This document shows positions 1 through 64,000 of a stretch of 64,000 nt of DNA, piece after piece. Position 1 is the stretch's first letter; each line of letters opens with the position of its first letter. The DNA is from Bacteroidales bacterium (GTDB taxonomy: Bacteria; Bacteroidota; Bacteroidia; Bacteroidales; Marinilabiliaceae), in assembly GCA_024401365.1 (NCBI GenBank), contig JAKSLE010000005.1, positions 62,001 through 126,000 on the forward strand, in the 5' to 3' direction. The position numbers and the translations under genes were made by a program. The notes beneath the pieces were generated by a model. That model was given only the letters and a program-made list of their open reading frames with translations. It was not told the DNA's origin and did no database searches.

Positions 1-1
1 A

Positions 2-628
2 ATCGTAGTTGCTCTCGTAGCAGCATTCTCCTTTGTTTCAACTTCTTTCGCGCAGAATAGCGAATTCCGCAAGGGCGACGTATTGGTCAACGTCCTCTAC
101 TCTCTTGGTTCTTTCGATGGCTACAAGATGAACGCTCATCCAAACCTTTCTGTAGGACATGAAGACATCCACTTGAACTGGGATGAGAAGAATTTCCTCC
201 AGCACGGTATCGGCTTCACAGCTGAGTGGGGTATCCTCGATAACATGATCCATGGCAAGGGTGCTATTGGTATCGGTATAGAGGGTGGTATGGGCTTCGG
301 TCGCGATGAGCAGAACGACATCTTCAAGCAGACTGCTAAGCGTATCCACTTCGCAACACGCGGTACAATGCACTACTCTTTCGTACCTGCTATCGACACA
401 TACGCTGGTTTCCGCCTCGGTATCTGCGACTGGACAGACTACAACCAAAGCATCAAGGATTCGTCTGGCGAATGGGTAAAGGTATTTGATGGTAAATTCG
501 ATGGCGATTTTATCTACAATTTCGTATGCGGCGCTCGCTACATGCCTGTAGACAACTTCGGTTTCAACCTCGAACTTTCATCTGGTCGCTACTCTTTCGT
601 TTCGTTGGGCGTCTCGTTTAAGTTCTAA
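2..628 (+). CDS. Outer-membrane beta-barrel-like secreted protein, 5' end cut off by the window
   Basis: The reading frame is open from the first full codon of the window, so the true start lies upstream. The visible part begins inside a hydrophobic signal-peptide core that ends in a good signal peptidase I site (VSTSFA before QNSEF). The mature part has alternating polar and aromatic residues typical of beta strands and closes with a terminal phenylalanine (SLGVSFKF), the usual Bam-recognised end of an outer-membrane barrel. About 208 residues are visible, which would fit a small 8-strand barrel. No family can be named with confidence and no substrate is suggested. A strong terminator lies 24 bases after the stop, so this gene ends its transcription unit. 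Confidence 0.75.
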   Translation: MVVALVAAFSFVSTSFAQNSEFRKGDVLVNVLYSLGSFDGYKMNAHPNLSVGHEDIHLNWDEKNFLQHGIGFTAEWGILDNMIHGKGAIGIGIEGGMGFGRDEQNDIFKQTAKRIHFATRGTMHYSFVPAIDTYAGFRLGICDWTDYNQSIKDSSGEWVKVFDGKFDGDFIYNFVCGARYMPVDNFGFNLELSSGRYSFVSLGVSFKF

Positions 629-651
629 AAATTATCTTTTCTTACATATTT

Positions 652-689
652 ATATGGCGAGGTACAAATATACCTCGCCATATTTTTTG
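652..689 (+). terminator. Rho-independent terminator after the beta-barrel gene
   Basis: A perfect 13-bp inverted repeat (ATATGGCGAGGTA at 652-664, its complement at 671-683) with a 6-base loop is followed by a run of T. The end of the T run also forms the -33 box of the next promoter. Confidence 0.9.
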
Positions 690-717
690 TCTCTTCCATA
701 AAAAATGTGCAATTTTG
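686..717 (+). promoter_or_regulatory. Bacteroidota-type promoter for the GT8 gene
   Basis: TTTG at 686-689, a 20-base spacer, then CAATTTTG at 710-717 match the phylum consensus TTTG-N19/20-TAnnTTTG with one mismatch in the -7 box. Transcription would start about 20 bases before the ATG at 745. The -33 box is made from the T-tract of the preceding terminator. Confidence 0.55.
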
Positions 718-744
718 TGCCGTTCAATTCCGTTAATAAGGTGC

Positions 745-1704
745 ATGATGGACATAGTAATAAATATCGACTCCGATTTTGTCACTTATGCTCACGTCAT
801 GCTATACTCATTAGAAGAATGTAACGCCGAAACCTCTTTTTCGATACATATCATTAACGTCGGACTTAACGATAGCCATAAAAAAGACTTCATCGTCAAG
901 CACCCCAAAATGGATTTCCATTTCTACGACGTCGACGACAATGTATTAAAGAGCCTCCCTATGTGGCGCCGCGACTACGTCTCTCCCGCTACATACCTGC
1001 GCATTTTTATGCCAGAACTCCTTCCGTCTTCTGTCGACAAGGTCCTCTTCCTGGATTGCGACACTTTGATACTGGATAGTGTCAGCGACCTATGGAACAT
1101 AGATCTCGAATCCGACAACCTTATGATTGCCGCCGTGGAGGAACGCCCCCCATACGACACGAAGAAACCTGAAACATTAAACTATAGCGTAGAGTCGTCA
1201 TACTACAACGCTGGAGTGGCTCTCATAAACCTCAAGGCTTTGCGAGAGGCCAACTTCTCTCAGAAAGCATCTCTGTTTATAGCCCAAAATCGTGATGTCA
1301 TTCTCCACCACGACCAGGATATAATGAATGCTCTCACTGCTGGATCTACCAAATTCATCTCTTGCAGATGGAATTTGCTCGACTTCTTCACTTTCAAGAA
1401 GCCCGAAATCCAGAGCAGACGTATGGACGACCTCAAAGAAGCTCTCCGCAACCCCGCTATAGTACATTTTTCAAATAAACGTAAACCTTGGCATCATAAT
1501 TGTGGGAATCCTTTCCGCGACCTTTATCTTTCCAAGGCTACACAATACGGCATAAGCGTTGCTTCGACGTGGGAATTGAAAACAAAATATCGCTTGCGCA
1601 AGATTTTGTATGCAATTCTTCTAAAAAAATCTAAGTACCTTAGGCCTCAACTTGTAACCTACTTGTCAAACTTATCATATAAAACACGAAAAATAAGCGC
1701 TTGA
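745..1704 (+). CDS. Glycosyltransferase family 8 (LPS/capsule hexosyltransferase type)
   Basis: The product, about 319 residues, transfers a hexose from a nucleotide sugar to a glycan acceptor at the cytoplasmic face of the inner membrane. GT8 hallmarks are present in order: an N-terminal nucleotide-binding start (DIVINIDSDFV), the metal-binding DxD motif in FLDCDTLIL (Asp104 and Asp106 counted from 745), YYNAGVALINL, HHDQDIMNAL, and a C-terminal IVHFSNKRKPWHH matching the family's His-x-x-x-KPW element. The start is an ATG pair at 745/748. A TTG further upstream would add ten unrelated residues and overlap the promoter. The stop overlaps the ATG of the next gene by one base, so the two are translationally coupled. 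Donor and acceptor sugars cannot be read from the sequence. Confidence 0.88.
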   Translation: MMDIVINIDSDFVTYAHVMLYSLEECNAETSFSIHIINVGLNDSHKKDFIVKHPKMDFHFYDVDDNVLKSLPMWRRDYVSPATYLRIFMPELLPSSVDKVLFLDCDTLILDSVSDLWNIDLESDNLMIAAVEERPPYDTKKPETLNYSVESSYYNAGVALINLKALREANFSQKASLFIAQNRDVILHHDQDIMNALTAGSTKFISCRWNLLDFFTFKKPEIQSRRMDDLKEALRNPAIVHFSNKRKPWHHNCGNPFRDLYLSKATQYGISVASTWELKTKYRLRKILYAILLKKSKYLRPQLVTYLSNLSYKTRKISA

Positions 1705-2834
1705 TGAATATAGGGTTCGACGCCAAACGTCTATACAATAACTTTACGGGGTTGGGTAACCATAGCCGTACAACAATAGATATTCTCACGGATTATTATC
1801 CCGAGAATACCTACTTCTTGTATACCCCAAAGGTTAAGCAGCACAATATGATGCTGTCTTACCTCGATAAAGATTATTGCCAGACCGTCTTCCCTAACAA
1901 GTTCGTAAAAGGTAGCTTGTGGCGTACCTTCGGACTGACCGGCGACATAAAGCGCGACAAAATCGATATTTTCCACGGACTTAGCAACGAACTACCAGTA
2001 GGCATCCACAAATGCAATATCCCTTCGGTAGTTACCATCCACGACGTTGCTTTCAAGTCTTTCAAAAATATGTACCACTGGCAGGATTGTCAGATCTACG
2101 ACATGAAATGGCGCTACGCTATCAAGCACGCCAATCGTATAGTGGTAATCAGCGAGTTTACCAAACAGGAACTCATGAGATATTACGATGTCGACGAAAG
2201 CCGAATCGATATAGTATACCAACCTGTCAACCCATCTTTCTATAGCGACAATACCCTATCTCCAGAAGATAATAATAGACAGTTATCTGCATACCCAGAT
2301 GATTTTATGCTCTACGTGGGGTCTATTAACTCTCGCAAAAATCTCCTAGGAATAGTAAAAGCTATCGAACTTCTCCCTAAGGATCTCCAAATACCTGTCA
2401 TCGCAGTGGGTGATAATAGTAGGTACAAAGCAGAGGTTCAGCAGTATATTGCAGAGCACAACCTGGAACATCTTGTAATCTTCCCTACTCATCGTATCGA
2501 GGATTGCGAACTTCATCTATTGTACCAAAAGGCTCGCCTATTCGTATTCCCTAGCTTCTACGAGGGCTTCGGTCTCCCTGTCGTCGAGGCTCTCCTCAAA
2601 GGGTGCCCCGTCGTAACTAGCAATACTAGCGGTCTTATCGAGGCTGGTGGCCCATTCTCCCTTTTGGCCGACCCTCATAGCCCAGAAGACATAAGCCACA
2701 AAATCCAAATGGTCTTGACAGATGACGACCTACGCAACGAAATGATCGCTGGCGGCAAGGAATTCGCCATGAATACATACCACCCTCGCGTCCTCGCCGA
2801 AAGACTGATGGCAATATATAACGACCTGAAGTAA
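1704..2834 (+). CDS. Glycosyltransferase family 4 (GT-B fold)
   Basis: A 376-residue retaining glycosyltransferase for surface polysaccharide or LPS. It begins NIGFDAKRLYNNFTGLGNH, the glycine-rich opening of many GT4 mannosyl/galactosyltransferases. It has VVTIHDVAF and VVISEFTKQEL in the N-terminal Rossmann domain, and LLYVGSINSRKNL at the start of the donor-binding domain. FYEGFGLPVVEA carries the E-x7-E pair (Glu287, Glu295) that contacts the nucleotide sugar. The ATG shares one base with the stop of the GT8 gene. Length is normal for GT4. The next gene is about 107 bases downstream with its own -7 element, so the GT8/GT4 pair is probably a two-gene unit. Confidence 0.9.
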   Translation: MNIGFDAKRLYNNFTGLGNHSRTTIDILTDYYPENTYFLYTPKVKQHNMMLSYLDKDYCQTVFPNKFVKGSLWRTFGLTGDIKRDKIDIFHGLSNELPVGIHKCNIPSVVTIHDVAFKSFKNMYHWQDCQIYDMKWRYAIKHANRIVVISEFTKQELMRYYDVDESRIDIVYQPVNPSFYSDNTLSPEDNNRQLSAYPDDFMLYVGSINSRKNLLGIVKAIELLPKDLQIPVIAVGDNSRYKAEVQQYIAEHNLEHLVIFPTHRIEDCELHLLYQKARLFVFPSFYEGFGLPVVEALLKGCPVVTSNTSGLIEAGGPFSLLADPHSPEDISHKIQMVLTDDDLRNEMIAGGKEFAMNTYHPRVLAERLMAIYNDLK

Positions 2835-2926
2835 TTAATTCTCCATCTTTTCTGACTTTTACTCCCCTCAAGACCCGTCTTGACAAAATTGTTTTATCCC
2901 CCCATACTATTTTTGTTCAAAAAAAG

Positions 2927-2934
2927 TATCTTTG
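2927..2934 (+). promoter_or_regulatory. -7 promoter element (TATCTTTG) for the GT2 gene
   Basis: TATCTTTG matches TAnnTTTG exactly and lies 8 bases before the ATG at 2942. No good TTTG box is found at the right distance upstream, so activity may need an activator. Confidence 0.45.
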
Positions 2935-2941
2935 TGAACAG

Positions 2942-3880
2942 ATGAAATCGTCTATGCCAATGAAAACGTCGGTAGCAATTTGTACCTACAACGGAGAAAA
3001 ATACCTGAAAAGTCAACTCCTTTCAATAATAAATCAAACCGTTAAAGTTGATGAAATCGTCATCTCTGACGATGGTTCTACTGATGGGACTTTCAAGATT
3101 ATATCCGAAATTAAGGATTCTTGTGACATAAATATTAAATACCACAAGAATGCAACTCCCCTTGGAGTATGCGCAAATTTCGACAAATGCATAAAGGAGT
3201 GCTCCGGCGATATCATTTTCCTATCCGACCAGGATGACCTCTGGCTGGACAATAAGGTAGAGGTTACTTTGAACTGGTTCAAAGGTAATCCTAAAAAAGA
3301 AGTCGCATTTTCAAATGCAACTTTTATCGACGAGGAGAATGCCCCCTATTCTAATCGCACCTTGCTCGAAACCGTAGGCTTCAGCGAGACGGCTATGAAA
3401 TATTTCGACCAGGGTTTTCAGATTGAGGCTTTGTTGCTACACAATAGATGTACTGGCGCCGCTATGGCGTTTAGACAATCTTTTGTACCTTATCTTAATA
3501 TAGATAAAACAGCTACAACAAAAAATGAGTTGCCCCTCCACGATTTTACTATCGCGTTGTCTGCTGCTAGCAAACAGGTCTTGGGCTATATAAAACAACC
3601 TCTTATAAAGTACAGAGTCCACACTTCTCAACAATGTGGATTGGGCGAATGGATAAAAACACCTCCTCAAGATGAAAATCTCATCGAGCCGTTGATTCCC
3701 GTCGATAGATTCGTCAACTATGTCTTGCCAGAGTGTAGAGAGAGAGCTGTATTTGGCATAAAACGACTTGAATACATCAAGAGCCACCGAAAAATTAAAG
3801 TGCTAAGCCATATTTTTGAATATTTCAAAATTTATGGCACTATTGCACATCACCCTTTCTTCTACGATCTGTTTAAATAA
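2942..3880 (+). CDS. Glycosyltransferase family 2 (rhamnosyltransferase-like)
   Basis: A 312-residue inverting GT-A glycosyltransferase. SVAICTYNGEKYL opens the nucleotide-binding fold. IVISDDGSTDGT carries the first Asp pair (Asp43, Asp44), and FLSDQDDLW carries the metal-binding DxDD (Asp96, Asp98, Asp99), a form common in RfbF-type rhamnosyltransferases. The C-terminal third contains LPLHDF and IKYRVHTSQQ, also usual in that group. There is no membrane segment, so it acts in the cytoplasm, probably on a lipid-linked glycan. It sits between other glycosyltransferases in one direction; the rhamnose assignment is by similarity only. Confidence 0.85.
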   Translation: MKSSMPMKTSVAICTYNGEKYLKSQLLSIINQTVKVDEIVISDDGSTDGTFKIISEIKDSCDINIKYHKNATPLGVCANFDKCIKECSGDIIFLSDQDDLWLDNKVEVTLNWFKGNPKKEVAFSNATFIDEENAPYSNRTLLETVGFSETAMKYFDQGFQIEALLLHNRCTGAAMAFRQSFVPYLNIDKTATTKNELPLHDFTIALSAASKQVLGYIKQPLIKYRVHTSQQCGLGEWIKTPPQDENLIEPLIPVDRFVNYVLPECRERAVFGIKRLEYIKSHRKIKVLSHIFEYFKIYGTIAHHPFFYDLFK

Positions 3881-3921
3881 ATTTGTCATTCGGGATTTGA
3901 CTAGTTCTTAATAGAATCAAC

Positions 3922-6411
3922 ATGAGATTAGTACCTAAGTTTATCAGTCACGCTTTCAATAAGATTTATGTCTTGACAACAATCAAGATATCAGGTCTGT
4001 TTGATGCCCAATGGTATACAGAAAAATACCTAAAGGGTGTGGATTGTCAAATGACCCCAATAAAGCATTACTTAAGAGTTGGATTCTATAAAGGCTACTC
4101 CCCTTCCCCAAAATTTTCTCACTCAAGATATATCACGGCATACCCTCTCATACAAGCACAAGGGAAAAATCCTCTGATGCATTACTTATTCGAAGGCCGA
4201 TACCAAGGGTATGTTTGCTATGGCGAAAATTCTATCGGCGAATTAAATGATGCCACAAATCACATAAGCCCCCTTGTTAGCATTATAGTCACAAGCTATA
4301 ATTATGCTCAGTATATTCCAGAGACTTTAAACTCTTTACTAAAGCAGACTTATGAGAATTACGAAATAATTGTCGTTGACGACGGCTCCAAAGACAACTC
4401 TGTCGATGTCATCAATGAGTATGTCTCTAAAAGTGGCAAAATAAAACTCTTACTGCATCCCGGCAATGCCAATAAGGGTATCATCGCCTCAATGAAGCTC
4501 GCTATAGAAAATGCTAAAGGCGATTTTATTGCTTTCTGCGAAAGTGACGACTATTGGGCACCTAATCACTTGGAGAAAAAAATTGAAATGATAAACAAAT
4601 ACAAAAATGTTCGCATCATTTCAAATAACATCCAACTCGTAGGCGACGAAAAATGTATCGAACAAAGGGAGGAATATATCTCTGTCGTCAGAAAATTACT
4701 CCGCGATGGTGGCAATAAAATAGATCTACGACACAACCAGGAGGTTAATTTCATACCGACTTTTTCTTCAGTTATGATAAAAAAAGATGTCTTGCAATCC
4801 TTGAATTTCGATTCCCCTATCCCCGCTTGGATAGATTTTTGGCTGTATAGACAAATCTTGAAAAACAACCTCCTCTTCTTCGTTGACGAGAATCTTACCT
4901 TTTGGCGTCAACACGCATCTTATAATGGTGCCGATTTCATAGAGGATAAATTCCAGGTCAACAACGCAATTTTCTTGCCAGCAAGTGATAAAATTATTGG
5001 CATAAAGAATAGCATGCAAAAGGAGGAGGGGCTGGAAACCGTGCGAAAGTCTCCTTTGTTCAATCGTTCATATTACTTGAAGAATGTTCAGGAGACTTAT
5101 GGACTGAGACCTGCTATGCATTATTGCACTATTGGCTGGACAGAAGGGTACAACCCTTCTGCCGACTTCCATGGCAATGCATACTTGACACAGCACGTTG
5201 AGTTGATACCAGTTAATATGTGTCCTCTCGACCATTATGAGTACGGTGGACGAACGGAGGGAAGAATAATGCATAGCGTACGCGAGGTTGAAGAGCACCG
5301 CATCACCCAGTCGGATGTCGAAAATATTCAAGCTATCAGAAAAAGCAAAAAAACAATTTTGCTGTTCAGCCACGATTTATCTATGACTGGCGCACCTAGA
5401 GCTCTACTGAATTTGGCTATTAGCTTAAAGAACCAAGGCGCACACCCAGTAATTTTGTCCCGACAGGAGGGAAACTTACTTTCTGAAATTGAATCCGAAG
5501 AAATAGATTATAAAATAGTCTACTCTCTTATAACTCGCAAGGCGTCACCAGCCAATGAAATATCTTTCAAGGATTACGCTTCGTGCTTCGATATAGTACT
5601 ATTCAATACTATTGCAACCCTTCCTCTTATTAAGGAAATAAGAGGTATCCCTTCAAAAAAGGTATGCTGGATTCACGAGGGATATATAAGTATCCAAAGT
5701 TTTTCTTTCAACAACAAAGCAAAGTATTATCTCGACTTTTTTGACGAAATACTGGTCGTAGGCAGTTACGCAGAAAATATTTTGAGAAAACAGTACCCTT
5801 CTTTGAAGAATATCAACCAGTTCTTGTACGGAATAAAGGATATTCCATACGTCCCCAAAGAATCGGAACCAACATCATCAAAAATCCATTTGATAATGGC
5901 AGCAACTATCGATGCCCGCAAAGGTCACGACGTCCTCATCGAAGCATTGAAATTACTGCCACCAGATGTCTTGTCCAAGTTGGAAATAACAATTGCAGGC
6001 GACGAGCATGACAAAAATCTAACCTCAATGCTGAGGTCACAGGAAAATGTGGATATACATATCTTGGGTGAGGTCGAGCACGAGGCCCTCCTGAAAATGA
6101 TTTCACAGTGCGACATGCTTCTGTGCACCTCTATAGATGACCCTATGCCAATATCTTGTACAGAAGCAATGATGTTCGGCATCCCAACTCTGGTTAGCGA
6201 CAATACAGGTACCGCGTCTTTCATCCAGGATGGTGTGAATGGCTTCGTTTTTGAAAGCGGAAACGTAAAGATGCTGGCAGAGAAATTAAATTATATCGTC
6301 AACAATATAGAGTCTCTGCCTGCTATCGGACAAAGGGCAAAAACAATCTATACCGAAAATTTCTGCCCATGCTCATTCAACAACAATGTCAAAAATACTT
6401 TTCTCTCGTAA
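3922..6411 (+). CDS. Two-domain GT2-GT4 glycosyltransferase with two repeated aromatic/His modules
   Basis: An 829-residue fusion. Residues about 25-95 form a module (SGLFDAQWY, PIKHYLRVGFYKGYSPS, NPLMHYLFEG). A GT2 domain follows at about 115-330, with SIIVTSYNYAQYIPETL, VVDDGS (Asp153/Asp154) and CESDDYW. A second copy of the module occupies about 376-450 (SPLFNRSYY, MHYCTIGWTEGYNPS, CPLDHYEYGG). A GT4 domain closes the protein from about 475 (LFSHDLSMTGAPRALL; DDPMPISCTEAMMFGIP; SDNTGTASF). The layout is therefore [module-GT2]-[module-GT4], as if two module-bearing enzymes were joined. The second half is clearly paralogous to the minus-strand GT4 at 8208-9737. It would add two successive sugars. 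The stop touches the stop of the convergent gene with no intergenic space. Confidence 0.87.
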   Translation: MRLVPKFISHAFNKIYVLTTIKISGLFDAQWYTEKYLKGVDCQMTPIKHYLRVGFYKGYSPSPKFSHSRYITAYPLIQAQGKNPLMHYLFEGRYQGYVCYGENSIGELNDATNHISPLVSIIVTSYNYAQYIPETLNSLLKQTYENYEIIVVDDGSKDNSVDVINEYVSKSGKIKLLLHPGNANKGIIASMKLAIENAKGDFIAFCESDDYWAPNHLEKKIEMINKYKNVRIISNNIQLVGDEKCIEQREEYISVVRKLLRDGGNKIDLRHNQEVNFIPTFSSVMIKKDVLQSLNFDSPIPAWIDFWLYRQILKNNLLFFVDENLTFWRQHASYNGADFIEDKFQVNNAIFLPASDKIIGIKNSMQKEEGLETVRKSPLFNRSYYLKNVQETYGLRPAMHYCTIGWTEGYNPSADFHGNAYLTQHVELIPVNMCPLDHYEYGGRTEGRIMHSVREVEEHRITQSDVENIQAIRKSKKTILLFSHDLSMTGAPRALLNLAISLKNQGAHPVILSRQEGNLLSEIESEEIDYKIVYSLITRKASPANEISFKDYASCFDIVLFNTIATLPLIKEIRGIPSKKVCWIHEGYISIQSFSFNNKAKYYLDFFDEILVVGSYAENILRKQYPSLKNINQFLYGIKDIPYVPKESEPTSSKIHLIMAATIDARKGHDVLIEALKLLPPDVLSKLEITIAGDEHDKNLTSMLRSQENVDIHILGEVEHEALLKMISQCDMLLCTSIDDPMPISCTEAMMFGIPTLVSDNTGTASFIQDGVNGFVFESGNVKMLAEKLNYIVNNIESLPAIGQRAKTIYTENFCPCSFNNNVKNTFLS

Positions 6412-8190
6412 TCATTTAGCCTTAAACCCTTTGATTACCTCATCAAAATCACAAGAACCTCTTACTATTCGTTTCTTATCATTGTCATACTCATCAGAGA
6501 AGCAATCATATTTTGCATTATACTCTGGAGTTTCTATGCCTCCAAGGTTAAGCAGTATATGACTCAAATCCTTATTCATAATCTTCAAATCTACCGATTC
6601 TGAGATTTTTTTCGCTAAATCTTCATGATTTGCCTTGAATTCATCAGACAAATACACCATGAAGGGTATCTCAAATTGATAATGCGCCACTTCTGGCAAC
6701 AACTCACTCTCATCCGTACGCATATAGGCATCTCGCCAGTCATATACCTCTTCTCCATGATCAGCCATATATATACATATCGCATCAGTACCACTAACTT
6801 TCTGCATTATGGAGCCTACCACATAGTCATTATATAATAGGGAGTTGTCATAGTTCGCTACTACATGCTTTCCTATCTCTCCTCCATATTGTGGATTCAC
6901 ATCGTCAGGCGTGAATTTTCTGAATTCTTCAGGATATCTTAACGCATAATCTACATGCTGACCGATAAAATGGACAACTACAAGCGTTGGACGGCTTTTT
7001 AGAACTTCAATATCCGGTATCTCCTCAATAAGTTCGCCATCAAAAGGATATACATTCCTGTTCCTATAGGTAAATTGTAACTCCGATAACTTTCTGTTGT
7101 TAAATAGAGTACCCCCAAAGTGATTCCATATATCATCAAAATCAGATGCAAACTGATTGGAAAGGAAATACACATCATATCCTGCTTTTTTGAAGACTGC
7201 AGTAAATAACGAATGATTGGTCCAGTCATCAGTCCCATCAAAAGAAAATGTTGAAAACATCTCCTTAAATGCTTCTGTTGTATGATTGTAAGATGTTATC
7301 GCATTGTCAAAAAGGAATAAATTACCCGATTCTTTTAGTGCTGATAGCTGTGGGGTCGTCTCAAGATACGATGGATTGTATACGTGCGAATGCGCTTTAT
7401 CATAAGACTCACCTATGACAAGGACTATCAACGGACACTTATAAGAACAACCGTCAACTTTTGTCTGTTCAACTGAGGTCTCAATATTTTTGAGGTCTTT
7501 CAACACCACGTACTTGAACGACAACCCATATAAAAATCTCACTGCTGGTGTGTCTTGGCTTGGCTTCTCGTCTTCATATGTAATAAAGTTGCCTAAATAC
7601 TCGTAATCGAAGCATTTCTTTAGCCTGACATAAGCATCATACTGAATTACTGCAGAAATCACAACTAATACCAAAGAAACGCATATGGATATACGTTTCA
7701 CCATTTGCACTTTCTTACATAATATTTTGAAATACTTAGAGATTACAAAACCTACCACAAGTATTCCAATCGTAATCATAAGCGTATATAGGAATGCCGA
7801 GGAAGAAAGCGCTGATGTGACAAATTCTACACTCTCTCGCGCATCAGTATCTGTCAATAGCTGAACAACATGAATATTATATAATGAATGATGGAAAAAC
7901 AACGTAAACAACTCCACATATAGGAATGCAATAGAGACTACCCATACAAACCACCTCATATATACTTTCTCAAGTACCCACGCCAAGAGACAGACTATAT
8001 AACTCTCAAAAATCGGAGCTATCAATATCTTGCATAAATCAATCTGCTCTTCTGTTTCAATCATAGAAAGCATCATAAGCGTTGCTGAAAACAATACTAA
8101 TGCCACGAATAAATAAACATTATTACTTACTGGCGTCATTATTGTTTTTACTAAAGCTTCTGCTTTTCTCAAAATTTCATTCATGGTCAT
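6412..8190 (-). CDS. Phosphoethanolamine-transferase-like membrane sulfatase-fold protein (EptA/CptA type)
   Basis: A 592-residue inner-membrane enzyme. Five hydrophobic segments fill roughly residues 20-190, followed by a periplasmic alkaline-phosphatase-fold domain from about 245. Landmarks are VIGESYDKAHSHVY (Glu near 259, metal ligand region), the NHTTEAFKEM segment that should carry the phosphorylated Thr nucleophile, and MADHGEEVYD near 476 with the Asp-His metal ligands. Known relatives move phosphoethanolamine from phosphatidylethanolamine to lipid A or core sugars; this one may decorate the glycan made by its neighbours. It is the last gene of the minus-strand operon Wzi-ABC-GT4-this gene, 17 bases after the GT4. 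Exact acceptor unknown. Confidence 0.85.
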   Translation of the reverse strand: MTMNEILRKAEALVKTIMTPVSNNVYLFVALVLFSATLMMLSMIETEEQIDLCKILIAPIFESYIVCLLAWVLEKVYMRWFVWVVSIAFLYVELFTLFFHHSLYNIHVVQLLTDTDARESVEFVTSALSSSAFLYTLMITIGILVVGFVISKYFKILCKKVQMVKRISICVSLVLVVISAVIQYDAYVRLKKCFDYEYLGNFITYEDEKPSQDTPAVRFLYGLSFKYVVLKDLKNIETSVEQTKVDGCSYKCPLIVLVIGESYDKAHSHVYNPSYLETTPQLSALKESGNLFLFDNAITSYNHTTEAFKEMFSTFSFDGTDDWTNHSLFTAVFKKAGYDVYFLSNQFASDFDDIWNHFGGTLFNNRKLSELQFTYRNRNVYPFDGELIEEIPDIEVLKSRPTLVVVHFIGQHVDYALRYPEEFRKFTPDDVNPQYGGEIGKHVVANYDNSLLYNDYVVGSIMQKVSGTDAICIYMADHGEEVYDWRDAYMRTDESELLPEVAHYQFEIPFMVYLSDEFKANHEDLAKKISESVDLKIMNKDLSHILLNLGGIETPEYNAKYDCFSDEYDNDKKRIVRGSCDFDEVIKGFKAK

Positions 8191-8207
8191 ATATTTAGGT
8201 AGTCTAA

Positions 8208-9737
8208 TTATTTTACTCTATATGCAGCATCTACCATTTGGGCAACTCTGCGGTCAAACGAATCTACATTAAATACATCTTCGAATATTTTTCGTCCTCG
8301 TATGCCTACTTCTTTCATCTCTCTTGGATGATCTATAGCGTAACATATAGCATCGGTCAATGAGTCAACATTCCCGGCCTTTACTATAAGGCCATTCTTC
8401 TTATCGTCTATCAACCCAGCAGTTCCTGTATGGTCGCTCACTATTATAGCTTTACCTTTCGATAGCGATTCTGCACATACTATCGGGAGAGGATCTTCTA
8501 ACGATGGACATAAAACAATATCCACCTCATCATATAGTTTTACAAACAAATCGTGAGATAATTCTCCTCTATACTCCACATTATCCATACTCGCAGCCCA
8601 ATCTACTACTCGCTCGTACAAATCCATCTCCGATGTACTTTTGGGGCCCGCAATAATTATCTTAATCCTTTTTAAATAATCGTCAGGTAGTCGCTTTATA
8701 GCGTCCAACAATACATGGTGGCCTTTTCTTTTGGTAATCTGACCTGGCATAAGGAATCGCACGACTTGTTGCTCTACTCCTCCAACACCCTCAACGTCAG
8801 ACTCTATATGTTCTCCTATATCTGATATACCGTATGGGAACAACTGGAAATCTACGCTTTTGTCACAATGGGGCGCAAATACTTCTGTGGTAAACTGACT
8901 GACTGAATATACTAAGGACATCCTAGATATACTCTCAACTAGTCTGCTGGTGACAAACACATTCTTCATCGCAACTGGACCATCATGAATCCAACATAGA
9001 CTTGGTTTGTCTATCTTTGGTAAATCAGCCGCCCAACAAAGACCTATAATACAGTTGAAAACTACAAAGTCAAACGCCTCCATAAAGCGCTTTACTCGTA
9101 GCCTCTCTTCTTTATACCTTCTCCTGTATGGTGACGGGAATAACCCAACAACAATATTTTCTATCCCTCTTCTGGTTATCTCTCCTTGCAAATTGCCACT
9201 GGTCAACGATACCATGAGCGGCGTCAACCCTATCTTTCTCATCGATTCGGCCATACCTAATAGCGCAATCGGCGCACCTGTATTGGAAAATTCATGACTG
9301 ATAAGCAATACGGGACGCTCTTGCTGCCTAGCCCAATCTATCCACTCTTCTAGTCCTTGCCCATGAACAATATCTCTATAATACGACGATGGTATAGGCG
9401 AACAGTCATGCCTGTACCCCCAAAAAAGATAATGCTCTAGCGGCGAATACGAAAAATTATTGTGCCAGTAAAACTGATCACAATACGCATCTGTACAAAA
9501 TGCATCTGAAGGGTCATACCCTGCCTTCCAACCGGTCCGCAAATAATGGTAAAGAAGCTCCGAATCACTCATCGCCTCCCCTCCTGCAACTTGCGCCTTG
9601 TAATACTCCGAATCAAACAAACCGCTGTCTTCTATCTTTTTACGCCATTTTGACCCTTTTACAAACAGGGCCATTATGTGCATAAAGCCAAACCTAATGG
9701 GGTTCGTTACCAATAGCTTGAATGACAGTGTTTTCAT
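8208..9737 (-). CDS. Glycosyltransferase family 4 with N-terminal aromatic/His module
   Basis: A 509-residue protein in which residues about 38-115 are the same module seen twice in the 829-residue fusion across the way (SGLFDSEYY, LYHYLRTGWKAGYDPS, SPLEHYLFWG). A GT4 domain follows from about 148 (LISHEFSNTGAPIALL), with LCWIHDGP, LFPYGISDI, and EDPLPIVCAESLSKGKAI near 415. The donor-site acidic pair has the spacing D-x7-E, or E-x8-E, rather than the usual E-x7-E. Alignment by eye with the C-terminal half of the fusion is good from end to end, so the two are paralogues. It lies between the ABC transporter and the EptA-like gene in one operon. Confidence 0.87.
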   Translation of the reverse strand: MKTLSFKLLVTNPIRFGFMHIMALFVKGSKWRKKIEDSGLFDSEYYKAQVAGGEAMSDSELLYHYLRTGWKAGYDPSDAFCTDAYCDQFYWHNNFSYSPLEHYLFWGYRHDCSPIPSSYYRDIVHGQGLEEWIDWARQQERPVLLISHEFSNTGAPIALLGMAESMRKIGLTPLMVSLTSGNLQGEITRRGIENIVVGLFPSPYRRRYKEERLRVKRFMEAFDFVVFNCIIGLCWAADLPKIDKPSLCWIHDGPVAMKNVFVTSRLVESISRMSLVYSVSQFTTEVFAPHCDKSVDFQLFPYGISDIGEHIESDVEGVGGVEQQVVRFLMPGQITKRKGHHVLLDAIKRLPDDYLKRIKIIIAGPKSTSEMDLYERVVDWAASMDNVEYRGELSHDLFVKLYDEVDIVLCPSLEDPLPIVCAESLSKGKAIIVSDHTGTAGLIDDKKNGLIVKAGNVDSLTDAICYAIDHPREMKEVGIRGRKIFEDVFNVDSFDRRVAQMVDAAYRVK

Positions 9738-9783
9738 GTTTCTATAATCGTAGATTAAGGAGGGCTATGAGTCCTATATAATA

Positions 9784-11622
9784 CTAGTTTACATTTTGCA
9801 TCTCAGTAAGCTTCTTGTAGTATCCGTCTCGCTCTAATAGCTCATCGTGGGTACCTCGCTCTACAATTTCTCCTTCTTTCATCACATATATCTCATCCGC
9901 ATTCTTAATCGTAGATAGTCTATGCGCAATGGCTATGGTAGTGCGACTCTTCATCAAACGCTCCAAAGCCTCTTGCACCAAACGCTCACTTTCTGTATCA
10001 AGCGCACTGGTAGCCTCGTCTAGTATCAAAATAGGTGGATTCTTCAAAATGGCCCTGGCTATACTTACTCGCTGACGCTGACCTCCAGATAGTCTGCCTC
10101 CTCTATCTCCAATATAGGTATCATACCCATTCTCGGATTCCATAATGAAATCATGGGCATTGGCTATCTTAGCTGCTTCTATAACTTGCTCCATAGTGGC
10201 TCCTGGACAACCAAATGTAATGTTGTTGTAGAAGGTATCATTAAATAGTATGGCCTCTTGGTTAACATTACCTATCAACTGACGCAAATCAGTCAAAGTA
10301 ACATCTTTAATATTCTTGCCGTCTATCATAATGGCTCCCTCACATACCTCATGGAAGCGCGGTATCAAATCTACCAAGGTACTCTTGCCCGAGCCCGATT
10401 GCCCAACCAAAGCTATAGTCTTGCCCTTTGGTATGGTGATATTGATATGCTTAAGTACTTCTCGCCCAGGAATGTACGAGAACGAAACGTCTTTAATTTC
10501 CAAATCGCTATTAAATCCGTTGAGAACCTTTGGATTCTCTGGATTCTTAATATGATTCTCCGCCTTGAGAATAAAATCAATTCGCTCCATAGAGGCCATT
10601 CCTAATGGTATATTATAGAATGCCTTCGATAAATCTTTAAAAGGATTGATAATACTATATAGTATTACCATATAAAATATAAACATTGAGGCGTCAATAG
10701 GCGACCTGTCTTGTAGTATCAAGTATCCTCCGAACCATAATACCAAAACTATCATACAGGTTCCCATAAACTCACTCATAGGGTGAGCAGAGGTCTGCCT
10801 GATGACCATATTGTTCGTAGCTTGCCTGAACCCTTCATTGGTCTCCGTAAAACGCTTAAGCATCCTGTTCTCAGCCAAAAAAGCCTTGATTATTCTTAAC
10901 CCTCCAAGGGTCTCGTCCAATTGTGCTACTATGTCTCCCCAGGCTCCTTGAACTTCCGTACCACTGCTCTTGAGTTTTCTCGATACGCTTCCCATTCCCC
11001 ATCCTGCTATAGGAATAACTACCAAAACAAAGAGCGTCAACTGCCAACTAACGCCAAAAAGGGTGATGAAACATACTATAATGGCTATCGGATTGCGTAT
11101 CAACATATCTAGACTGCTGGTTAGAGAATTTTCTACCGACTGCACGTCAGCACTCATTCTGGCCATAATGTCTCCCTTGCGCTCTTCCGAGAAGAAACTG
11201 AGGGGCAACCTCAATACTTTATTGTATACTTCAACTCTAATATCTTTAACTATACCCGTTCTCAATGGTACCATCACAGCTGCCGAACCAAAATATCCAG
11301 CTGTCTTTAACGCCGTCATGAATATCAATACTCCTCCCATTATCAGCAATGTCAGAAATTCTCCATACTCCAATACCACTTGCTGAATGTAGTAATATCC
11401 ATTGTTTATCAGAACGTCTTTGCTTACATGCCCCCACTCAAAATCCATGAACTCATAGTGCGTAGTGTCTATCTTGAATAACAAATTCAAAATAGGTATC
11501 AATGTGGCAAAGGAGAAGACATTGAGCCACTGTGATACAAAGTTCAACAACACCGACCAAACTAAATGCTTTCGGTAGGGCTTTATATATCGTGCTAAAA
11601 GCGCAAAGAATTGCTTTAACAT
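9784..11622 (-). CDS. ABC transporter with fused membrane and ATPase domains (MsbA/lipid or glycolipid exporter type)
   Basis: A 612-residue half-transporter that would work as a homodimer in the inner membrane. Six membrane segments lie in the first 330 residues. The nucleotide-binding domain has Walker A GQSGSGKST (about 400-408), the signature LSGGQRQR (about 510), Walker B ILILDEATSALD and the switch AHRLS. RKGDIMARMSADVQSVENSL is typical of MsbA-type lipid flippases. Placed between a Wzi-like protein and glycosyltransferases, it may flip or export a lipid-linked glycan or lipid A; sequence alone does not separate these. It starts 10 bases after the Wzi-like gene. Confidence 0.88.
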   Translation of the reverse strand: MLKQFFALLARYIKPYRKHLVWSVLLNFVSQWLNVFSFATLIPILNLLFKIDTTHYEFMDFEWGHVSKDVLINNGYYYIQQVVLEYGEFLTLLIMGGVLIFMTALKTAGYFGSAAVMVPLRTGIVKDIRVEVYNKVLRLPLSFFSEERKGDIMARMSADVQSVENSLTSSLDMLIRNPIAIIVCFITLFGVSWQLTLFVLVVIPIAGWGMGSVSRKLKSSGTEVQGAWGDIVAQLDETLGGLRIIKAFLAENRMLKRFTETNEGFRQATNNMVIRQTSAHPMSEFMGTCMIVLVLWFGGYLILQDRSPIDASMFIFYMVILYSIINPFKDLSKAFYNIPLGMASMERIDFILKAENHIKNPENPKVLNGFNSDLEIKDVSFSYIPGREVLKHINITIPKGKTIALVGQSGSGKSTLVDLIPRFHEVCEGAIMIDGKNIKDVTLTDLRQLIGNVNQEAILFNDTFYNNITFGCPGATMEQVIEAAKIANAHDFIMESENGYDTYIGDRGGRLSGGQRQRVSIARAILKNPPILILDEATSALDTESERLVQEALERLMKSRTTIAIAHRLSTIKNADEIYVMKEGEIVERGTHDELLERDGYYKKLTEMQNVN

Positions 11623-11632
11623 TACCTATTCG

Positions 11633-13363
11633 TTAGAAATTATAAATTGCTGCAACTTTCAATGATACTGATTTGTACATGTCGCCAAAATCCGCCGAGA
11701 GACTTCCTTGGAAAGATAGGTCATCTCTGTACGCATATGTGGCTTTCATCATAACATAATGCTCAACCATTCCGTCTTGCGAGTAGAAATAATCGGGATT
11801 CTCTACCCAACTGTACGATCCTCGATATGTTCCTATCCAACTTCCAAAGTTTCTCGAATATGTATATTTGAACACGTAACTCAATTTCTCATTGATATCC
11901 CCACTTATACCAACATTTGCCGCCCATAATCTCACCAATGGGAAATTGGTGCCAGCATCTATCTTCGACGCAGCAGCATACTTGGTGGCAGTTGGCATAG
12001 TGTGGAATAATGCCGACCCCATACACAACCCATCTTTACTCCATCCTTGCTTGAAATATGAATTGGATGAGTAGTTGGTTCTGCCTCCATAAGCAGGTAT
12101 ATTATGGTTGTAATGCCACATGAATAGTCTCACCAAATTGCCAAAGCCTACCATCGGATTGCCTATATGCTCCTCGTATGCATCTACAATCTCCTGTGGT
12201 ATATACTCTTCCATCCACGATCTCCAGTTACTCTCATCTAAATCTCCCGGGAAAATAAAGTGCGTATTCCCATACTTATCTACTACCACCGGATCTGGTG
12301 TAGCTCGCGTGCCTTGCCATACTGTACGCACAAACTCTACATTGACATGGGTCTTCTTCTCGTTCTTCAATCTCAAGTCTACACCTATCGTCATGTCTTT
12401 AGCACCAAAACCTCCTTCTTTATCAAAAATCAGATGCTGCGCCTTGCTGTCCGAAAATGGTCGCTGATAATACGCACTTAAACTGACTTTCGATATATCA
12501 ATGTCAAGACCTAAATCCCACATGCCTTGATGTCCACCAGCGGCATTCGTCACCTCGCCTCTTTGCCCTTCTTCGGTAAACTTAGCAGTAGAGCCCGACA
12601 TGCCAAACATCGAATGCCATAGGTCAATAGGCGACTTCTTCCCATTCGGCAGCACACCACCCATCATCACTGAATGCACAAGTCCAATATATGGCTTCAC
12701 AAATGGCGCACCTAGTCGCCCATATGCACATTTCTCATGCAGCAGAATCTTATCCGTATAATTCGCATTTCCCTCATCGTTCATATACCCGAAAAAGGCA
12801 GATCCCCTCACTTGTATCAGATTCCATGTAAAGGGCAACGACCAATACTTGAACAAGCCAACGCCAACCCTAGGTAACGGACGAGCATTATTGCTCATCA
12901 AATACGAACCGGTCGATAACTCATTGTTACTGAACACCGGCGTGAAGGCGTGCATACCTATCGTATAGTCAAAAATCCAAAGATTTCCAGTCAAATAGCC
13001 CTCATGAACAAATATCCTCTCTTTCTCTGTCGATAATTGCCCACTTAGTCCTGCACGAACACTGAACAACGAAACTACCGTATCGGTATCGTGCGCACCA
13101 TGCAAACCACACCACTTCAAATGAACATCTTTCTTGGTTTTCCACTCAGCAGCGCCCTTCGCATACACAGATATATTGGCTTGGTCATACATATTCTCGA
13201 GCCCCCATTGATTGGAATACGACCACAATGGTTGCAACGAATTCGTTCCCACTTGTGTGGAAACTCTCGTAGTAACCTTATAATCAAATGGTCTCTGAGC
13301 GTAACCTTGACTTATAACTAAGCCAAAGAACAACATCAGTATTAAACTCCCAAACCTATCCAT
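11633..13363 (-). CDS. Capsule assembly Wzi-family outer-membrane protein
   Basis: A 576-residue protein with a signal peptide (cut after SQGYA before QRPFD) and the family opening LQPLWSYSNQWGLENMY, close to the PLWLxSNxxG pattern of Bacteroidota Wzi proteins. The remainder is rich in alternating aromatic strands and ends with a terminal Phe (VAAIYNF), as expected for an outer-membrane barrel. Escherichia coli Wzi is an 18-strand barrel lectin that anchors capsule to the cell surface, and this homologue probably holds or organises the exported glycan. It is the first gene of a four-gene operon. Its -7 box lies so close to the ATG that the transcript would have almost no leader. Confidence 0.82.
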   Translation of the reverse strand: MDRFGSLILMLFFGLVISQGYAQRPFDYKVTTRVSTQVGTNSLQPLWSYSNQWGLENMYDQANISVYAKGAAEWKTKKDVHLKWCGLHGAHDTDTVVSLFSVRAGLSGQLSTEKERIFVHEGYLTGNLWIFDYTIGMHAFTPVFSNNELSTGSYLMSNNARPLPRVGVGLFKYWSLPFTWNLIQVRGSAFFGYMNDEGNANYTDKILLHEKCAYGRLGAPFVKPYIGLVHSVMMGGVLPNGKKSPIDLWHSMFGMSGSTAKFTEEGQRGEVTNAAGGHQGMWDLGLDIDISKVSLSAYYQRPFSDSKAQHLIFDKEGGFGAKDMTIGVDLRLKNEKKTHVNVEFVRTVWQGTRATPDPVVVDKYGNTHFIFPGDLDESNWRSWMEEYIPQEIVDAYEEHIGNPMVGFGNLVRLFMWHYNHNIPAYGGRTNYSSNSYFKQGWSKDGLCMGSALFHTMPTATKYAAASKIDAGTNFPLVRLWAANVGISGDINEKLSYVFKYTYSRNFGSWIGTYRGSYSWVENPDYFYSQDGMVEHYVMMKATYAYRDDLSFQGSLSADFGDMYKSVSLKVAAIYNF

Positions 13364-13370
13364 AATAATG

Positions 13371-13402
13371 CAAAACTAATAATAAATCCCTACATAGACA
13401 AA
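13371..13402 (-). promoter_or_regulatory. Full-consensus promoter of the Wzi-ABC-GT4-EptA operon
   Basis: Read on the minus strand: TTTG (13402-13399), a 20-base spacer, then TAGTTTTG (13378-13371). Both boxes are exact. The expected start of transcription falls within a few bases of the ATG at 13363. Confidence 0.75.
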
Positions 13403-13459
13403 TAGTATATCTTAGCCTCTGTAATTATCTGCCAATACCCTCTACAACCATGTCAAAAA

Positions 13460-13500
13460 TAAAAAAATTGCGAGCAACGACTACCCTCCATATACACAGA
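13460..13500 (+). repeat. Dispersed A-tract/TGCGAGCAAC repeat, copy A
   Basis: T, seven A, T, then the core TGCGAGCAAC (13469-13478), followed by CTACCCTC and a TATA-containing tail. It lies between two divergent transcription units and is the only copy not near a gene 3' end. Confidence 0.8.
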
Positions 13501-13557
13501 AACTACTTAGCAAGTAAGAAATTTGATACCATCAGGATAATTCCAGTATTATTTTCT

Positions 13558-13565
13558 TATTTTTG
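13558..13565 (+). promoter_or_regulatory. -7 promoter element (TATTTTTG) for the GT4-ispG unit
   Basis: An exact TAnnTTTG match 25 bases before the ATG at 13591. No TTTG box stands at the proper distance upstream. Confidence 0.45.
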
Positions 13566-13590
13566 TGTTTCAATGAAATGAGTCGATAAC

Positions 13591-14742
13591 ATGCGCGTCC
13601 TATTCCTTCTTAGTCACTTCCTAGATGGCGGCATTGATACAATCCTCCTTCAGTACCTGAAAGGGTTGGTCAAAATGCCGGGGTTCACTGTATCCTTAGC
13701 TATCAGCGTAAGAATGAACGAACTGGAGGTCTTCCGAAATCAAATCCCTTCGGAGGTCAAAGTGGAGTACCTGGTCGACCAGCCTTACCTGTGCAACCCT
13801 CGCATAGCTAAACTCAAAGGCAAAATATCCGCAATTTCTAAATTGTGGGATAGTTCTATCCACAACATAATCAGACGCCGCAAAATACAGTCGGGCATCA
13901 ATAAGTTGGCTCAATCCCACGACCTCGTTGTCGATTTCGATGCTAGCCAGTCAGAATATTTGACTAATTGCCCAATACCTACTATCGCTTGGCTCCATTT
14001 CAGCATGCGTAAACTGAATGAAGTCGAACCGCTCAAAACACAGCAGATTATTAAACAACTTAGCCAATACACCAGAATAGTCACAATTTGCGAAGCAATG
14101 AGAAACGAGCTATCCGAAATGGCTCCTAACCTTGCTCCTAAATTGACTACCATATACAACCCTATCGACCAAACGTCTATAGTCCTTAAGTCAGAGGCGT
14201 CTATCGACTTCCCGGATCCTTATATCCTGACCATCTGCCGCCTCAATGAGGACCAGAAGGATGTGTCAACCTTAATCCGCGCCTACGCTCAGACGGATAT
14301 CGCCGAGAAACTTGTAATCATCGGAAAGGGCAAGGACGAGGAGATGCTTAAGAAATTGACGCGCGACCTGAAAATTGAGGACCGCGTCTTCTTCGCTGGA
14401 TTCCACGAGAACCCTTACCCGTGGATTCGACAGAGCAAGGCCTTCGTACTTAGCTCTAAATACGAGGGCTTCGGTATCGTACTGGTCGAGGCTATGTATC
14501 TGAATATCCCTGTAATTTCGTCCAACTGCCCCGTAGGTCCTGCCGAAATATTGGACAATGGCCGCTCTGGTATATTGGTTCCTCCTGGTGATTGCTCAGC
14601 CATGGCAAATGCTATCTCCCAAATCACCACCGACAACAACTTGCGAAGGGAACTGACCCAGAAAGCAGCAAAACGAGCCGACATATTCACCTTCGATAGC
14701 CAGCTGACTAAAATGATAAACTTATTCTCTTTCGCAGAATAG
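13591..14742 (+). CDS. Glycosyltransferase family 4
   Basis: A 383-residue GT-B glycosyltransferase. It starts MRVLFLLSHFLDGGIDTILL, a standard GT4 acceptor-domain opening, has TIYNPID at the inter-domain boundary, ILTICRLNEDQKDVSTL at the start of the donor domain, and SSKYEGFGIVLVEAM with the E-x7-E pair (Glu292, Glu300). Length and motif spacing are normal for the family, and it resembles enzymes that add galactose or N-acetylgalactosamine in capsule clusters. It is separated from ispG by 37 bases with no terminator or promoter seen, so the two are probably cotranscribed, although their functions need not be related. Confidence 0.9.
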   Translation: MRVLFLLSHFLDGGIDTILLQYLKGLVKMPGFTVSLAISVRMNELEVFRNQIPSEVKVEYLVDQPYLCNPRIAKLKGKISAISKLWDSSIHNIIRRRKIQSGINKLAQSHDLVVDFDASQSEYLTNCPIPTIAWLHFSMRKLNEVEPLKTQQIIKQLSQYTRIVTICEAMRNELSEMAPNLAPKLTTIYNPIDQTSIVLKSEASIDFPDPYILTICRLNEDQKDVSTLIRAYAQTDIAEKLVIIGKGKDEEMLKKLTRDLKIEDRVFFAGFHENPYPWIRQSKAFVLSSKYEGFGIVLVEAMYLNIPVISSNCPVGPAEILDNGRSGILVPPGDCSAMANAISQITTDNNLRRELTQKAAKRADIFTFDSQLTKMINLFSFAE

Positions 14743-14779
14743 ACATTTTTCAATCCCGATTTATTATCTACACTAAATA

Positions 14780-16570
14780 ATGAAACCATCAGACTATTGC
14801 GAAAACTTATTCGCATACAAACGCATAAACACTCGTAAAGCCCACGTAGGCAATCTTACTATAGGAGGTCTGGAACCTGTACGCGTACAGTCTATGACTA
14901 CCACAAATACCAACGACACTAAGGCGTCTGTCGAACAGGCTATACGTATCATCAATGCTGGTGGCGAGGTGGTCCGACTTACAACTCAAGGTCGCCCCGA
15001 GGCTCAGAATATGGAGAATATCTCTAAGTCTCTCCGCGCCCAGGGGTACACAACTCCTCTAGTAGCTGATGTACACTACAATCCAGCCGCAGCCGAAATA
15101 GCAGCTAAATATTCTGAAAAAGTCCGCATAAATCCAGGCAACTACACAGGTGGCGCTAAGCGTTTTGATGAGGCTGCCGATAATATGTCTCAGGAGGAGT
15201 GGATGTCACTCATCAAGGAGAAACTTACTCCTCTCGTAACTATATGCAAGGAGCATAATACCGCTCTGCGTATCGGCGTAAACCATGGCTCTTTGTCCGA
15301 TCGTATCATGGCTAAGTATGGCGACACCCCCGAGGGCATGGTGGAGTCGTGCATGGAGTACCTCGAGGCATTGGAAAACCTCGACTTCTTCAATATCGTC
15401 ATCAGTATCAAGGCGAGCAACACAAGAATAATGGTGTACACTGTACGCCAACTTATGGCCCGAATGAGAGCTAGAGGGTCCGTATACCCCCTCCATCTCG
15501 GAGTGACCGAGGCTGGTAGCGACGCCGAAGGCCGCATAAAATCCGCAGCTGGCATCGGCGCTCTTCTTACCGATGGCATAGGGGACACAATACGCGTCTC
15601 TCTCACCGAGGCCCCCGAGGCTGAAATTCCTGTAGCTAAACAGCTGGTCGACCATATTTCGGCAATGAACCAACCTTCAAATATCGATCCTGTCGACTCT
15701 TCTAGCTATTCTCCTTATTCTTATAGCCGCCGAGAGACAACTTCTGTCTTGAATATCGGAGGCATTAACGCCCCTGTAGTGGTATCTACTTCTAAGGGCT
15801 TCGGAGAATACTACCTCAACGGCAATTCATTGGTAGCTGCCGATGGCAAAATGTACGATTTCATTGATATTAAGGATCTTAACAAGGTTGGCATCAATGA
15901 AAATCCCGAAAAACCTCTGTTCGTTTTCTGCCAACTTCCTGATTTGAACGATAAATCTTTGGAGCTCTTGAAAAAGAACTCCAACATGGTTATCGTCACC
16001 TCAGCCCAAAACGTAAATAATCAAGCTCGCGAAATACGTGCCTTCATCCTTAAACTTAACGTAGCTTGCATCAACGCCCCAGTTATCGTCAAATATTCTA
16101 GCGACGAAAAGAATTTGGCGACGTTCCAACTGAAGGCTGCGACCGACTTGGGCTTGCTTTTTATCGATGGACTGGCTGATGGCATATTGCTCTCCGACAG
16201 TAATATAAGCAACGACAACCTCAGCGAGACTGCCTACTCTATCCTACAGGCAACTCAATCGCGCTTCTCAAAGGCCGAATTCATCTCTTGCCCTGGCTGC
16301 GGACGTACATTGTACGACCTCCAAAGTACTGTCCAACGTATCAAGGCTAAACTTGGACACCTCAAAGGCCTGAAAATCGGCGTAATGGGTTGTATAGTAA
16401 ATGGCATAGGCGAAATGGCAGATGCGCACTACGGATACGTGGGAGCCGGATATGATAAAATCTCTCTCTATCGTGGCAAGATTCTTGTAAAGAAAGAGTT
16501 AAATCAGGAGGAGGCCCTCGACCAATTAATCGATATTATCAAGCAAGATAACCTCTGGATTGAACCATAA
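14780..16570 (+). CDS. ispG: 4-hydroxy-3-methylbut-2-enyl diphosphate synthase (long form)
   Basis: IspG catalyses the penultimate step of the MEP pathway, converting methylerythritol cyclodiphosphate to HMBPP, and so supplies isoprenoids including the undecaprenyl carrier used in envelope glycan synthesis. The N-terminal TIM barrel is clear (VRVQSMTTTNTNDTKASVEQ, LVADVHYNP, RINPGNY, RIGVNHGSL). The C-terminal [4Fe-4S] domain has SCPGCGRTLYDL (near 503) and GVMGCIVNGIGEM (near 537), giving the three cysteine ligands, with the catalytic Glu in NGIGE. At 596 residues it is the long form with an inserted domain of about 200 residues between the two parts, known from Bacteroidota, Chlamydiae and plants. 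Typical proteobacterial IspG is about 370 residues. Confidence 0.96.
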   Translation: MKPSDYCENLFAYKRINTRKAHVGNLTIGGLEPVRVQSMTTTNTNDTKASVEQAIRIINAGGEVVRLTTQGRPEAQNMENISKSLRAQGYTTPLVADVHYNPAAAEIAAKYSEKVRINPGNYTGGAKRFDEAADNMSQEEWMSLIKEKLTPLVTICKEHNTALRIGVNHGSLSDRIMAKYGDTPEGMVESCMEYLEALENLDFFNIVISIKASNTRIMVYTVRQLMARMRARGSVYPLHLGVTEAGSDAEGRIKSAAGIGALLTDGIGDTIRVSLTEAPEAEIPVAKQLVDHISAMNQPSNIDPVDSSSYSPYSYSRRETTSVLNIGGINAPVVVSTSKGFGEYYLNGNSLVAADGKMYDFIDIKDLNKVGINENPEKPLFVFCQLPDLNDKSLELLKKNSNMVIVTSAQNVNNQAREIRAFILKLNVACINAPVIVKYSSDEKNLATFQLKAATDLGLLFIDGLADGILLSDSNISNDNLSETAYSILQATQSRFSKAEFISCPGCGRTLYDLQSTVQRIKAKLGHLKGLKIGVMGCIVNGIGEMADAHYGYVGAGYDKISLYRGKILVKKELNQEEALDQLIDIIKQDNLWIEP

Positions 16571-16602
16571 TTCGGTCCAAAAACGAAATAGATAAAATAT
16601 TT

Positions 16603-16634
16603 CTTGCCTAAGCCGAAAAAAAATATTAAACTTG
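16603..16634 (+). promoter_or_regulatory. Promoter of the secreted-protein gene at 16657
   Basis: CTTG at 16603-16606, a 20-base spacer and TAAACTTG at 16627-16634: one mismatch in each box of TTTG-N20-TAnnTTTG. The ATG is 23 bases further on. Confidence 0.5.
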
Positions 16635-16656
16635 CTCCCCAAAATACAGACAGAAT

Positions 16657-17445
16657 ATGAAAAACTTTCTGGGACTATTACTTACCGCAACACTATTCTT
16701 GGTTGCAATAGCACCAGTATCTGCAGAAGAGTTAGTGCTTAAAGGCACTTATCAAGGTGAAAATATATACGTACGAAATCCTTTCGCCCCTTCAGGCGTG
16801 GGCTTTTGTGCTTACGAGGTTACCGTTAATGGTCAAATCACTACCGACGAGATTAACTCAAGCGCTTTTGAGATTGACTTGTCTGTGTATGGCTTCAATG
16901 TCGGTGACGAGGTCGTTGTCGCAATCAAGTACAAGGACGATTGCCTGCCAATGATCCTAAATCACTACGCTCTTCAGGTAAAGAAGGCTGCAACTTTCGA
17001 AGGCATATCTGTAAAGGGTGGCGTTCTCAAGTTCTCTACAACAGGTGAAACAGGTTCTATATCTTTCTATATCGAACAGTTCCGTTGGAACAAGTGGGTA
17101 CGAGTAGGCGAAGTTAAGGGTAAAGGTAAAAACCAACCTAACTCATACGAAGTTAAGGTTCGCACCCATAGCGGCGCTAACAAGTTCCGCGTTCGCCAGA
17201 CTGACGGAAAGAAAATATCTGTATACTCTAAGGAGGCCCTCGAAATCGTTACAGTTCCTGCCGTAACTTACAAGGCTTCTGAAACTCAGATCACTTTCTC
17301 TGCTGAGACAATGTACGAGATTTACGACCAGTTCGGTGGTATCGTATTCAAGGGCTTCGGCTCTACAATCAACATCTCAACTCTCCAGAAAGGTAAGTAC
17401 TACCTCAACTACGACAATTCTCAGTCTGAGTTTACAAAGAAATAA
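16657..17445 (+). CDS. Secreted protein of unknown function with a T9SS-like C-terminal segment
   Basis: A 262-residue protein with a clear signal peptide (MKNFLGLLLTATLFLVAIAP, cut after VSA). I recognise no catalytic motif. The middle is strand-rich, with hints of two immunoglobulin-like or fibronectin-like folds. The last 50 residues contain YEIYDQFGGIVFKG, then INISTLQKGKYYLNY and a basic end EFTKK. This closely follows the usual form of type A sorting domains of the type IX secretion system: a xxIYDxxGxxV strand, a xIxxSxLxxGxYxx strand, then a terminal K-rich strand. If so, the protein would be carried to the cell surface. No T9SS genes lie in this window. A terminator follows within 60 bases. 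Confidence 0.65.
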   Translation: MKNFLGLLLTATLFLVAIAPVSAEELVLKGTYQGENIYVRNPFAPSGVGFCAYEVTVNGQITTDEINSSAFEIDLSVYGFNVGDEVVVAIKYKDDCLPMILNHYALQVKKAATFEGISVKGGVLKFSTTGETGSISFYIEQFRWNKWVRVGEVKGKGKNQPNSYEVKVRTHSGANKFRVRQTDGKKISVYSKEALEIVTVPAVTYKASETQITFSAETMYEIYDQFGGIVFKGFGSTINISTLQKGKYYLNYDNSQSEFTKK

Positions 17446-17466
17446 TCAAAGTAATTCGCATATCAC

Positions 17467-17505
17467 AGCATCATCAATTCTCAATGGATAGATGATGCTT
17501 TTTTT
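17467..17505 (+). terminator. Terminator whose T-tract abuts the next start codon
   Basis: A 9-bp inverted repeat (AGCATCATC at 17467-17475, GATGATGCT at 17491-17499) with a 15-base loop is followed by six T, and the next base is the A of the ATG at 17506. Confidence 0.75.
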
Positions 17506-19383
17506 ATGAAAATGAAGAGTAAATCATATATACTATACATCATATTCGCACTGATGCCTATCTTGGCAACTATGTGCGCTAACCCTGGAACACCTACAGG
17601 TGGACCTAAAGACACTAGACCACCCCTTGTCATAAATTCTAAACCGCTCCCCTTCTCTACGGGATTCAATGATAAAGTGGTGACAATACTCTTCAATGAG
17701 AATATTCAAATCAAGGATGCCGACCAGAAGTTCGTCATGTCCCCTCCAGTATTTCCCGCCCCAAAAGTTGATGCCCACGGTAATCAACTGCGCGTAAGAA
17801 TGGACGAGAAGGTGGAGCTGATGCCTAATACTACATACACCCTGGATTTCGCCGATTGCGTACTGGACCTCAACGAGGGTAATCCCCTGGAGAACTTCTC
17901 TTTCACTTTTTCTACAGGTGAGTCCCAGGACTCAATGATGATTTCTGGCAACTTATACAACGCCGAAACCCTGGAGCCCATCAAGGGAGTATACGTCCTC
18001 TTGCATTCTTGCCTCGAGGATACTGCACTGACTAAGGTTCCTCCTATCCGTATATCAAAAACCGACGAGACTGGTCGATTCATATTGCGTAACGTCCCAG
18101 CAGAAACAGATTATATGGTATATGCTTTGGACGACCAGAATCGCAACTTCTTGTACGACCAGAAAGGGTTGGAACGTATCGCATGGTACCCCGAAAAGGT
18201 CCGCCCATCATGGGAAATACGCCAAATCAATGATTCCGTGCGTATCGACTCCTTGTCTCAATCTGTCGACACCGCCGAGTGGGTTTTCGAACATATAACA
18301 CGCGACACATTAGTATATACCCCAGATTCCTTAAAGTTGTTCGCTTTCATGGAGAAGGCGTACGACCAGTATATATCTTCCGAAAACCGTAAGGAACCTC
18401 ACCGTATCGATGTCTTGTTCAATTGCCAAATGAAATCAAAACCTTCTGTCGCTTTCATTGGACATGACAATTCCGACTCGCTGGCTGTCTACGAGTATTC
18501 TACCAACAACGACTCACTGACTGTCTGGATGACAGATTCTACAATATATAATAGAGACTCTGTCGGCTTGGCTATATCTTACCTCGCCTTGGATACCTTG
18601 AAGCAATTGACCACAAAGGTCGATACAATAGATTTCTGGTATTTCAAAAAGGTCGACCCCAAAGAGGAAAAACGTAAAAATAAAAACGACAAAAACAAAG
18701 AGACCAAAAAACCGTCTCTTAATATCTCTGTCCCTCTGTCATTCGGAGCCTTCGGTAATGTCACAATTACTAGCCCCACCCCTTTCAAACACATAAATTG
18801 GGATGGCATATCTTTGTCACACAAGAAGGATACTATATTCGAGCCTATGCAGTACACGGTAATCGAAGATACCGTCAACTTGAAAACAGTACGCATCAAG
18901 GCTAAATGGCAACCCGGAGAACAGTACGTATTGGCCGTAGATTCTGCCGCCATATCAGATATTTACGACTTGGCATGCCTCAAAAAGGAATATAATGTAT
19001 CTACTCCAGCCCTCGATAAATACGGAACTCTCTATATCGAAGTGGATTCTGTACCAGAGAATGCATTGCTACAACTGGTCGACGAAAAGGGTACTTCTGT
19101 TTTCCGACAGAACTATGTTCCTAAAAATGGAAAACTGGCTTTCAGATACCTCAAGCCAAAGGAGTATATGATACGTATACTCATAGATAGAAATATGAAC
19201 GGTAAATTCGATAATGGCGACTTCGATTCCCACCAGCAACCGGAGGAGTTCATATACTATATGGAGAAGGTCTCTGTTAGAGCTAATTGGGAAATAAAGG
19301 TCGACTTCAGCGTAGGCAATTATACTATAGCTAAATACGTCAATAAGTATAAAATCAAGAAGAATAATTCACGTAAACGTTAA
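17506..19383 (+). CDS. Ig-like domain (Big_5 type) putative lipoprotein
   Basis: A 625-residue exported protein. A short hydrophobic N-terminus ends at Cys24 (ILATMCANPGTPTGGPKDTR). The Cys position and the following GTPTGGPKD are typical of Bacteroidota lipoproteins of this family, although Met at -1 makes the lipobox imperfect. Residues about 35-135 match a bacterial Ig-like domain (IKDADQKF, NTTYTLDFADCVLD, ENFSFTFSTG). A carboxypeptidase-regulatory-like strand set follows (GNLYNAETLEPIKGVYVLL, GRFILRNVPAETDYMVYALD). The rest is a long strand-rich region with a Lys-rich patch near 385. Its role is unknown. The start may be 17506 or the in-frame ATG at 17512. The GH3 gene follows after 5 bases, so the two are cotranscribed. 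Confidence 0.75.
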   Translation: MKMKSKSYILYIIFALMPILATMCANPGTPTGGPKDTRPPLVINSKPLPFSTGFNDKVVTILFNENIQIKDADQKFVMSPPVFPAPKVDAHGNQLRVRMDEKVELMPNTTYTLDFADCVLDLNEGNPLENFSFTFSTGESQDSMMISGNLYNAETLEPIKGVYVLLHSCLEDTALTKVPPIRISKTDETGRFILRNVPAETDYMVYALDDQNRNFLYDQKGLERIAWYPEKVRPSWEIRQINDSVRIDSLSQSVDTAEWVFEHITRDTLVYTPDSLKLFAFMEKAYDQYISSENRKEPHRIDVLFNCQMKSKPSVAFIGHDNSDSLAVYEYSTNNDSLTVWMTDSTIYNRDSVGLAISYLALDTLKQLTTKVDTIDFWYFKKVDPKEEKRKNKNDKNKETKKPSLNISVPLSFGAFGNVTITSPTPFKHINWDGISLSHKKDTIFEPMQYTVIEDTVNLKTVRIKAKWQPGEQYVLAVDSAAISDIYDLACLKKEYNVSTPALDKYGTLYIEVDSVPENALLQLVDEKGTSVFRQNYVPKNGKLAFRYLKPKEYMIRILIDRNMNGKFDNGDFDSHQQPEEFIYYMEKVSVRANWEIKVDFSVGNYTIAKYVNKYKIKKNNSRKR

Positions 19384-19388
19384 TCAAT

Positions 19389-21713
19389 ATGGGCAATCTT
19401 TCTAAAACCTTTGCGGCTTTAGGCGTGACAGCTGCTTTGTCATCATGCGCTAATGTTCCTCAGACTATCGACGAACAGGTCGATGCATTGTACAATCGCA
19501 TGTCCCAGGAGGAGCGAATAGCTCAACTTCATGGACTTTACATGACTCAGTTCTTCGACGAGAACGATAAACTGATTGTCGATCTTTGTAAAGAAAAACT
19601 CTCTAACGGCATAGGTCACTTCTCTCAGTTTGCTCTCAATACTCGTAAGAATCCCGACCAACTACGTGACATGGTAGCCCAAATGCAGGATTGGCTCATC
19701 AATAATACACCAAATTCAATCCCTGCCCTCCTCCACGAAGAGGTCCTTAGTGGTGTAAATGGTATGGATGCTACCGTATACCCCCAACAGATAGGTCTGG
19801 CTTGCTCTTTCAACCCCGAGTTGGCAGAACAGAAAACATACCAAACAGCTACTGCCCTCCGTAAAGTGGGTGGCTATCTAGCCCTGTCTCCTATGGTGGA
19901 TGTGGTGCGCAACCCTTCTTTCAACCGACTCGAGGAGTCTTACGGCGAGGATGCTTACCTCTCAGCTGTAATGGGTACTGCTTTCGTACGCGGATTGCAA
20001 CATGGCGACCTCCGCGAGGGCGTGGCAGCTTGCACAAAACATTTCCTCGGTTATGGCGGCGGCGGTGATGCCAATAAAAAGGAACTTATGGAGGAAATCC
20101 TTCTGCCTCACGAGACTATCATCCGTACAGCTGACAGCAAAGTCCTCATGCCTGGTTATCACGCTATAGATGGCATCAAGTGCGTAGCTAACCGCAATAT
20201 ACTCCAAGAGGTACTTCGCGATTACCTCAAATTCGATGGTATGATTGTCAGCGATTATGGCGCTATCGAACAGATAGATGATAATATGAACGATGTCCAA
20301 CGCGCCGCAGCTGCCCTCAACGCTGGTAATGACGTAGATTTCCCTGAGGGTAATAGCTACCGCCAACTCCAACAGGCTATCAATGAGGGTCTCACAACTC
20401 AGGAGGCTCTCGAAACCGCAGTTAAACGTGTCTTGCGAATAAAGGCTCAAGTGGGTCTTCTTGATAAGAACCCTAAACTCTACGAGCAGGGTCATATCGA
20501 GTGGGATACAAAGGCTGAGCGCGAAACAGCATACAAATTGGCTTCTCAGTCAGTAGTCCTCCTCAAAAACAATGGTATCCTCCCTCTGAATAAGCCTTGC
20601 AACATAGCTCTCTCAGGCCCTAATGCTAATAATATGTGGGCAATGTTGGGCGACTACACATACCAGTCTATGCGCTTCTTCTGGAAATCTTCTATCGAAG
20701 ATGATATGCACCCTCAGATCATCAACCTCAACGATGGTTTGAAAAATAAACTCCCAGAGGGTTATTCTTTATCGTACAACCGCGGTTGCGATTGGACAGA
20801 AGAGGTCGAAACTGTAGTGGAAAGTAGCGGCGACCCTCGCGTGGCTTACTTGGTAAATATCCAAAACCGTATGATCGATAGCGGAGAGGAGGCTAATATG
20901 ACCGAGGCCGTGGCTGCGGCTAAAAAGGCCGACGTAATCATCGCTGCCGTAGGCGAAAATGCTATTCTTTGCGGAGAGAACCGCGACCGTAAACACCTCC
21001 GCCTCCCTGGCAAACAGGAGGAGTACGTAAATGCTCTCATAGCAACAGGCAAACCTGTAGTGCTTGTCATATTCGGTGGCCGCGCTCAGGTAATTAATGG
21101 CCTCGCTGATAAATGTGCCGCCGTTATCCAAGCTTGGTACCCTGGCGAGGAGGGTGGTAACGCCTTGGCTGATATCATCTACGGTAATATCGCCCCTTCA
21201 GGAAAACTTAGCGTTAGCTACCCTGCAGAGCAACTTAATGAAAATATTTGCTACAACTATGGTATCGCCAACGATCCTCGCATAGCTTACCCATTCGGAT
21301 TCGGCCTTAGCTATACCTCTTTCGAATATTCTGATATGCAGATGGACGCTGAGGCTGCTACTAATGCCGACCGCTTCGAGGTTTCTGTGAATGTCAAGAA
21401 TACCGGTAGCGTGGATGCCGATGAAATAGTACAACTTTATGTTTCTCCTCTCGATCGCTCAGCTAAACTTAAGCCTATCAAACTCCAAGGCTTTAAGCGA
21501 GTGTCCCTCAAGGCGGGTGAAACAAAAACAGTCTCTTTTAAGGTGTCCCCACAACAACTTGGCTATTACATGAATAATGAGTGGAACGTCGATCCAGGTC
21601 GCTTCATGATCAAGATCGGTGCTTCTTCTGCTGATATCCGAGCAGAAAAGGAGATTACCCTCACAGGCAACGAAATTACTATGCCGCTGCGTACCGCTTA
21701 CTTCGCTGAGTAA
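19389..21713 (+). CDS. Glycoside hydrolase family 3 beta-glucosidase-type lipoprotein
   Basis: A 774-residue GH3 enzyme. The N-terminus has a lipobox (ALSSC, Cys20), so it is probably anchored in the outer or inner membrane facing the periplasm. The (beta/alpha)8 domain contains PALLHEEVLSG, LSPMVDVVRNPSFNR and EESYGEDAYL, plus the nucleophile Asp289 in GMIVSDYGAI. The alpha/beta sandwich has VVLLKNNGILPL and AAVGENAILCGE with the acid/base region. A fibronectin III-like domain ends the protein (PFGFGLSYTSFEY, GSVDADEIVQLYV). This three-domain layout is that of BglX-like beta-glucosidases and beta-xylosidases; the natural substrate is not evident. It follows the Ig-like lipoprotein closely and ends at a strong terminator. 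Confidence 0.92.
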   Translation: MGNLSKTFAALGVTAALSSCANVPQTIDEQVDALYNRMSQEERIAQLHGLYMTQFFDENDKLIVDLCKEKLSNGIGHFSQFALNTRKNPDQLRDMVAQMQDWLINNTPNSIPALLHEEVLSGVNGMDATVYPQQIGLACSFNPELAEQKTYQTATALRKVGGYLALSPMVDVVRNPSFNRLEESYGEDAYLSAVMGTAFVRGLQHGDLREGVAACTKHFLGYGGGGDANKKELMEEILLPHETIIRTADSKVLMPGYHAIDGIKCVANRNILQEVLRDYLKFDGMIVSDYGAIEQIDDNMNDVQRAAAALNAGNDVDFPEGNSYRQLQQAINEGLTTQEALETAVKRVLRIKAQVGLLDKNPKLYEQGHIEWDTKAERETAYKLASQSVVLLKNNGILPLNKPCNIALSGPNANNMWAMLGDYTYQSMRFFWKSSIEDDMHPQIINLNDGLKNKLPEGYSLSYNRGCDWTEEVETVVESSGDPRVAYLVNIQNRMIDSGEEANMTEAVAAAKKADVIIAAVGENAILCGENRDRKHLRLPGKQEEYVNALIATGKPVVLVIFGGRAQVINGLADKCAAVIQAWYPGEEGGNALADIIYGNIAPSGKLSVSYPAEQLNENICYNYGIANDPRIAYPFGFGLSYTSFEYSDMQMDAEAATNADRFEVSVNVKNTGSVDADEIVQLYVSPLDRSAKLKPIKLQGFKRVSLKAGETKTVSFKVSPQQLGYYMNNEWNVDPGRFMIKIGASSADIRAEKEITLTGNEITMPLRTAYFAE

Positions 21714-21735
21714 TTCTAAGTCCTACAATAACACT

Positions 21736-21770
21736 AGAGAGTACATAATCTTATGTACTCTCTTTTTTTA
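21736..21770 (+). terminator. Rho-independent terminator after the GH3 gene
   Basis: A perfect 13-bp inverted repeat (AGAGAGTACATAA at 21736-21748 and its complement at 21751-21763) with a 2-base loop, then a run of seven T. Confidence 0.9.
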
Positions 21771-21778
21771 TGCAACAA

Positions 21779-21808
21779 AAAAGGCTAGAACAAACGTCCT
21801 AGCCTTTT
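21779..21808. terminator. Second inverted repeat, probable back-up terminator
   Basis: AAAAGGCTAG (21779-21788) pairs with CTAGCCTTTT (21799-21808) across a 10-base loop. The T or A run on each side lets it work in either direction. Confidence 0.65.
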
Positions 21809-22090
21809 GGGAACAAACTCAAAAACTCAAATCTTTAACCTCACGTCATATCTTTGAGAAATCTCTTTTACTATAGTTGATATTCAATAACAGTGTCTAG
21901 TAGATAATTCCTTAACCATAGTAGTAGTTATATATTGTATAAGTCTCTTTTCTTATGTAGCTTAGTTTTCATTCGTTCATTTTGTTAATCTTCATCATAG
22001 TAGTTTATTAGTCTCAAGTAGTTTAGTAGTGTAGTTATCTCCTTTTTTGCTGTCACAATATTAATACTGTTTTGATTTCCGACAATCAAC
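21809..22090. other. AT-rich intergenic stretch without a convincing gene
   Basis: This is part of the only gap over 300 bases in the window (21714-22185). It is AT-rich, with several TAGTAG and GTAGTTTA words between about 21898 and 22040. I see no tRNA, no conserved reading frame and no element matching the dispersed repeat. A short minus-strand frame of up to 61 codons (22170-21985) has no recognisable product. Confidence 0.6.
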
Positions 22091-22127
22091 TTTTTGACGA
22101 ACGACATTATTTTTTGACGAACGACAT
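22091..22127 (+). repeat. 17-bp direct repeat, probable operator of the NamZ-NagZ gene
   Basis: TTTTTGACGAACGACAT occurs at 22091-22107 and again at 22111-22127. The 20-base period puts both copies on the same face of the helix, and the second copy ends 4 bases before the -33 box. This is the arrangement expected for a tandem activator site. Confidence 0.6.
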
Positions 22128-22131
22128 GAAA

Positions 22132-22163
22132 TTTGCAAAAAAATGCCCAATTCAGTAACTTAG
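22132..22163 (+). promoter_or_regulatory. Promoter of the NamZ-NagZ fusion gene
   Basis: TTTG at 22132-22135, a 20-base spacer and TAACTTAG at 22156-22163 (one mismatch to TAnnTTTG). The ATG follows 22 bases later. Confidence 0.65.
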
Positions 22164-22185
22164 CACTCATAAAACAACCCTTTTC

Positions 22186-24528
22186 ATGAGTACAATTTCA
22201 TACGCTAAGCAGTTTGTTATAACACTACTTACTTCTTTTTGCATTAGTTGCACAGCTACCCCCAATACACTTACACCGTCAAACGATACCAACATCATCC
22301 ATCAGGTACACCCTGCCAACGAGCGCTTGTCTATGTACCTCCCTCTTATTAAAAACAAAAAGGTGGCTCTGGTAGTCAACCATACGTCTACCGTCGGCAA
22401 TACCCACCTCCTCGATACACTCCTTTCTCTGGGTGTCAACGTACAACGCGTTTTCGTACCTGAACATGGCTTCCGCGGCAATGCCGACGCTGGCCAGAAA
22501 ATAAATAATTCTGTCGACGAAAAAACTGGTATCTCTATCGTTAGCCTCTACGGCAACCATAAAAAACCTACCCCAGCAGATATGAAGGGTATCAATATGG
22601 TGATTTACGACTTGCAGGACGTGGGAACACGATTCTATACCTATATCTCTACTCTTCACTACATCATGGAGGCTTGCGCCGAAACTAATTCCCGCCCCGC
22701 CGATCAAGGTGGAAGGACCGAGGTGTTGGTACTCGACCGACCTAATCCTCAGGGGGATGTGGTCGACGGCCCAGTGCGAGAGGCTGATTGCAAGAGTTTC
22801 GTGGGTCTCGATCCATTACCTATATTATATGGCATGACCCCCGCCGAACTGGCATGTATGATAAATGGCGAAGGTTGGCTGGATAAAGGTGCCAAGTGTA
22901 TGCTGCGTATCATCCCTATGGAGGAGTATTCTCATAGCTGGAAAATAGCGCTGAATTGCCAACCGTCGCCTAACCTTCGCAACGACCATGCTATAGCTCT
23001 CTACCCTTCTTTGTGCTTGTTCGAGGGTACAAATGTATCAGTTGGCCGTGGCACAGATTTCCCTTTCGAGGTTATCGGCTCGCCTTATATTAAGGAGTCG
23101 GATTTTTCTTTTACACCTAAACCTTCCTACGGCGCTGCTTCTCCTGTGTTCAACGAAACTTTGTGCCGAGGCGTCGACTTGCGTAATAGCGATATCACTG
23201 GCTTCTCTCTCGAGTTTATCGCAGATATGCACAAACGTATAGGCGATTCCCTCTTCTGGTCTAAGTCTACTCGCACTTTCGATATCCTCGCTGGCTCTAC
23301 TTCTCTTCGCAAACAACTGAAACAGGGCCTCAGTACCGATTCTATCCGCCTTTCTTGGGAACCTCAATTGAATAAGTTCAAGGCGCAGAGAAAACGCTAC
23401 CTGATATACGATCGCCAGAAAATAACCGATCGTAAACCTATTACCGACTGGAACGCAGCCATGCATTCTCATTGGGTGGATAGCATCTATAGCTCTTTGT
23501 CTCTTCGCGAACGTATAGCTCAAATGGTTTGGGTTACTTTGGATGTCAATTTTACCGAGAAGAATATCCAGAAAATCGAATCGGAGGTTAAATCTCTTGG
23601 CGTGGGCGGCATACTAATCCTTAAGGCTACCCCTAGCGATTGCTTGAATTTCACAGAGCGAATGAATAGAGCTTCTAAAGTCCCTCTGCTTTTCGCCGCT
23701 GACGCAGAGAATGGCTTGGGCTTCAAGTTCATCAACGTGGATAAATTCCCTTATTTTAAGGAACTGGGTGAGAGGGGCGACTCTTCTTTCGTGCGCTTAA
23801 TAGGCGAACGCACTGCCGAACAGATGCTGGCTTGTGGCTTGAATATCAATTTTTCTCCCGATGTCGATGTAAATACTAATCCTAAAAACCCTATAATAGG
23901 TAAACGCGCTTTCGGAGATAACGTGGATGTCGTCTCTAAAATGGGCGAGGCTTACATCCGCGGACTCCAGTCTCGAGGCGTATGCGCCGTAATAAAGCAT
24001 TTCCCAGGCCATGGCGATACAAGTACCGACTCCCACTTGGCTTTGCCAGTAGTAGCTCACGATAGTACTAGATTGGCAAGCGTCGAACTGGCTCCGTTCC
24101 AGCATTGCATCAATAATGGCGCAATGGGCGTAATGAGCGGACACCTGGTAGTGCCAGCTCTCGACCCTAGCAAACGCGCCGCTAGCTTGTCGTCTGCTAT
24201 CCTAAAGGGTGTACTGCGAGAGAAAATGAATTTCAACGGAATAATTGTTACCGATGCTATAAACATGGCGGGCGCTCGAAAGTCTGCTGGCGATGACATA
24301 GCCGAAATGTTGGCTATCAAGGCTGGTAACGACGTCGTGGAGTTTTCTCTCAACGCCGAACGCGCTGTCTCAGCAACTGAACAGGCAGTTCTTTCTGGCT
24401 CAATACCCGAAGCACAAATCGAAACTTCCGTACGCCGAATCTTGGCCGTAAAGGAGTGGTCTAAAGATAGCCGCTCTCAATCTTTCGGTTACCCAGAAGC
24501 AATAGTCAACTTGCCTATCACTAGATAA
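22186..24528 (+). CDS. Fusion of NamZ-like exo-muramidase (DUF1343, GH171) and NagZ-like GH3 beta-N-acetylglucosaminidase
   Basis: A 780-residue exported protein with a hydrophobic N-terminus ending in cysteines (TSFCISC), so a possible lipoprotein. Residues about 40-410 are a NamZ/DUF1343 domain: KKVALVVNHTS, FVPEHGFRGNADAG with the candidate catalytic Glu93, YDLQDVGTRFYTYISTL, VLDRPNPQG and FEGTNVSVGRGTDFPFE. Residues about 425-770 are a GH3 N-terminal domain of NagZ type: KHFPGHGDTSTDSH near 603, the His/Asp dyad loop that is diagnostic for NagZ-like enzymes, and IIVTDAINMAG with the nucleophile Asp690. NamZ releases MurNAc from non-reducing ends and NagZ-type enzymes release GlcNAc, so one chain could strip peptidoglycan glycan ends alternately. 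The gene stands alone, with its own promoter and a tandem operator-like repeat. Confidence 0.9.
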   Translation: MSTISYAKQFVITLLTSFCISCTATPNTLTPSNDTNIIHQVHPANERLSMYLPLIKNKKVALVVNHTSTVGNTHLLDTLLSLGVNVQRVFVPEHGFRGNADAGQKINNSVDEKTGISIVSLYGNHKKPTPADMKGINMVIYDLQDVGTRFYTYISTLHYIMEACAETNSRPADQGGRTEVLVLDRPNPQGDVVDGPVREADCKSFVGLDPLPILYGMTPAELACMINGEGWLDKGAKCMLRIIPMEEYSHSWKIALNCQPSPNLRNDHAIALYPSLCLFEGTNVSVGRGTDFPFEVIGSPYIKESDFSFTPKPSYGAASPVFNETLCRGVDLRNSDITGFSLEFIADMHKRIGDSLFWSKSTRTFDILAGSTSLRKQLKQGLSTDSIRLSWEPQLNKFKAQRKRYLIYDRQKITDRKPITDWNAAMHSHWVDSIYSSLSLRERIAQMVWVTLDVNFTEKNIQKIESEVKSLGVGGILILKATPSDCLNFTERMNRASKVPLLFAADAENGLGFKFINVDKFPYFKELGERGDSSFVRLIGERTAEQMLACGLNINFSPDVDVNTNPKNPIIGKRAFGDNVDVVSKMGEAYIRGLQSRGVCAVIKHFPGHGDTSTDSHLALPVVAHDSTRLASVELAPFQHCINNGAMGVMSGHLVVPALDPSKRAASLSSAILKGVLREKMNFNGIIVTDAINMAGARKSAGDDIAEMLAIKAGNDVVEFSLNAERAVSATEQAVLSGSIPEAQIETSVRRILAVKEWSKDSRSQSFGYPEAIVNLPITR

Positions 24529-24556
24529 ATATACCTCCCCGAAACAACTTGTTAAA

Positions 24557-24600
24557 TAAAAAAACTGCGAGCAACAAGGAGGCTCTCCGTATACAGAGAG
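24557..24600 (+). repeat. Dispersed A-tract/TGCGAGCAAC repeat, copy B
   Basis: T, seven A, C, core TGCGAGCAAC (24566-24575), AAGG, then an imperfect hairpin CTCTC/GAGAG (24583-24587 with 24596-24600) around GTATAC. It starts about 30 bases after the NamZ-NagZ stop in a convergent gap. Confidence 0.85.
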
Positions 24601-24647
24601 TAACTTCCAACTATACTATAACGACAAATATAGTGGTCCTGAAATAT

Positions 24648-24685
24648 AAAGAGCGCAAGAAGTCCAAACTCCTTGCGCTCTTTTT
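24648..24685. terminator. Terminator between convergent genes
   Basis: A 12-bp perfect stem (AAAGAGCGCAAG at 24648-24659 with its complement at 24672-24683) followed by further T. It can serve the plus-strand fusion gene and, less well, the minus-strand gene. Confidence 0.8.
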
Positions 24686-24699
24686 AATATGAAAGAGAA

Positions 24700-25272
24700 T
24701 TACTTGCAAATCTTCTTTAATGTCTTGCCCAACTCCTTACCTAATTCTCCTGCCGCATCACCAAAAAGATTAATCTTTGTACCCCATGAACCTCCCTTCA
24801 CAGCATAGAACTTCTCATACACAACATCGCAGTTGTCTGTATCAATGAGCATCAAATGCAATTCCGTATTACCTTTCTTGTCTACCTTTAGAACATGCGC
24901 CTTGAAACAATACTTCGTTGGTGCTGAATTGGAGAAGTGTGGAGCTGCATCTACTTCACCCAATTTGTCAACAAGCGATTGCAATACTCGCTCATTAATC
25001 TCTGATGTCGAATTCAATATAGCCTCAGGATAAAAATCATCACAACTATCCATAAGAGGTGCCTTCATGTAGGTAGCATCGTTGTAATAAAACGAAATAT
25101 TGACCGTTTTCTGACCTTTAAGGACATCCAACGAACCTACACCCTTGGCATTCTCGGGAGTTGGCTTAACTGAGTTGAAACAATCTGTAGAAATAGCAGT
25201 GGCAGGATTCTGTGCCATCACATTAAGACATAGCATAATAGCTGAGAAAATAGCGCTAATTAAACGTGTCAT
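24700..25272 (-). CDS. Secreted protein of unknown function
   Basis: A 190-residue protein with a signal peptide (ISAIFSAIMLCLNVMA before QNPAT). The mature part contains NISFYYNDATYMKAPLMDSC, a central YCFKAHVLKVDKKGNTELHLMLIDTD and a C-terminal Gly/Lys-rich helix (GDAAGELGKELGKTLKKICK). I do not recognise the family. The combination of a beta-type middle and a small amphipathic end resembles small periplasmic or outer-membrane-associated lipid or ligand binders, but that is only a guess. It has its own gap on both sides and lies downstream of the exb operon on the same strand, separated from it by a terminator. Confidence 0.7.
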   Translation of the reverse strand: MTRLISAIFSAIMLCLNVMAQNPATAISTDCFNSVKPTPENAKGVGSLDVLKGQKTVNISFYYNDATYMKAPLMDSCDDFYPEAILNSTSEINERVLQSLVDKLGEVDAAPHFSNSAPTKYCFKAHVLKVDKKGNTELHLMLIDTDNCDVVYEKFYAVKGGSWGTKINLFGDAAGELGKELGKTLKKICK

Positions 25273-25368
25273 AACTCTTATTTTTGATGTTTGTAATTAT
25301 TGTTTATCACATAAATCAAATGCAAAATCTATGCCAATCCCCCACAAAAAATCCAACATATTAAAACA

Positions 25369-25400
25369 AAAACACCCCGAGCATCCGCCCGAGGTGTTTT
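25369..25400 (-). terminator. Terminator of the exbB-exbD operon
   Basis: AAAACACC (25369-25376) pairs with GGTGTTTT (25393-25400) with partial pairing inside. On the minus strand the hairpin is followed by TTTTTGTTTT. Confidence 0.75.
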
Positions 25401-25430
25401 ATGACTTGACTTTGACTTGTTTTTTGTTTT

Positions 25431-25889
25431 TTACTGCGCTTTACGTGCTGAATAGCTAATCTTAAGCGCCTGAGCCTTACGAAGGGCTTGCTTGATATCT
25501 GTAATTGTACCCATCTGTACATCAGCGTCAGCCTTGATCGAAACTGTCATCTTTGGACGGTCAGCTTCTTTCATACCCTCACGCTCTTGAAGGATATAAT
25601 TCTCAATATCATCTACAGTAGCAAACGAATCATTCAACTGAATACGTGGCTCACTACCATACTTCTTCGAACTCAATGGTACACCTACATAAACGTACGA
25701 TACCAACGACTTCTGCTCGAGCTTTGTTACCTCAGTAGCCTCAGGAGACTTAATCTTAACCTGCATTGTAACCTCCTTCATTGATGTAGCAACCATGAAG
25801 AAGAACAAAAGCATGAACACAATATCAGGCAGTGACGAGGTGTTCAACTTCTGCTGGCCACCTTTTCTTTCTTTTCTGAATTTTGCCAT
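25431..25889 (-). CDS. exbD: ExbD/TolR-family biopolymer transport protein (second copy)
   Basis: A 152-residue protein with one membrane helix near the N-terminus (LPDIVFMLLFFFMVATSM), which includes the conserved membrane Asp that carries protons, and a periplasmic C-terminal domain. With ExbB it forms the proton-driven motor that energises TonB-dependent outer-membrane transport. A basic N-terminus (MAKFRKERKGGQQKLNTSSL) faces the cytoplasm. The ATG overlaps the stop of the upstream exbD by one base. Two adjacent exbD genes of different length are the normal Bacteroidales arrangement. It is the last gene of the operon. Confidence 0.92.
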   Translation of the reverse strand: MAKFRKERKGGQQKLNTSSLPDIVFMLLFFFMVATSMKEVTMQVKIKSPEATEVTKLEQKSLVSYVYVGVPLSSKKYGSEPRIQLNDSFATVDDIENYILQEREGMKEADRPKMTVSIKADADVQMGTITDIKQALRKAQALKISYSARKAQ

Positions 25890-26461
25890 TACTTCTTGTA
25901 GTTTTTAGGTTCAGCCTCTGAAATACGCTGAGGATAGATTACCTTGATAGCTTTCTGCTCATCTTCTGAACAGTCATCATAGCTCTTGCGGAACTTCGAT
26001 TTAGCTAACTCTTCACGCAACTCATTGTATGCAGCTTGAAGCTCATTCTGTACCTCCAAGTATGCCTGGTATGTACTACCACGGTCATTCTGTAGAGAAA
26101 TCACACCCTTCGAAACTGGATATGTGCCGAAAAACTCAACCTCAGTATCTGTCTTCTCTGGAAGTGTCTCTAGATTACCTGGATTGGCAATGAACTCTTT
26201 AGCCTTCGAACGCAAATCTTTAACGTCCAACCACTCACCCTCAACCAAAAGCTGATTCTTAAAGTTGAGAAGCACAGTGAACACGTTTCTCTCCTTAATA
26301 GGTGGAGCATCGTCCTCCGTATTAGGCATGATAGGTGGCAACATACGAGCCAAACCTGTATCCGTGCTCATTGTTGTGGCTACAAGGAAGAAGATAAGCA
26401 GCAAGAACGCAATATCCGCCAATGAACTCGCATTAAGTTCTGGAGTCTCTTTCTTTGCCAT
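25889..26461 (-). CDS. exbD: ExbD/TolR-family biopolymer transport protein (first copy)
   Basis: A 190-residue ExbD. The membrane helix is SLADIAFLLLIFFLVATTM with the proton-carrying Asp. The periplasmic part is longer than in its neighbour and includes acidic and Gln/Glu-rich stretches around residues 130-165. It should form a heteromeric or alternative ExbD pair with the following gene. It starts about 39 bases after the small membrane protein and is cotranscribed from exbB. Confidence 0.92.
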   Translation of the reverse strand: MAKKETPELNASSLADIAFLLLIFFLVATTMSTDTGLARMLPPIMPNTEDDAPPIKERNVFTVLLNFKNQLLVEGEWLDVKDLRSKAKEFIANPGNLETLPEKTDTEVEFFGTYPVSKGVISLQNDRGSTYQAYLEVQNELQAAYNELREELAKSKFRKSYDDCSEDEQKAIKVIYPQRISEAEPKNYKK

Positions 26462-26500
26462 AATTCTTAAACTCTTTCTAGTTTAACCACTAAATGGTTA

Positions 26501-26962
26501 TTACTTTAATAATTGACGAATCTCTGAGTAAAGGATACACAATACAGCTGCACTAGCACTGATGTATGCCAAGAAAATACCTGTATCTGCAACCTTCAAC
26601 ATAAATGGCTCATTGTCTGTACCCTCGTAACCTGGAAGATTCAAAATAGTGTCATCTGCCATCAACCAGCAAATTACTACTATTGCTATACATCCTGCTA
26701 CTACGATGAGCGACTTCAACAAACCTTCTGGATTTGTAAACGCCTCAACTATCCAAGAGATAATGGCGCCAATAATACCAATAGCCAAAATAGCTATGGT
26801 AGCTGTGATGATGACACCCGTCCAAGAGCCGTCGGCGCTTGCATTTGGGTTAACCGCCTCTGCGAGAATCTCACCCTTGATACCCATAAGGAGGGCGAGG
26901 ACGAGACCTATCACAACGATAGCGGCCATCACTATTTTACCAACTAAACCTACTGTCTTCAT
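26501..26962 (-). CDS. Small four-helix membrane protein of the ExbB-ExbD operon
   Basis: A 153-residue protein with four hydrophobic helices: one at residues 6-27, one at 48-70, one near 80-100 and one at 128-148. There is a short polar loop near 32-45. No catalytic motif is visible. Its fixed position between exbB and exbD in this order is seen across Bacteroidales, which argues for a part in assembling or tuning the ExbBD motor, but the function is not established. Spacing to both neighbours is 33-39 bases, with no promoter or terminator between. Confidence 0.75.
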   Translation of the reverse strand: MKTVGLVGKIVMAAIVVIGLVLALLMGIKGEILAEAVNPNASADGSWTGVIITATIAILAIGIIGAIISWIVEAFTNPEGLLKSLIVVAGCIAIVVICWLMADDTILNLPGYEGTDNEPFMLKVADTGIFLAYISASAAVLCILYSEIRQLLK

Positions 26963-26995
26963 CTAATATAAGTATTAAGTTAGAAGAACAATTGA

Positions 26996-27775
26996 TTAAT
27001 GGTTTGCCTTGTACTTCAAGAGGATATCCATGAACGAGATAGAAGCATCTTCCATCTTGTTTACGATACCGTCGATCTTAACAACGATGTAGTTGTAGAA
27101 TACTTGAAGAATAACGGCTGCGATCAAACCGAACAATGTTGTCAAAAGGGCAACCTTGATACCACCAGCAACTGCGATAGGAGAAATATCACCCATAGCC
27201 TGGATAGAGTCAAATGCACCGATCATACCTACTACAGTACCCATGAATCCGAGGGATGGAGCAAGTGCGATGAACAACGAAATCCATGTCATACCACTCT
27301 CGAGCTGGCCCATCTGAACCGAACCGTATGATACAACTGACTTCTCTACCATGTCAAGACCCTCATCATAACGCTCGAGACCCTGGTAGAAAATAGAAGC
27401 TACTGGACCACTAGTGTTACGGCAAAGCTCTTTAGCCTTCTCAACACCACCATTGTTAAGAGCATCCTCCAACTTGAGAAGAAGCTTCTTTGTGTTTGTG
27501 TTTGCTGCTGTGAGGTAAATAATACGCTCGATAGCAATAGCAAGACCGAGAACGATACATGCCAACACTGGGAGCATCCATCCTACACCACCCTCAACGA
27601 ACTTCTCCTTAAGTACCTGGTGCATGCTTACCTCTGCTGCCTCTACTGGAGCTGCTGCCTCGTCAGCTGCGGCTACCTCAACTGGTGCTGATTCTGCCTC
27701 TGGCTGAGCATCCTGAGCAAAAGCTCCGAAACTCATCATAGAGAGTACTGCGATTGACGCAAATAGCTTTTTCAT
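26996..27775 (-). CDS. exbB: ExbB/TolQ/MotA-family proton channel protein
   Basis: A 259-residue inner-membrane protein. It has a signal-like N-terminus (MKKLFASIAVLSMMSFGAFA), then an Ala/Glu/Pro-rich periplasmic stretch to about residue 48, then the ExbB core with three membrane helices: VGWMLPVLACIVLGLAIAIE, LESGMTWISLFIALAPSLGF and IKVALLTTLFGLIAAVILQV. The segment APSLGFMGTVVGMIGAF is the conserved MotA/TolQ/ExbB motif. The pentamer conducts protons to drive TonB. It is first in the operon exbB / membrane protein / exbD / exbD. The long Ala/Glu-rich leader is common in Bacteroidales ExbB. Confidence 0.93.
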   Translation of the reverse strand: MKKLFASIAVLSMMSFGAFAQDAQPEAESAPVEVAAADEAAAPVEAAEVSMHQVLKEKFVEGGVGWMLPVLACIVLGLAIAIERIIYLTAANTNTKKLLLKLEDALNNGGVEKAKELCRNTSGPVASIFYQGLERYDEGLDMVEKSVVSYGSVQMGQLESGMTWISLFIALAPSLGFMGTVVGMIGAFDSIQAMGDISPIAVAGGIKVALLTTLFGLIAAVILQVFYNYIVVKIDGIVNKMEDASISFMDILLKYKANH

Positions 27776-27802
27776 AATTTGAAATAAATTGTTTTAAGTA
27801 TT

Positions 27803-27810
27803 TAAAATTA
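27803..27810 (-). promoter_or_regulatory. Possible -7 element of the exb operon
   Basis: TAATTTTA on the minus strand differs from TAnnTTTG only in the last base and lies 27 bases before the exbB ATG. A TTTA at about the right distance may be a weak -33 box. Confidence 0.3.
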
Positions 27811-27937
27811 GTTAAGTTAAATTTAAACATAAACCCCTAAAGTCTATGCGCAGTTGTACATCTGTACCCCCGCTTTGAGATTGCTAAATTACTATATTTT
27901 CTGAATATACAAGCTATCTTAGTGAAAAAACGCCCTC

Positions 27938-27971
27938 TTTTATGCTCATATCAAGATTTATAGTATTTTTG
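27938..27971 (+). promoter_or_regulatory. Promoter of the YfhO-DUF4954 operon
   Basis: TATTTTTG at 27964-27971 is an exact -7 box, and TTTA at 27939-27942 stands 21 bases upstream as a weak -33 box. The ATG at 27991 is 19 bases downstream. Confidence 0.5.
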
Positions 27972-27990
27972 CACTTATTTATAATTAGTG

Positions 27991-30486
27991 ATGAACAAGG
28001 AAAAATTATCTGATTTTTGGCAACGTATATGGCCTCATTTATTAGTGGCCCTCTCTTTCGTTGTCCTTACTTGCGCTTACTTCATCCCAGTACTCCAAGG
28101 TAAAGAAATCCGCCAGGGCGACGACATCAACGCTAAGGGCGCCGCTCAGGAATTGGTCCAGTACCAAAAGGAGTCAGGTGAATTCGCTCAATGGACCGAC
28201 TCTATGTTCGGCGGTATGCCTGCTTACCAAATCCGTAGCGACTCTTCCCAAAACGTATATAAGTTCTTTAATAAGGTAGCACGACTGAACCTCCCATATA
28301 CTACTATGGGTATCCTCTTCATGTACCTCTTGGGCTTCTACCTCTTGCTGGTGTCCATGAATTTCAAACCTTGGATGGCTATGGTGGGCTCTATCGCTTT
28401 CGCTTTCGGCTCTTATAATATTATTATCATCATAGCTGGACATATTACTAAGGCCTACGCTATAGCTATAATGCCAATGGTCCTCGCCGGTATAATCCTT
28501 ATTTACCAAAAACGATGGATAATAGGCGGCTTATATACTATGGTAGCATTGGGCATGGAACTGGCTTACAACCACGTCCAGATTACTTACTACCTTGGAT
28601 TGGCAGTATTGGTCATGATCATCGCCGAACTGATATTCGCCATAAAGGCAAAAAATATCAAGGATTTCGCCATATCTTGCATAGTCCTTATTGGAGCATC
28701 CCTCTTGGCTGTCCTCCCTGGCACTACTAATATGTGGTCTACCTACGAGTATAGTAAGTTCTCTACCCGCGGTCCTTCCGAGATTACTTCTACTACAGAG
28801 GAACGCCCTCACGAGGGACTCGACAAGGATTATGCCTTGGCTTGGAGCTACGGCATCCACGAAACGCCTACTTTACTTATACCTAATATAGTGGGCGGCG
28901 CAAGCGAACTTATAGGATACGACAACAAGGCCGTACAGCAACTGGATCCTCAAATCCGCGATGCAGTGGCTCAACAGATGCCTAAATACTGGGGCGGACG
29001 TAGTTTTACTTCTGGCCCAGTTTACGCCGGCGCCATTATCTGCTTCTTGTTCTTCTTGGGCGCTTTCTTCTACGAGGGTAAACATAAATGGTGGCTTATC
29101 GCAGCTACAATATTGTCCATCTTCTTGGCTTGGGGCAAAAACTTTATGCCTTTTACCGACTTGATGTTCTACTATTTCCCAATGTACAATAAATTCCGTA
29201 CCGTGGAAATGGCTCTCGTAATAGCATCTATGACCATACCTCTCCTGGGCTTCTTGGGCTTGAAGGAGTTGTTCGAAAACCCTGAACGCATAAAGTACGA
29301 AACGGGTAAGTTCTTCGGAGCTTTGGGTCTCACCGCTGGCGTAGCTCTCATCATCGCTATAGCTCCTACCCTCTTCTACGATTTCTTGTCTGAACAGGAA
29401 ATGGCTATGTTCGACCAGATGAAGGCTGGCGAAAATGCCTTGGCTTACTCTTTATTCGAACAGGGCGTAGTGGACGCTCGTATCGAACTGACTAGAATGG
29501 ATGCCTGGAGATCGGTATTCTTTATCTTCTTGGCTTCTTCTGCTTTGTGGTTCTTCGCCGTCGGCAAAATAAATTCTAAAATTTCTCTCGCTACCCTCGG
29601 ATTATTGATCCTCATCGATATGTGGGGCGTGGATAAGAGATATCTTTCCGACCAGCATTTTTCTGCTAAGTCTTTGGGCAGGACTGAATTCCCTATCTCT
29701 AAGGCCGATAAATTGATAATGGCCGATAAGGAGCCTCACCGCGTTATCTCTCTCTACCGCGATCCTTTCAACGAGGTGGCTACTAGCTATTTCCACCATT
29801 CAGTGGGCGGATACCACGGAGCTAAACTTCGCCGCTACCAGGATGTAATCGACTATTATATCCGCAACGAATGGAACAATATCCAGCAGTGCCTGAGAAA
29901 ACAGGATATCGATGCCGTCAAAACGGAACTTAGCTTGTCTACCGTATTGAATATGTTGAATACTAAGTATTTAATATATAATCCCGAGGCCGAACCTATC
30001 CTCAACCCCTACGCTCAGGGCGCCGCATGGTTCGTATCCAAGGTTTCCCCTGCCGCTTCTCCTGATGAGGCTATCGCAGCCTTGGGAAATATCAATACCC
30101 GCGAAGTGGCTGTCATAGAGAATTGTAACACAAATTCTTTACAGACTTCTGCCGATTCTTCTGCCGTAATACGTCAGATATCTTATACACCAGAGGAGAT
30201 AGTGTATAATAGTTCGTCCAAGTCTGCCCAGGTAGCCGTATTCAGCGAAATATACTACTCTGCAGGTTGGAAGGCTTATATAGATGGCAAGGAGACAGAA
30301 ATTCTCCACGCCGACTACATCCTCCGCGCTCTGCAGATCCCTGCAGGTAATCATGAAATCCGTTTTACTTTCCACCCTAAGTCTTATACCGTGGGCAAAA
30401 CAGTCTCTATGGCTGGTTCCATATTGGCAGTGCTGCTCTTAGTTGGTGGAGTTTTTTATAACGTCAAAAAATCTAAGAAACAATGA
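27991..30486 (+). CDS. YfhO-family multi-pass membrane protein
   Basis: An 831-residue inner-membrane protein with about 12-14 membrane helices and a soluble C-terminal strand-rich domain from about residue 620. Family signs are the opening helix with VLTCAYFIPVLQGKEIRQGDD, the segment SFGGMPAYQI-like (MFGGMPAYQI), the periplasmic loop after helix 1, and the end AGWKAYIDGKETEIL, as in GT-C-like YfhO proteins. YfhO in Gram-positives takes part in glycosylating teichoic acids; in Bacteroidota the role is unknown, but GT-C relatives use polyprenyl-phosphate sugars. The ATG at 27991 is preferred over a GTG one codon earlier. Its stop overlaps the next gene's ATG by four bases. Confidence 0.87.
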   Translation: MNKEKLSDFWQRIWPHLLVALSFVVLTCAYFIPVLQGKEIRQGDDINAKGAAQELVQYQKESGEFAQWTDSMFGGMPAYQIRSDSSQNVYKFFNKVARLNLPYTTMGILFMYLLGFYLLLVSMNFKPWMAMVGSIAFAFGSYNIIIIIAGHITKAYAIAIMPMVLAGIILIYQKRWIIGGLYTMVALGMELAYNHVQITYYLGLAVLVMIIAELIFAIKAKNIKDFAISCIVLIGASLLAVLPGTTNMWSTYEYSKFSTRGPSEITSTTEERPHEGLDKDYALAWSYGIHETPTLLIPNIVGGASELIGYDNKAVQQLDPQIRDAVAQQMPKYWGGRSFTSGPVYAGAIICFLFFLGAFFYEGKHKWWLIAATILSIFLAWGKNFMPFTDLMFYYFPMYNKFRTVEMALVIASMTIPLLGFLGLKELFENPERIKYETGKFFGALGLTAGVALIIAIAPTLFYDFLSEQEMAMFDQMKAGENALAYSLFEQGVVDARIELTRMDAWRSVFFIFLASSALWFFAVGKINSKISLATLGLLILIDMWGVDKRYLSDQHFSAKSLGRTEFPISKADKLIMADKEPHRVISLYRDPFNEVATSYFHHSVGGYHGAKLRRYQDVIDYYIRNEWNNIQQCLRKQDIDAVKTELSLSTVLNMLNTKYLIYNPEAEPILNPYAQGAAWFVSKVSPAASPDEAIAALGNINTREVAVIENCNTNSLQTSADSSAVIRQISYTPEEIVYNSSSKSAQVAVFSEIYYSAGWKAYIDGKETEILHADYILRALQIPAGNHEIRFTFHPKSYTVGKTVSMAGSILAVLLLVGGVFYNVKKSKKQ

Positions 30487-32096
30487 GAAACAGTAGACCC
30501 TTGACCCCTACCGAGGTCACACAGCTTGAACGTCGTGGCAATATCGCTACCGACTGGGATTTGGTGGTAGTATCTGAGCAGGATTTCTCAGCTCTTAATA
30601 TACGTAATAATTATTTCCGAGGCCGTGCCTACCTGGGAGCTAACGTGGAAATCATCGGATCTACAATTTCTGGTTACGAAATCCTCGACAACGCTTCCGT
30701 ACTTAATAGTACCCTCGAAGCCGAGGATAATGTCATCCATATCCTCAACGAGGCTGGTAACCGTGTTATCTATTGTACTCCCGGACTTACTCCTCAAATC
30801 GCATACATCGAGGCGTTCCATACATATAAACCTGGATTGCAGGACGCGTTCAAGAAAATGTATGCCGAGGATGATCTCATGACTATCAGTCCTAACGCTA
30901 CCGTCATGAAGGGGTGTAACATACACAATTCTTTCGTAGGTCACGATTCTGTATTGGAGGCTTTTACTGCTGATAATTGCTTTATCGCCGACAATTGTCA
31001 CCTCGCTAACGGCGAGGGTGTGTCTGCCTTCTGCGGTCCTATGACCGTAAGTCACCATAAATCTACCCTACTCATAGCTAGCCTCTACTCTTTCTATAAC
31101 GCAGGTAGTAATACTAATTCGTCTAACCACAACTACCGCCTCGGCCCTATCCATCAGGCTATATACAACCGTGGCGTAAAAACTGGTTCAGGAAGCTACG
31201 TACTCCAACCTGCTCATGTGGGCGATTTTACAATGGTCATCGGCCACCATACCGGTCACCCTAATACTTCTAAATTGCCTTTCTCTTACCTCATCGAAAA
31301 GTATGGCGCTAGCTTTATCTTCCCCGCACAGAACTTCAAGGCTATCGGCACATGGCGCGATTTGGCTAAATGGCCTTCTCGATATAAGTTGTCTAACGAC
31401 GCCCTCGAGCCTGATTTCGCTATAAATAGACCAACGTACGTCAGCAAGTTGTATGCAGCTGCCGACCTCCTCGAGTCTCTCCTGGCTAAGGCTAAGGGCG
31501 ATACCGTTATCTACGAGGGATGCCGTATACAGAAAATAATGATGAAGCCTGCTATCGAGACTTACCGTAGCATCGCTCAGGCTCTCCTCATGGCTCGCTA
31601 TATGCAGGACCGCAAGGAGTGCGACGCTTTCGCTGGCGTTAAGGGTAATTCGAAAAACTTACAGTGGGTCGACCTCGCCGGCTCTTTCTTCAATAAGGTG
31701 GTCATCGATAGCGTGGAGCAGAACATCATCGATAATAAGTATAAATGCGTCAGCAAAATTACCGACGAACTTTTCTTCCTCCAGCAGACTAAGCGCCACA
31801 ATATCGTAAAAGCTATCGTCTCTATGATGTCCGATTACCTCGGTATCGACGATACCCATAATACAGATAAAGTGAACGCCGAAATAGCTAAGGCAAAGCA
31901 GACTTTCGAAGTCCTCTTGGATACTCTCCAGTTCGATGCTAAACGCGAATCTGCCGGCCGTATGTCTGTCGGATACGGACTCGATGGTTCCGAGGAGGAT
32001 TGCATGGCCGACTTCAACGCTGTTCACCCTACACTCGACAAGGATACAGAGAGCGCCGTGAAGATTATCCGCGAATATATCGACCTCCTCTCTTAA
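30483..32096 (+). CDS. DUF4954 family protein with left-handed beta-helix-like repeats
   Basis: A 537-residue cytoplasmic protein. Residues about 45-190 contain hexapeptide-like turns (NYFRGRAYLGANVEIIGSTI, then ISPNATVMKGCNIHNSFVGH and NCFIADNCHL) as in nucleotidyl- and acyltransferase beta-helices. GDFTMVIGHHTGHPNTSKLPFS follows, and the last half is helical with no known motif. The family is abundant in Bacteroidota and its biochemical role is not established; the beta-helix and His-rich loop suggest a sugar-nucleotide or acyl-group enzyme. ATGA overlap with the YfhO gene indicates translational coupling, which links the two functions. A terminator follows 25 bases after the stop. Confidence 0.83.
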   Translation: MRNSRPLTPTEVTQLERRGNIATDWDLVVVSEQDFSALNIRNNYFRGRAYLGANVEIIGSTISGYEILDNASVLNSTLEAEDNVIHILNEAGNRVIYCTPGLTPQIAYIEAFHTYKPGLQDAFKKMYAEDDLMTISPNATVMKGCNIHNSFVGHDSVLEAFTADNCFIADNCHLANGEGVSAFCGPMTVSHHKSTLLIASLYSFYNAGSNTNSSNHNYRLGPIHQAIYNRGVKTGSGSYVLQPAHVGDFTMVIGHHTGHPNTSKLPFSYLIEKYGASFIFPAQNFKAIGTWRDLAKWPSRYKLSNDALEPDFAINRPTYVSKLYAAADLLESLLAKAKGDTVIYEGCRIQKIMMKPAIETYRSIAQALLMARYMQDRKECDAFAGVKGNSKNLQWVDLAGSFFNKVVIDSVEQNIIDNKYKCVSKITDELFFLQQTKRHNIVKAIVSMMSDYLGIDDTHNTDKVNAEIAKAKQTFEVLLDTLQFDAKRESAGRMSVGYGLDGSEEDCMADFNAVHPTLDKDTESAVKIIREYIDLLS

Positions 32097-32120
32097 TAGA
32101 GATAGATACCCTAATATCAT

Positions 32121-32157
32121 AAAAGGCTGAACTCCTGATAGGAGCTCAGCCTTTTCT
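32121..32157 (+). terminator. Terminator of the YfhO-DUF4954 operon
   Basis: AAAAGGCTGA (32121-32130) and CTCC pair with GGAG and TCAGCCTTTT (32146-32155), leaving one internal mismatch and a 5-base loop. Confidence 0.85.
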
Positions 32158-32185
32158 ATTTCTCATCCCCCAACCTCGCATTTAT

Positions 32186-32222
32186 TAAAAAAATTGCGAG
32201 CAACAAGGTATCTCTATATACT
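32186..32222 (+). repeat. Dispersed A-tract/TGCGAGCAAC repeat, copy C1
   Basis: T, seven A, T, core TGCGAGCAAC (32195-32204), AAGG, then TCTCTATATACTC. It is followed by a second copy 44 bases further on. Confidence 0.85.
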
Positions 32223-32231
32223 CACAAAGTA

Positions 32232-32280
32232 TAAAAACTGCGAGCAACAACTACCCTCTCTTATATCAGAGAGTATACAG
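32232..32280 (+). repeat. Dispersed A-tract/TGCGAGCAAC repeat, copy C2
   Basis: T, five A, C, core TGCGAGCAAC (32239-32248), AACTACCC, then a perfect 6-bp hairpin CTCTCT/AGAGAG (32256-32261 with 32268-32273) and TATAC. It is in tandem with copy C1. Confidence 0.85.
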
Positions 32281-32296
32281 CCACATGCCTCAAACG

Positions 32297-33517
32297 TCAC
32301 ACTATATCCCCTGGCCTAGGAGAGAATTCTGCTTGTACCTTCTGCGCAAATGCTTGCGCTATCTCTATCTCAGAGAAGCGTAGATAGTTCATGCCTATAT
32401 TGAAAACTATATCTACTTCAGCCTTCTTTATCCTCCTGTCTACTATCGACAACGAAATCACATAGTCAAGCAACGAAAGCCTGAATCCAGCATCTAACTC
32501 TAATATGTGATTGGTAGCATCTTCAAATACTTCTACCAAGTCCATCTCACTGTCTATTATCTCTTGCAGATACTCCCTAGGGAACAACTGGAAGGTCGAT
32601 AACCTGTCTACTATGACGTTGTACTCTTCTTCCGTTATCACATCGTCTACATTGGTCATCAACAGCCCGGCTGTGGCCACAAACCTCGCCAAATAGTAGT
32701 CAATAGGCGTCGATGGCATCTTGGCTAGCAAATCAAATAGCTCGTCCATCTTCTTGCCTACCCTCTTGCCAGCCATCTGGTCCGCAAATAGACAAATGGC
32801 TTCTATTCGTATAGGATTGACCGGATGGTCCTCAAAACTGTTGTAGCCATCGTCACTCTTGAAAAACTCTAGCCTCTCTTTATTGGTTGATAAAAGGGTC
32901 TTGATATCCATGTCTATCTGGTCAATGTTCAACCCCGTCGTCAACTTGAAAAAGGCACTCACACATTGATCCAAATTCTTGCAGGCTATATACCCATACC
33001 TGTCGGCTTCTAGCTCGGCCAACTGCGACCATAATTGTACCTTGTACTTCAGCGCAACTGGCATAATGTCATCTTCTGGATAAACAAAGGATACAAGGTT
33101 CTTTAAGTCAGTATCTTGATTTATCAAATGCCCAATCTCATGCCCAATGACAAATTTCAATTCGTCATCACTCATCAATTGCAATAACCCCGAATTGATA
33201 TTTATCACATTGGCATTGCCTTCTTTATGCCTCTTTACCGTCCACGCATTCACTGTCGTGTCACTGGTAATATAGAAGTCTATATCTTCTTCAAACCCTA
33301 ATTCTGCTTTTACGCCATAGAAAATATCATAATATCGCTTCATCAACTTCTGGTCAACCTTGAACGATTGCCCCTCAAGTAGATTCCTTAAATAGTCAGG
33401 CGTGTTGTTAATCCCGGCTTTCTCCATTATGAAACTTACCGTCTCCCCTTGCAAAGCATCATAAATCTTCTTCCTGAGTATAGTTTCTATCTCTATTCTG
33501 ATCTTGTCTTTTTTCAT
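32297..33517 (-). CDS. M48-type zinc metallopeptidase with C-terminal TerB-like region
   Basis: A 406-residue protein with the zinc site HEIGH (His126, Glu127, His130) and the downstream ELEAD (Glu168, Asp172), as in M48 peptidases. NVININSGLLQLMSDDELKF immediately before is the usual lead-in helix. No signal peptide or membrane helix is seen, so it is probably cytoplasmic, unlike HtpX or YfgC. From about residue 290 the sequence (ITEEEYNVIVDRLSTFQLFP, then DRRIKKAEVDIVFNIGMNYL) resembles a TerB-like all-helical domain with acidic loops. Substrate unknown. It stands alone with a good promoter, and repeats C1/C2 lie just beyond its stop. Confidence 0.83.
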   Translation of the reverse strand: MKKDKIRIEIETILRKKIYDALQGETVSFIMEKAGINNTPDYLRNLLEGQSFKVDQKLMKRYYDIFYGVKAELGFEEDIDFYITSDTTVNAWTVKRHKEGNANVININSGLLQLMSDDELKFVIGHEIGHLINQDTDLKNLVSFVYPEDDIMPVALKYKVQLWSQLAELEADRYGYIACKNLDQCVSAFFKLTTGLNIDQIDMDIKTLLSTNKERLEFFKSDDGYNSFEDHPVNPIRIEAICLFADQMAGKRVGKKMDELFDLLAKMPSTPIDYYLARFVATAGLLMTNVDDVITEEEYNVIVDRLSTFQLFPREYLQEIIDSEMDLVEVFEDATNHILELDAGFRLSLLDYVISLSIVDRRIKKAEVDIVFNIGMNYLRFSEIEIAQAFAQKVQAEFSPRPGDIV

Positions 33518-33556
33518 AGCTCTATCTCTTAGTTAGTGAATATTCTATCTTTTTCT

Positions 33557-33587
33557 CAAAGATAATTATTTTCCTTTCCCTTCCAAA
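33557..33587 (-). promoter_or_regulatory. Full-consensus promoter of the M48 peptidase gene
   Basis: On the minus strand: TTTG (33587-33584), a 19-base spacer, then TATCTTTG (33564-33557). Both boxes match exactly. The ATG is 40 bases downstream. Confidence 0.75.
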
Positions 33588-33603
33588 TATCTATACCCAT
33601 AAA

Positions 33604-33637
33604 AAAATCAAGGGCACACCGTCTCCCGATGTGCCCT
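33604..33637 (-). terminator. Terminator of tyrS
   Basis: AGGGCACA (33611-33618) pairs with TGTGCCCT (33630-33637). On the minus strand the hairpin is followed by TTGATTTTTTT. Confidence 0.85.
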
Positions 33638-33662
33638 CACTCATCTCTTATATCATTTGCTC

Positions 33663-34949
33663 TTACTTAGCAGTCAAAAGGTAATAGTTCTTCTTGCCTT
33701 TCTGAACTAGAAGATACTTGCCTTGCAAAAGGAATGTATCATTGATTATCGCTTCTGGAGCATCAATCTTACCTTTGTTAATCTGCAAACCTGCAATGTT
33801 TCTCTTCAATTCGCCCTTTGATGGGAATACTGGAGCATTGCTGGTAAGCAAATCTGCTACTTGAACTCCCGACTTCAATACGTCCATAGGTACATCGTAA
33901 CGCTCTACTCCCTCAAATACCGAAAGGATAGTAGCCTCATCCATCGACTGCAACATTTCTGTGGTACCCTTGCCAAAGAGCAACTGCGATGCCGAAATGG
34001 CTGTCTGCAATGCCTCTTCTCCATGTACCATAATGGTGATCTGCTCTGCCAACTTCTTCTGCAATGGACGCAAACCTGGATCTTCTGCCTGCTGCTTCTC
34101 AAGTGCCGCTATCTCTTCTTGCGTGAGCATAGTGAATATCTTGATGTAACGCGCAGCATCTTCGTCTGATGTGTTGAGCCAGAACTGATAGAACTTATAT
34201 GGACTGGTCTTCTCTGGATCCAACCATACATTGCCACCTTCTGTCTTGCCAAACTTTGTGCCGTCCGACTTTGTCAATAGAGGACATGTCATGGCGTATG
34301 CCTCGCCGTTCAATTTCCTGCGGATAAGCTCTGTTCCTGTAGTAATATTACCCCACTGATCCGAACCTCCAAGCTGAAGCTTGCAGTTGTAGTGCTCATA
34401 TAGGTAGAGGAAGTCATATCCCTGTACAAGCTGATAAGAGAATTCTGTGAACGACATGCCGTCACGACTCTCCGAACTAAGGCGCTTCTTAACCGAATCC
34501 TTAGCCATCATATAGTTAACTGTAATGTGCTTACCAATATCACGAATAAATGCAAGGAACGAAAAGTCCTTCATCCAGTCGTAATTGTTTACCATTACAG
34601 CAGCATTTGGAGCATCACTCTTGAAATCAAGGAACTTCTCCAATTGCTTCTTTATTCCTGCCTGATTCTTCGCTAGTGTAGCCTCATCCAACAAATTTCT
34701 CTCTTGCGACTTCATCGAAGGGTCACCTATCATACCCGTTGCACCACCTACTAGTGCAATAGGCTTGTGACCAGCTGCCTGAAAATGCTTGAGAATCATT
34801 ACTCCTACAAGGTGTCCAATGTGCAGTGAGTCTGCCGTAGGATCTATACCAAGATATGCAGTCGTCATCTCTTTCTGAAGCTGCTCTTCTGCACCTGGCA
34901 TGATGTTGTGGAGCATGCCTCTCCATTTCAACTCTTCAACAAAGTTCAT
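33663..34949 (-). CDS. tyrS: Tyrosyl-tRNA synthetase
   Basis: A 428-residue class I synthetase that charges tRNA-Tyr. It has the Rossmann-fold HIGH motif exactly (SLHIGH, residues 43-46), [11 protein letters not shown], the tyrosine-binding [27 protein letters not shown], and a KMSKS-equivalent KFGKT near residue 230. A C-terminal S4 RNA-binding domain ends in [14 protein letters not shown]. Length is that of bacterial TyrRS. It is a single-gene unit or the end of the unit from purH/mreB, with a terminator after it and a TTTG box with a poor -7 region before it. Confidence 0.97.
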
Positions 34950-35008
34950 CGAATGATTGTATGTTTATGTTCTTGTATTCTATTCTTTTATAGCCGCAAA
35001 GTTAGTCA

Positions 35009-36145
35009 TTATTTGTCTAACTTGACGTTGGCTATCTTAATGTTTGGCGATAATGCTATCGCAAATCCATAACTGTAGTCAAATTGCCCCTTGTTTAAAT
35101 CACAATAACCATTGAAATCCAAACTGAACCTCACTGTCTTATGTATCTCTTTTTCTAAAGCAATATGCGCTAAAGCAATATCTCTCTTCTTGCGATATGT
35201 GCCTAAAAAACGTGAATGGCTTGTCAAAATAGGCATTCCATGCAGCGAATTATAGTCGTCAGCCCTAAAATACCCGGCCGACGCAGAAATCAACCTCGTT
35301 TTTATGCCTACTTCAGGATTGATAGCCCAACCATCAGTTATCAAGTGCGCATCCCCACCATTAAATACTTTGAAGTACAGAAAATCAACTCCATAATATA
35401 CCTCTTTCACAAAACTGTCATATTTCTTGTGGCGCGACTTCACCCCTATCTGCATGTTCATCAGACTTTGTACAGGCTCAGGAAAATCACTTATCTGACC
35501 TCCAATATGGTTGAACGTTACCCTGAAAGGCAACTCAAAACAGTAATCTCCCTTGTCTACTAACGTCCAATCTGTCCTGACTCCTGCCATAAACCTCTCT
35601 GGTATAGTGTCCCCATGTTTTATAAAGGCTTGCCAGTCTACCCATACTTCTCCTTCCATCTTGGCTGTCGACCATAATACTTGTGCACCAGTCTCTGGAC
35701 GTGAGGTCAAAACTCTCTCAGGGTCTAGTACTGCAGCATGTAATTTATGCCTGGTATTGCCATCAATAACACCTAATCTCAATGAAAAATTGGAAACTAC
35801 CTGCCACAACGCAGATACAATGGGATAAACTTTGTCCATCTTGTCCGTTCCCCCATATTGTACCATCTCCGCACCAACTTCTATCATCACATTCGATAGA
35901 AACTGATACCTCAACGTGGGTCTTAACTTATATCCTGGCAATGTATACCCTTCAGCAAATTCTCCAAAATATTCGTTATTCTTGAAGTAGGATATATTTT
36001 TTATGGATAGCCGTATGTCTCCACAGTCGGCCGTGTCCAATGGCGCATCTTGTAGCACCTCCGATACATAGATATCTTGAGCAAAAATCTCAGTGCAAAA
36101 GCCTAACAAGGCTATTGCACTGAGAAGTAATATTCTAAATCTCAT
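35009..36145 (-). CDS. Outer-membrane barrel-like protein of unknown function
   Basis: A 378-residue protein with a signal peptide (ILLLSAIALLGFCTEIFA before QDIYV). The mature part is strand-rich with many aromatic/polar alternations (LRPTLRYQFLSNVMIEVGAE; SLDFNGYCDLNKGQFDYSYG), consistent with a 12-16 strand barrel. The family resembles uncharacterised Bacteroidales porin-like proteins; no binding motif is visible. Its ATG lies inside the end of the preceding DUF4197 lipoprotein gene (ATGA overlap at 36142-36145), so the pair is translationally coupled and may act together in the envelope. Confidence 0.72.
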   Translation of the reverse strand: MRFRILLLSAIALLGFCTEIFAQDIYVSEVLQDAPLDTADCGDIRLSIKNISYFKNNEYFGEFAEGYTLPGYKLRPTLRYQFLSNVMIEVGAEMVQYGGTDKMDKVYPIVSALWQVVSNFSLRLGVIDGNTRHKLHAAVLDPERVLTSRPETGAQVLWSTAKMEGEVWVDWQAFIKHGDTIPERFMAGVRTDWTLVDKGDYCFELPFRVTFNHIGGQISDFPEPVQSLMNMQIGVKSRHKKYDSFVKEVYYGVDFLYFKVFNGGDAHLITDGWAINPEVGIKTRLISASAGYFRADDYNSLHGMPILTSHSRFLGTYRKKRDIALAHIALEKEIHKTVRFSLDFNGYCDLNKGQFDYSYGFAIALSPNIKIANVKLDK

Positions 36146-36903
36146 CGACCAAATACTTTCTTAAGCAAGTCTGTAGTACGCGCCGAAGCTTGTGTACGTA
36201 TCTTGGTTTCTTGCTCACCAACTTTTACATATAGCCCGTCTACAGCCTTGTCTGTCAGGTAGTCGGTCAAATCTGTATTCACTGGCTTAAAGCCTGCTAT
36301 TACACCAACAGGATTCTTCGCTATTACATTCCACTTCTCTGTCAATGTGTTCCACGACGATTGCGCAGATACATCTCCAATAAGCTTCTTCTGGATAGAT
36401 GCCTCTATCCTCTTCGCAAATACTCCCTTGAGCGCTGTCTTGGTCTTGCCCTTGAAATATGCAGTGGCAGCTGTCTTGTTGCCCTTGAGTATGCTGGTAG
36501 CATCTTGGAATGTCATATCCTTGATCGCTTGCGCAAAAATAGGAGCAGTGTCTTTTACCGCATCCGTAGCAGCAGCATTGATACTCTTTACTACATTCTC
36601 TACTAGCTGATTGCCTCCAGGTATCTTGCTGATGTTGGCAAGTATCATCGAAGCTTCTTCTGGTAGACCTATCTTGACAGCTAAGTCATTGTAGTACCCA
36701 TTCTTGGCAGCTAACTTCTGAATACCCATAGATACTCCGATATTCAACGCTTCCTTCAACCCCGCAGTAATATCTGCTTGTGATAGGGCAGCTTGCGATA
36801 CTGCTGTTATCCCTGGTATAGTCATACCAGACATCCCCGAACATCCTGTGAGCAACAACGATGTTGATGCCGCAACGGATAATACAATCGACCTGTACTT
36901 CAT
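36142..36903 (-). CDS. DUF4197 lipoprotein
   Basis: A 253-residue lipoprotein: signal peptide with lipobox LLTGC (Cys21) followed by Ser/Gly. The remainder is helical and matches the DUF4197 pattern: DITAGLKEALNIGVSMGIQK, DLAVKIGLPEE, FQDATSILKGNKTAATAYFK, then LTDYLTDKAVDGLYVKVGEQ and IRTQASARTTDLLKKVFG. The domain is widespread in Bacteroidota and Proteobacteria, periplasmic or outer-membrane, and its function is not known. It begins 38 bases after mreB and overlaps the next gene. Confidence 0.9.
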   Translation of the reverse strand: MKYRSIVLSVAASTSLLLTGCSGMSGMTIPGITAVSQAALSQADITAGLKEALNIGVSMGIQKLAAKNGYYNDLAVKIGLPEEASMILANISKIPGGNQLVENVVKSINAAATDAVKDTAPIFAQAIKDMTFQDATSILKGNKTAATAYFKGKTKTALKGVFAKRIEASIQKKLIGDVSAQSSWNTLTEKWNVIAKNPVGVIAGFKPVNTDLTDYLTDKAVDGLYVKVGEQETKIRTQASARTTDLLKKVFGR

Positions 36904-36941
36904 AATTTCTCAGTTGGTGTAAAATAATTTGTAATTCCTGA

Positions 36942-37964
36942 TTAGCGCAACAGATATGGAAGGCCTCTGTGACGATTCTTCAACGCAATACCTGTTCCAA
37001 TAGCTACAGAAAGCAATGGATTCTCTGCAACGTGGAATGGAATATTGATCTTGTCTGTCAATCGCTTGTCAAGACCCCTGAGCATAGCACCACCACCAGT
37101 AAGGTAAATACCATTCTCAACAATATCTGCATAAAGCTCTGGAGGTGTCTGCTCAAGCGCAGCTAGTACCGCCGCCTCTATCTTGCTTACCGACTTCTCC
37201 AATGCATGCGAAATCTCTTGGTAACTTACAGGTACCTCTATTGGTAACGCTGTCATCTGGTTAGGTCCTCTTACCACAAAGTCATCTGGTGGAGTCTCCA
37301 ACTCTGGTAACGCCGAACCTACACGAATCTTAATCTGCTCCGCTGTACGCTCGCCTATCTTGATGTTGTGCTGCCTGCGCATATACTCTACTACGTCTTC
37401 TGTCAACTCATCTCCAGCAATACGTATACTCTTGTTCGTTACAATACCACCAAGCGAAATGACAGCAATCTCTGTAGTACCACCACCTATGTCAACAATC
37501 ATGTTTCCTTGTGGCGCCTCTACGTCAATACCAATACCAATAGCAGCAGCCATTGGCTCATATATCATGTATACCTCACGACCGCCAGCATGCTCTGCAG
37601 AGTCACGCACAGCACGTAGCTCAACTTCAGTTGAACCTGATGGTACACATATAACCATCGTCAGAGAAGGACTGAAAAACTTTGGCTGTGGCAAAATCTT
37701 TATCATGCCACGTATCATCTTCTCTGCCGCGTTAAAGTCAGCAATAACACCGTCCTTCAATGGACGGACCGTACGAATGTTGTTGTGCTCCTTACCCTGC
37801 ATCTCACGAGCACGCTTACCTATGGCAATCGCCTCGCCCGAATGCTGGTCAAGTGCAACTATGGATGGCTCGTCTACCGCTACCTTATCATTGTGGATAA
37901 TGATGGTATTAGCAGTACCAAGGTCCATAGCTAATTCCTGCGAAAGAAATGAAAAGAGACCCAT
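36942..37964 (-). CDS. mreB: Rod shape-determining actin MreB
   Basis: A 340-residue actin-fold ATPase. It forms membrane-bound filaments that steer peptidoglycan elongation by the MreCD-RodA-PBP2 complex. Motifs are MDLGTANTIIIHNDKVAVDEPS (phosphate 1), GNMIVDIGGGTTEIAVISLGG (phosphate 2) and GIYLTGGGAMLRGLDKRL (adenosine). The N-terminal amphipathic start MGLFSFLSQELAM fits membrane anchoring. Length is standard. It follows purH with a hairpin between. In this genome mreB is not followed by mreC, which lies 9 kb away on the other side of lepA. Confidence 0.97.
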   Translation of the reverse strand: MGLFSFLSQELAMDLGTANTIIIHNDKVAVDEPSIVALDQHSGEAIAIGKRAREMQGKEHNNIRTVRPLKDGVIADFNAAEKMIRGMIKILPQPKFFSPSLTMVICVPSGSTEVELRAVRDSAEHAGGREVYMIYEPMAAAIGIGIDVEAPQGNMIVDIGGGTTEIAVISLGGIVTNKSIRIAGDELTEDVVEYMRRQHNIKIGERTAEQIKIRVGSALPELETPPDDFVVRGPNQMTALPIEVPVSYQEISHALEKSVSKIEAAVLAALEQTPPELYADIVENGIYLTGGGAMLRGLDKRLTDKINIPFHVAENPLLSVAIGTGIALKNRHRGLPYLLR

Positions 37965-37991
37965 ATCTCAAATAATACTTTATATAAATCA

Positions 37992-38024
37992 AATTGTGAG
38001 AAGCAGCAACTGCCTCCCACAATT
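37992..38024 (-). terminator. Hairpin between purH and mreB
   Basis: AATTGTG (37992-37998) pairs with CACAATT (38018-38024), with further inner pairing GCAG/CTGC. Only a weak T-rich tail follows on the minus strand, so it may attenuate rather than end transcription. Confidence 0.5.
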
Positions 38025-38034
38025 CTATATTCAA

Positions 38035-39555
38035 TTAATGCTTAAAGTGACGTGAACCCGAGAAGACAAGCGCCATACCGTTCTTTGTACAGTACTCAAT
38101 TGTCTCATTGTCTCTAACCGAACCGCCTGGCTCAATTACAGCATCGATACCCTCCGCATGCGCAATCTCTACACAATCGCCAAATGGGAAGAAGGCATCC
38201 GAAGCCAACGCAGCACCCTTGAGGTCAAAGTTGAATGCATGTGCCTTAGCTATCGCATGACGAAGCGAATCTACACGGCTCGTTTGGCCTGTACCACTGC
38301 CAAGCAACTGCTTGTTCTTTGCCAATACAATGGCATTCGACTTTGTATGCTTAACAATCTTGTTCGCAAAGAGCAAATCTTCAATCTCAGCTGCAGTAGC
38401 AGGACGAGCACCCTTATTCTCCAAATCTGCCGCTGTCTCTGTCTTGAAGTCTCTGTCCTGAACAAGCAAGCCGTTCAAACATGTACGTACCGTACGTGAC
38501 GACAATTCCTTCGACTTCTGAACAAGTATAATTCTGTTCTTCTTCTGCTTCAATACCTCAAGCGCCTCTTCTGAGTACGATGGTGCTATCACAACCTCAA
38601 AGAAAATCTTGTTCATCTCTTCTGCTGTCTCTTTGTCTACTGGCTTATTGCAAACTACAATACCACCAAACGCCGATACAGGGTCACCTGCCAATGCATC
38701 TGTCCATGCCTGAAGCAGTGTGCCACGCGATGCCAAACCACACGCATTGTTGTGCTTCAAGATGGCAACCGTTGTCTCATCAAACTCGTTGATCAAACCT
38801 ACAGCAGCATCAATGTCCAAAAGGTTGTTATACGAAATCTCCTTGCCGTGCAACTGCTCAAACATCGCCTCAAAGTCGCCGAAGAATACACCGTTCTGGT
38901 GTGGGTTCTCTCCGTAACGGAGCGACTTAGATGCGTCTGCAGTAATGCGGAGACGTGCATGGTCTTTGTCAAAGTAACTGAAGATAGCGCTGTCATAATG
39001 GCTCGATACAGCAAACGCATCCATAGCCAAATCCATACGGTCTTCCTCGTCTGTCATGCCCTGCTTCTCATAAAGCAACTTGGCAAGCTTAGAGTACTGC
39101 GCCTGCGATGGAATGATAACTACGTCCTTGTAGTTCTTTGCAGCAGCACGGATAAGCGAAATACCACCTATGTCTATCTTCTCAATAATATCCTCATGTG
39201 CAGCACCACTTGCTACTGTCGCCTCAAATGGATAGAGGTCAACTATCACAAGGTCTATCTCTGGAATATCATATTGCGCGGTCTGTACCTTGTCACCCGG
39301 ATTGTCACGACGTGCCAATATACCACCAAATACACCCGGATGCAAAGTCTTGACACGACCGCCAAGAATTGATGGGTAGCCAGTAAGTTTCTCTACTGGT
39401 GTACATGAAATACCCAGACCTTCAATGAATGTCTGTGTACCGCCAGTGGAAATAATCTTAACTCCCAACGAGTTAAGTGTTCTTACAATGTCATCAAGTC
39501 CGTCCTTATAAAATACGGAGATGAGAGCTGTCTTAATCTGCTTAGGGTTGCTCAT
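38035..39555 (-). CDS. purH: Bifunctional AICAR transformylase / IMP cyclohydrolase
   Basis: A 506-residue cytoplasmic enzyme for the last two steps of purine synthesis. The N-terminal IMP cyclohydrolase (methylglyoxal-synthase-like) domain has ALISVFYKDGL, ISTGGTQTFIEGLGI and the phosphate-binding LHPGVFGGILAR. The C-terminal AICAR transformylase has SLRYGENPHQNGVFF, ILKHNNACGLA with the catalytic Lys-His pair, DPVSAFGGIVVCN and a final SDAFFPFGDCVE. Length is normal. It has its own -7 box. Placement just before mreB is the usual Bacteroidales order. Confidence 0.97.
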   Translation of the reverse strand: MSNPKQIKTALISVFYKDGLDDIVRTLNSLGVKIISTGGTQTFIEGLGISCTPVEKLTGYPSILGGRVKTLHPGVFGGILARRDNPGDKVQTAQYDIPEIDLVIVDLYPFEATVASGAAHEDIIEKIDIGGISLIRAAAKNYKDVVIIPSQAQYSKLAKLLYEKQGMTDEEDRMDLAMDAFAVSSHYDSAIFSYFDKDHARLRITADASKSLRYGENPHQNGVFFGDFEAMFEQLHGKEISYNNLLDIDAAVGLINEFDETTVAILKHNNACGLASRGTLLQAWTDALAGDPVSAFGGIVVCNKPVDKETAEEMNKIFFEVVIAPSYSEEALEVLKQKKNRIILVQKSKELSSRTVRTCLNGLLVQDRDFKTETAADLENKGARPATAAEIEDLLFANKIVKHTKSNAIVLAKNKQLLGSGTGQTSRVDSLRHAIAKAHAFNFDLKGAALASDAFFPFGDCVEIAHAEGIDAVIEPGGSVRDNETIEYCTKNGMALVFSGSRHFKH

Positions 39556-39582
39556 ATATTCCTTTCAATTTCTTTTAAGGTG

Positions 39583-39590
39583 CAAATATA
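39583..39590 (-). promoter_or_regulatory. -7 promoter element (TATATTTG) for purH
   Basis: An exact TAnnTTTG match on the minus strand, followed by C as in other sites here, 27 bases before the ATG. No TTTG is found at the right distance. Confidence 0.5.
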
Positions 39591-39678
39591 CAAAAATAAA
39601 TTGAATTATCCCCCCACTGATTTCGTTTTTACTTATTCCATAATGAACGAAAAAATAACTTCACAAATCCGCCCAAAA

Positions 39679-39732
39679 TAAAAAAAACTGCGAGCAACAT
39701 ATATGTTCCCTCATATCAGCGTATACTCTCCG
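39679..39732 (+). repeat. Dispersed A-tract/TGCGAGCAAC repeat, copy D
   Basis: T, eight A, C, core TGCGAGCAAC (39689-39698), then ATATGTTCCCTCATATCAG and GTATACTCTC. It lies in the gap between lepA (3' end) and purH (5' end), both on the minus strand. Confidence 0.8.
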
Positions 39733-39781
39733 ACTACCTCCCAACAGCCTTCTAACACCCTTGATACACAGCCAACAAAAC

Positions 39782-39816
39782 AAAAAAGAGAGCCCGGAAT
39801 CCACCCAAGCTCTCTT
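39782..39816 (-). terminator. Terminator of lepA
   Basis: AAGAGAGC (39786-39793) pairs with GCTCTCTT (39809-39816). On the minus strand the stem runs into a T-tract (TTTTTTG). Confidence 0.8.
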
Positions 39817-39840
39817 CTCATCTATTCTTTTTGCTGTTTT

Positions 39841-41634
39841 CTATTCGCCATCCAACTTCAATACCGCCAGGAACGCCTTCTGTGGCACCTCAACGTTACC
39901 TACTTGCTTCATTCTCTTCTTTCCTTCTTTCTGCTTCTCAAGCAACTTCCTCTTTCGCGAAACGTCACCACCATAACACTTCGCCAATACGTCTTTTCTT
40001 ACCTGCTTGATAGTCTCTCGGGCAATAATCTTGGCTCCAATGGCTGCCTGAACAGCAACGTCATATTGCTGTCTTGGTATCAGCTCTTTCAACCTGACAC
40101 ACATCTTGCGTCCAATTACTACCGCATTATCATAGAATGTCAATGTCGACAAAGCGTCCACCTTCTCTCCATTGAGCAAAATGTCCATCTTGGCCAAATT
40201 ACTTGCCCTATATCCTATCGAGTAGTAATCAAATGAAGCATAACCTCTAGAAATAGACTTCAATTTATCATAAAAGTCAAACACAATCTCGGCCAATGGC
40301 ATGTCATACTCAAGTTCTACTCGGTCACTTGTCAGATAGGTCTGCTTTACAAGGTTACCGCGCTTCGATAGACATAGTGTCATAATCGGACCGATATACT
40401 CGGACTTGGTAATAACTTGTGCCTTGATATATGGCTCTTCTACATGGTCTATTACCGTAGGCTCTGGCAAGGCCGAAGGCGTGTGGACTTCTATGCACTC
40501 TCCTTTCTTCGTAAATGCCTTGTAGGGCACGTTGGGCACAGTGGTGATAACGGCTTGGTTGAACTCTCGGTCAAGTCGCTCTTGAACAATCTCCATGTGA
40601 AGCAACCCCAAGAAACCGCAACGGAAACCAAATCCAAGCGCAAGGGAACTCTCGGGCTGGAACGTGAGCGACGCATCGTTCAACTGCAACTTCTCTATCG
40701 CGGCTCTCAAATCTTCATAGTCATCTGTATCAATAGGATAAATACCGGCAAATACCATAGGCTTCACCTCCTCAAAACCGTCAATGGCTTTCTCACATGG
40801 CGCATCTCTATGGGTAATGGTATCTCCTACTTTTACCTCGGAGCTTGTCTTGATACCTGATATAATGTAACCTACATCTCCGGTCCTGAGCTCTTTCCTA
40901 GGCTCCATATCAAGTCTCAATACTCCTATCTCATCAGCATCATATTCTTTGCCTGTGGCAACGAACTTTACCATCTCTCCTTGCTTCATGACACCATTGA
41001 CTACCTTGAAGTAGGCAACAATACCACGGAACGAGTTGAATACTGAGTCAAAAATCAAACATTGTAGCGGCGCTTCTGGATCTCCCGTTGGCGCAGGTAT
41101 CCTATTGATAATGGCTTCCAATATCTCTGGCACACCTTCTCCTGTCTTGCCCGATGCTCGTATAATCTCTTCTCGCTTGCATCCTACAAGCTCTATTATC
41201 TGATCCTCAACTTCTTCTGGCATGGCATTCGGCATGTCCATCTTGTTGAGTACTGGAATAATCTCCAAATCATGATTGATAGCCTGATAAAGGTTGGAAA
41301 TCGTCTGCGCTTGTATGCCTTGAGTAGCATCTACTACAAGCAACGCTCCCTCACAGGCAGCAATCGATCGCGATACCTCATATGAAAAGTCTACGTGACC
41401 GGGAGTGTCAATAAGGTTGAGTACGTATTTCTCTCCATTGAGCACATAGTCCATCTGGATGGCATGACTCTTAATAGTAATGCCTCGCTCCCTCTCCAAA
41501 TCCATGTCATCAAGTACCTGAGCTTGCATGTCCTTGCCTATAACTGTCTTGGTAAACTCCAAGAGTCGGTCAGCAAGCGTACTCTTTCCATGGTCAATGT
41601 GCGCTATAATGCAGAAATTGCGTATATTCTTCAT
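39841..41634 (-). CDS. lepA: Elongation factor 4 (LepA), ribosome-associated GTPase
   Basis: A 597-residue translational GTPase. G1 is [15 protein letters not shown] (residues 11-25), the switch region has [15 protein letters not shown]3 is DTPGHVDF, G4 is NKMDMP. It lacks EF-G domain IV and has the LepA-specific C-terminal domain ([20 protein letters not shown], followed by a basic tail). It acts on stalled or initiating ribosomes. Length is standard. It follows rodA on the same strand but has its own full-consensus promoter in the 51-base gap. Confidence 0.97.
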
Positions 41635-41653
41635 GTCAAACTAGTTTTCAGTG

Positions 41654-41685
41654 CAAAAATAAGAAATATGTCCCTTCTCCACAAA
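41654..41685 (-). promoter_or_regulatory. Full-consensus promoter of lepA
   Basis: On the minus strand: TTTG (41685-41682), a 20-base spacer, TATTTTTG (41661-41654). Both boxes are exact. The -33 box directly adjoins the rodA stop codon, so lepA is started separately from the mre operon. Confidence 0.8.
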
Positions 41686-43134
41686 TCAGCGGATGAGCTC
41701 TTGCCTGTCCTTGTCTAACCTTAGGAACAAAAACAGCATAAGCGAAAATCCAAGGAATGACGATCCTCCATAACTGAAGAATGGTAACGGAATACCTATA
41801 ACTGGCATCAGTCCTATCGTCATACATATATTTACCGCAAAGTGGAAGAAGAATATGCAGACTATACTGTACCCATATACCCTACTGAAGACAGAGTGCT
41901 GTTTCTCAGCTAGTTGTATCAACCTGAGAAAGAACGCCAAATATATACCTATCAGGAATGTACAACCTAGGAATCCCCACTCTTCTCCTACCGTACAGAA
42001 AATAAAGTCGGTCGACTGCTTGGGCACAAAGTCAAGCTTGGTCTGTGTCCCTTCTAGGAAACCCTTGCCTGTCAAACCACCAGAACCAATGGCTATCAAA
42101 CTTTGATGTACATTATATCCAGCTCCCAAAAGGTCTTCTTCTTTGCCAAATAGCACATTGATACGGGTCCTTTGATGCTCAATGAGAATATTCTCAAAAG
42201 CATAGTCAGTACCAAACGACACTATCAGACCTGTCCACATATACATAAGTATAGGCAACAGATATTTTACTCTCTTGGAAATCGCAACTATCAAAAAGTA
42301 GATAGATACACAGACCGCACCAGCTAATATCAATAACTCATATTCTATCTCCTTGCCCATAAGATACAACGCCAACGCCGCCAACCCAGGAACAAGTGTA
42401 GCTATAAGCAACGTCACAAATACCGCCTTCTTGTTCTGGATATGATTGAGGTAAACACACCCAGCAAGTATAGCCAACGTATACACTACAGACATCACTA
42501 TCCATACGTCCGAGAGCAAAGTAGCAATAGCACAGACTATACTTATCGCTCCCAAACATAGTATATGCCCCGTCAGTCCTTCCCTGAACATAGGCAATAT
42601 AAGTACCATGAAAATAAGGGCACTACCCGTATCATTCTGCAGTAGCACAAATAATATAGGTATCAATAGTATCGTAAATAGCTGCACATAACTGCGCATG
42701 GTAAACTTAAAGCCATACCTACTCATAACTCTCGCCACTAATAGCGCCGAGGATATCTTGGCAAGTTCTACCGGCTGAAACTGGACTGGACCGAAGCCCA
42801 ACCACGCCTTGGCTCCATTAACCTCTTTGCCTATTACAAGGGTCAGTGCTAATATTACTAACGATACTATATATAATATAGGTGCAAATTCGACAAACAT
42901 CTTACTGTCTGCCATCATTATCACTCCAGCTAACCCTATCGTTATCACAACCCAGACCAACTGCTTGAAATATTCGGCATCAGCAGAGAAAAAGACCTTC
43001 GTCTCCGGATTGAAGTTCGCAGCATAGAGGTTGCTCCATCCGAAAACGACCAACAAAGCATAAAGTAGTACTGTTACCCAGTCTACTCCTTGATTGTACA
43101 ACCCTCTATTTTGTATGTTATAACTATTGTCCAT
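41686..43134 (-). CDS. rodA: Peptidoglycan glycosyltransferase RodA (SEDS family)
   Basis: A 482-residue polytopic membrane protein that polymerises glycan strands from lipid II for lateral wall growth with PBP2. SEDS marks: GKEVNGAKAWLGFGPVQFQP followed by VELAKIS, QNDTGSALIF, DFIFCTVGEEWGFLGC with the catalytic-site Glu region, and GIPLPFFSYGGSSFLGFSL. About ten membrane helices are visible. It is longer than E. coli RodA (370) because of extra hydrophobic material in the middle, which is usual in Bacteroidota. Its start overlaps the end of mrdA by 11 bases. Confidence 0.95.
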   Translation of the reverse strand: MDNSYNIQNRGLYNQGVDWVTVLLYALLVVFGWSNLYAANFNPETKVFFSADAEYFKQLVWVVITIGLAGVIMMADSKMFVEFAPILYIVSLVILALTLVIGKEVNGAKAWLGFGPVQFQPVELAKISSALLVARVMSRYGFKFTMRSYVQLFTILLIPILFVLLQNDTGSALIFMVLILPMFREGLTGHILCLGAISIVCAIATLLSDVWIVMSVVYTLAILAGCVYLNHIQNKKAVFVTLLIATLVPGLAALALYLMGKEIEYELLILAGAVCVSIYFLIVAISKRVKYLLPILMYMWTGLIVSFGTDYAFENILIEHQRTRINVLFGKEEDLLGAGYNVHQSLIAIGSGGLTGKGFLEGTQTKLDFVPKQSTDFIFCTVGEEWGFLGCTFLIGIYLAFFLRLIQLAEKQHSVFSRVYGYSIVCIFFFHFAVNICMTIGLMPVIGIPLPFFSYGGSSFLGFSLMLFLFLRLDKDRQELIR

Positions 43135-44953
43135 TTAAAGATGTTTGGAGAATCCTGTCTTCCATATATTTTCTATTTGGAGCTATCTCTCCATTAATAT
43201 ATTTCTCTACCATCAAACTAGCAATAGGCGCCGCCCATGTCGCACCGAAACCTGCATTCTCAACATACACCGAAATGGCTATCTGCGGATCTTCTTTCGG
43301 AGCAAACGACATGAAGATAGAATGGTCCCTACCATGTGGGTTCTGCGCCGTACCCGTCTTACCACAAATACGAATACCTGGAATCTGTGCCCCTCGGGCA
43401 GTACCTGCATCTGTACCCCATACAGCTAATTCCATACCATCTTGTATTATAGAGAAGTACGAAGTATCTATACCTGTATATCTCTTGGTCGTATATAGCG
43501 AATCAATGGACGAGTCCTCTATCCTGTGTACCGCATGTGGGGTATAGAACCACCCCTTGTTGGCTATAGTAGCTGCCACATTGGCCATCTGTAATGGGGT
43601 AAGCAGCAACTCTCCCTGTCCAATAGCCAAAGAAACAACACCCAACGAGGTCCACCCCTTACCCTTGTTCTTATCATAATAAGCAGAGTTCGGCACAAAA
43701 CCTCGGTTCTCATTCGCGATATCTACTCCTAGTCTATATCCTAGGCCAAACCTTACCAGATAATCTTTCCATGTATCAAGAGCCTCATTGACAGAACTAT
43801 AGTTCTTATTGTCCAATATTGACCTGAACTCATAAGCATAGTACGCATTACATGAGTGCTGTATCGACTGCCTCAAATTCAAAGGCGACATATGGCCATG
43901 GCATCCCATGTGAAAACGACCAATAGTGTATCCGTGAGAACATGGATACCTCGTCTCAGGTGCTACTACCCCCTCTTGCAGACCTATCAAAGCATTGATA
44001 GTCTTGAAAGTAGATCCCGGCGGATACCATGCCTGAATAGCACGGTTGAACAATGGCTTCAATGGGTCAGTACTCAAAACAGGGAAATTGACAGATCTAT
44101 CACGACCGATTAATAACGACGGGTCGTACGACGGTGCCGACACCATACAGAGTATCTCTCCTGTCTCTGGTCTGATAGCTACGATACTGCCTGTCTTCCC
44201 AGCCATCAGTTTTTCTCCATATTGCTGTAGCTCAATATCAAGACTTAGTGTCAAGTCTTGTCCCGAAACAGCCAATGTGTCATACTCTCCATCTCTGAAT
44301 GAGCCCTTTGTTCGACCCAACACATCAACCATCTGAAAGTTGACACCTTTTTTACCTCTAAGTTGCTCTTCAAAAGAACTCTCTATACCCGAGACACCAA
44401 TATAATCACCTTGTATATAGTATGGATTCTTTTTTACAATATTCTCATTTACCTCACCAACGTACCCAAGTACGTGAGCCGCAGCAGGATACTCGTATTT
44501 TCTCAAAGTACGTCGCTGAGCATAAAAGCCTTCCATCTTGTACAGTTTCTCCTGAAGCATAGCATAACGCTCTCCCGACAACTGCCTGATGAAAACCGAA
44601 GGTTTATGTACCGATGCCCTACGCCTTCTGATATTTAATCTCAACTCCTTGAACAGAAGTCGCAACGTAGGCATATCTATACCTACTGTATTGCAGAAAT
44701 CAAGACTATCAAACTCATGAACTTCCCTAGGGATAATCATGATATCATACACAGGCTGATTGGATACGAGCAATTTTCCATTACGGTCATATATCAATCC
44801 TCGTGATGGATATTGTATGACCTTACGTCTGGAGTTACTATCAGCAGAAAGCTGATACGACTCTTCGAATAACTGCACATACGCTAGTCGCCCGACCATA
44901 CATAGTCCGACGAGTATCATTATAGCTGATATGATATACCTGCGTACTTCCAT
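43124..44953 (-). CDS. mrdA: Penicillin-binding protein 2 (class B transpeptidase)
   Basis: A 609-residue class B PBP that cross-links new glycan with RodA in elongation. One N-terminal membrane anchor (IISAIMILVGLCMVGRLAYV) is followed by the PBP dimer or pedestal domain (SRGLIYDRNGKLLVSNQPVY). The transpeptidase domain has the nucleophile motif STFK (about residue 312, in PPGSTFKTINALIGL), SCN (about 367) and KTGT (about 531, CGKTGTAQN). Length is standard. It lies between mreD (2-base gap) and rodA (overlap) in the mreC-mreD-mrdA-rodA operon. Confidence 0.96.
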   Translation of the reverse strand: MEVRRYIISAIMILVGLCMVGRLAYVQLFEESYQLSADSNSRRKVIQYPSRGLIYDRNGKLLVSNQPVYDIMIIPREVHEFDSLDFCNTVGIDMPTLRLLFKELRLNIRRRRASVHKPSVFIRQLSGERYAMLQEKLYKMEGFYAQRRTLRKYEYPAAAHVLGYVGEVNENIVKKNPYYIQGDYIGVSGIESSFEEQLRGKKGVNFQMVDVLGRTKGSFRDGEYDTLAVSGQDLTLSLDIELQQYGEKLMAGKTGSIVAIRPETGEILCMVSAPSYDPSLLIGRDRSVNFPVLSTDPLKPLFNRAIQAWYPPGSTFKTINALIGLQEGVVAPETRYPCSHGYTIGRFHMGCHGHMSPLNLRQSIQHSCNAYYAYEFRSILDNKNYSSVNEALDTWKDYLVRFGLGYRLGVDIANENRGFVPNSAYYDKNKGKGWTSLGVVSLAIGQGELLLTPLQMANVAATIANKGWFYTPHAVHRIEDSSIDSLYTTKRYTGIDTSYFSIIQDGMELAVWGTDAGTARGAQIPGIRICGKTGTAQNPHGRDHSIFMSFAPKEDPQIAISVYVENAGFGATWAAPIASLMVEKYINGEIAPNRKYMEDRILQTSLNGQ

Positions 44954-44955
44954 TG

Positions 44956-45483
44956 TTACTTAGCGCTACCCCCTCCAATTCGCACAAAGAACTGCGAAAC
45001 ATATATTAAAATAACTGTTGCCGCAGCACTGAGCAACATCCTGAGAAGCGTCGGCCACCAAAGAATAGTATCTATCTGCTCAAAAGCAAACAACACTATG
45101 TGGTGTACACCCACTCCCATCAAAACATACTTCAAGTACCATGAAGCATCGTATGTATATAATGTAGGCAAAGTACCTATCTTATAATCATCATGCAAGG
45201 AGATAAACTTCAATATATATGGACGGACATACGACAACAATACACATGCTCCAGCGTGCATACCCGGTGTATTGCAGAACATATCTACCGAGAATCCCAA
45301 AACAAAGCCGACTACCATCAAAAAAGCAGTAGACACACCAAACGGCATAGTCAGCAATAGCAATATATAAGGATATGGATTCACATACCCCAGAAAGTTC
45401 AAATTATTGAACACCAAGACTTGCAACGCCAATAAAATGACGAACAAGACTCCTAATCGTATGACGTTTTGCGAATTAGCCAC
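44956..45483 (-). CDS. mreD: Rod shape-determining membrane protein MreD
   Basis: A 175-residue inner-membrane protein with five to six helices (VIRLGVLFVILLALQVLVFN; PYPYILLLLTMPFG; FLMVVGFVLGFSVDMF). The motif GFSVDMFCNTPGMHAGACVL is the characteristic MreD region. It works with MreC in the elongasome and has no known enzymatic activity. It sits 19 bases after mreC and 2 bases before mrdA. Confidence 0.9.
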   Translation of the reverse strand: MANSQNVIRLGVLFVILLALQVLVFNNLNFLGYVNPYPYILLLLTMPFGVSTAFLMVVGFVLGFSVDMFCNTPGMHAGACVLLSYVRPYILKFISLHDDYKIGTLPTLYTYDASWYLKYVLMGVGVHHIVLFAFEQIDTILWWPTLLRMLLSAAATVILIYVSQFFVRIGGGSAK

Positions 45484-45502
45484 TGTATTACTCGATTACT
45501 CC

Positions 45503-46342
45503 TTACTCTTGATTATTACCTGATTCAAGTTCCTGCTGCTCTTTAGCCAACAAGTCCTCAACTATATATACATCATAAACTGATGCAAAATCAACCGCCA
45601 ATTTAACGGTCAAATCATAGAATCCGCCATTTCGGTCCATATTGACCTTAGATATAGTACCGACATACAAGCCCTCGGGGAAGAAATCCGACGAACCACT
45701 GGTAACTACACTATCACCCTGATTAACAGTTGCATGCTCAGGAATATCTATCAGCTCTGCCTCATCATCAAAGATTGCATCCCATACCAACTGACCTCGG
45801 AAATTGGTCTTCTTCAATTTTGAAGACAATCTGAATGACGTATTTATAATAGGTAATATGGTAGCAAAATTATTTGTAGCAGCAGTAACCAAACCGACGA
45901 CACCCCCATGCTGATCTATTGCAATCATATTCTCCTTTACTCCACCTTGAGTTCCCCTATCGATAGTCAAGTAATTATGCTCTTTGTTTGTTGTAGACTT
46001 AATAACCTTAGCCTCGCGGTATACATATCTTTGAGGGAGAGTATCTTTGGCATTGAAAGTAGCATTTCTCATCAACCTCAACTGCTGGTGCAACATATCC
46101 AACTGATTTTGGAGGGCATTATTCTCTCTGGCGAGAATCTTATTTCTATCGGCTAAGAGGAAATAATCAGCCACACCTTGCTCAGCTTCGTATACTGACG
46201 ACACGACGATATTGGCCGAACTTACATATTTGGCCTGCTGATAATCATTGAAGGAAATGACAAGTGCAAAACAAATTGCTTCAAGGAATATGAAGAATAT
46301 TGTTGTATAATGCCTTGCTATGAAGTAAAAGAAATTACGCAT
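45503..46342 (-). CDS. mreC: Rod shape-determining protein MreC
   Basis: A 279-residue bitopic protein: one N-terminal membrane helix (TIFFIFLEAICFALVISF), a coiled coil about residues 65-95 (LLADRNKILARENNALQNQL), and a periplasmic beta domain with NYLTIDRGTQGGVKENMIAI and GVVGLV. MreC activates PBP2-RodA and links to MreD. It begins the operon mreC-mreD-mrdA-rodA with a -7 box 48 bases before the ATG. In most Bacteroidales it directly follows mreB; here it does not. Confidence 0.93.
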   Translation of the reverse strand: MRNFFYFIARHYTTIFFIFLEAICFALVISFNDYQQAKYVSSANIVVSSVYEAEQGVADYFLLADRNKILARENNALQNQLDMLHQQLRLMRNATFNAKDTLPQRYVYREAKVIKSTTNKEHNYLTIDRGTQGGVKENMIAIDQHGGVVGLVTAATNNFATILPIINTSFRLSSKLKKTNFRGQLVWDAIFDDEAELIDIPEHATVNQGDSVVTSGSSDFFPEGLYVGTISKVNMDRNGGFYDLTVKLAVDFASVYDVYIVEDLLAKEQQELESGNNQE

Positions 46343-46389
46343 AATTCTATTTCAACACACTTTGGGATAAGTCCCTACGATGTAAGTTG

Positions 46390-46397
46390 CAAATATA
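46390..46397 (-). promoter_or_regulatory. -7 promoter element (TATATTTG) of the mreC operon
   Basis: An exact TAnnTTTG on the minus strand followed by CAA, as in the purH and tadA sites. No -33 TTTG at 19-20 bases. Confidence 0.5.
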
Positions 46398-46433
46398 GTT
46401 GAAAGAAAGGAAATTCTCCTTATCACACAGCAA

Positions 46434-46469
46434 TAAAAAAGAGAGTCGCCGATAAAATCGACAACTCTC
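46434..46469 (-). terminator. Terminator of tonB
   Basis: GAGAGT (46441-46446) pairs with ACTCTC (46464-46469) and CGAT with ATCG inside. The minus-strand transcript continues into TTTTTTATT. Confidence 0.8.
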
Positions 46470-46490
46470 CATTATCATGATCCCCACTGA

Positions 46491-47177
46491 TTACTGCAAC
46501 ACGAAGTTGATAGGTACAGTATAGGATACTTTTACAGGTTTACCACGCTGCATACCAGGAGTCCACTTTGGCATAGATTTAACCACGCGAACAGCCTCCT
46601 TGTCAAGGTTTGGATCGAGAGGACGTGCTACCTCAACATTTGTTACCTCACCCTTCTGGTTGATAACGAAACGTACGAATACACGACCCTGGATACCGTT
46701 CTCCTGAGCGATTACAGGATACTTAACCGATTGAGCCAAGAACTTACGCAACTCTAGGTCACCGCCTGGGAAAGTAGGCATCTGCTCTACGATAACGAAT
46801 ACCTCATCTGCAACTTCCTCAACCTCTTCCTCAACTGTTACCTCTTGGAATTCGATCTCTGTTTCTTCTGTTGCCTCAGTATCGAGAATTTCCAACTCGT
46901 CACTGATTTCAGTATCGTCCGTTACGATGTTGAGCACCTCAGCCATCTTTGGTGGTGGAGGTGGTGGAGGTGGTTTGATCTCCTCCTGCTTGGTTACTGG
47001 AACCATCTCTTCTTCGACGGCCACCTCGTCAGGCATATCAGCGATGTTTATCTCGGCTGCCTTAGACGACCACTCGAATGCGCACAAGCATCCGAGAAGT
47101 ACGAGCGCTAAGCCAATCTCGGTAAACAACCCCTTCTTGTTTTCAAGGTCCGCCTTGGGTGTTTTTTTAATTTCCAT
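46491..47177 (-). CDS. tonB: TonB-family energy transducer
   Basis: A 228-residue inner-membrane-anchored periplasmic protein that passes energy from ExbB-ExbD to outer-membrane TonB-dependent receptors. It has a short cytoplasmic start, one membrane helix at about residues 17-36 (TEIGLALVLLGCLCAF), an acidic/Pro linker with eight prolines (KPPPPPPPPK), a long Glu/Thr-rich stretch, and a C-terminal TonB domain (FPGGDLELRKFLAQSVKYP; GRVFVRFVINQKGEV; SMPKWTPGMQRGKPV). The acidic linker, unlike the Pro/Lys linker of E. coli TonB, is common in this phylum. It is separated by 19 kb from the exb operon. A hairpin lies in its leader. Confidence 0.93.
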   Translation of the reverse strand: MEIKKTPKADLENKKGLFTEIGLALVLLGCLCAFEWSSKAAEINIADMPDEVAVEEEMVPVTKQEEIKPPPPPPPPKMAEVLNIVTDDTEISDELEILDTEATEETEIEFQEVTVEEEVEEVADEVFVIVEQMPTFPGGDLELRKFLAQSVKYPVIAQENGIQGRVFVRFVINQKGEVTNVEVARPLDPNLDKEAVRVVKSMPKWTPGMQRGKPVKVSYTVPINFVLQ

Positions 47178-47191
47178 AAGTCAAACATTGT

Positions 47192-47208
47192 GGCACTGCG
47201 GGAGTGCC
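47192..47208 (-). promoter_or_regulatory. Hairpin in the 5' leader of tonB
   Basis: GGCACT pairs with AGTGCC across a 5-base loop, ending 15 bases before the tonB ATG, within the mRNA leader. Without a following T-run on the minus strand it is not a terminator; it may affect translation or mRNA stability. Confidence 0.4.
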
Positions 47209-47352
47209 GTTTTATTTATGTCAAGTCAAGTCTTTCTATTTTCGGAGCAAATGTGTCCATTTGCGACTGCAAGTATAGGTGTTTTTTTTGGATTGTTCAC
47301 TATCTATCACATTTTTTTTGCCGATATTTCTGCTGATTAACTCTCTTTTGCC

Positions 47353-47360
47353 TACTTTCG
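47353..47360 (+). promoter_or_regulatory. Possible -7 element for dus
   Basis: TACTTTCG differs by one base from TAnnTTTG and lies 21 bases before the ATG at 47381. TCTG at 47329-47332, 20 bases upstream, is a weak -33 candidate. Confidence 0.35.
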
Positions 47361-47380
47361 CATACCGATTTGATACATTT

Positions 47381-48361
47381 ATGAAGATAGGTTCTCTCGA
47401 CTTGGGCCATGAACCAGTGCTCCTGGCTCCAATGGAAGATGTCACAGACATCCCGTTTCGCCGTCTCTGCAAAGAGGCTGGCGCAGACCTTATGTACACT
47501 GAGTTTGTAAGTGCTGACGCTATTATCCGCGACATTGACAGCTCGATGCGCAAATTGAATATTCTTGCAGCAGAACGTCCTGTTGGCGTACAGATATACG
47601 GTCGCGAGATAGAGCCAATGGTAGAAGCAGCAAAGATTGTTGAGCAAGCCGGACCAGATATAATAGATATCAATTTTGGTTGTCCTGTAAAAAAGATAGC
47701 AGGCAAAGGTGCCGGAGCAGGCATGTTGCGCGACATCCCCAAGATGGTAGAGATGACGCGCCAGATAGTGAAAGCGGTAGACCACACACCTGTAACCGTG
47801 AAAACAAGGCTCGGTTGGGATGCCAATTCGAAATTTATAGTAGATACGGCAGAGCGTTTACAAGATGTGGGTATATCTGCGCTCACCATACACGGCAGAA
47901 CTCGTGCTCAGATGTATACTGGCGAAGCCGACTGGACACTTATAGGAGAAGTCAAGAACAATCCACGCATGACCATCCCAATTATAGGTAACGGAGACAT
48001 CACCACTCCTGAGGGGGCACGAAACGCATTTGACAAATATGGTGTAGACGCCATAATGATTGGTCGTGCTGCCATTGGCAAGCCATGGATATTCACCGAA
48101 GTAAAACACTATCTGAAGACAGGAGAGCTACTCCCCCCTATATCCATGCGACAGCTAGTAGACCTACTAAAGCGAGAGATAGACGAGACGATGGACTGGA
48201 TAGGAGACGAGCGCCGAGCTATCCTACACGTTCGCCGTCATCTAGCGATAGCATTCAAAGGGCTGTTTGACTTCCGCGAGACAAAAATAAAAATGCTCCG
48301 AGAGGAGCATATACCTGAACTTAAAGCAATTCTGGATGAGATAGTTGAACGTTGGGGATAA
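47381..48361 (+). CDS. dus: tRNA-dihydrouridine synthase
   Basis: A 326-residue FMN enzyme that reduces uridine in tRNA D-loops. The TIM barrel has LLAPMEDVTDIPFRRLC (FMN binding), GVQIYGRE, DINFGCPVKKIAGKGAGAGM with the catalytic Cys101, VTVKTRLGWD, ALTIHGRTRAQMYTGEADW, IIGNGDITTPEGA and IMIGRAAIGKPWIF. The C-terminal helical RNA-binding domain is short, of DusB type. The ATG at 47381 is chosen because the motif-bearing sequence begins there; the open frame upstream is low-complexity T-rich DNA. It is a lone plus-strand gene in a minus-strand region. Confidence 0.94.
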   Translation: MKIGSLDLGHEPVLLAPMEDVTDIPFRRLCKEAGADLMYTEFVSADAIIRDIDSSMRKLNILAAERPVGVQIYGREIEPMVEAAKIVEQAGPDIIDINFGCPVKKIAGKGAGAGMLRDIPKMVEMTRQIVKAVDHTPVTVKTRLGWDANSKFIVDTAERLQDVGISALTIHGRTRAQMYTGEADWTLIGEVKNNPRMTIPIIGNGDITTPEGARNAFDKYGVDAIMIGRAAIGKPWIFTEVKHYLKTGELLPPISMRQLVDLLKREIDETMDWIGDERRAILHVRRHLAIAFKGLFDFRETKIKMLREEHIPELKAILDEIVERWG

Positions 48362-48370
48362 TTCGTTCTA

Positions 48371-48742
48371 CTATTTAAGTTTCGACATAAACTTATCTAT
48401 ATTCACGACGAAGCGCTCATGCGATCCCTCGCCTATGAGTGTTTCCCCTTGGTATGCGGCGACAGAGAAAGACAATTTTCTTCCGTCGACTGCTATCAAC
48501 TCTGCCTCGGCTCTAACCTCAGCACCCACAGGTGAAGCTTTGACGTGAGAAACATTCATAAGAGTTCCCACTGTAGTATCCGTATCAGCCATCTCGTCGG
48601 CCACACATTTCATAGCGGCCTCCTCCATCAAGGCTATCATCCTTGGAGTAGCCAACACCTGCAATGAACCTGAACCCACAGCCAGAGCTGTATCCTTATC
48701 AGCGACAGTTAGACTTGCTGTATACCTTTTACCTATTTCCAT
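48371..48742 (-). CDS. Hotdog-fold thioesterase (fluoroacetyl-CoA thioesterase-like)
   Basis: A 123-residue single-domain hotdog protein. EIGKRYTASLTVADKDTALA at the start, LATPRMIALMEEAAMKCV (the long central helix with Glu), TTVGTLMNVSHVKASPVG and the strand AAYQGETLIGEGSHERFVV match the FlK/thioesterase type, which hydrolyses small acyl-CoAs. The substrate is unknown. The true start is ATG at 48742. An in-frame ATG at 48802 would add 20 residues encoded by the dispersed repeat and the stop region of the upstream gene, and these do not fit the family. Confidence 0.83.
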   Translation of the reverse strand: MEIGKRYTASLTVADKDTALAVGSGSLQVLATPRMIALMEEAAMKCVADEMADTDTTVGTLMNVSHVKASPVGAEVRAEAELIAVDGRKLSFSVAAYQGETLIGEGSHERFVVNIDKFMSKLK

Positions 48743-48754
48743 ATATGTTTCTAG

Positions 48755-48791
48755 TCTATTAGTAATACCTTGTTGCTCGCAGTTTTTTTTA
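48755..48791 (-). repeat. Dispersed A-tract/TGCGAGCAAC repeat, copy E (minus orientation)
   Basis: Read on the minus strand: T, eight A, C, core TGCGAGCAAC (48781-48772), AAGG, TATTAC. It fills most of the 60-base gap between the DUF3108 gene and the thioesterase gene. Its tail lacks the CTCTC/GAGAG hairpin. Confidence 0.8.
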
Positions 48792-48802
48792 TTTGCGCAC
48801 AT

Positions 48803-49618
48803 TTACTTTTTAGATACCACAGTCAACGGTGAGCGTGTTCCTCGGCATTCATCCAATATAGCTTTCACGCTGCCAATCAACACTTTAGCCTCGACAATAA
48901 TAGGCACTCTATTTTCGTCGTCGGTCACCCATACCGTCATATCCTCTCCACCCGAGAAAATAGTACCCTCCACGAGCAATGGTGTAAATTTCAGACAATC
49001 GTACGTCCTTCCATCCCTCGTAGAAGCCTGCTCCTTGCCGTGATACCTTATAAACAAGTCGAAAATTTCGGAATTGATTATAAGAGACATAGGTATGATA
49101 TCTCCGGGCTTGTAATTTTCAAAATCGATGTTTCTAGCTTTGTATACCATAGTAAGGACATCGGCGGCGCACAAATCCCACTTGCCGTTGTATGACGTCT
49201 TTAATGGTTTCTTGTTGCCCTTCCGCTGTATAGACTCGGCAGTCAAGGTACTATCGACGTCATTATATATATACTCGCTAGTTGTAACTGTTTTACCCTC
49301 GTAATTAGACTGTCTGAATGACCTAGGTCTGAGTGTATGGACATCCACCACTGACTGAAAAGTATCCCTAACAGAAAAGAACCAGTCATAGCCAGACTTA
49401 GTTTTTCCGGTAGACTCTATCAATAAGTTATCCTTACCCAAAGCTGAGGTAGAGAAAAAGACATCAGCGGCATTCATCCATACAAAATGCCAATTGTAAT
49501 AGGCATTATAGTGAGCCCACTCGCCATCCCTAGTTGTATAGTTTCTCTCCACACATTGCGAATATGTGTGCTGTCCTAACAACAGAAAAAACAATAGTAT
49601 AGTTGTCAGTAGTCTCAT
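48803..49618 (-). CDS. DUF3108 domain exported protein
   Basis: A 271-residue protein with a signal peptide (RLLTTILLFFLLLGQHTYS before QCVER). The body follows the DUF3108 pattern: a lipocalin-like barrel starting WHFVWMNAADVFFSTSAL, TKSGYDWFFSVRDTFQSVVD, LRPRSFRQSNYEGKTVTTSE, DVLTMVYKARNIDFENYKPG and ending MTVWVTDDENRVPIIVEAKV. The domain is periplasmic and its function is unknown. ATG at 49618, two bases after the tadA stop, is chosen over an upstream one because the signal peptide starts there. It is in the tadA operon. Confidence 0.82.
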   Translation of the reverse strand: MRLLTTILLFFLLLGQHTYSQCVERNYTTRDGEWAHYNAYYNWHFVWMNAADVFFSTSALGKDNLLIESTGKTKSGYDWFFSVRDTFQSVVDVHTLRPRSFRQSNYEGKTVTTSEYIYNDVDSTLTAESIQRKGNKKPLKTSYNGKWDLCAADVLTMVYKARNIDFENYKPGDIIPMSLIINSEIFDLFIRYHGKEQASTRDGRTYDCLKFTPLLVEGTIFSGGEDMTVWVTDDENRVPIIVEAKVLIGSVKAILDECRGTRSPLTVVSKK

Positions 49619-49620
49619 TA

Positions 49621-50055
49621 CTACCTTTTTGAATTGAAAAATTGCAATACTAAATCTCTGCACTCTGTCTCCATAAGCCCCTTTACTACCTGAGTCTTAG
49701 GATGGAGTGGCGAAGGTGTCAGTCGAGCATATCCGCGCTTCTCGTCAGATGCGCCATAAACCAACTTACCCAATTGAGCCCATGCCAAGGCGCCTGCGCA
49801 CATTGTACATGGTTCTACAGTTACATACATAGTTGCATCTGTAAGATATTTTCCTCCCAAAGCTTGAGTAGCTGCTGTGAGAGCCAATATCTCGGCATGA
49901 GCAGTAACATCTGCCAGCATCTCAGTCTGGTTGTGACCTCGACCTACTATCTGTCCGTTACAAACCACTACTGCACCGATAGGCACCTCGTCAAGTTGCA
50001 ACGCTTTTTGAGCCTCCTTCAAGGCCTCCTTCATATAGTAAGTATCATCAAGCAT
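49621..50055 (-). CDS. tadA: tRNA-specific adenosine deaminase
   Basis: A 144-residue zinc deaminase that converts A34 to inosine in tRNA-Arg. The active site is complete: HAE (His53, Glu55) and PCTMC (Cys83, Cys86). MLDDTYYMKEALKEAQKALQ is the usual amphipathic N-terminal helix, so the ATG at 50055 is probably correct even though an exact -7 box ends only 5 bases before it. The next gene follows after 2 bases. Confidence 0.95.
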   Translation of the reverse strand: MLDDTYYMKEALKEAQKALQLDEVPIGAVVVCNGQIVGRGHNQTEMLADVTAHAEILALTAATQALGGKYLTDATMYVTVEPCTMCAGALAWAQLGKLVYGASDEKRGYARLTPSPLHPKTQVVKGLMETECRDLVLQFFNSKR

Positions 50056-50060
50056 TAGTG

Positions 50061-50068
50061 CAAATATA
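50061..50068 (-). promoter_or_regulatory. -7 promoter element (TATATTTG) right before tadA
   Basis: An exact TAnnTTTG on the minus strand. Transcription starting 5-8 bases on would place the start of the mRNA at or next to the tadA ATG. No TTTG box at 19-20 bases, so it is uncertain. Confidence 0.4.
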
Positions 50069-50087
50069 TGTATTATATTTTATAATC

Positions 50088-51500
50088 CTACTTTTTATCA
50101 ACTATTCGCTTCACTCTCAAGCTCATAAGAACAGAAACCAGTGGCGACAGATAGTTGAAAAAGCAATAAGGCAGATACGTCATGGTAGCAACACCCAGCA
50201 CAGTTGCCTGTGTCATGCCACAAGTCGACCAAGGGACGAGAACAGAAGTAACTGTAGTTCCATCTTCAATACTTCTACTAAGAAGATGCGGTTTATGTCC
50301 CATAGCCTCGTACTTTTCCTTAAAAATAGAACCCGATAGGATTACTGCCAGATACTGGTCGCAAGTTACAGCGTTAAGAATAATACCTGAACTGACAGTA
50401 GCGCCTACTAAAGTCCAAGTTCTCTTGGCAGAAGAAACAATCTTTCTCATGATAACCTCAAGGAATCCACTAGCTGTCATCACTCCTCCGAAAACCATTG
50501 CACAGATAATAAGCCATATAGTATTCATAACGCCAGCTATACCGCCGGTAGAAACCAGGTCATCCAACTCCGCATTGCCAGTTGATATATTAGTTGCTCC
50601 GAAAACACTCTGCATAGCCCCCTTGAAGATACTACCATCGCCGATAGTCGACAACTGCTCAGGCTGTAGAATCAAAGCAGCTATAACACCCAATAATGTT
50701 GCGAAGAACATAACTGGTACTGCCGGCAACTTTTTATATATCATAAAACCTGTCAAGACAGGAACCACCAAAAGCCAATGAGAAATATTGAAAGTACTAT
50801 TGATGCCATCGACATATACATTTATATCACTAGCGCCTGTCGTAGGCATCAACAGACTAGCTATGATAAATATTACGACAGTTATTGTCATTGAGGGCAC
50901 GGTAGTTTTGGTCATATACCTGATATGCTCAAACAATGGGGTGCCCACAGTAGACGACGCCAGGACAGTGGTATCTGATAAAGGAGACATCTTATCGCCG
51001 AAATATGCACCGCTGATTATGGCACCGGCTGTCCAGCCATCGTCAAAGCCATTAGCTCGACCAACTCCTATGAGAGCGATACCTATGGTGGCTATAGTAG
51101 TCCATGAAGAACCTGTGACAACCGATATGATGGCGCACAATATGCATGCCGTTGGCAAGAAAATAGCAGGTGATATAATATGTAACCCTGCATTAATCAG
51201 ATATGGGACTACGCCGCTAACCATCCATACCCCGCTAAGTGACCCGATGAGCATCAACATTACTATAGCAGTAGCTACACCTGCTATACTCTTAGCTATA
51301 GCGGCATCGAAGAGCGAGTACTCAAACTTGTAAAAACAGACACTGACGAGTACCGCTACTGCGGATGTAAATAACAAGCCGACCTGACTAGCTCCTTCCA
51401 GGGCATCTGCTCCAAAAGTATATATGACAGCCCCCTGAATAACTACCAAAACCACTAATGGTATAAGTGCTATTATGAAAGGAATCTTCTTGTCGCTCAT
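50088..51500 (-). CDS. nhaC: NhaC-family Na+/H+ antiporter
   Basis: A 470-residue inner-membrane antiporter with about 12 helices. Family signs are SSWTTIATIGIALIGVGRA, SGAYFGDKMSPLSDTTVLAS with its charged and polar residues in the ion path, and GTTVTSVLVPWSTCGMTQAT near the C-terminus. It exports sodium (or exchanges malate/lactate in some relatives) using the proton gradient. It starts divergently from a sodium:alanine/glycine symporter, with overlapping promoters, which suggests linked sodium handling. tadA follows 32 bases after its stop. Confidence 0.9.
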   Translation of the reverse strand: MSDKKIPFIIALIPLVVLVVIQGAVIYTFGADALEGASQVGLLFTSAVAVLVSVCFYKFEYSLFDAAIAKSIAGVATAIVMLMLIGSLSGVWMVSGVVPYLINAGLHIISPAIFLPTACILCAIISVVTGSSWTTIATIGIALIGVGRANGFDDGWTAGAIISGAYFGDKMSPLSDTTVLASSTVGTPLFEHIRYMTKTTVPSMTITVVIFIIASLLMPTTGASDINVYVDGINSTFNISHWLLVVPVLTGFMIYKKLPAVPVMFFATLLGVIAALILQPEQLSTIGDGSIFKGAMQSVFGATNISTGNAELDDLVSTGGIAGVMNTIWLIICAMVFGGVMTASGFLEVIMRKIVSSAKRTWTLVGATVSSGIILNAVTCDQYLAVILSGSIFKEKYEAMGHKPHLLSRSIEDGTTVTSVLVPWSTCGMTQATVLGVATMTYLPYCFFNYLSPLVSVLMSLRVKRIVDKK

Positions 51501-51529
51501 GATAATTTATAACTGTTTTTGCCTTGTTG

Positions 51530-51537
51530 CAAAGTTA
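51530..51537 (-). promoter_or_regulatory. -7 promoter element (TAACTTTG) of nhaC
   Basis: An exact TAnnTTTG on the minus strand, 29 bases before the nhaC ATG. It lies within the region where the opposite promoter would have its -33 box. Confidence 0.5.
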
Positions 51538-51553
51538 ATTAAAATATTTCAGC

Positions 51554-51561
51554 TATTTTTG
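51554..51561 (+). promoter_or_regulatory. -7 promoter element (TATTTTTG) of the alanine/glycine symporter
   Basis: An exact TAnnTTTG 22 bases before the ATG at 51584. GTTG at 51526-51529 is a poor -33 candidate with a 24-base spacer. Confidence 0.5.
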
Positions 51562-51583
51562 CATCAATATTCATACACTACAC

Positions 51584-53236
51584 ATGACAGATATAATCAA
51601 TAGTTTAGACGCATACCTTAGCAACCATCCAGTATTCATAGCGCTTTTGTTAGGTACAGGTATATTCTTTACCATATACCTACGATTTCCTCAAATCAGA
51701 CTATTTCGTAAGGCTATTCGTGCAGTACGAGGCAAAGATGACAACCATGAGAAAACTCATGGAGACGCTACACACTTTCAGGCGTTGTCTACTGCTCTCT
51801 CGGGAACTGTTGGTACTGGCAATATAGCAGGCGTAGCGTTGGCTATTCACCTTGGCGGTCCAGCGGCCCTCTTCTGGATGTTAGTTACTGCAGCTATCGG
51901 TATGACGACCAAAATGGTAGAGGTTACCCTTTCTCACAAATATCGCACTACATTACCTGACGGCACGATAGCCGGTGGCCCTATGTACTTCATGAAGGAG
52001 CGTCTGAATTTCCACATTAATGGACGTCTCATTCCTTCGGGCATTGTACTGGCGGTGATGTTCTCGATATTCACCTTCATCGGAGCATTCGGCACAGGAT
52101 GTCTGCCTCAGGTCAATAGTATATCCTTGGCTCTAGGCGCAACATTCGGCATACCTTCTATCATAACAGGTGCTGTTTTATCCGTTATACTGGCACTTGT
52201 GATATTGGGAGGTATTAAGCGAATTGTAAAGGTAACATCTAGGGTAGTACCTTTTATGGCCATCGCATATTTCCTCTGCGCCATGGTTGTTATCATTTAT
52301 CACATTGACAATCTGATACCCTCAATAGCATCTATCTTTACAGATGTATTTACTGGCACAGCTGCTACAGGTGGATTCCTTGGGTCAACAGTTGCCATAG
52401 CACTATCAAAGGGTGTAGGTAGAGGCCTCTTTTCAAACGAAGCTGGTCAAGGTTCTGCCCCTATTGCTCACGCAGCGGCCAAGTGTGATATTCCAGCACG
52501 CGAAGGTCTGGTAGCTCTTTTGGAGCCATTTATAGATACTATTATTATCTGTACATTGACAGGCCTTATGATTTTGACTTCGGGTGTTTGGAATCAAAAA
52601 TTTGATAATACATTCCAAAAGGCTGATATGTTTTTCGTTACAGCTCCCTCTGATAATGCTAAAGATATTAAATCTGCCTTGGCATCTTCCGAGAATCTGT
52701 ATAATGGTACAATTAATGTCGCCAATGGTAATATTGATCTTGAACACAACTTATACTTGGTCCATGCAAATTCCCTCGCTGAAGATGTGGTAGTTCGCAT
52801 TATTGAAACAGGTGACCCATATTGTGGCTCATTGACTATTGAAAAAGGCAAACCACAACTGGATGACGAACTATCGGTAGAAGGCAGGTCACTTATCCAT
52901 AGCGCTCCTCTGACTCTTCAGGCATTCAGCAGCAGTTGGTTTGGCAACTCATGCGCATACATAGTAGCAATTGCTCTCTTGCTTTTTGCATTTTCTACTA
53001 CTATTGCGTGGAGCTACTATGGCGACCGAGCAGCATCGTTCCTCTTCGGACCTAAAGCTATTACTCCATTCCGCATAGTATATATAGTAGTATTCTTTAT
53101 AGGTTCCATTACCGATACCTCTATTGTATGGGCAGTGGCTTCTATAGGCATTGTTCTTATGGCAGTACCTAACCTCATCGGCCTTCTAATTCTTCATCGC
53201 GAGGTAAAAGACGAAGTCAATAAGTTGAAAGAATAG
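51584..53236 (+). CDS. AGCS-family alanine/glycine:cation symporter with an inserted extracellular domain
   Basis: A 550-residue inner-membrane symporter that imports alanine or glycine with Na+ or H+. Motifs are TALSGTVGTGNIAGVALAIH, GGPMYFMKERL, SKGVGRGLFSNEAGQGSAPI and AFSTTIAWSYYGDRA. Relative to the usual 450-470 residues there is an insertion of roughly 100 residues (about 334-440) between ILTSGVW and APLTLQAFSSSWFG. It is mostly polar with strand-like segments (NGTINVANGNIDLEHNLYL; RIIETGDPYCGSLTIEKGKP). The insertion falls in a loop between helices, probably on the outside. A convergent terminator lies 20 bases downstream. Confidence 0.92.
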   Translation: MTDIINSLDAYLSNHPVFIALLLGTGIFFTIYLRFPQIRLFRKAIRAVRGKDDNHEKTHGDATHFQALSTALSGTVGTGNIAGVALAIHLGGPAALFWMLVTAAIGMTTKMVEVTLSHKYRTTLPDGTIAGGPMYFMKERLNFHINGRLIPSGIVLAVMFSIFTFIGAFGTGCLPQVNSISLALGATFGIPSIITGAVLSVILALVILGGIKRIVKVTSRVVPFMAIAYFLCAMVVIIYHIDNLIPSIASIFTDVFTGTAATGGFLGSTVAIALSKGVGRGLFSNEAGQGSAPIAHAAAKCDIPAREGLVALLEPFIDTIIICTLTGLMILTSGVWNQKFDNTFQKADMFFVTAPSDNAKDIKSALASSENLYNGTINVANGNIDLEHNLYLVHANSLAEDVVVRIIETGDPYCGSLTIEKGKPQLDDELSVEGRSLIHSAPLTLQAFSSSWFGNSCAYIVAIALLLFAFSTTIAWSYYGDRAASFLFGPKAITPFRIVYIVVFFIGSITDTSIVWAVASIGIVLMAVPNLIGLLILHREVKDEVNKLKE

Positions 53237-53256
53237 CAAACATTACCAAGCAAATA

Positions 53257-53290
53257 AAAAGTGCTCTCAATTTATCTTGAGAGCACTTTT
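53257..53290. terminator. Two-way terminator between convergent genes
   Basis: A perfect 14-bp stem (AAAAGTGCTCTCAA at 53257-53270 with its complement at 53277-53290) and a 6-base loop, with A/T runs on both sides. Confidence 0.92.
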
Positions 53291-53312
53291 GTTATTTAGT
53301 ATATCTTGATGT

Positions 53313-54335
53313 TTATTTGAAACGAGCCTTAGCTTCGTCAAGAACAGATATGACTTTATCACACCATTCATCAAACTCTTTATCCTCTTTTTGGAGTTCA
53401 GGATGTGCAAGAATATGCTTCACTGCTCGTCTACAACCTTCTGCAAAAGAAACATGTGTAGTAAAATCAGGTACAGCACGCTTAAGTTTACTGCAATCAA
53501 AAACAACGCTCAACGCTTTATCTCCAAGAAGATTGCCTTCTACGTCGAAACTAGCTGGCGCAATTTCATTAAGATACGACGATGAAACATAATACGGCTT
53601 GAACTCAACACCTAGAGCATCAGCCACTGTTTTGTAAATCTGATTCCAGGAAAGAGTCTCGTCAGACATAATCTGATACGCCTCACCGATAGCATGAGGA
53701 TTGCAAATCAACCCAATAAATCCACGCGCAAAATCTTCGTTGTTAGTCATCGTCCAAAGAGATTCCCCATCTCCATGAACAATAACTGGCTTCTCTTCTA
53801 TCATTCGCTTCAGAACTTGCCAAGAACCTTTAGTTCCGTGGAACCCAACTGGAATACTGCGCTCACAGTATGTATGGCTAGGACGTACAATAGTCACAGG
53901 GAACCCTTCTTCTCTATACCATTTCATAAGTAGATTCTCGCAAGCAATCTTATTGCGAGAATACTCCCAATGTGGATTTACTAGTGATGTCCCTTCTGTA
54001 ATAATGTAATTTCTTCCCGGCTTAGCGTACGCACTGGCACTACTTATATACATAAACTGACGGGTACGACCACTGAAAAGGCGGTGGTCTCTCTCCAATT
54101 GTTCGGGAACAAAGCCTATGAAATCACATACACAGTCGAACATCATGCCATCAAGCTTTCGCGCTACATCGGCCTCATCATTGATGTCGGCTACAATAGT
54201 AATCACATTAGCAGGCACCTCACTGGCATGTGTACCGCGGTTGATAAGATATAGCTGGCAGTCTTCCTTGGCTGCTAGCTGACGCGTGATGGCACTGCTT
54301 ATAGTACCTGTTCCGCCGATGAAGAGTATTTTCAT
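53313..54335 (-). CDS. NAD-dependent epimerase/dehydratase-family protein (extended SDR)
   Basis: A 340-residue Rossmann-fold protein. The nucleotide-binding loop is KILFIGGTGTISSAITRQLA (GxxGxxS form). Asp and Arg residues after strand 2 (LINRGTHAS) suggest NADP or NAD, and SSASAYAKPG is at the place of the catalytic Ser/Tyr. The classic YxxxK is replaced by a looser WEYSRNKIACENLL, where Tyr and Lys are in the right spacing. It may act on a nucleotide sugar or be a chloroplast CSP41-like RNA-binding form; neither can be excluded. It follows the Ca-ATPase by 19 bases. Confidence 0.78.
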   Translation of the reverse strand: MKILFIGGTGTISSAITRQLAAKEDCQLYLINRGTHASEVPANVITIVADINDEADVARKLDGMMFDCVCDFIGFVPEQLERDHRLFSGRTRQFMYISSASAYAKPGRNYIITEGTSLVNPHWEYSRNKIACENLLMKWYREEGFPVTIVRPSHTYCERSIPVGFHGTKGSWQVLKRMIEEKPVIVHGDGESLWTMTNNEDFARGFIGLICNPHAIGEAYQIMSDETLSWNQIYKTVADALGVEFKPYYVSSSYLNEIAPASFDVEGNLLGDKALSVVFDCSKLKRAVPDFTTHVSFAEGCRRAVKHILAHPELQKEDKEFDEWCDKVISVLDEAKARFK

Positions 54336-54354
54336 AGCACTTATGATTACTGAT

Positions 54355-57000
54355 TTACTTTCTAACTAATCTCACCAACTCCCCTACCAACAATACTGGC
54401 ATAGTTCCTAAAATTATTACTATCCAATGAATTGGGTTCAATGGCTCAACATTGAATAGTTCGCCTCCAAATGTAACAATACCTATCTGTCCAAAGAATA
54501 TAAGCGCCACAATCGTCAGAAATCCCTTGCAATCTTTGAAATGGAATGCCGACCTCTTGGTCTGGAACGCTCTTGCATTAAAAAGATTCCAAAACTGCAG
54601 CATCACAAATATGGTGAAAAATAAACTGCATTCGTATGCATCCAAAACCGGTTTAGCCGTATCTCGCGAATTGAATATTTCAGCAATCTTCGTCTCGTAG
54701 TTGATATCACTATAATGGAAAAACATCCAAAGACCTGTCAATAGTCCAAAAAATATCATTCCATATACAACAATATTCCACGCCATAGGTCGTGAGATGA
54801 TAAATGCCTTCCTGTCTCTAGGCTTATCTTTCATTACCACTTCCGATGGAGGCAAGGATGCCAACGCCATGGCAGCAAATGTATCCATAATCAGATTTAC
54901 CCACAGCATCTGCGTAACGGACAAGGGCGACTCTGTACCTAAAAATGCTCCCACAAGCACTACCATACATGCCGCAACATTTACCGTCATCTGGAAGAGG
55001 ATAAACCTCTGGATATTCTGATATAGCGACCTGCCCCACATGACAGCCCTTCCTATAGACGCAAATGAGTTGTCTATGATGGTAATATCACTCGCCTCCT
55101 TGGCTACACTTGTCCCATCTCCCATAGAAAGGCCTACATGGGCCGACTTCAATGCTGGAGCATCGTTCGTACCGTCTCCTGTTACGGCTACTACATGACC
55201 TTTGGCCTGCAACGCCTCGACTAACCTCTTCTTGTCCAATGGACGTGCTCTCGCAATAATCTTAATATCTTCTACCTTGTCTAATAGTTCCACATCTGTC
55301 ATCTCGGCAAACTTCGGACCTATTATTATTGAGCTCTCTCCGTCTTCTTCCGACCAGAGCCCTATCTGCTTGGCTATTTCTCTAGCGGTATTTATAGTGT
55401 CTCCCGTGACAACTTTTATCTGTATTCCAGCATCTTGACATTTTTTTATAGCATCAGGAACGTCAAGTCTTATAGGGTCAGCTATGGCAACAACTCCCAT
55501 AAATGTATACACTGCGTCTCCTGCCTCCTTATAGGCGAAACCTAATGTACGCATCGCTTGCTGCTGATAGTCTGCCAAAACTTTTGTTATCTCAGCATCT
55601 CGATTGCCATCACACATCGATAGCACAACCTCTGGAGCACCTTTAACATACGACACTTCGCCCCCTAAAACGTCAGAATAGACTGTCGACTCCATATATT
55701 TTCTCTCAGTGGAGAACGGAGTCTCTGAAATACGCCTGACTTTGGCTTGTAGCGCTCTATAATCATAATTGGCCGAATCCAACCATAATAATAAGGCTCC
55801 TTCTGTAGGATTGCCAACTGGCGTGGGCGTAGCCGATGAAAAGTCTAATGAAGCTGAGGAGTTTATCGCTATCGATTCTGCTATCAATGACGAATATACG
55901 TCTCGCGATAGATTCTTGAGAATCTCTCCTGATGGGGCAAAGAAATATGCCTCCCTGACCGTCATCCTATTCTGCGTCAATGTACCTGTCTTGTCCGTAC
56001 AGATTACTGTCGTGGCTCCCATCGTCTCACAGGCATGCATCTTTCTGACTAGATTGTTGGTTTTCAGCATACTCTTCATACTGTACGCCAAACTCAATGT
56101 CACTGCCATTGGCAATCCCTCTGGCACAGCTACCACAATGAGCGCAACAACTATCATGACGGTCTGGAGAAGATATGTGACAAAATCAACTAAATCCCAT
56201 CCCAACCCTTCTGTCTGAGCAATGGCATACATAATTACCCTGCCCACAAATATCAACGCTGCAATAGTATACGATGCAAGCGTAATGATTTTGGACAATT
56301 TCTCCAACTGTATGTTGAGCGGTGTCTTGACACTCTGGTCAATCTGAGCCTCTACAAATACTTTACCGTTTTCTGTCGCATCTCCTACTGCCTTGACTTC
56401 ATATACCGCATGTCCTTCCATAACTTTCGTCCCCCTGAGGACATTGTTGGAGGGATAGGTAGCATTTTTGTCAAATTCCGATTCTTGCGTAGTCTTGCTG
56501 CATATCGGTTCTCCCGTCAACGTCGATTCGTCAACGTGCAACGTGACCGATTCCAACAATTCTCCATCCGCAGGTATCTCATCTCCTGTCGCTAAAATAA
56601 CAATATCCCCCACCACGACATCGCGACGAGGGATTTGTATAGTATTTCCACTACGAATAACCTTTACAGGCTCATCATCATTGACCTGATTGAGAATAGC
56701 AAATTCTCTCTCTGCTTGTAACTCAAAAATAAACGCCAATCCCGTAGCAAGTATTATCGCCATGAATATGCCTACAGGTTCAAAAAATACACTTATAGGC
56801 TTGTCAAGTCCGATGTACTCATATATGGAAATGCCTATCGATAGCACCCCAGCTACAAGTAGTATGATTATCAAAGGGTCAGAGAACTTGGATAAAAACT
56901 TCCGCCACAGTGGCTCTTTGGCCGGTGGTGTGAGTACATTGATTCCGTATTTAGCGCGACTTTCCGCTACTTGGGATTCTGTGAGACCCTTATACATCAT
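54355..57000 (-). CDS. P-type Ca2+-transporting ATPase (PMCA-like)
   Basis: An 881-residue P2-type ATPase that pumps Ca2+ out of the cytoplasm. Actuator domain: STLTGEP. Phosphorylation site Asp336 in CTDKTGTLTQNRMTV. Nucleotide domain: KGAPEVVLSMC. Hinge: GDGTNDAPALKSAHVGLSMG. Membrane helix 4 has VALIVVAVPEGLPMAVTLSL, the PEGL form of Ca2+ pumps; helix 6 has LWVNLIMDTFAAMALAS with Asn/Asp ligands. The N-terminus starts ESQVAESRAKYGIN, a cation-ATPase N-terminal motif. No long calmodulin-like tail is present. It is 40 bases after trpA, probably in the same transcription unit, which has no obvious functional logic. Confidence 0.95.
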   Translation of the reverse strand: MMYKGLTESQVAESRAKYGINVLTPPAKEPLWRKFLSKFSDPLIIILLVAGVLSIGISIYEYIGLDKPISVFFEPVGIFMAIILATGLAFIFELQAEREFAILNQVNDDEPVKVIRSGNTIQIPRRDVVVGDIVILATGDEIPADGELLESVTLHVDESTLTGEPICSKTTQESEFDKNATYPSNNVLRGTKVMEGHAVYEVKAVGDATENGKVFVEAQIDQSVKTPLNIQLEKLSKIITLASYTIAALIFVGRVIMYAIAQTEGLGWDLVDFVTYLLQTVMIVVALIVVAVPEGLPMAVTLSLAYSMKSMLKTNNLVRKMHACETMGATTVICTDKTGTLTQNRMTVREAYFFAPSGEILKNLSRDVYSSLIAESIAINSSASLDFSSATPTPVGNPTEGALLLWLDSANYDYRALQAKVRRISETPFSTERKYMESTVYSDVLGGEVSYVKGAPEVVLSMCDGNRDAEITKVLADYQQQAMRTLGFAYKEAGDAVYTFMGVVAIADPIRLDVPDAIKKCQDAGIQIKVVTGDTINTAREIAKQIGLWSEEDGESSIIIGPKFAEMTDVELLDKVEDIKIIARARPLDKKRLVEALQAKGHVVAVTGDGTNDAPALKSAHVGLSMGDGTSVAKEASDITIIDNSFASIGRAVMWGRSLYQNIQRFILFQMTVNVAACMVVLVGAFLGTESPLSVTQMLWVNLIMDTFAAMALASLPPSEVVMKDKPRDRKAFIISRPMAWNIVVYGMIFFGLLTGLWMFFHYSDINYETKIAEIFNSRDTAKPVLDAYECSLFFTIFVMLQFWNLFNARAFQTKRSAFHFKDCKGFLTIVALIFFGQIGIVTFGGELFNVEPLNPIHWIVIILGTMPVLLVGELVRLVRK

Positions 57001-57040
57001 GACTATGTCTATTTTTAGAAATGGTTAATCAGAAGAAGTA

Positions 57041-57808
57041 TTAACGTATTGCAGAAACGAATTCTCCAATAGCGTTAACGCCTTTGTCCGAAAGGTGCTT
57101 GATAAATGCAGTGCCAATAATAGCACCATCTGCATTGTTGCAAGCATGCTCATACGAAGCCTTGTCCTTAATGCCGAAGCCTATCATGGCCTTGTTCTTC
57201 AAGCCTAATGCCTTGATTCTCTGATAGTATGCAGTACGCGTATCAAGCGAAGCCTTGATATTGCCTGTGATACCTGCCGAAGCTACCATGTAAATGAAGC
57301 CCGAGGCCTTAGAGTCTATGTACTTGATTCGCTCGTCCGACGACTGTGGAGCAATCATCGGAATATAATGAACTCCATACTTGTCCATCATATCCTTATA
57401 GTGCTCTATATACTCATCAAATGGAAGGTCTGGTAAAATAACTCCGTCTACACCCGCAGCCTGACAGTCTTTCAAAAATGCCTCCATGCCATAGTGCATT
57501 ACTGGATTGATATATCCCATCAATACCACTGGCATAGTGATAGTCTTGCGCATATCCTTTATCTGCTCCATGAGCTTCTTGATGGTTATGCCGTTGTTCA
57601 ACGCCTTCAAGCTGGCTAATTGGATTACCGGACCATCGGCCAAAGGATCAGAAAATGGCATGCCTATCTCTACCATGTCAACTCCCGACTTCTCAAGTGC
57701 TGTAAGCACAGACATCGTGTCATCCAAGTTTGGATAACCTGCAGTAAAATATATTGAGAGCAAACCTTTCTTCTGCTCAAAAAGGTTGTCTATTCTATTC
57801 TTTATCAT
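57041..57808 (-). CDS. trpA: Tryptophan synthase alpha chain
   Basis: A 255-residue TIM-barrel enzyme that cleaves indole-3-glycerol phosphate to indole and GAP in the alpha2beta2 complex. Catalytic Glu47 (VDMVEIGMPFSDPLADGP) and Asp58 are both present. The phosphate-binding end has GFGIKDKASYEHACNNADGA followed by IIGTAF. Length is a little short of the E. coli enzyme (268). It follows trpB by 15 bases. Confidence 0.96.
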   Translation of the reverse strand: MIKNRIDNLFEQKKGLLSIYFTAGYPNLDDTMSVLTALEKSGVDMVEIGMPFSDPLADGPVIQLASLKALNNGITIKKLMEQIKDMRKTITMPVVLMGYINPVMHYGMEAFLKDCQAAGVDGVILPDLPFDEYIEHYKDMMDKYGVHYIPMIAPQSSDERIKYIDSKASGFIYMVASAGITGNIKASLDTRTAYYQRIKALGLKNKAMIGFGIKDKASYEHACNNADGAIIGTAFIKHLSDKGVNAIGEFVSAIR

Positions 57809-57823
57809 AACAAAACGAGCGTA

Positions 57824-59008
57824 TTAGAGTTTGAAACGTTTCATATATGTCTCCATATCCTTGTCTCCACGACCAGATACTGTGACTACTACATTATCTG
57901 TCGACTTGAAGTCGAGTTTCTTCAATCCTGCCAACGCATGTGCACTCTCAAGCGCAGGAATAATGCCCTCAAGTCGTGTCAACTCAAATGCAGCATCCAA
58001 TGCCTCTTGGTCCGTAGCAGCAAGTACCGTAGCACGACCGCTTTCCGCAAGGAACGAATGAAGAGGACCAACTCCCGGATAGTCCAAACCAGCCGAAATA
58101 GAGTATGGCTCTATTATCTGCCCATCGTCTGTCTGCATCAACATCGTACGCGAACCATGAATGATTCCTTCTGTACCTCGCGCAATCGACGCCGCTGTGT
58201 CAGGTGTGTCAAGGCCTAATCCTGCCGCCTCAATGGCTACCAATCTTACCGTCTCATCATCAAGAAAGTTGTAGAACGAACCAGCAGCATTCGATCCACC
58301 ACCTATACAAGCTAATACATAGTCTGGCAAATCCTTACCGGTCTGCTCCCTGAATTGCCATTTCGTCTCTTCTGAAATAATCGACTGCAACTTGGCTACC
58401 ATATCAGGATATGGATGTGGACCTACTACCGATCCAATAATGTAAAATGTATCTTCTGGATTCGAAATCCAGTCTCTCAACGCCTCGTTGGTAGCATCTT
58501 TCAATGTGCGGTTTCCTGTCATGGCAGGAATAACTTCCGCTCCAAGCATCTTCATACGCGCTACATTTGGAGCTTGACGCTGAATGTCAACTTCTCCCAT
58601 ATATACCGCACATTTCATTCCCATAAGAGCACAAACCGTAGCCGTAGCAACTCCATGCTGCCCAGCTCCTGTCTCTGCTATAATACGTGTCTTACCCATC
58701 TGCTTGGCAATGAGTATCTGACCAATAGCATTGTTTATCTTGTGCGCTCCTGTATGCGCACAGTCTTCACGCTTAAGGAATATATTGGTGCCGTACGCTG
58801 CCGACATGCGCTTTGCATATGTCAATGGAGTAGGACGTCCTACATACTCCTTGAGCAATTGCTTGTACTCTTTTTGAAACGATTCAGAATTTAGAATCTC
58901 TTGATATACCTTCTTAAGGTTATCAACGTTTGGATACAACATTTCTGGTACAAACTGACCTCCGAAACGCCCGTAGTATCCGTTCGAGTTTACTGAATAT
59001 TTTGACAT
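57824..59008 (-). CDS. trpB: Tryptophan synthase beta chain
   Basis: A 394-residue PLP enzyme that joins indole and serine to tryptophan. The PLP lysine is Lys90 in [17 protein letters not shown]. The phosphate loop is [11 protein letters not shown], and [11 protein letters not shown] is the usual start. Substrate residue region [20 protein letters not shown] is intact. It lies between trpF (20-base gap) and trpA (15-base gap). Confidence 0.97.
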
Positions 59009-59028
59009 TGTTCTTGTGTAATCTTTTA

Positions 59029-59649
59029 TTAGTTTCCTCTAATCTTGACCAATGACTCACGGAGGAGGTCAAAATCCTTTATACCTGGCGCCGACTCAAA
59101 CTTACTGTTCAAATCTATTGCATAAGCTCCACAGGTAGCTGCCTCAACAATATTGTCTGGCCCTATACCTCCGGCAACAAACCAAGGCTTGCGTATCGGT
59201 TGTCGCAGGATAAGTTGCCAATCGAACCCACGTCCGCTTCCGCCGTACGTGGGTGACTTAGTATCAAAAAGGAAACAATCTGTACTGTCCGTATAGTCCG
59301 CTACGTTCTCAAAGTCGCGCGCCGACTCAATATGAAAAGCTTTTATAACCTCAAAGCCCGATTCCTTCAACGCTCCACATAAGCGCGGCGACTCGTTGCC
59401 ATGAAGTTGTATGGTCTGAAGGCCATATTGCGCAGCTGTCTGCCTAATCTCCGTCTCCGTAGAATTGACAAATAACCCTACTCGCTTGACATTGTCAGGT
59501 ATAACGCTGAGCATATCTGGCTTGAGCCTGCCTACCACATACCTTGGCGACTTGGGATAGAATATAAACCCAAGGTAATCTGGTTCTAAAAACAGACACT
59601 TGCAGATATTGTCAATATCTGTCATGCCACATATCTTTACCTTTACCAT
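59029..59649 (-). CDS. trpF: Phosphoribosylanthranilate isomerase
   Basis: A 206-residue TIM-barrel isomerase for the third committed step of tryptophan synthesis. Catalytic Cys7 ([10 protein letters not shown]) and Asp129 ([19 protein letters not shown]) are present, as is [12 protein letters not shown]. It is first in the unit trpF-trpB-trpA. The usual partners trpE, trpG, trpD and trpC are not in this window. Confidence 0.95.
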
Positions 59650-59671
59650 AATTTGTGCTTGTTCAGTAGTG

Positions 59672-59678
59672 CAAAGTA
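59672..59678 (-). promoter_or_regulatory. Possible promoter element (TACTTTG) of trpFBA
   Basis: On the minus strand TACTTTG followed by C lies 22 bases before the trpF ATG. It is one base short of the TAnnTTTG spacing, so it is only a candidate. Confidence 0.3.
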
Positions 59679-59788
59679 CGTGAAAAAAAACGGTAAAAAC
59701 AATTACGAAAAAGACGTAAATCCATGTCGCTTCCTTCTCAACACCATCTCTCGCCTCTTCTCGCTAACGTTTTCTACCGCTCTTTTAA

Positions 59789-59840
59789 TAAAAAAACTGC
59801 GAGCAACTACTACTCTCTCTTATATCAGCAACTACCCTCA
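59789..59840 (+). repeat. Dispersed A-tract/TGCGAGCAAC repeat, copy F
   Basis: T, seven A, C, core TGCGAGCAAC (59798-59807), then CTCTCTCTTATATCAG as in copy C2 and CTACCCTC (59832-59839). The tail overlaps the stop codon and last five codons or so of the minus-strand gene ending at 59825. Confidence 0.8.
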
Positions 59841-62107
59841 CATAGCATCAAGACTTCGTCAAATGCCATTATTATACTTAGTTCCGATATGCAGTATTTC
59901 TTCGTCATCCACCCTATCATCTGCCGCCTATACTGACTGTCTGTGTAAAACATATTCTTCTCTTCTGCCGCTATCGACGAAATAAATGCCTTCAAATGTG
60001 GTATCGCTTCCTCTTTTTCTTTTAGACATAAATACGCCAACCCAGTATTCATCTTGTCCGCAAGCGTTAACTCATTGTCTGGAACTATCTTAATATCTTC
60101 AAAATAGCCCTCAACATTGCCTATGTACAGATTGCAACGCGCCTTTTGTCGTACTATCTCTGTCTTGAATTTCACACTATTGGCAACCTGAATGCCCGAC
60201 ATGACATCCAACGCTTCTCCATACATTTCCATGGACATGAGTATCTGAACTATCTCTAATTTTATGCTTATGTCGTTGGGAGCTAATTTCTCGGCTTCTT
60301 TCATGTGCGACATAGCCTTTCGCATATCTCCTTGCTTGAATAAGCATTCTGCCATCTTTCGCTTCGTCCACAAATCTCCTTCTTCTATTATGTCGGCTTT
60401 GTCCAATTGTACATAGGCTTGCGCGTAGTTTTTCGACTTCAAATTGCACAACGCCGCCTTGCGTAACGTGTTGGCGTCTAACTTCCCTCGCTTTTCGTCT
60501 TCTGCCAATAGCTCATTGTATACCTGAGCAGCATCTGCATATAGGTCATAATTCTTTAACGCAACACACAATCGCTCTTTGTATTCTCTGCCAGGAAAGA
60601 CTTTTCCCCACCCCGCACTATTGTGAAACGATAGTACCGGCGCAAATATGTCATATACAAATTGTACATGTGGCTCCGTAATCTCTTCTTGCGATAGCTC
60701 GGTAGCCCTGTTCCATACCCCATTGTAGCTTAACCTGTATAGATCATAAACGCAGTTCGTCGCATGGTATACTAGCCTGTCATGGATATTCTCACTCTTG
60801 TCTGTCTTTTCGCCTCTTATGGATTCTGCATAATCGACCAACTGCTCGTCGGCAACTGTATTTAATACCTTGTCTATTTGATCCTCAGTGAACGTCCGCT
60901 TCATCTGAAGCATCATCGAATACCTGTCACTTTCAGCCATATATGGCGTGCGTATATACCGCTCCACCAATCGCTCGTATTTCTCATACGACTCAGTGGC
61001 CATCTCTTTCCTGAATATCGGATTGCTCGAATCATATGGAATTATCCACGATGTAAGGTGATTCTTGAAGAAGTCATTGTCTTTCATACTGTTGTACATG
61101 CCAAAAAGTACGTCAACTCCTCCTACTCTCCACTTGTCTACCTTGTTCATCATGCGCTTGAACTGTGGCTGACTTGAGAATAACCCTTCTATTATGAGCG
61201 ACACCTCTTCTTCGTTCGAGAAAATTGATTCTGCATTGATCTTTTCTATGCTGTCAATATTGTCCATCATGTGCATCCCCATCTGAGCTTCCATCTCCCT
61301 CTCAAGCGGAATTACTTTTATTTTCTGAATAGCAAGATAAACTTCAAACAGCACTTCTCTTATCCCCTCTGCCTCCAAAACACTGTCTACCCACTTGCGA
61401 CATTGCTCAGGCGCCATAATACGGTTGTAGTACATCGGCAACAATACCATAAACATGGCCAACCCTCGACCTCTGAACTTGTCTGATAAATTCGGATTGG
61501 TAATCACATATACTAGTGTGGAGATAGCATTCAATTCTAACCTGAATACCGCACCCATAAAGATACCTCCTACTAAAAGCATCTGCTCGTATTCTTGCAA
61601 TTCTTTTTCGTTAAAAATAAACTGCGCTACCTTGAATATGTCGTCTCCTGCTACCCAACCTATCCACAAGGCATCAAAAAGTGTCTCAACGCTGGCATAC
61701 CTAGCTTCCCCTCCTTCACGACCTGCTTCTTTGATCTTGGCAATACATACATCAGCATTTAAGGGTCCTTTATAGTATCTTGGGATTTCTAAATGTTCCT
61801 TGAGAACCATCATCTTTGCATCCAAAAATGAGTCAATCATAGAGTGTATGGCTTCCGATAATCCATAATAACAGGTTTGAAGTTGCTCGGGAGTATAAAT
61901 AGCCGCCCCATTCCCCATAAGATCCTTGTACGATTGGTACGTCGCACTAACGCGCTCTTGAATCTGCGGTACTTGCATCAGCGCCGCCACCTCTTTTTCT
62001 AATTCCGACAACGCCAAATAGAGAGATCCCTCTTCTACCTGTTTATGGAGTTTCCTGTTCACCTCCATTACAGATTGATATTCTTTGTAAATCCTTTGTA
62101 TTTCCAT
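59825..62107 (-). CDS. Large helical, TPR-like protein of unknown function
   Basis: A 760-residue protein with no signal peptide or membrane helix, so probably cytoplasmic. The N-terminal 110 residues include a coiled-coil stretch (SVMEVNRKLHKQVEEGSLYL). The middle is helical with no known motif. From about residue 500 there are TPR-like helix pairs (NYDLYADAAQVYNELLAEDE; AALCNLKSKNYAQAYVQLDK; AECLFKQGDMRKAMSHMKEA; VQILMSMEMYGEALDVMSGI; GLAYLCLKEKEEAIPHLKAF). TPR arrays bind other proteins. I do not recognise the full-length family. It has a full-consensus promoter and is not in an operon. Its last codons come from the dispersed repeat. Confidence 0.75.
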   Translation of the reverse strand: MEIQRIYKEYQSVMEVNRKLHKQVEEGSLYLALSELEKEVAALMQVPQIQERVSATYQSYKDLMGNGAAIYTPEQLQTCYYGLSEAIHSMIDSFLDAKMMVLKEHLEIPRYYKGPLNADVCIAKIKEAGREGGEARYASVETLFDALWIGWVAGDDIFKVAQFIFNEKELQEYEQMLLVGGIFMGAVFRLELNAISTLVYVITNPNLSDKFRGRGLAMFMVLLPMYYNRIMAPEQCRKWVDSVLEAEGIREVLFEVYLAIQKIKVIPLEREMEAQMGMHMMDNIDSIEKINAESIFSNEEEVSLIIEGLFSSQPQFKRMMNKVDKWRVGGVDVLFGMYNSMKDNDFFKNHLTSWIIPYDSSNPIFRKEMATESYEKYERLVERYIRTPYMAESDRYSMMLQMKRTFTEDQIDKVLNTVADEQLVDYAESIRGEKTDKSENIHDRLVYHATNCVYDLYRLSYNGVWNRATELSQEEITEPHVQFVYDIFAPVLSFHNSAGWGKVFPGREYKERLCVALKNYDLYADAAQVYNELLAEDEKRGKLDANTLRKAALCNLKSKNYAQAYVQLDKADIIEEGDLWTKRKMAECLFKQGDMRKAMSHMKEAEKLAPNDISIKLEIVQILMSMEMYGEALDVMSGIQVANSVKFKTEIVRQKARCNLYIGNVEGYFEDIKIVPDNELTLADKMNTGLAYLCLKEKEEAIPHLKAFISSIAAEEKNMFYTDSQYRRQMIGWMTKKYCISELSIIMAFDEVLMLCEGSC

Positions 62108-62139
62108 ACATAGTGGTTGTTTAGTTTAGTAATGTCACA

Positions 62140-62171
62140 CAAAAATAAAAACATTAGCAACTATACGCAAA
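62140..62171 (-). promoter_or_regulatory. Full-consensus promoter of the TPR-like gene
   Basis: On the minus strand: TTTG (62171-62168), a 20-base spacer, TATTTTTG (62147-62140). Both boxes exact; ATG 32 bases on. Confidence 0.8.
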
Positions 62172-62185
62172 TATTTGGCGTGATT

Positions 62186-62219
62186 CTTGCTATTCATTCC
62201 AAAAAGAACATTACCTTTG
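62186..62219 (+). promoter_or_regulatory. Promoter of the sugar transferase gene
   Basis: TACCTTTG (62212-62219) is an exact -7 box, with CTTG (62186-62189) 22 bases upstream as an imperfect -33 box. It leaves a leader of about 70 bases before the ATG at 62296. Confidence 0.5.
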
Positions 62220-62295
62220 TGCATATGAAATATTTGGAGTTTTTAATCTCTTCCCCAAATATCTCATGTTGCGCGCAATTCTATAAAACGAATAC

Positions 62296-63720
62296 ATGGA
62301 GTCTCCAGAAAAACTGAGTAATCGAGCCAGATTTGTCAGTACGCTATTGACCGCAGGTACGGTTTTCATAGCGATGCTGTCTTATTTTGTGGCTATATAC
62401 TTGTTCTACAACAATTCCTTCCATTCGATAGAATTCCTCCTCAACCGAGATTTCCTTATCTCTTGTATCTTCATTACACTCATTTGGTCTACCCTCGAAA
62501 TATGGTTCGGACTGAACGAGGTGTACCGTAGCCGCTCGTATGGATATATAGTTCTCTACCACATTGCCGAGAGCATTATCGGCGTCATCGTATTTACTTT
62601 CGCATTGTTCTTGTTCGGATTGCCTAATTACGGCCGAGATGTCCTACTCACTTTCGGCGCCTTTAGCACAATCCTGGCAATTCTATTCAAATTCGCATTC
62701 TACCTCCTCCTCCGTCGTTACCGCCGTAAGGGATACAATACTACTTCAATAGTCTTCTTGTGCGACAAAGGGGGAGAGTCCCTCCTCGAATCTATATACC
62801 ACCGCTACGAGTGGGGTTATAGAATCAAGGCAGTAATCGGCGACGAGTACATAACTAACTTGTACAAGGGCGCTGTCCCAACTTACCTGGATAGCGAGGC
62901 TAACCTCGAGGAGCTTCTTACACAGGATGTAGATGAATTCGTCTACGCTCGTAGCTACGATAGCTCTCGCGAAATCTTGCGATATATCGATATCTGCCAG
63001 GACCTGGGCGTGACTTTCCGTCTCTACTCACCTTTCCTCAACCGTATCTCGTCTAATACTCAACTTAGATACTTCGATACTAACGCCGTAATCACGTTGT
63101 CTAATACCCCAACCAACTACGTGGGTCTTCTGACTAAACGAATATTCGACGTATTTTTCGCTTCGTGCGTTATCTTGATCGGACTCCCATTCTTCCTCAT
63201 CGTGGCTTTGCTTATCAAACTCGATTCCAAAGGCCCAATATTCTTTAAGCAAAAACGCTCAGGCCTCAAGGGTAAGGTCTTCGATGTCTACAAATTCCGC
63301 ACAATGGTGGTCAACGCCGAGGAGCTGAAGGAGCAACTTATGTCTCAAAACGAGATGGATGGCCCCGCCTTCAAGATGACTAACGACCCTCGTATTACTC
63401 GCATCGGACGCTTCTTGCGTAAGAGCGGTATCGATGAGTTCCCTCAATTCATCAACGTGTTCATAGGCGATATGTCTATCGTAGGACCTCGCCCTCCTCT
63501 GCCTAAGGAGGTTGCCGAATACGAACGCTGGCAGCTGCGCCGTCTGGCTATGAAACCTGGTATCACATGCTTGTGGCAGGTTTCTCCCGATCGTAACTCT
63601 GTCTCTTTCGATGATTGGATGCGCCTCGACTTGGAGTATATAGACAACTGGAAATTTTCACTAGATCTTGTCATAATCTTCAAGACTATCCGCACCATGC
63701 TACGTGCCGACGGCAAGTAA
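62296..63720 (+). CDS. Polyprenyl-phosphate glycosylphosphotransferase (WcaJ/PglC-like bacterial sugar transferase)
   Basis: A 474-residue membrane enzyme that loads the first sugar-1-phosphate onto undecaprenyl phosphate and so begins synthesis of a lipid-linked polysaccharide. Four N-terminal helices (TLLTAGTVFIAMLSYFVAIY; FLISCIFITLIWSTLEIWFG; ESIIGVIVFTFALFLFGLP; LTFGAFSTILAILFKFAFYL) are followed by a CoA-binding-like Rossmann part and then a reentrant helix (KRIFDVFFASCVILIGLPFF). The catalytic domain has FFKQKRSGLKGKVFDVYKFR, the DE pair in KSGIDEFPQFINVF, and SIVGPRPPLP. Its product is the likely acceptor of the glycosyltransferases at 0.7-14.7 kb. The DUF4296-like gene begins 10 bases after it. 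Confidence 0.93.
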   Translation: MESPEKLSNRARFVSTLLTAGTVFIAMLSYFVAIYLFYNNSFHSIEFLLNRDFLISCIFITLIWSTLEIWFGLNEVYRSRSYGYIVLYHIAESIIGVIVFTFALFLFGLPNYGRDVLLTFGAFSTILAILFKFAFYLLLRRYRRKGYNTTSIVFLCDKGGESLLESIYHRYEWGYRIKAVIGDEYITNLYKGAVPTYLDSEANLEELLTQDVDEFVYARSYDSSREILRYIDICQDLGVTFRLYSPFLNRISSNTQLRYFDTNAVITLSNTPTNYVGLLTKRIFDVFFASCVILIGLPFFLIVALLIKLDSKGPIFFKQKRSGLKGKVFDVYKFRTMVVNAEELKEQLMSQNEMDGPAFKMTNDPRITRIGRFLRKSGIDEFPQFINVFIGDMSIVGPRPPLPKEVAEYERWQLRRLAMKPGITCLWQVSPDRNSVSFDDWMRLDLEYIDNWKFSLDLVIIFKTIRTMLRADGK

Positions 63721-63730
63721 CTCACTCTCT

Positions 63731-64000
63731 ATGAAGAAGAACAAAAAAACAACAATCATTATATCCGCAGCCATTCTCCTGCTTGTCGTGGGAGGATGGT
63801 ATTTGTATTCTGTAGTGCGCAACTCTTGGATGCCTTCTCGCCATAATATGATTATGGCTATCTCCGATATTTACACCATCGACGCCGTAGCCCAAACAGG
63901 TAATATCGACCGACAGAGAAGCGACCATACAATGGAGAATGCCTACCATACCATCTTCTCTCAGTATGGAATGTCAAAGGAGATCTACGATAGCGCCCTG
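63731..64000 (+). CDS. DUF4296-like protein, 3' end beyond the window
   Basis: The first 90 codons are visible. It starts MKKNKKTTIIISAAILLLVV with one membrane helix at residues 7-26. MIMAISDIYTIDAVAQTG and AYHTIFSQYGMSKEIYDSAL follow the usual DUF4296 layout (helical Asp-x-x-x-x segment, then a xxYGxxxxxFDxSL ending). DUF4296 proteins in Bacteroidota are small, usually lipoproteins; here a membrane anchor replaces the lipobox. Function unknown. It follows the sugar transferase by 10 bases, so it is cotranscribed. Confidence 0.65.
   Translation, partial: MKKNKKTTIIISAAILLLVVGGWYLYSVVRNSWMPSRHNMIMAISDIYTIDAVAQTGNIDRQRSDHTMENAYHTIFSQYGMSKEIYDSAL

Follow-up and report, generated by a model that had tools for sequence, protein, structure and literature searches.

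A polar array of 11-bp units and an accompanying multicopy protein family in Bacteroidales genomes

Arrays in the analyzed region

The window, i.e., the whole stretch of DNA analyzed here, comprises 64,000 nucleotides of a contig from a Bacteroidales draft genome. It contains seven copies of a 10-base core, six on the plus strand and one on the minus strand, at the positions listed in a first-pass annotation, and each is preceded by T, five to eight A and then C or T, as described there. When one mismatch was allowed, ten core matches were present in the window, whereas 100 shuffles averaged 3.3 and never exceeded 9.

The seven copies form six elements. Element 1 (13460..13523, plus strand) is composed of TA7T, the core TGCGAGCAAC at 13469–13478 and about four units of 11 bp, and it sits between divergent genes at 11633–13363 (minus) and 13591–14742 (plus). 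Element 2 (24557..24619, plus; core 24566–24575) is located about 37 bp 3′ of a NamZ/GH3 gene at 22186–24528 (plus). Element 3 (32186..32293, plus) has tandem cores at 32195 and 32239, which are 44 bp (four units) apart, and is flanked by genes at 30483–32096 (plus) and 32297–33517 (minus). Element 4 (39680..39753, plus; core 39689–39698) is flanked by the AICARFT/IMPCHase gene purH at 38035–39555 (minus) and lepA at 39841–41634 (minus); in a related genome, G010 (L106, L047), the purH orthologue also has an element upstream, which points the other way relative to that gene. Element 5 (48727..48791, minus; core 48772–48781) extends to lower coordinates and overlaps the start of the thioesterase-like ORF 48371–48802 as called. 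The FlK domain of this ORF begins at residue 33, after the array, and the start codon was probably called too early, which would explain the overlap. Element 6 (59789..59851, plus; core 59798–59807) is flanked by genes at 59029–59649 (minus) and 59825–62107 (minus).

Genome-wide occurrence and array structure

The genome containing the window (G000) is a draft of 3.05 Mb in 76 contigs; about one third of the genome was read directly, with ORFs taken from simple calls. The core is far above chance genome-wide, with 120 exact copies against 5 for the reversed pattern, and the proposal of a dedicated dispersed element is strongly supported. The copies are split 60/60 between the strands, and the base before the core is C or T in 119 of them.

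The siting suggested by the window is not general. A preference for gene 3′ ends is not seen among the 70 intergenic loci with both neighbors known, where the four possible gene arrangements account for 20, 20, 16 and 14 loci. Nor are the elements restricted to intergenic DNA: by a simple ORF call, 33 of 106 loci run into ORFs of 70 aa or more, although some of these ORFs are surely spurious, and in hrpB and an MMPL-type gene the array is inside the reading frame.

The array plan consists of an A- or T-tract, the core and degenerate 11-bp units (about 3–6 or so), for a total of about 60–90 bp; tract and core sometimes restart in register within the same array. Conservation begins about 13 bp before the core, and the nature of the tract can differ between species, since one orthologous site in a long ORF has T in G000 (L222) and A in the related genome G008 (L054). 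The core, which is only weakly palindromic, itself counts as one of the units and varies: 40 copies have TGCGAGCAA and then AC or GC, and TACGAGCAAC, TGCGATGAAC, TGCGAGTAAC and TGCGAGCAAAC also occur. Per-base information recurs with a period of 11 and fades over about 6–7 units, and among periods 7–15 the best was 11 (chi2/df 6.2, next 1.8). A second core in the same locus is on the same strand in 43 of 44 pairs, and 41 of these 43 tandem pairs are separated by an exact multiple of 11 bp. The units are not copies of one another, as 82 different first units were present in 101 arrays, and the aligned copies presented no terminal inverted repeats.

The CTCTC/GAGAG hairpin noted in the first-pass annotation could not be extended to the whole set. 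In a coupling analysis of 101 arrays (5 of the 106 have no tract and were left out), the 45 strongest couplings join near neighbors, with no long-range pair among them, and Rfam at the gathering score returned 0 matches in the window; a hairpin or RNA structure was rejected. The observation is larger than that annotation stated, and includes 11-bp units, other core variants, orientation by strand skew and a partner gene.

Orientation and spacing

The orientation of the arrays follows strand skew and is independent of genes. In the 106 loci of G000, the majority coding strand is the same as that of the array in 53 and opposite in 53. GC skew at third codon positions, measured on the array strand, was −0.19 for same-strand genes and −0.18 for other-strand genes in G000. 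Loci that offered few third positions were excluded; in the others, the strand of the array is C-rich at these positions in 92/101 loci of G000, 15/15 of G010, 20/30 of G013 and 12/20 of G008. Neighboring loci share direction in 57 of 75 cases (p 7e-6), and in contig C23, where the skew sign changes three times, the arrays largely switch too. The leading strand was assumed to be G-rich; dnaA is located on contig C7, and no change of skew sign occurs in the 60 kb of this contig that were read.

This independence disfavors the RNA processing site considered earlier, as well as a terminator or Rho site, which was rejected for the same reason. Rho utilization prefers C-rich, G-poor RNA, and the G-poor strand and regular 11-nt C spacing of the G000 arrays would suit an element that acts at the RNA level, e.g., a Rho-utilization site or a terminator. 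With gene direction indifferent, and with the arrays of G013 and G008 far less C-rich than those of G000, we regard this explanation as very improbable.

At six loci the array of a relative points the other way relative to its gene; at five of these, C-richness of the array strand is common to both species, the exception being L117. Of the five, L106/L047 and L073 are firm. In one of the two species the skew is weaker than 0.1 at L274, L083 and L131, and the genes on either side of L083 map to two places in G000. In 16 same-direction comparisons, two presented a positive skew value in one species. These few loci suggest that arrays may be re-oriented after inversion. In G000 there is a weak drift of the skew of the array itself with the local skew (rho 0.27, P 0.003), and this drift was not significant in the other three array-rich genomes. 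A purely compositional orientation was therefore rejected, but part of the polarity could be compositional drift, since the polarity is weak and arrays are less C-rich in G013 and G008.

Using exact cores genome-wide, and looser cores only as listed, close neighbors were too few (5 of 80 gaps below 3 kb against 14.4 expected, P 0.0006) and gaps of 6 to 13 kb were in excess (40 against 20 expected), while the overall spread of gaps was not significantly different from random (CV 0.88 against 1.02, P 0.08). Density is uneven, with 29 loose matches in 225 kb of C23 and 5, 6 and 4 in the 140–167 kb read of C56, C67 and C75; a few of all these matches may be chance. The base before the core tends to be alike in neighboring loci, both in G000 (84/103 against 57.6 expected) and in the listed part of the 83 places of G013 (30/36 against 22.3, P 0.002). 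The last core bases are also alike in neighbors in the full list (85/103 against 63.7 expected), but not significantly in a smaller fetched set (77/87 against 73.9). Three sites without a tract were left out of the spacing and label tests.

Dialects in related genomes

Arrays are abundant in four of 15 genomes of the genus, and each of the four has its own unit dialect. The looser pattern AAAAAYTNCGANNAAC occurs 130 times in G000, 245 in G013, 96 in G008 and 72 in G010, and 0 or 1 times in the other 11. Among the matches listed from public genomes, the core is repeated in Bacteroidales MAGs of horse faeces (JAKSLD, JAKSLC) and in Bacteroidia bacterium S22M_St_71 (JAUNDI), and many single matches belong to unrelated taxa.

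Phase-specific models were built from the four carriers, and with them 144 of 199 arrays were assigned to the genome they came from. The figure for the orthologous loci listed was 25 of 32, which indicates that arrays change while core and place can persist. In 27 arrays of G008, without those containing N or cut short, AAGGTCTTCCC accounts for 7 and CGAGTGTAGCC for 11 of 81 early units. Four loci of this genome (L116, L117, L122 and L138) present near-identical arrays, each with a similar inverted repeat behind it (ACGGAGC..GCTCCGT or a variant), which suggests a recent spread of one composite.

Species dialects, dispersal, tolerance inside genes and few short gaps are features that an uptake or self-recognition signal for DNA transfer would also have, as with the DUS dialects. 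However, the uptake-like signal suggested earlier now fits less well: carrier genomes have about 70–250 copies (72–245 by the looser pattern) instead of thousands, and the arrays are about 60–90 bp long, oriented by strand skew and tightly linked to the promoters of one family, described below. We consider this explanation improbable.

At the G010 loci looked at, the three distinct N gaps (L286 2695–2705, L306 1479–1489 and L097 306–371) are inside an array or within about 60 bp of it, as if arrays broke assemblies, perhaps through strain variation. Some contigs terminate close to an element, at a distance of about 300 bp or less, namely C6, C31, C35, C38 and C76 in G000 and C1, C32, C39 and C42 in G013.

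The accompanying protein family

Small basic proteins, mostly of about 150–175 aa, are encoded beside arrays. A profile built from 11 members and searched across genomes gave 25 matches in G000, 29 in G013, 17 in G008 and 10 in G010, which are the four array-rich genomes; some genes gave two pieces, and the 25 matches of G000 come to 20 genes. Weak matches were obtained in G005 (7), G006 (7) and G011 (1), and none in the other 8 genomes of the genus or in 46 genomes of other genera. The window itself holds no match, and the nearest ones on its contig are C45:135905–136243 and C45:159432–159914.

An array is located within 260 bp upstream of 24 of the 26 family genes examined, and in 21 of those 24 it points away from the gene. 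Among 567 background ORFs, taken from G000 only, counting arrays in either direction and including a few family genes, 29 have one. Two of the genes (L166, L176) came from stretches chosen because they contained an element, and leaving both out gives 23 of 24; L397, counted as without array, has TGCGAGCAAA behind a broken A-tract. The polar 11-bp array and the multicopy protein family thus form a matched pair, in step across genomes and at promoters. Core variants follow paralogue groups in part. TGCGAGTAAC precedes one group in two species (L375, L382 and L376 of G008) and TGCGAGCAAAC precedes another (L388, L389, L394, L377, L383 and L395), but L385 and L396 are preceded by TGCGAGTAA too, and L403 and L378 by TGCGAGCAAAC.

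Traces of the association extend to non-carriers. In G005 and G006, where 9 of the 14 matches were examined, 7 of the 9 distant homologues have CACGTACTTTC or a near form upstream, and eight arrays of this kind, six at genes and two elsewhere, favor period 11 (p 6e-6; period 10, p 4e-4). The single homologue of G011 has no such upstream core. AAGTACGTGTT occurs three times in 400 kb of G006, once at a family gene and twice without one in the same 20-kb stretch, so the dispersal of this second kind of array is at most slight in the 400-kb sample; it was absent from 400 kb of G003 and 826 kb of G000.

The members tried matched no Pfam, NCBIfam or PHROG family. An AlphaFold2 model (mean pLDDT 86.5) predicts a helix, a beta hairpin and further helices, and structure searches gave no clear relative of this fold, so the putative DNA-binding role rests on charge and genomic context.

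Other candidate partners were rejected, as neither reverse transcriptases nor RAYT proteins are carrier-specific. Y1_Tnp (PF01797) was over the cut-off in one of four carriers and in 3 of 11 non-carriers, and three RAYT-like ORFs that were met had no element within the same fetched stretch. A reverse transcriptase in G000 (L326 1240–2608, contig C33) is beside an N-rich segment ending GFSVRPV; by eye, this one and that of G013 (L325, C10) look like ordinary diversity-generating retroelements. In G008 (L324 1123–3429, C195), a reverse transcriptase that looks retron- or Abi-like by eye has in its vicinity a RAYT-like protein containing MPNHVHAIV; this protein was absent from the list given by the Y1_Tnp search.

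Insertion and turnover

The hrpB gene presents 11 extra residues in G000 and G013, in frame, when compared with ten non-carriers. They correspond to 33 nt, or three units, and tract and core overlie the codons preceding the insertion; in G010, core and array are at the same place, interrupted by an assembly gap. No target duplication was seen at this insertion, for which the species are too diverged to give exact junctions. In the MMPL-type gene, tract and core are present in all four carriers, with the G010 array within a gap. Core and tract persist in coding genes of 3–4 species at about 65–82% protein identity. When loci of relatives were placed on the fetched part of G000, 10 of 26 had an element nearby and 16 did not, which indicates both persistence and turnover. 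At one place, two cores are located between genes of G010, and in G000 the matches to these genes end 2 bp from each other.

Some family genes occur as near-copies. L389 and L394 (93% over 653 bp) resemble each other over a segment that starts about four units outside the core and ends with the last codon, and they differ on either side. L375 and L382 (87%) share the segment between core and last codon, and in L377 and L383 the likeness continues for about 140 bp after the last codon. Promoter and coding sequence are thus shared, and the likeness breaks off at the array on one side and at the stop codon, or near it, on the other. This looks mobile and would suit a cassette that has the array as one of its ends. 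Neither inverted ends nor target duplications were seen in the near-copies, the duplications having been sought unsystematically. Besides these, an 827-bp segment containing array, promoter and gene is 95% identical between L388 (G000:C75) and L389 (G013:C15), from species that are otherwise more diverged, which suggests a recent transfer.

Differences in the array and in the promoter, respectively, were 11/44 and 0/84 for L389/L394, 9/44 and 6/95 for L377/L383, and 22/44 and 18/73 for L375/L382. In two of three independent comparisons, the arrays therefore diverged clearly more quickly than the promoter next to them; the exception is the two-species pair L388/L389, whose arrays are identical (0/44 against 2/85). 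Fast change, together with the weak skew drift of G000, is what a passive minisatellite shaped by mutation and base composition would show. Such an origin is the least probable of those considered, and hardly credible to us: the units keep the 11-bp register without being mutual copies, the core is kept in several species, and the arrays are linked to a protein family.

A new class of small mobile element is a more serious alternative, which we hold to be possible, if doubtful. It would be an autonomous cassette of about 650 bp (array, promoter and one ORF), with solo arrays as its non-autonomous copies, and it would insert at A/T tracts with a bias set by the replication fork, avoiding sites near existing copies. 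The hrpB insertion, the two G010 cores between genes almost adjacent in G000, the 16 placed loci without element there, the 10–29 protein matches per carrier genome, the limits of likeness between L389 and L394 and the repeated G008 units all argue for it. On the other side, no inverted ends, target duplications (in an unsystematic search) or nuclease motif were seen, and the queries tried gave no phage, viral-contig or plasmid relative. The persistence of core and tract in coding genes of several species, and the assignment of most shared-site arrays to the dialect of their own genome, also count against it.

A possible DNA-marking system

We tentatively favor the array and its partner as a clade-specific two-part DNA-marking system over the new mobile element, and the two may be combined. 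Of the natures first suggested for the repeat, both the MITE-like element and the binding site for a nucleoid or partition protein survive, now tied to one specific protein family. In the marking system, the array would be headed by a stiff A- or T-tract. The partner protein would recognize the core, with subfamilies that may partly match the core variants, and could spread away from it in steps of 11 bp, one for each protomer. Bound at its own promoters, it may repress or tune its own genes. On the dispersed arrays, it would mark or organize the chromosome, in a direction set by replication. In favor of this reading are the 11-bp lattice, the co-occurrence with the protein family, the arrays at its promoters, the polarity, the scarcity of short gaps and the persistence of arrays in hrpB and the MMPL-type gene. 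Against it are the lack of a clear relative of the predicted fold, the element near only 10 of the 26 placed loci, the weak polarity in G013 and G008, the overall spread of gaps and the mobile look of the near-copies.

A more specific version, which we think rather unlikely, is a chromosome-wide polar address system, with putative nucleation on the core, polymerization in 11-bp steps and regional labels. Its sites would avoid close spacing and would be re-oriented after inversions to follow the replication fork, and the labels would be given by the base before the core and perhaps by its last bases.

Literature searches found no description of the element, and the core-string matches listed were unrelated by title. 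As far as these limited searches reach, which also returned a paper on genomic repeats of P. gingivalis, the element is undescribed and either reading is new in kind. Under the marking reading, bacteria would have an array arranged on a fixed lattice of 11 bp, with species dialects, strand polarity and a multicopy partner that has no known relatives, and loop anchoring, strand sensing or domain identity would become directly testable. Under the mobile reading, the class would be autonomous and very small, with short solo copies that go into genes in frame.

Relation to known systems

REP elements are dispersed, short and tied to RAYT transposases; here there is no palindromic hairpin unit, and Y1_Tnp does not follow the carriers. 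DUS and USS are tolerated in genes, and DUS comprise thousands of short copies with the pilin receptor ComP. To our knowledge, they are not linked to promoters of a multicopy family. The species dialects of DUS (PMC3630211) are a point of likeness, as is dispersal, but 120 exact cores in 3.05 Mb do not amount to a very high copy number.

KOPS are polar motifs biased to one replication strand. AIMS are polar 8-bp leading-strand sequences enriched toward the terminus (PMC5993296). The arrays resemble both in a strand bias that, as judged by strand skew in draft genomes and more weakly in G013 and G008, follows replication, and differ from them as long arrays with a clade-specific protein.

The BrickBuilt MITE of Porphyromonas gingivalis has 23-nt repeats, leader and tail ends with inverted repeats and 19 copies, all intergenic (PMC4596501, as far as the account used here goes). 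It shares with our element the order Bacteroidales, dispersal and tandem units with a distinct leader, and no partner protein is described in that part of the account. Here, in contrast, the units are of 11 bp and degenerate, no inverted ends were seen, and there are polarity and a partner family.

ParR/parC is an autoregulated system in which, as here, a small DNA-binding protein meets tandem direct repeats of fixed length, although binding by our partner is putative and the units in the 11-bp register are degenerate. In plasmid R1, parC has two sets of five tandem repeats, and a 22-bp fragment with iterons 1 and 2 served as binding control (PMC4949242). ParR is a ribbon-helix-helix protein and works with the ParM motor. 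The partner model, with its helix, beta hairpin and helices, has no clear structural match. And whereas parC is one site per plasmid, the arrays occupy more than 100 chromosomal sites, with degenerate units behind a fixed head.
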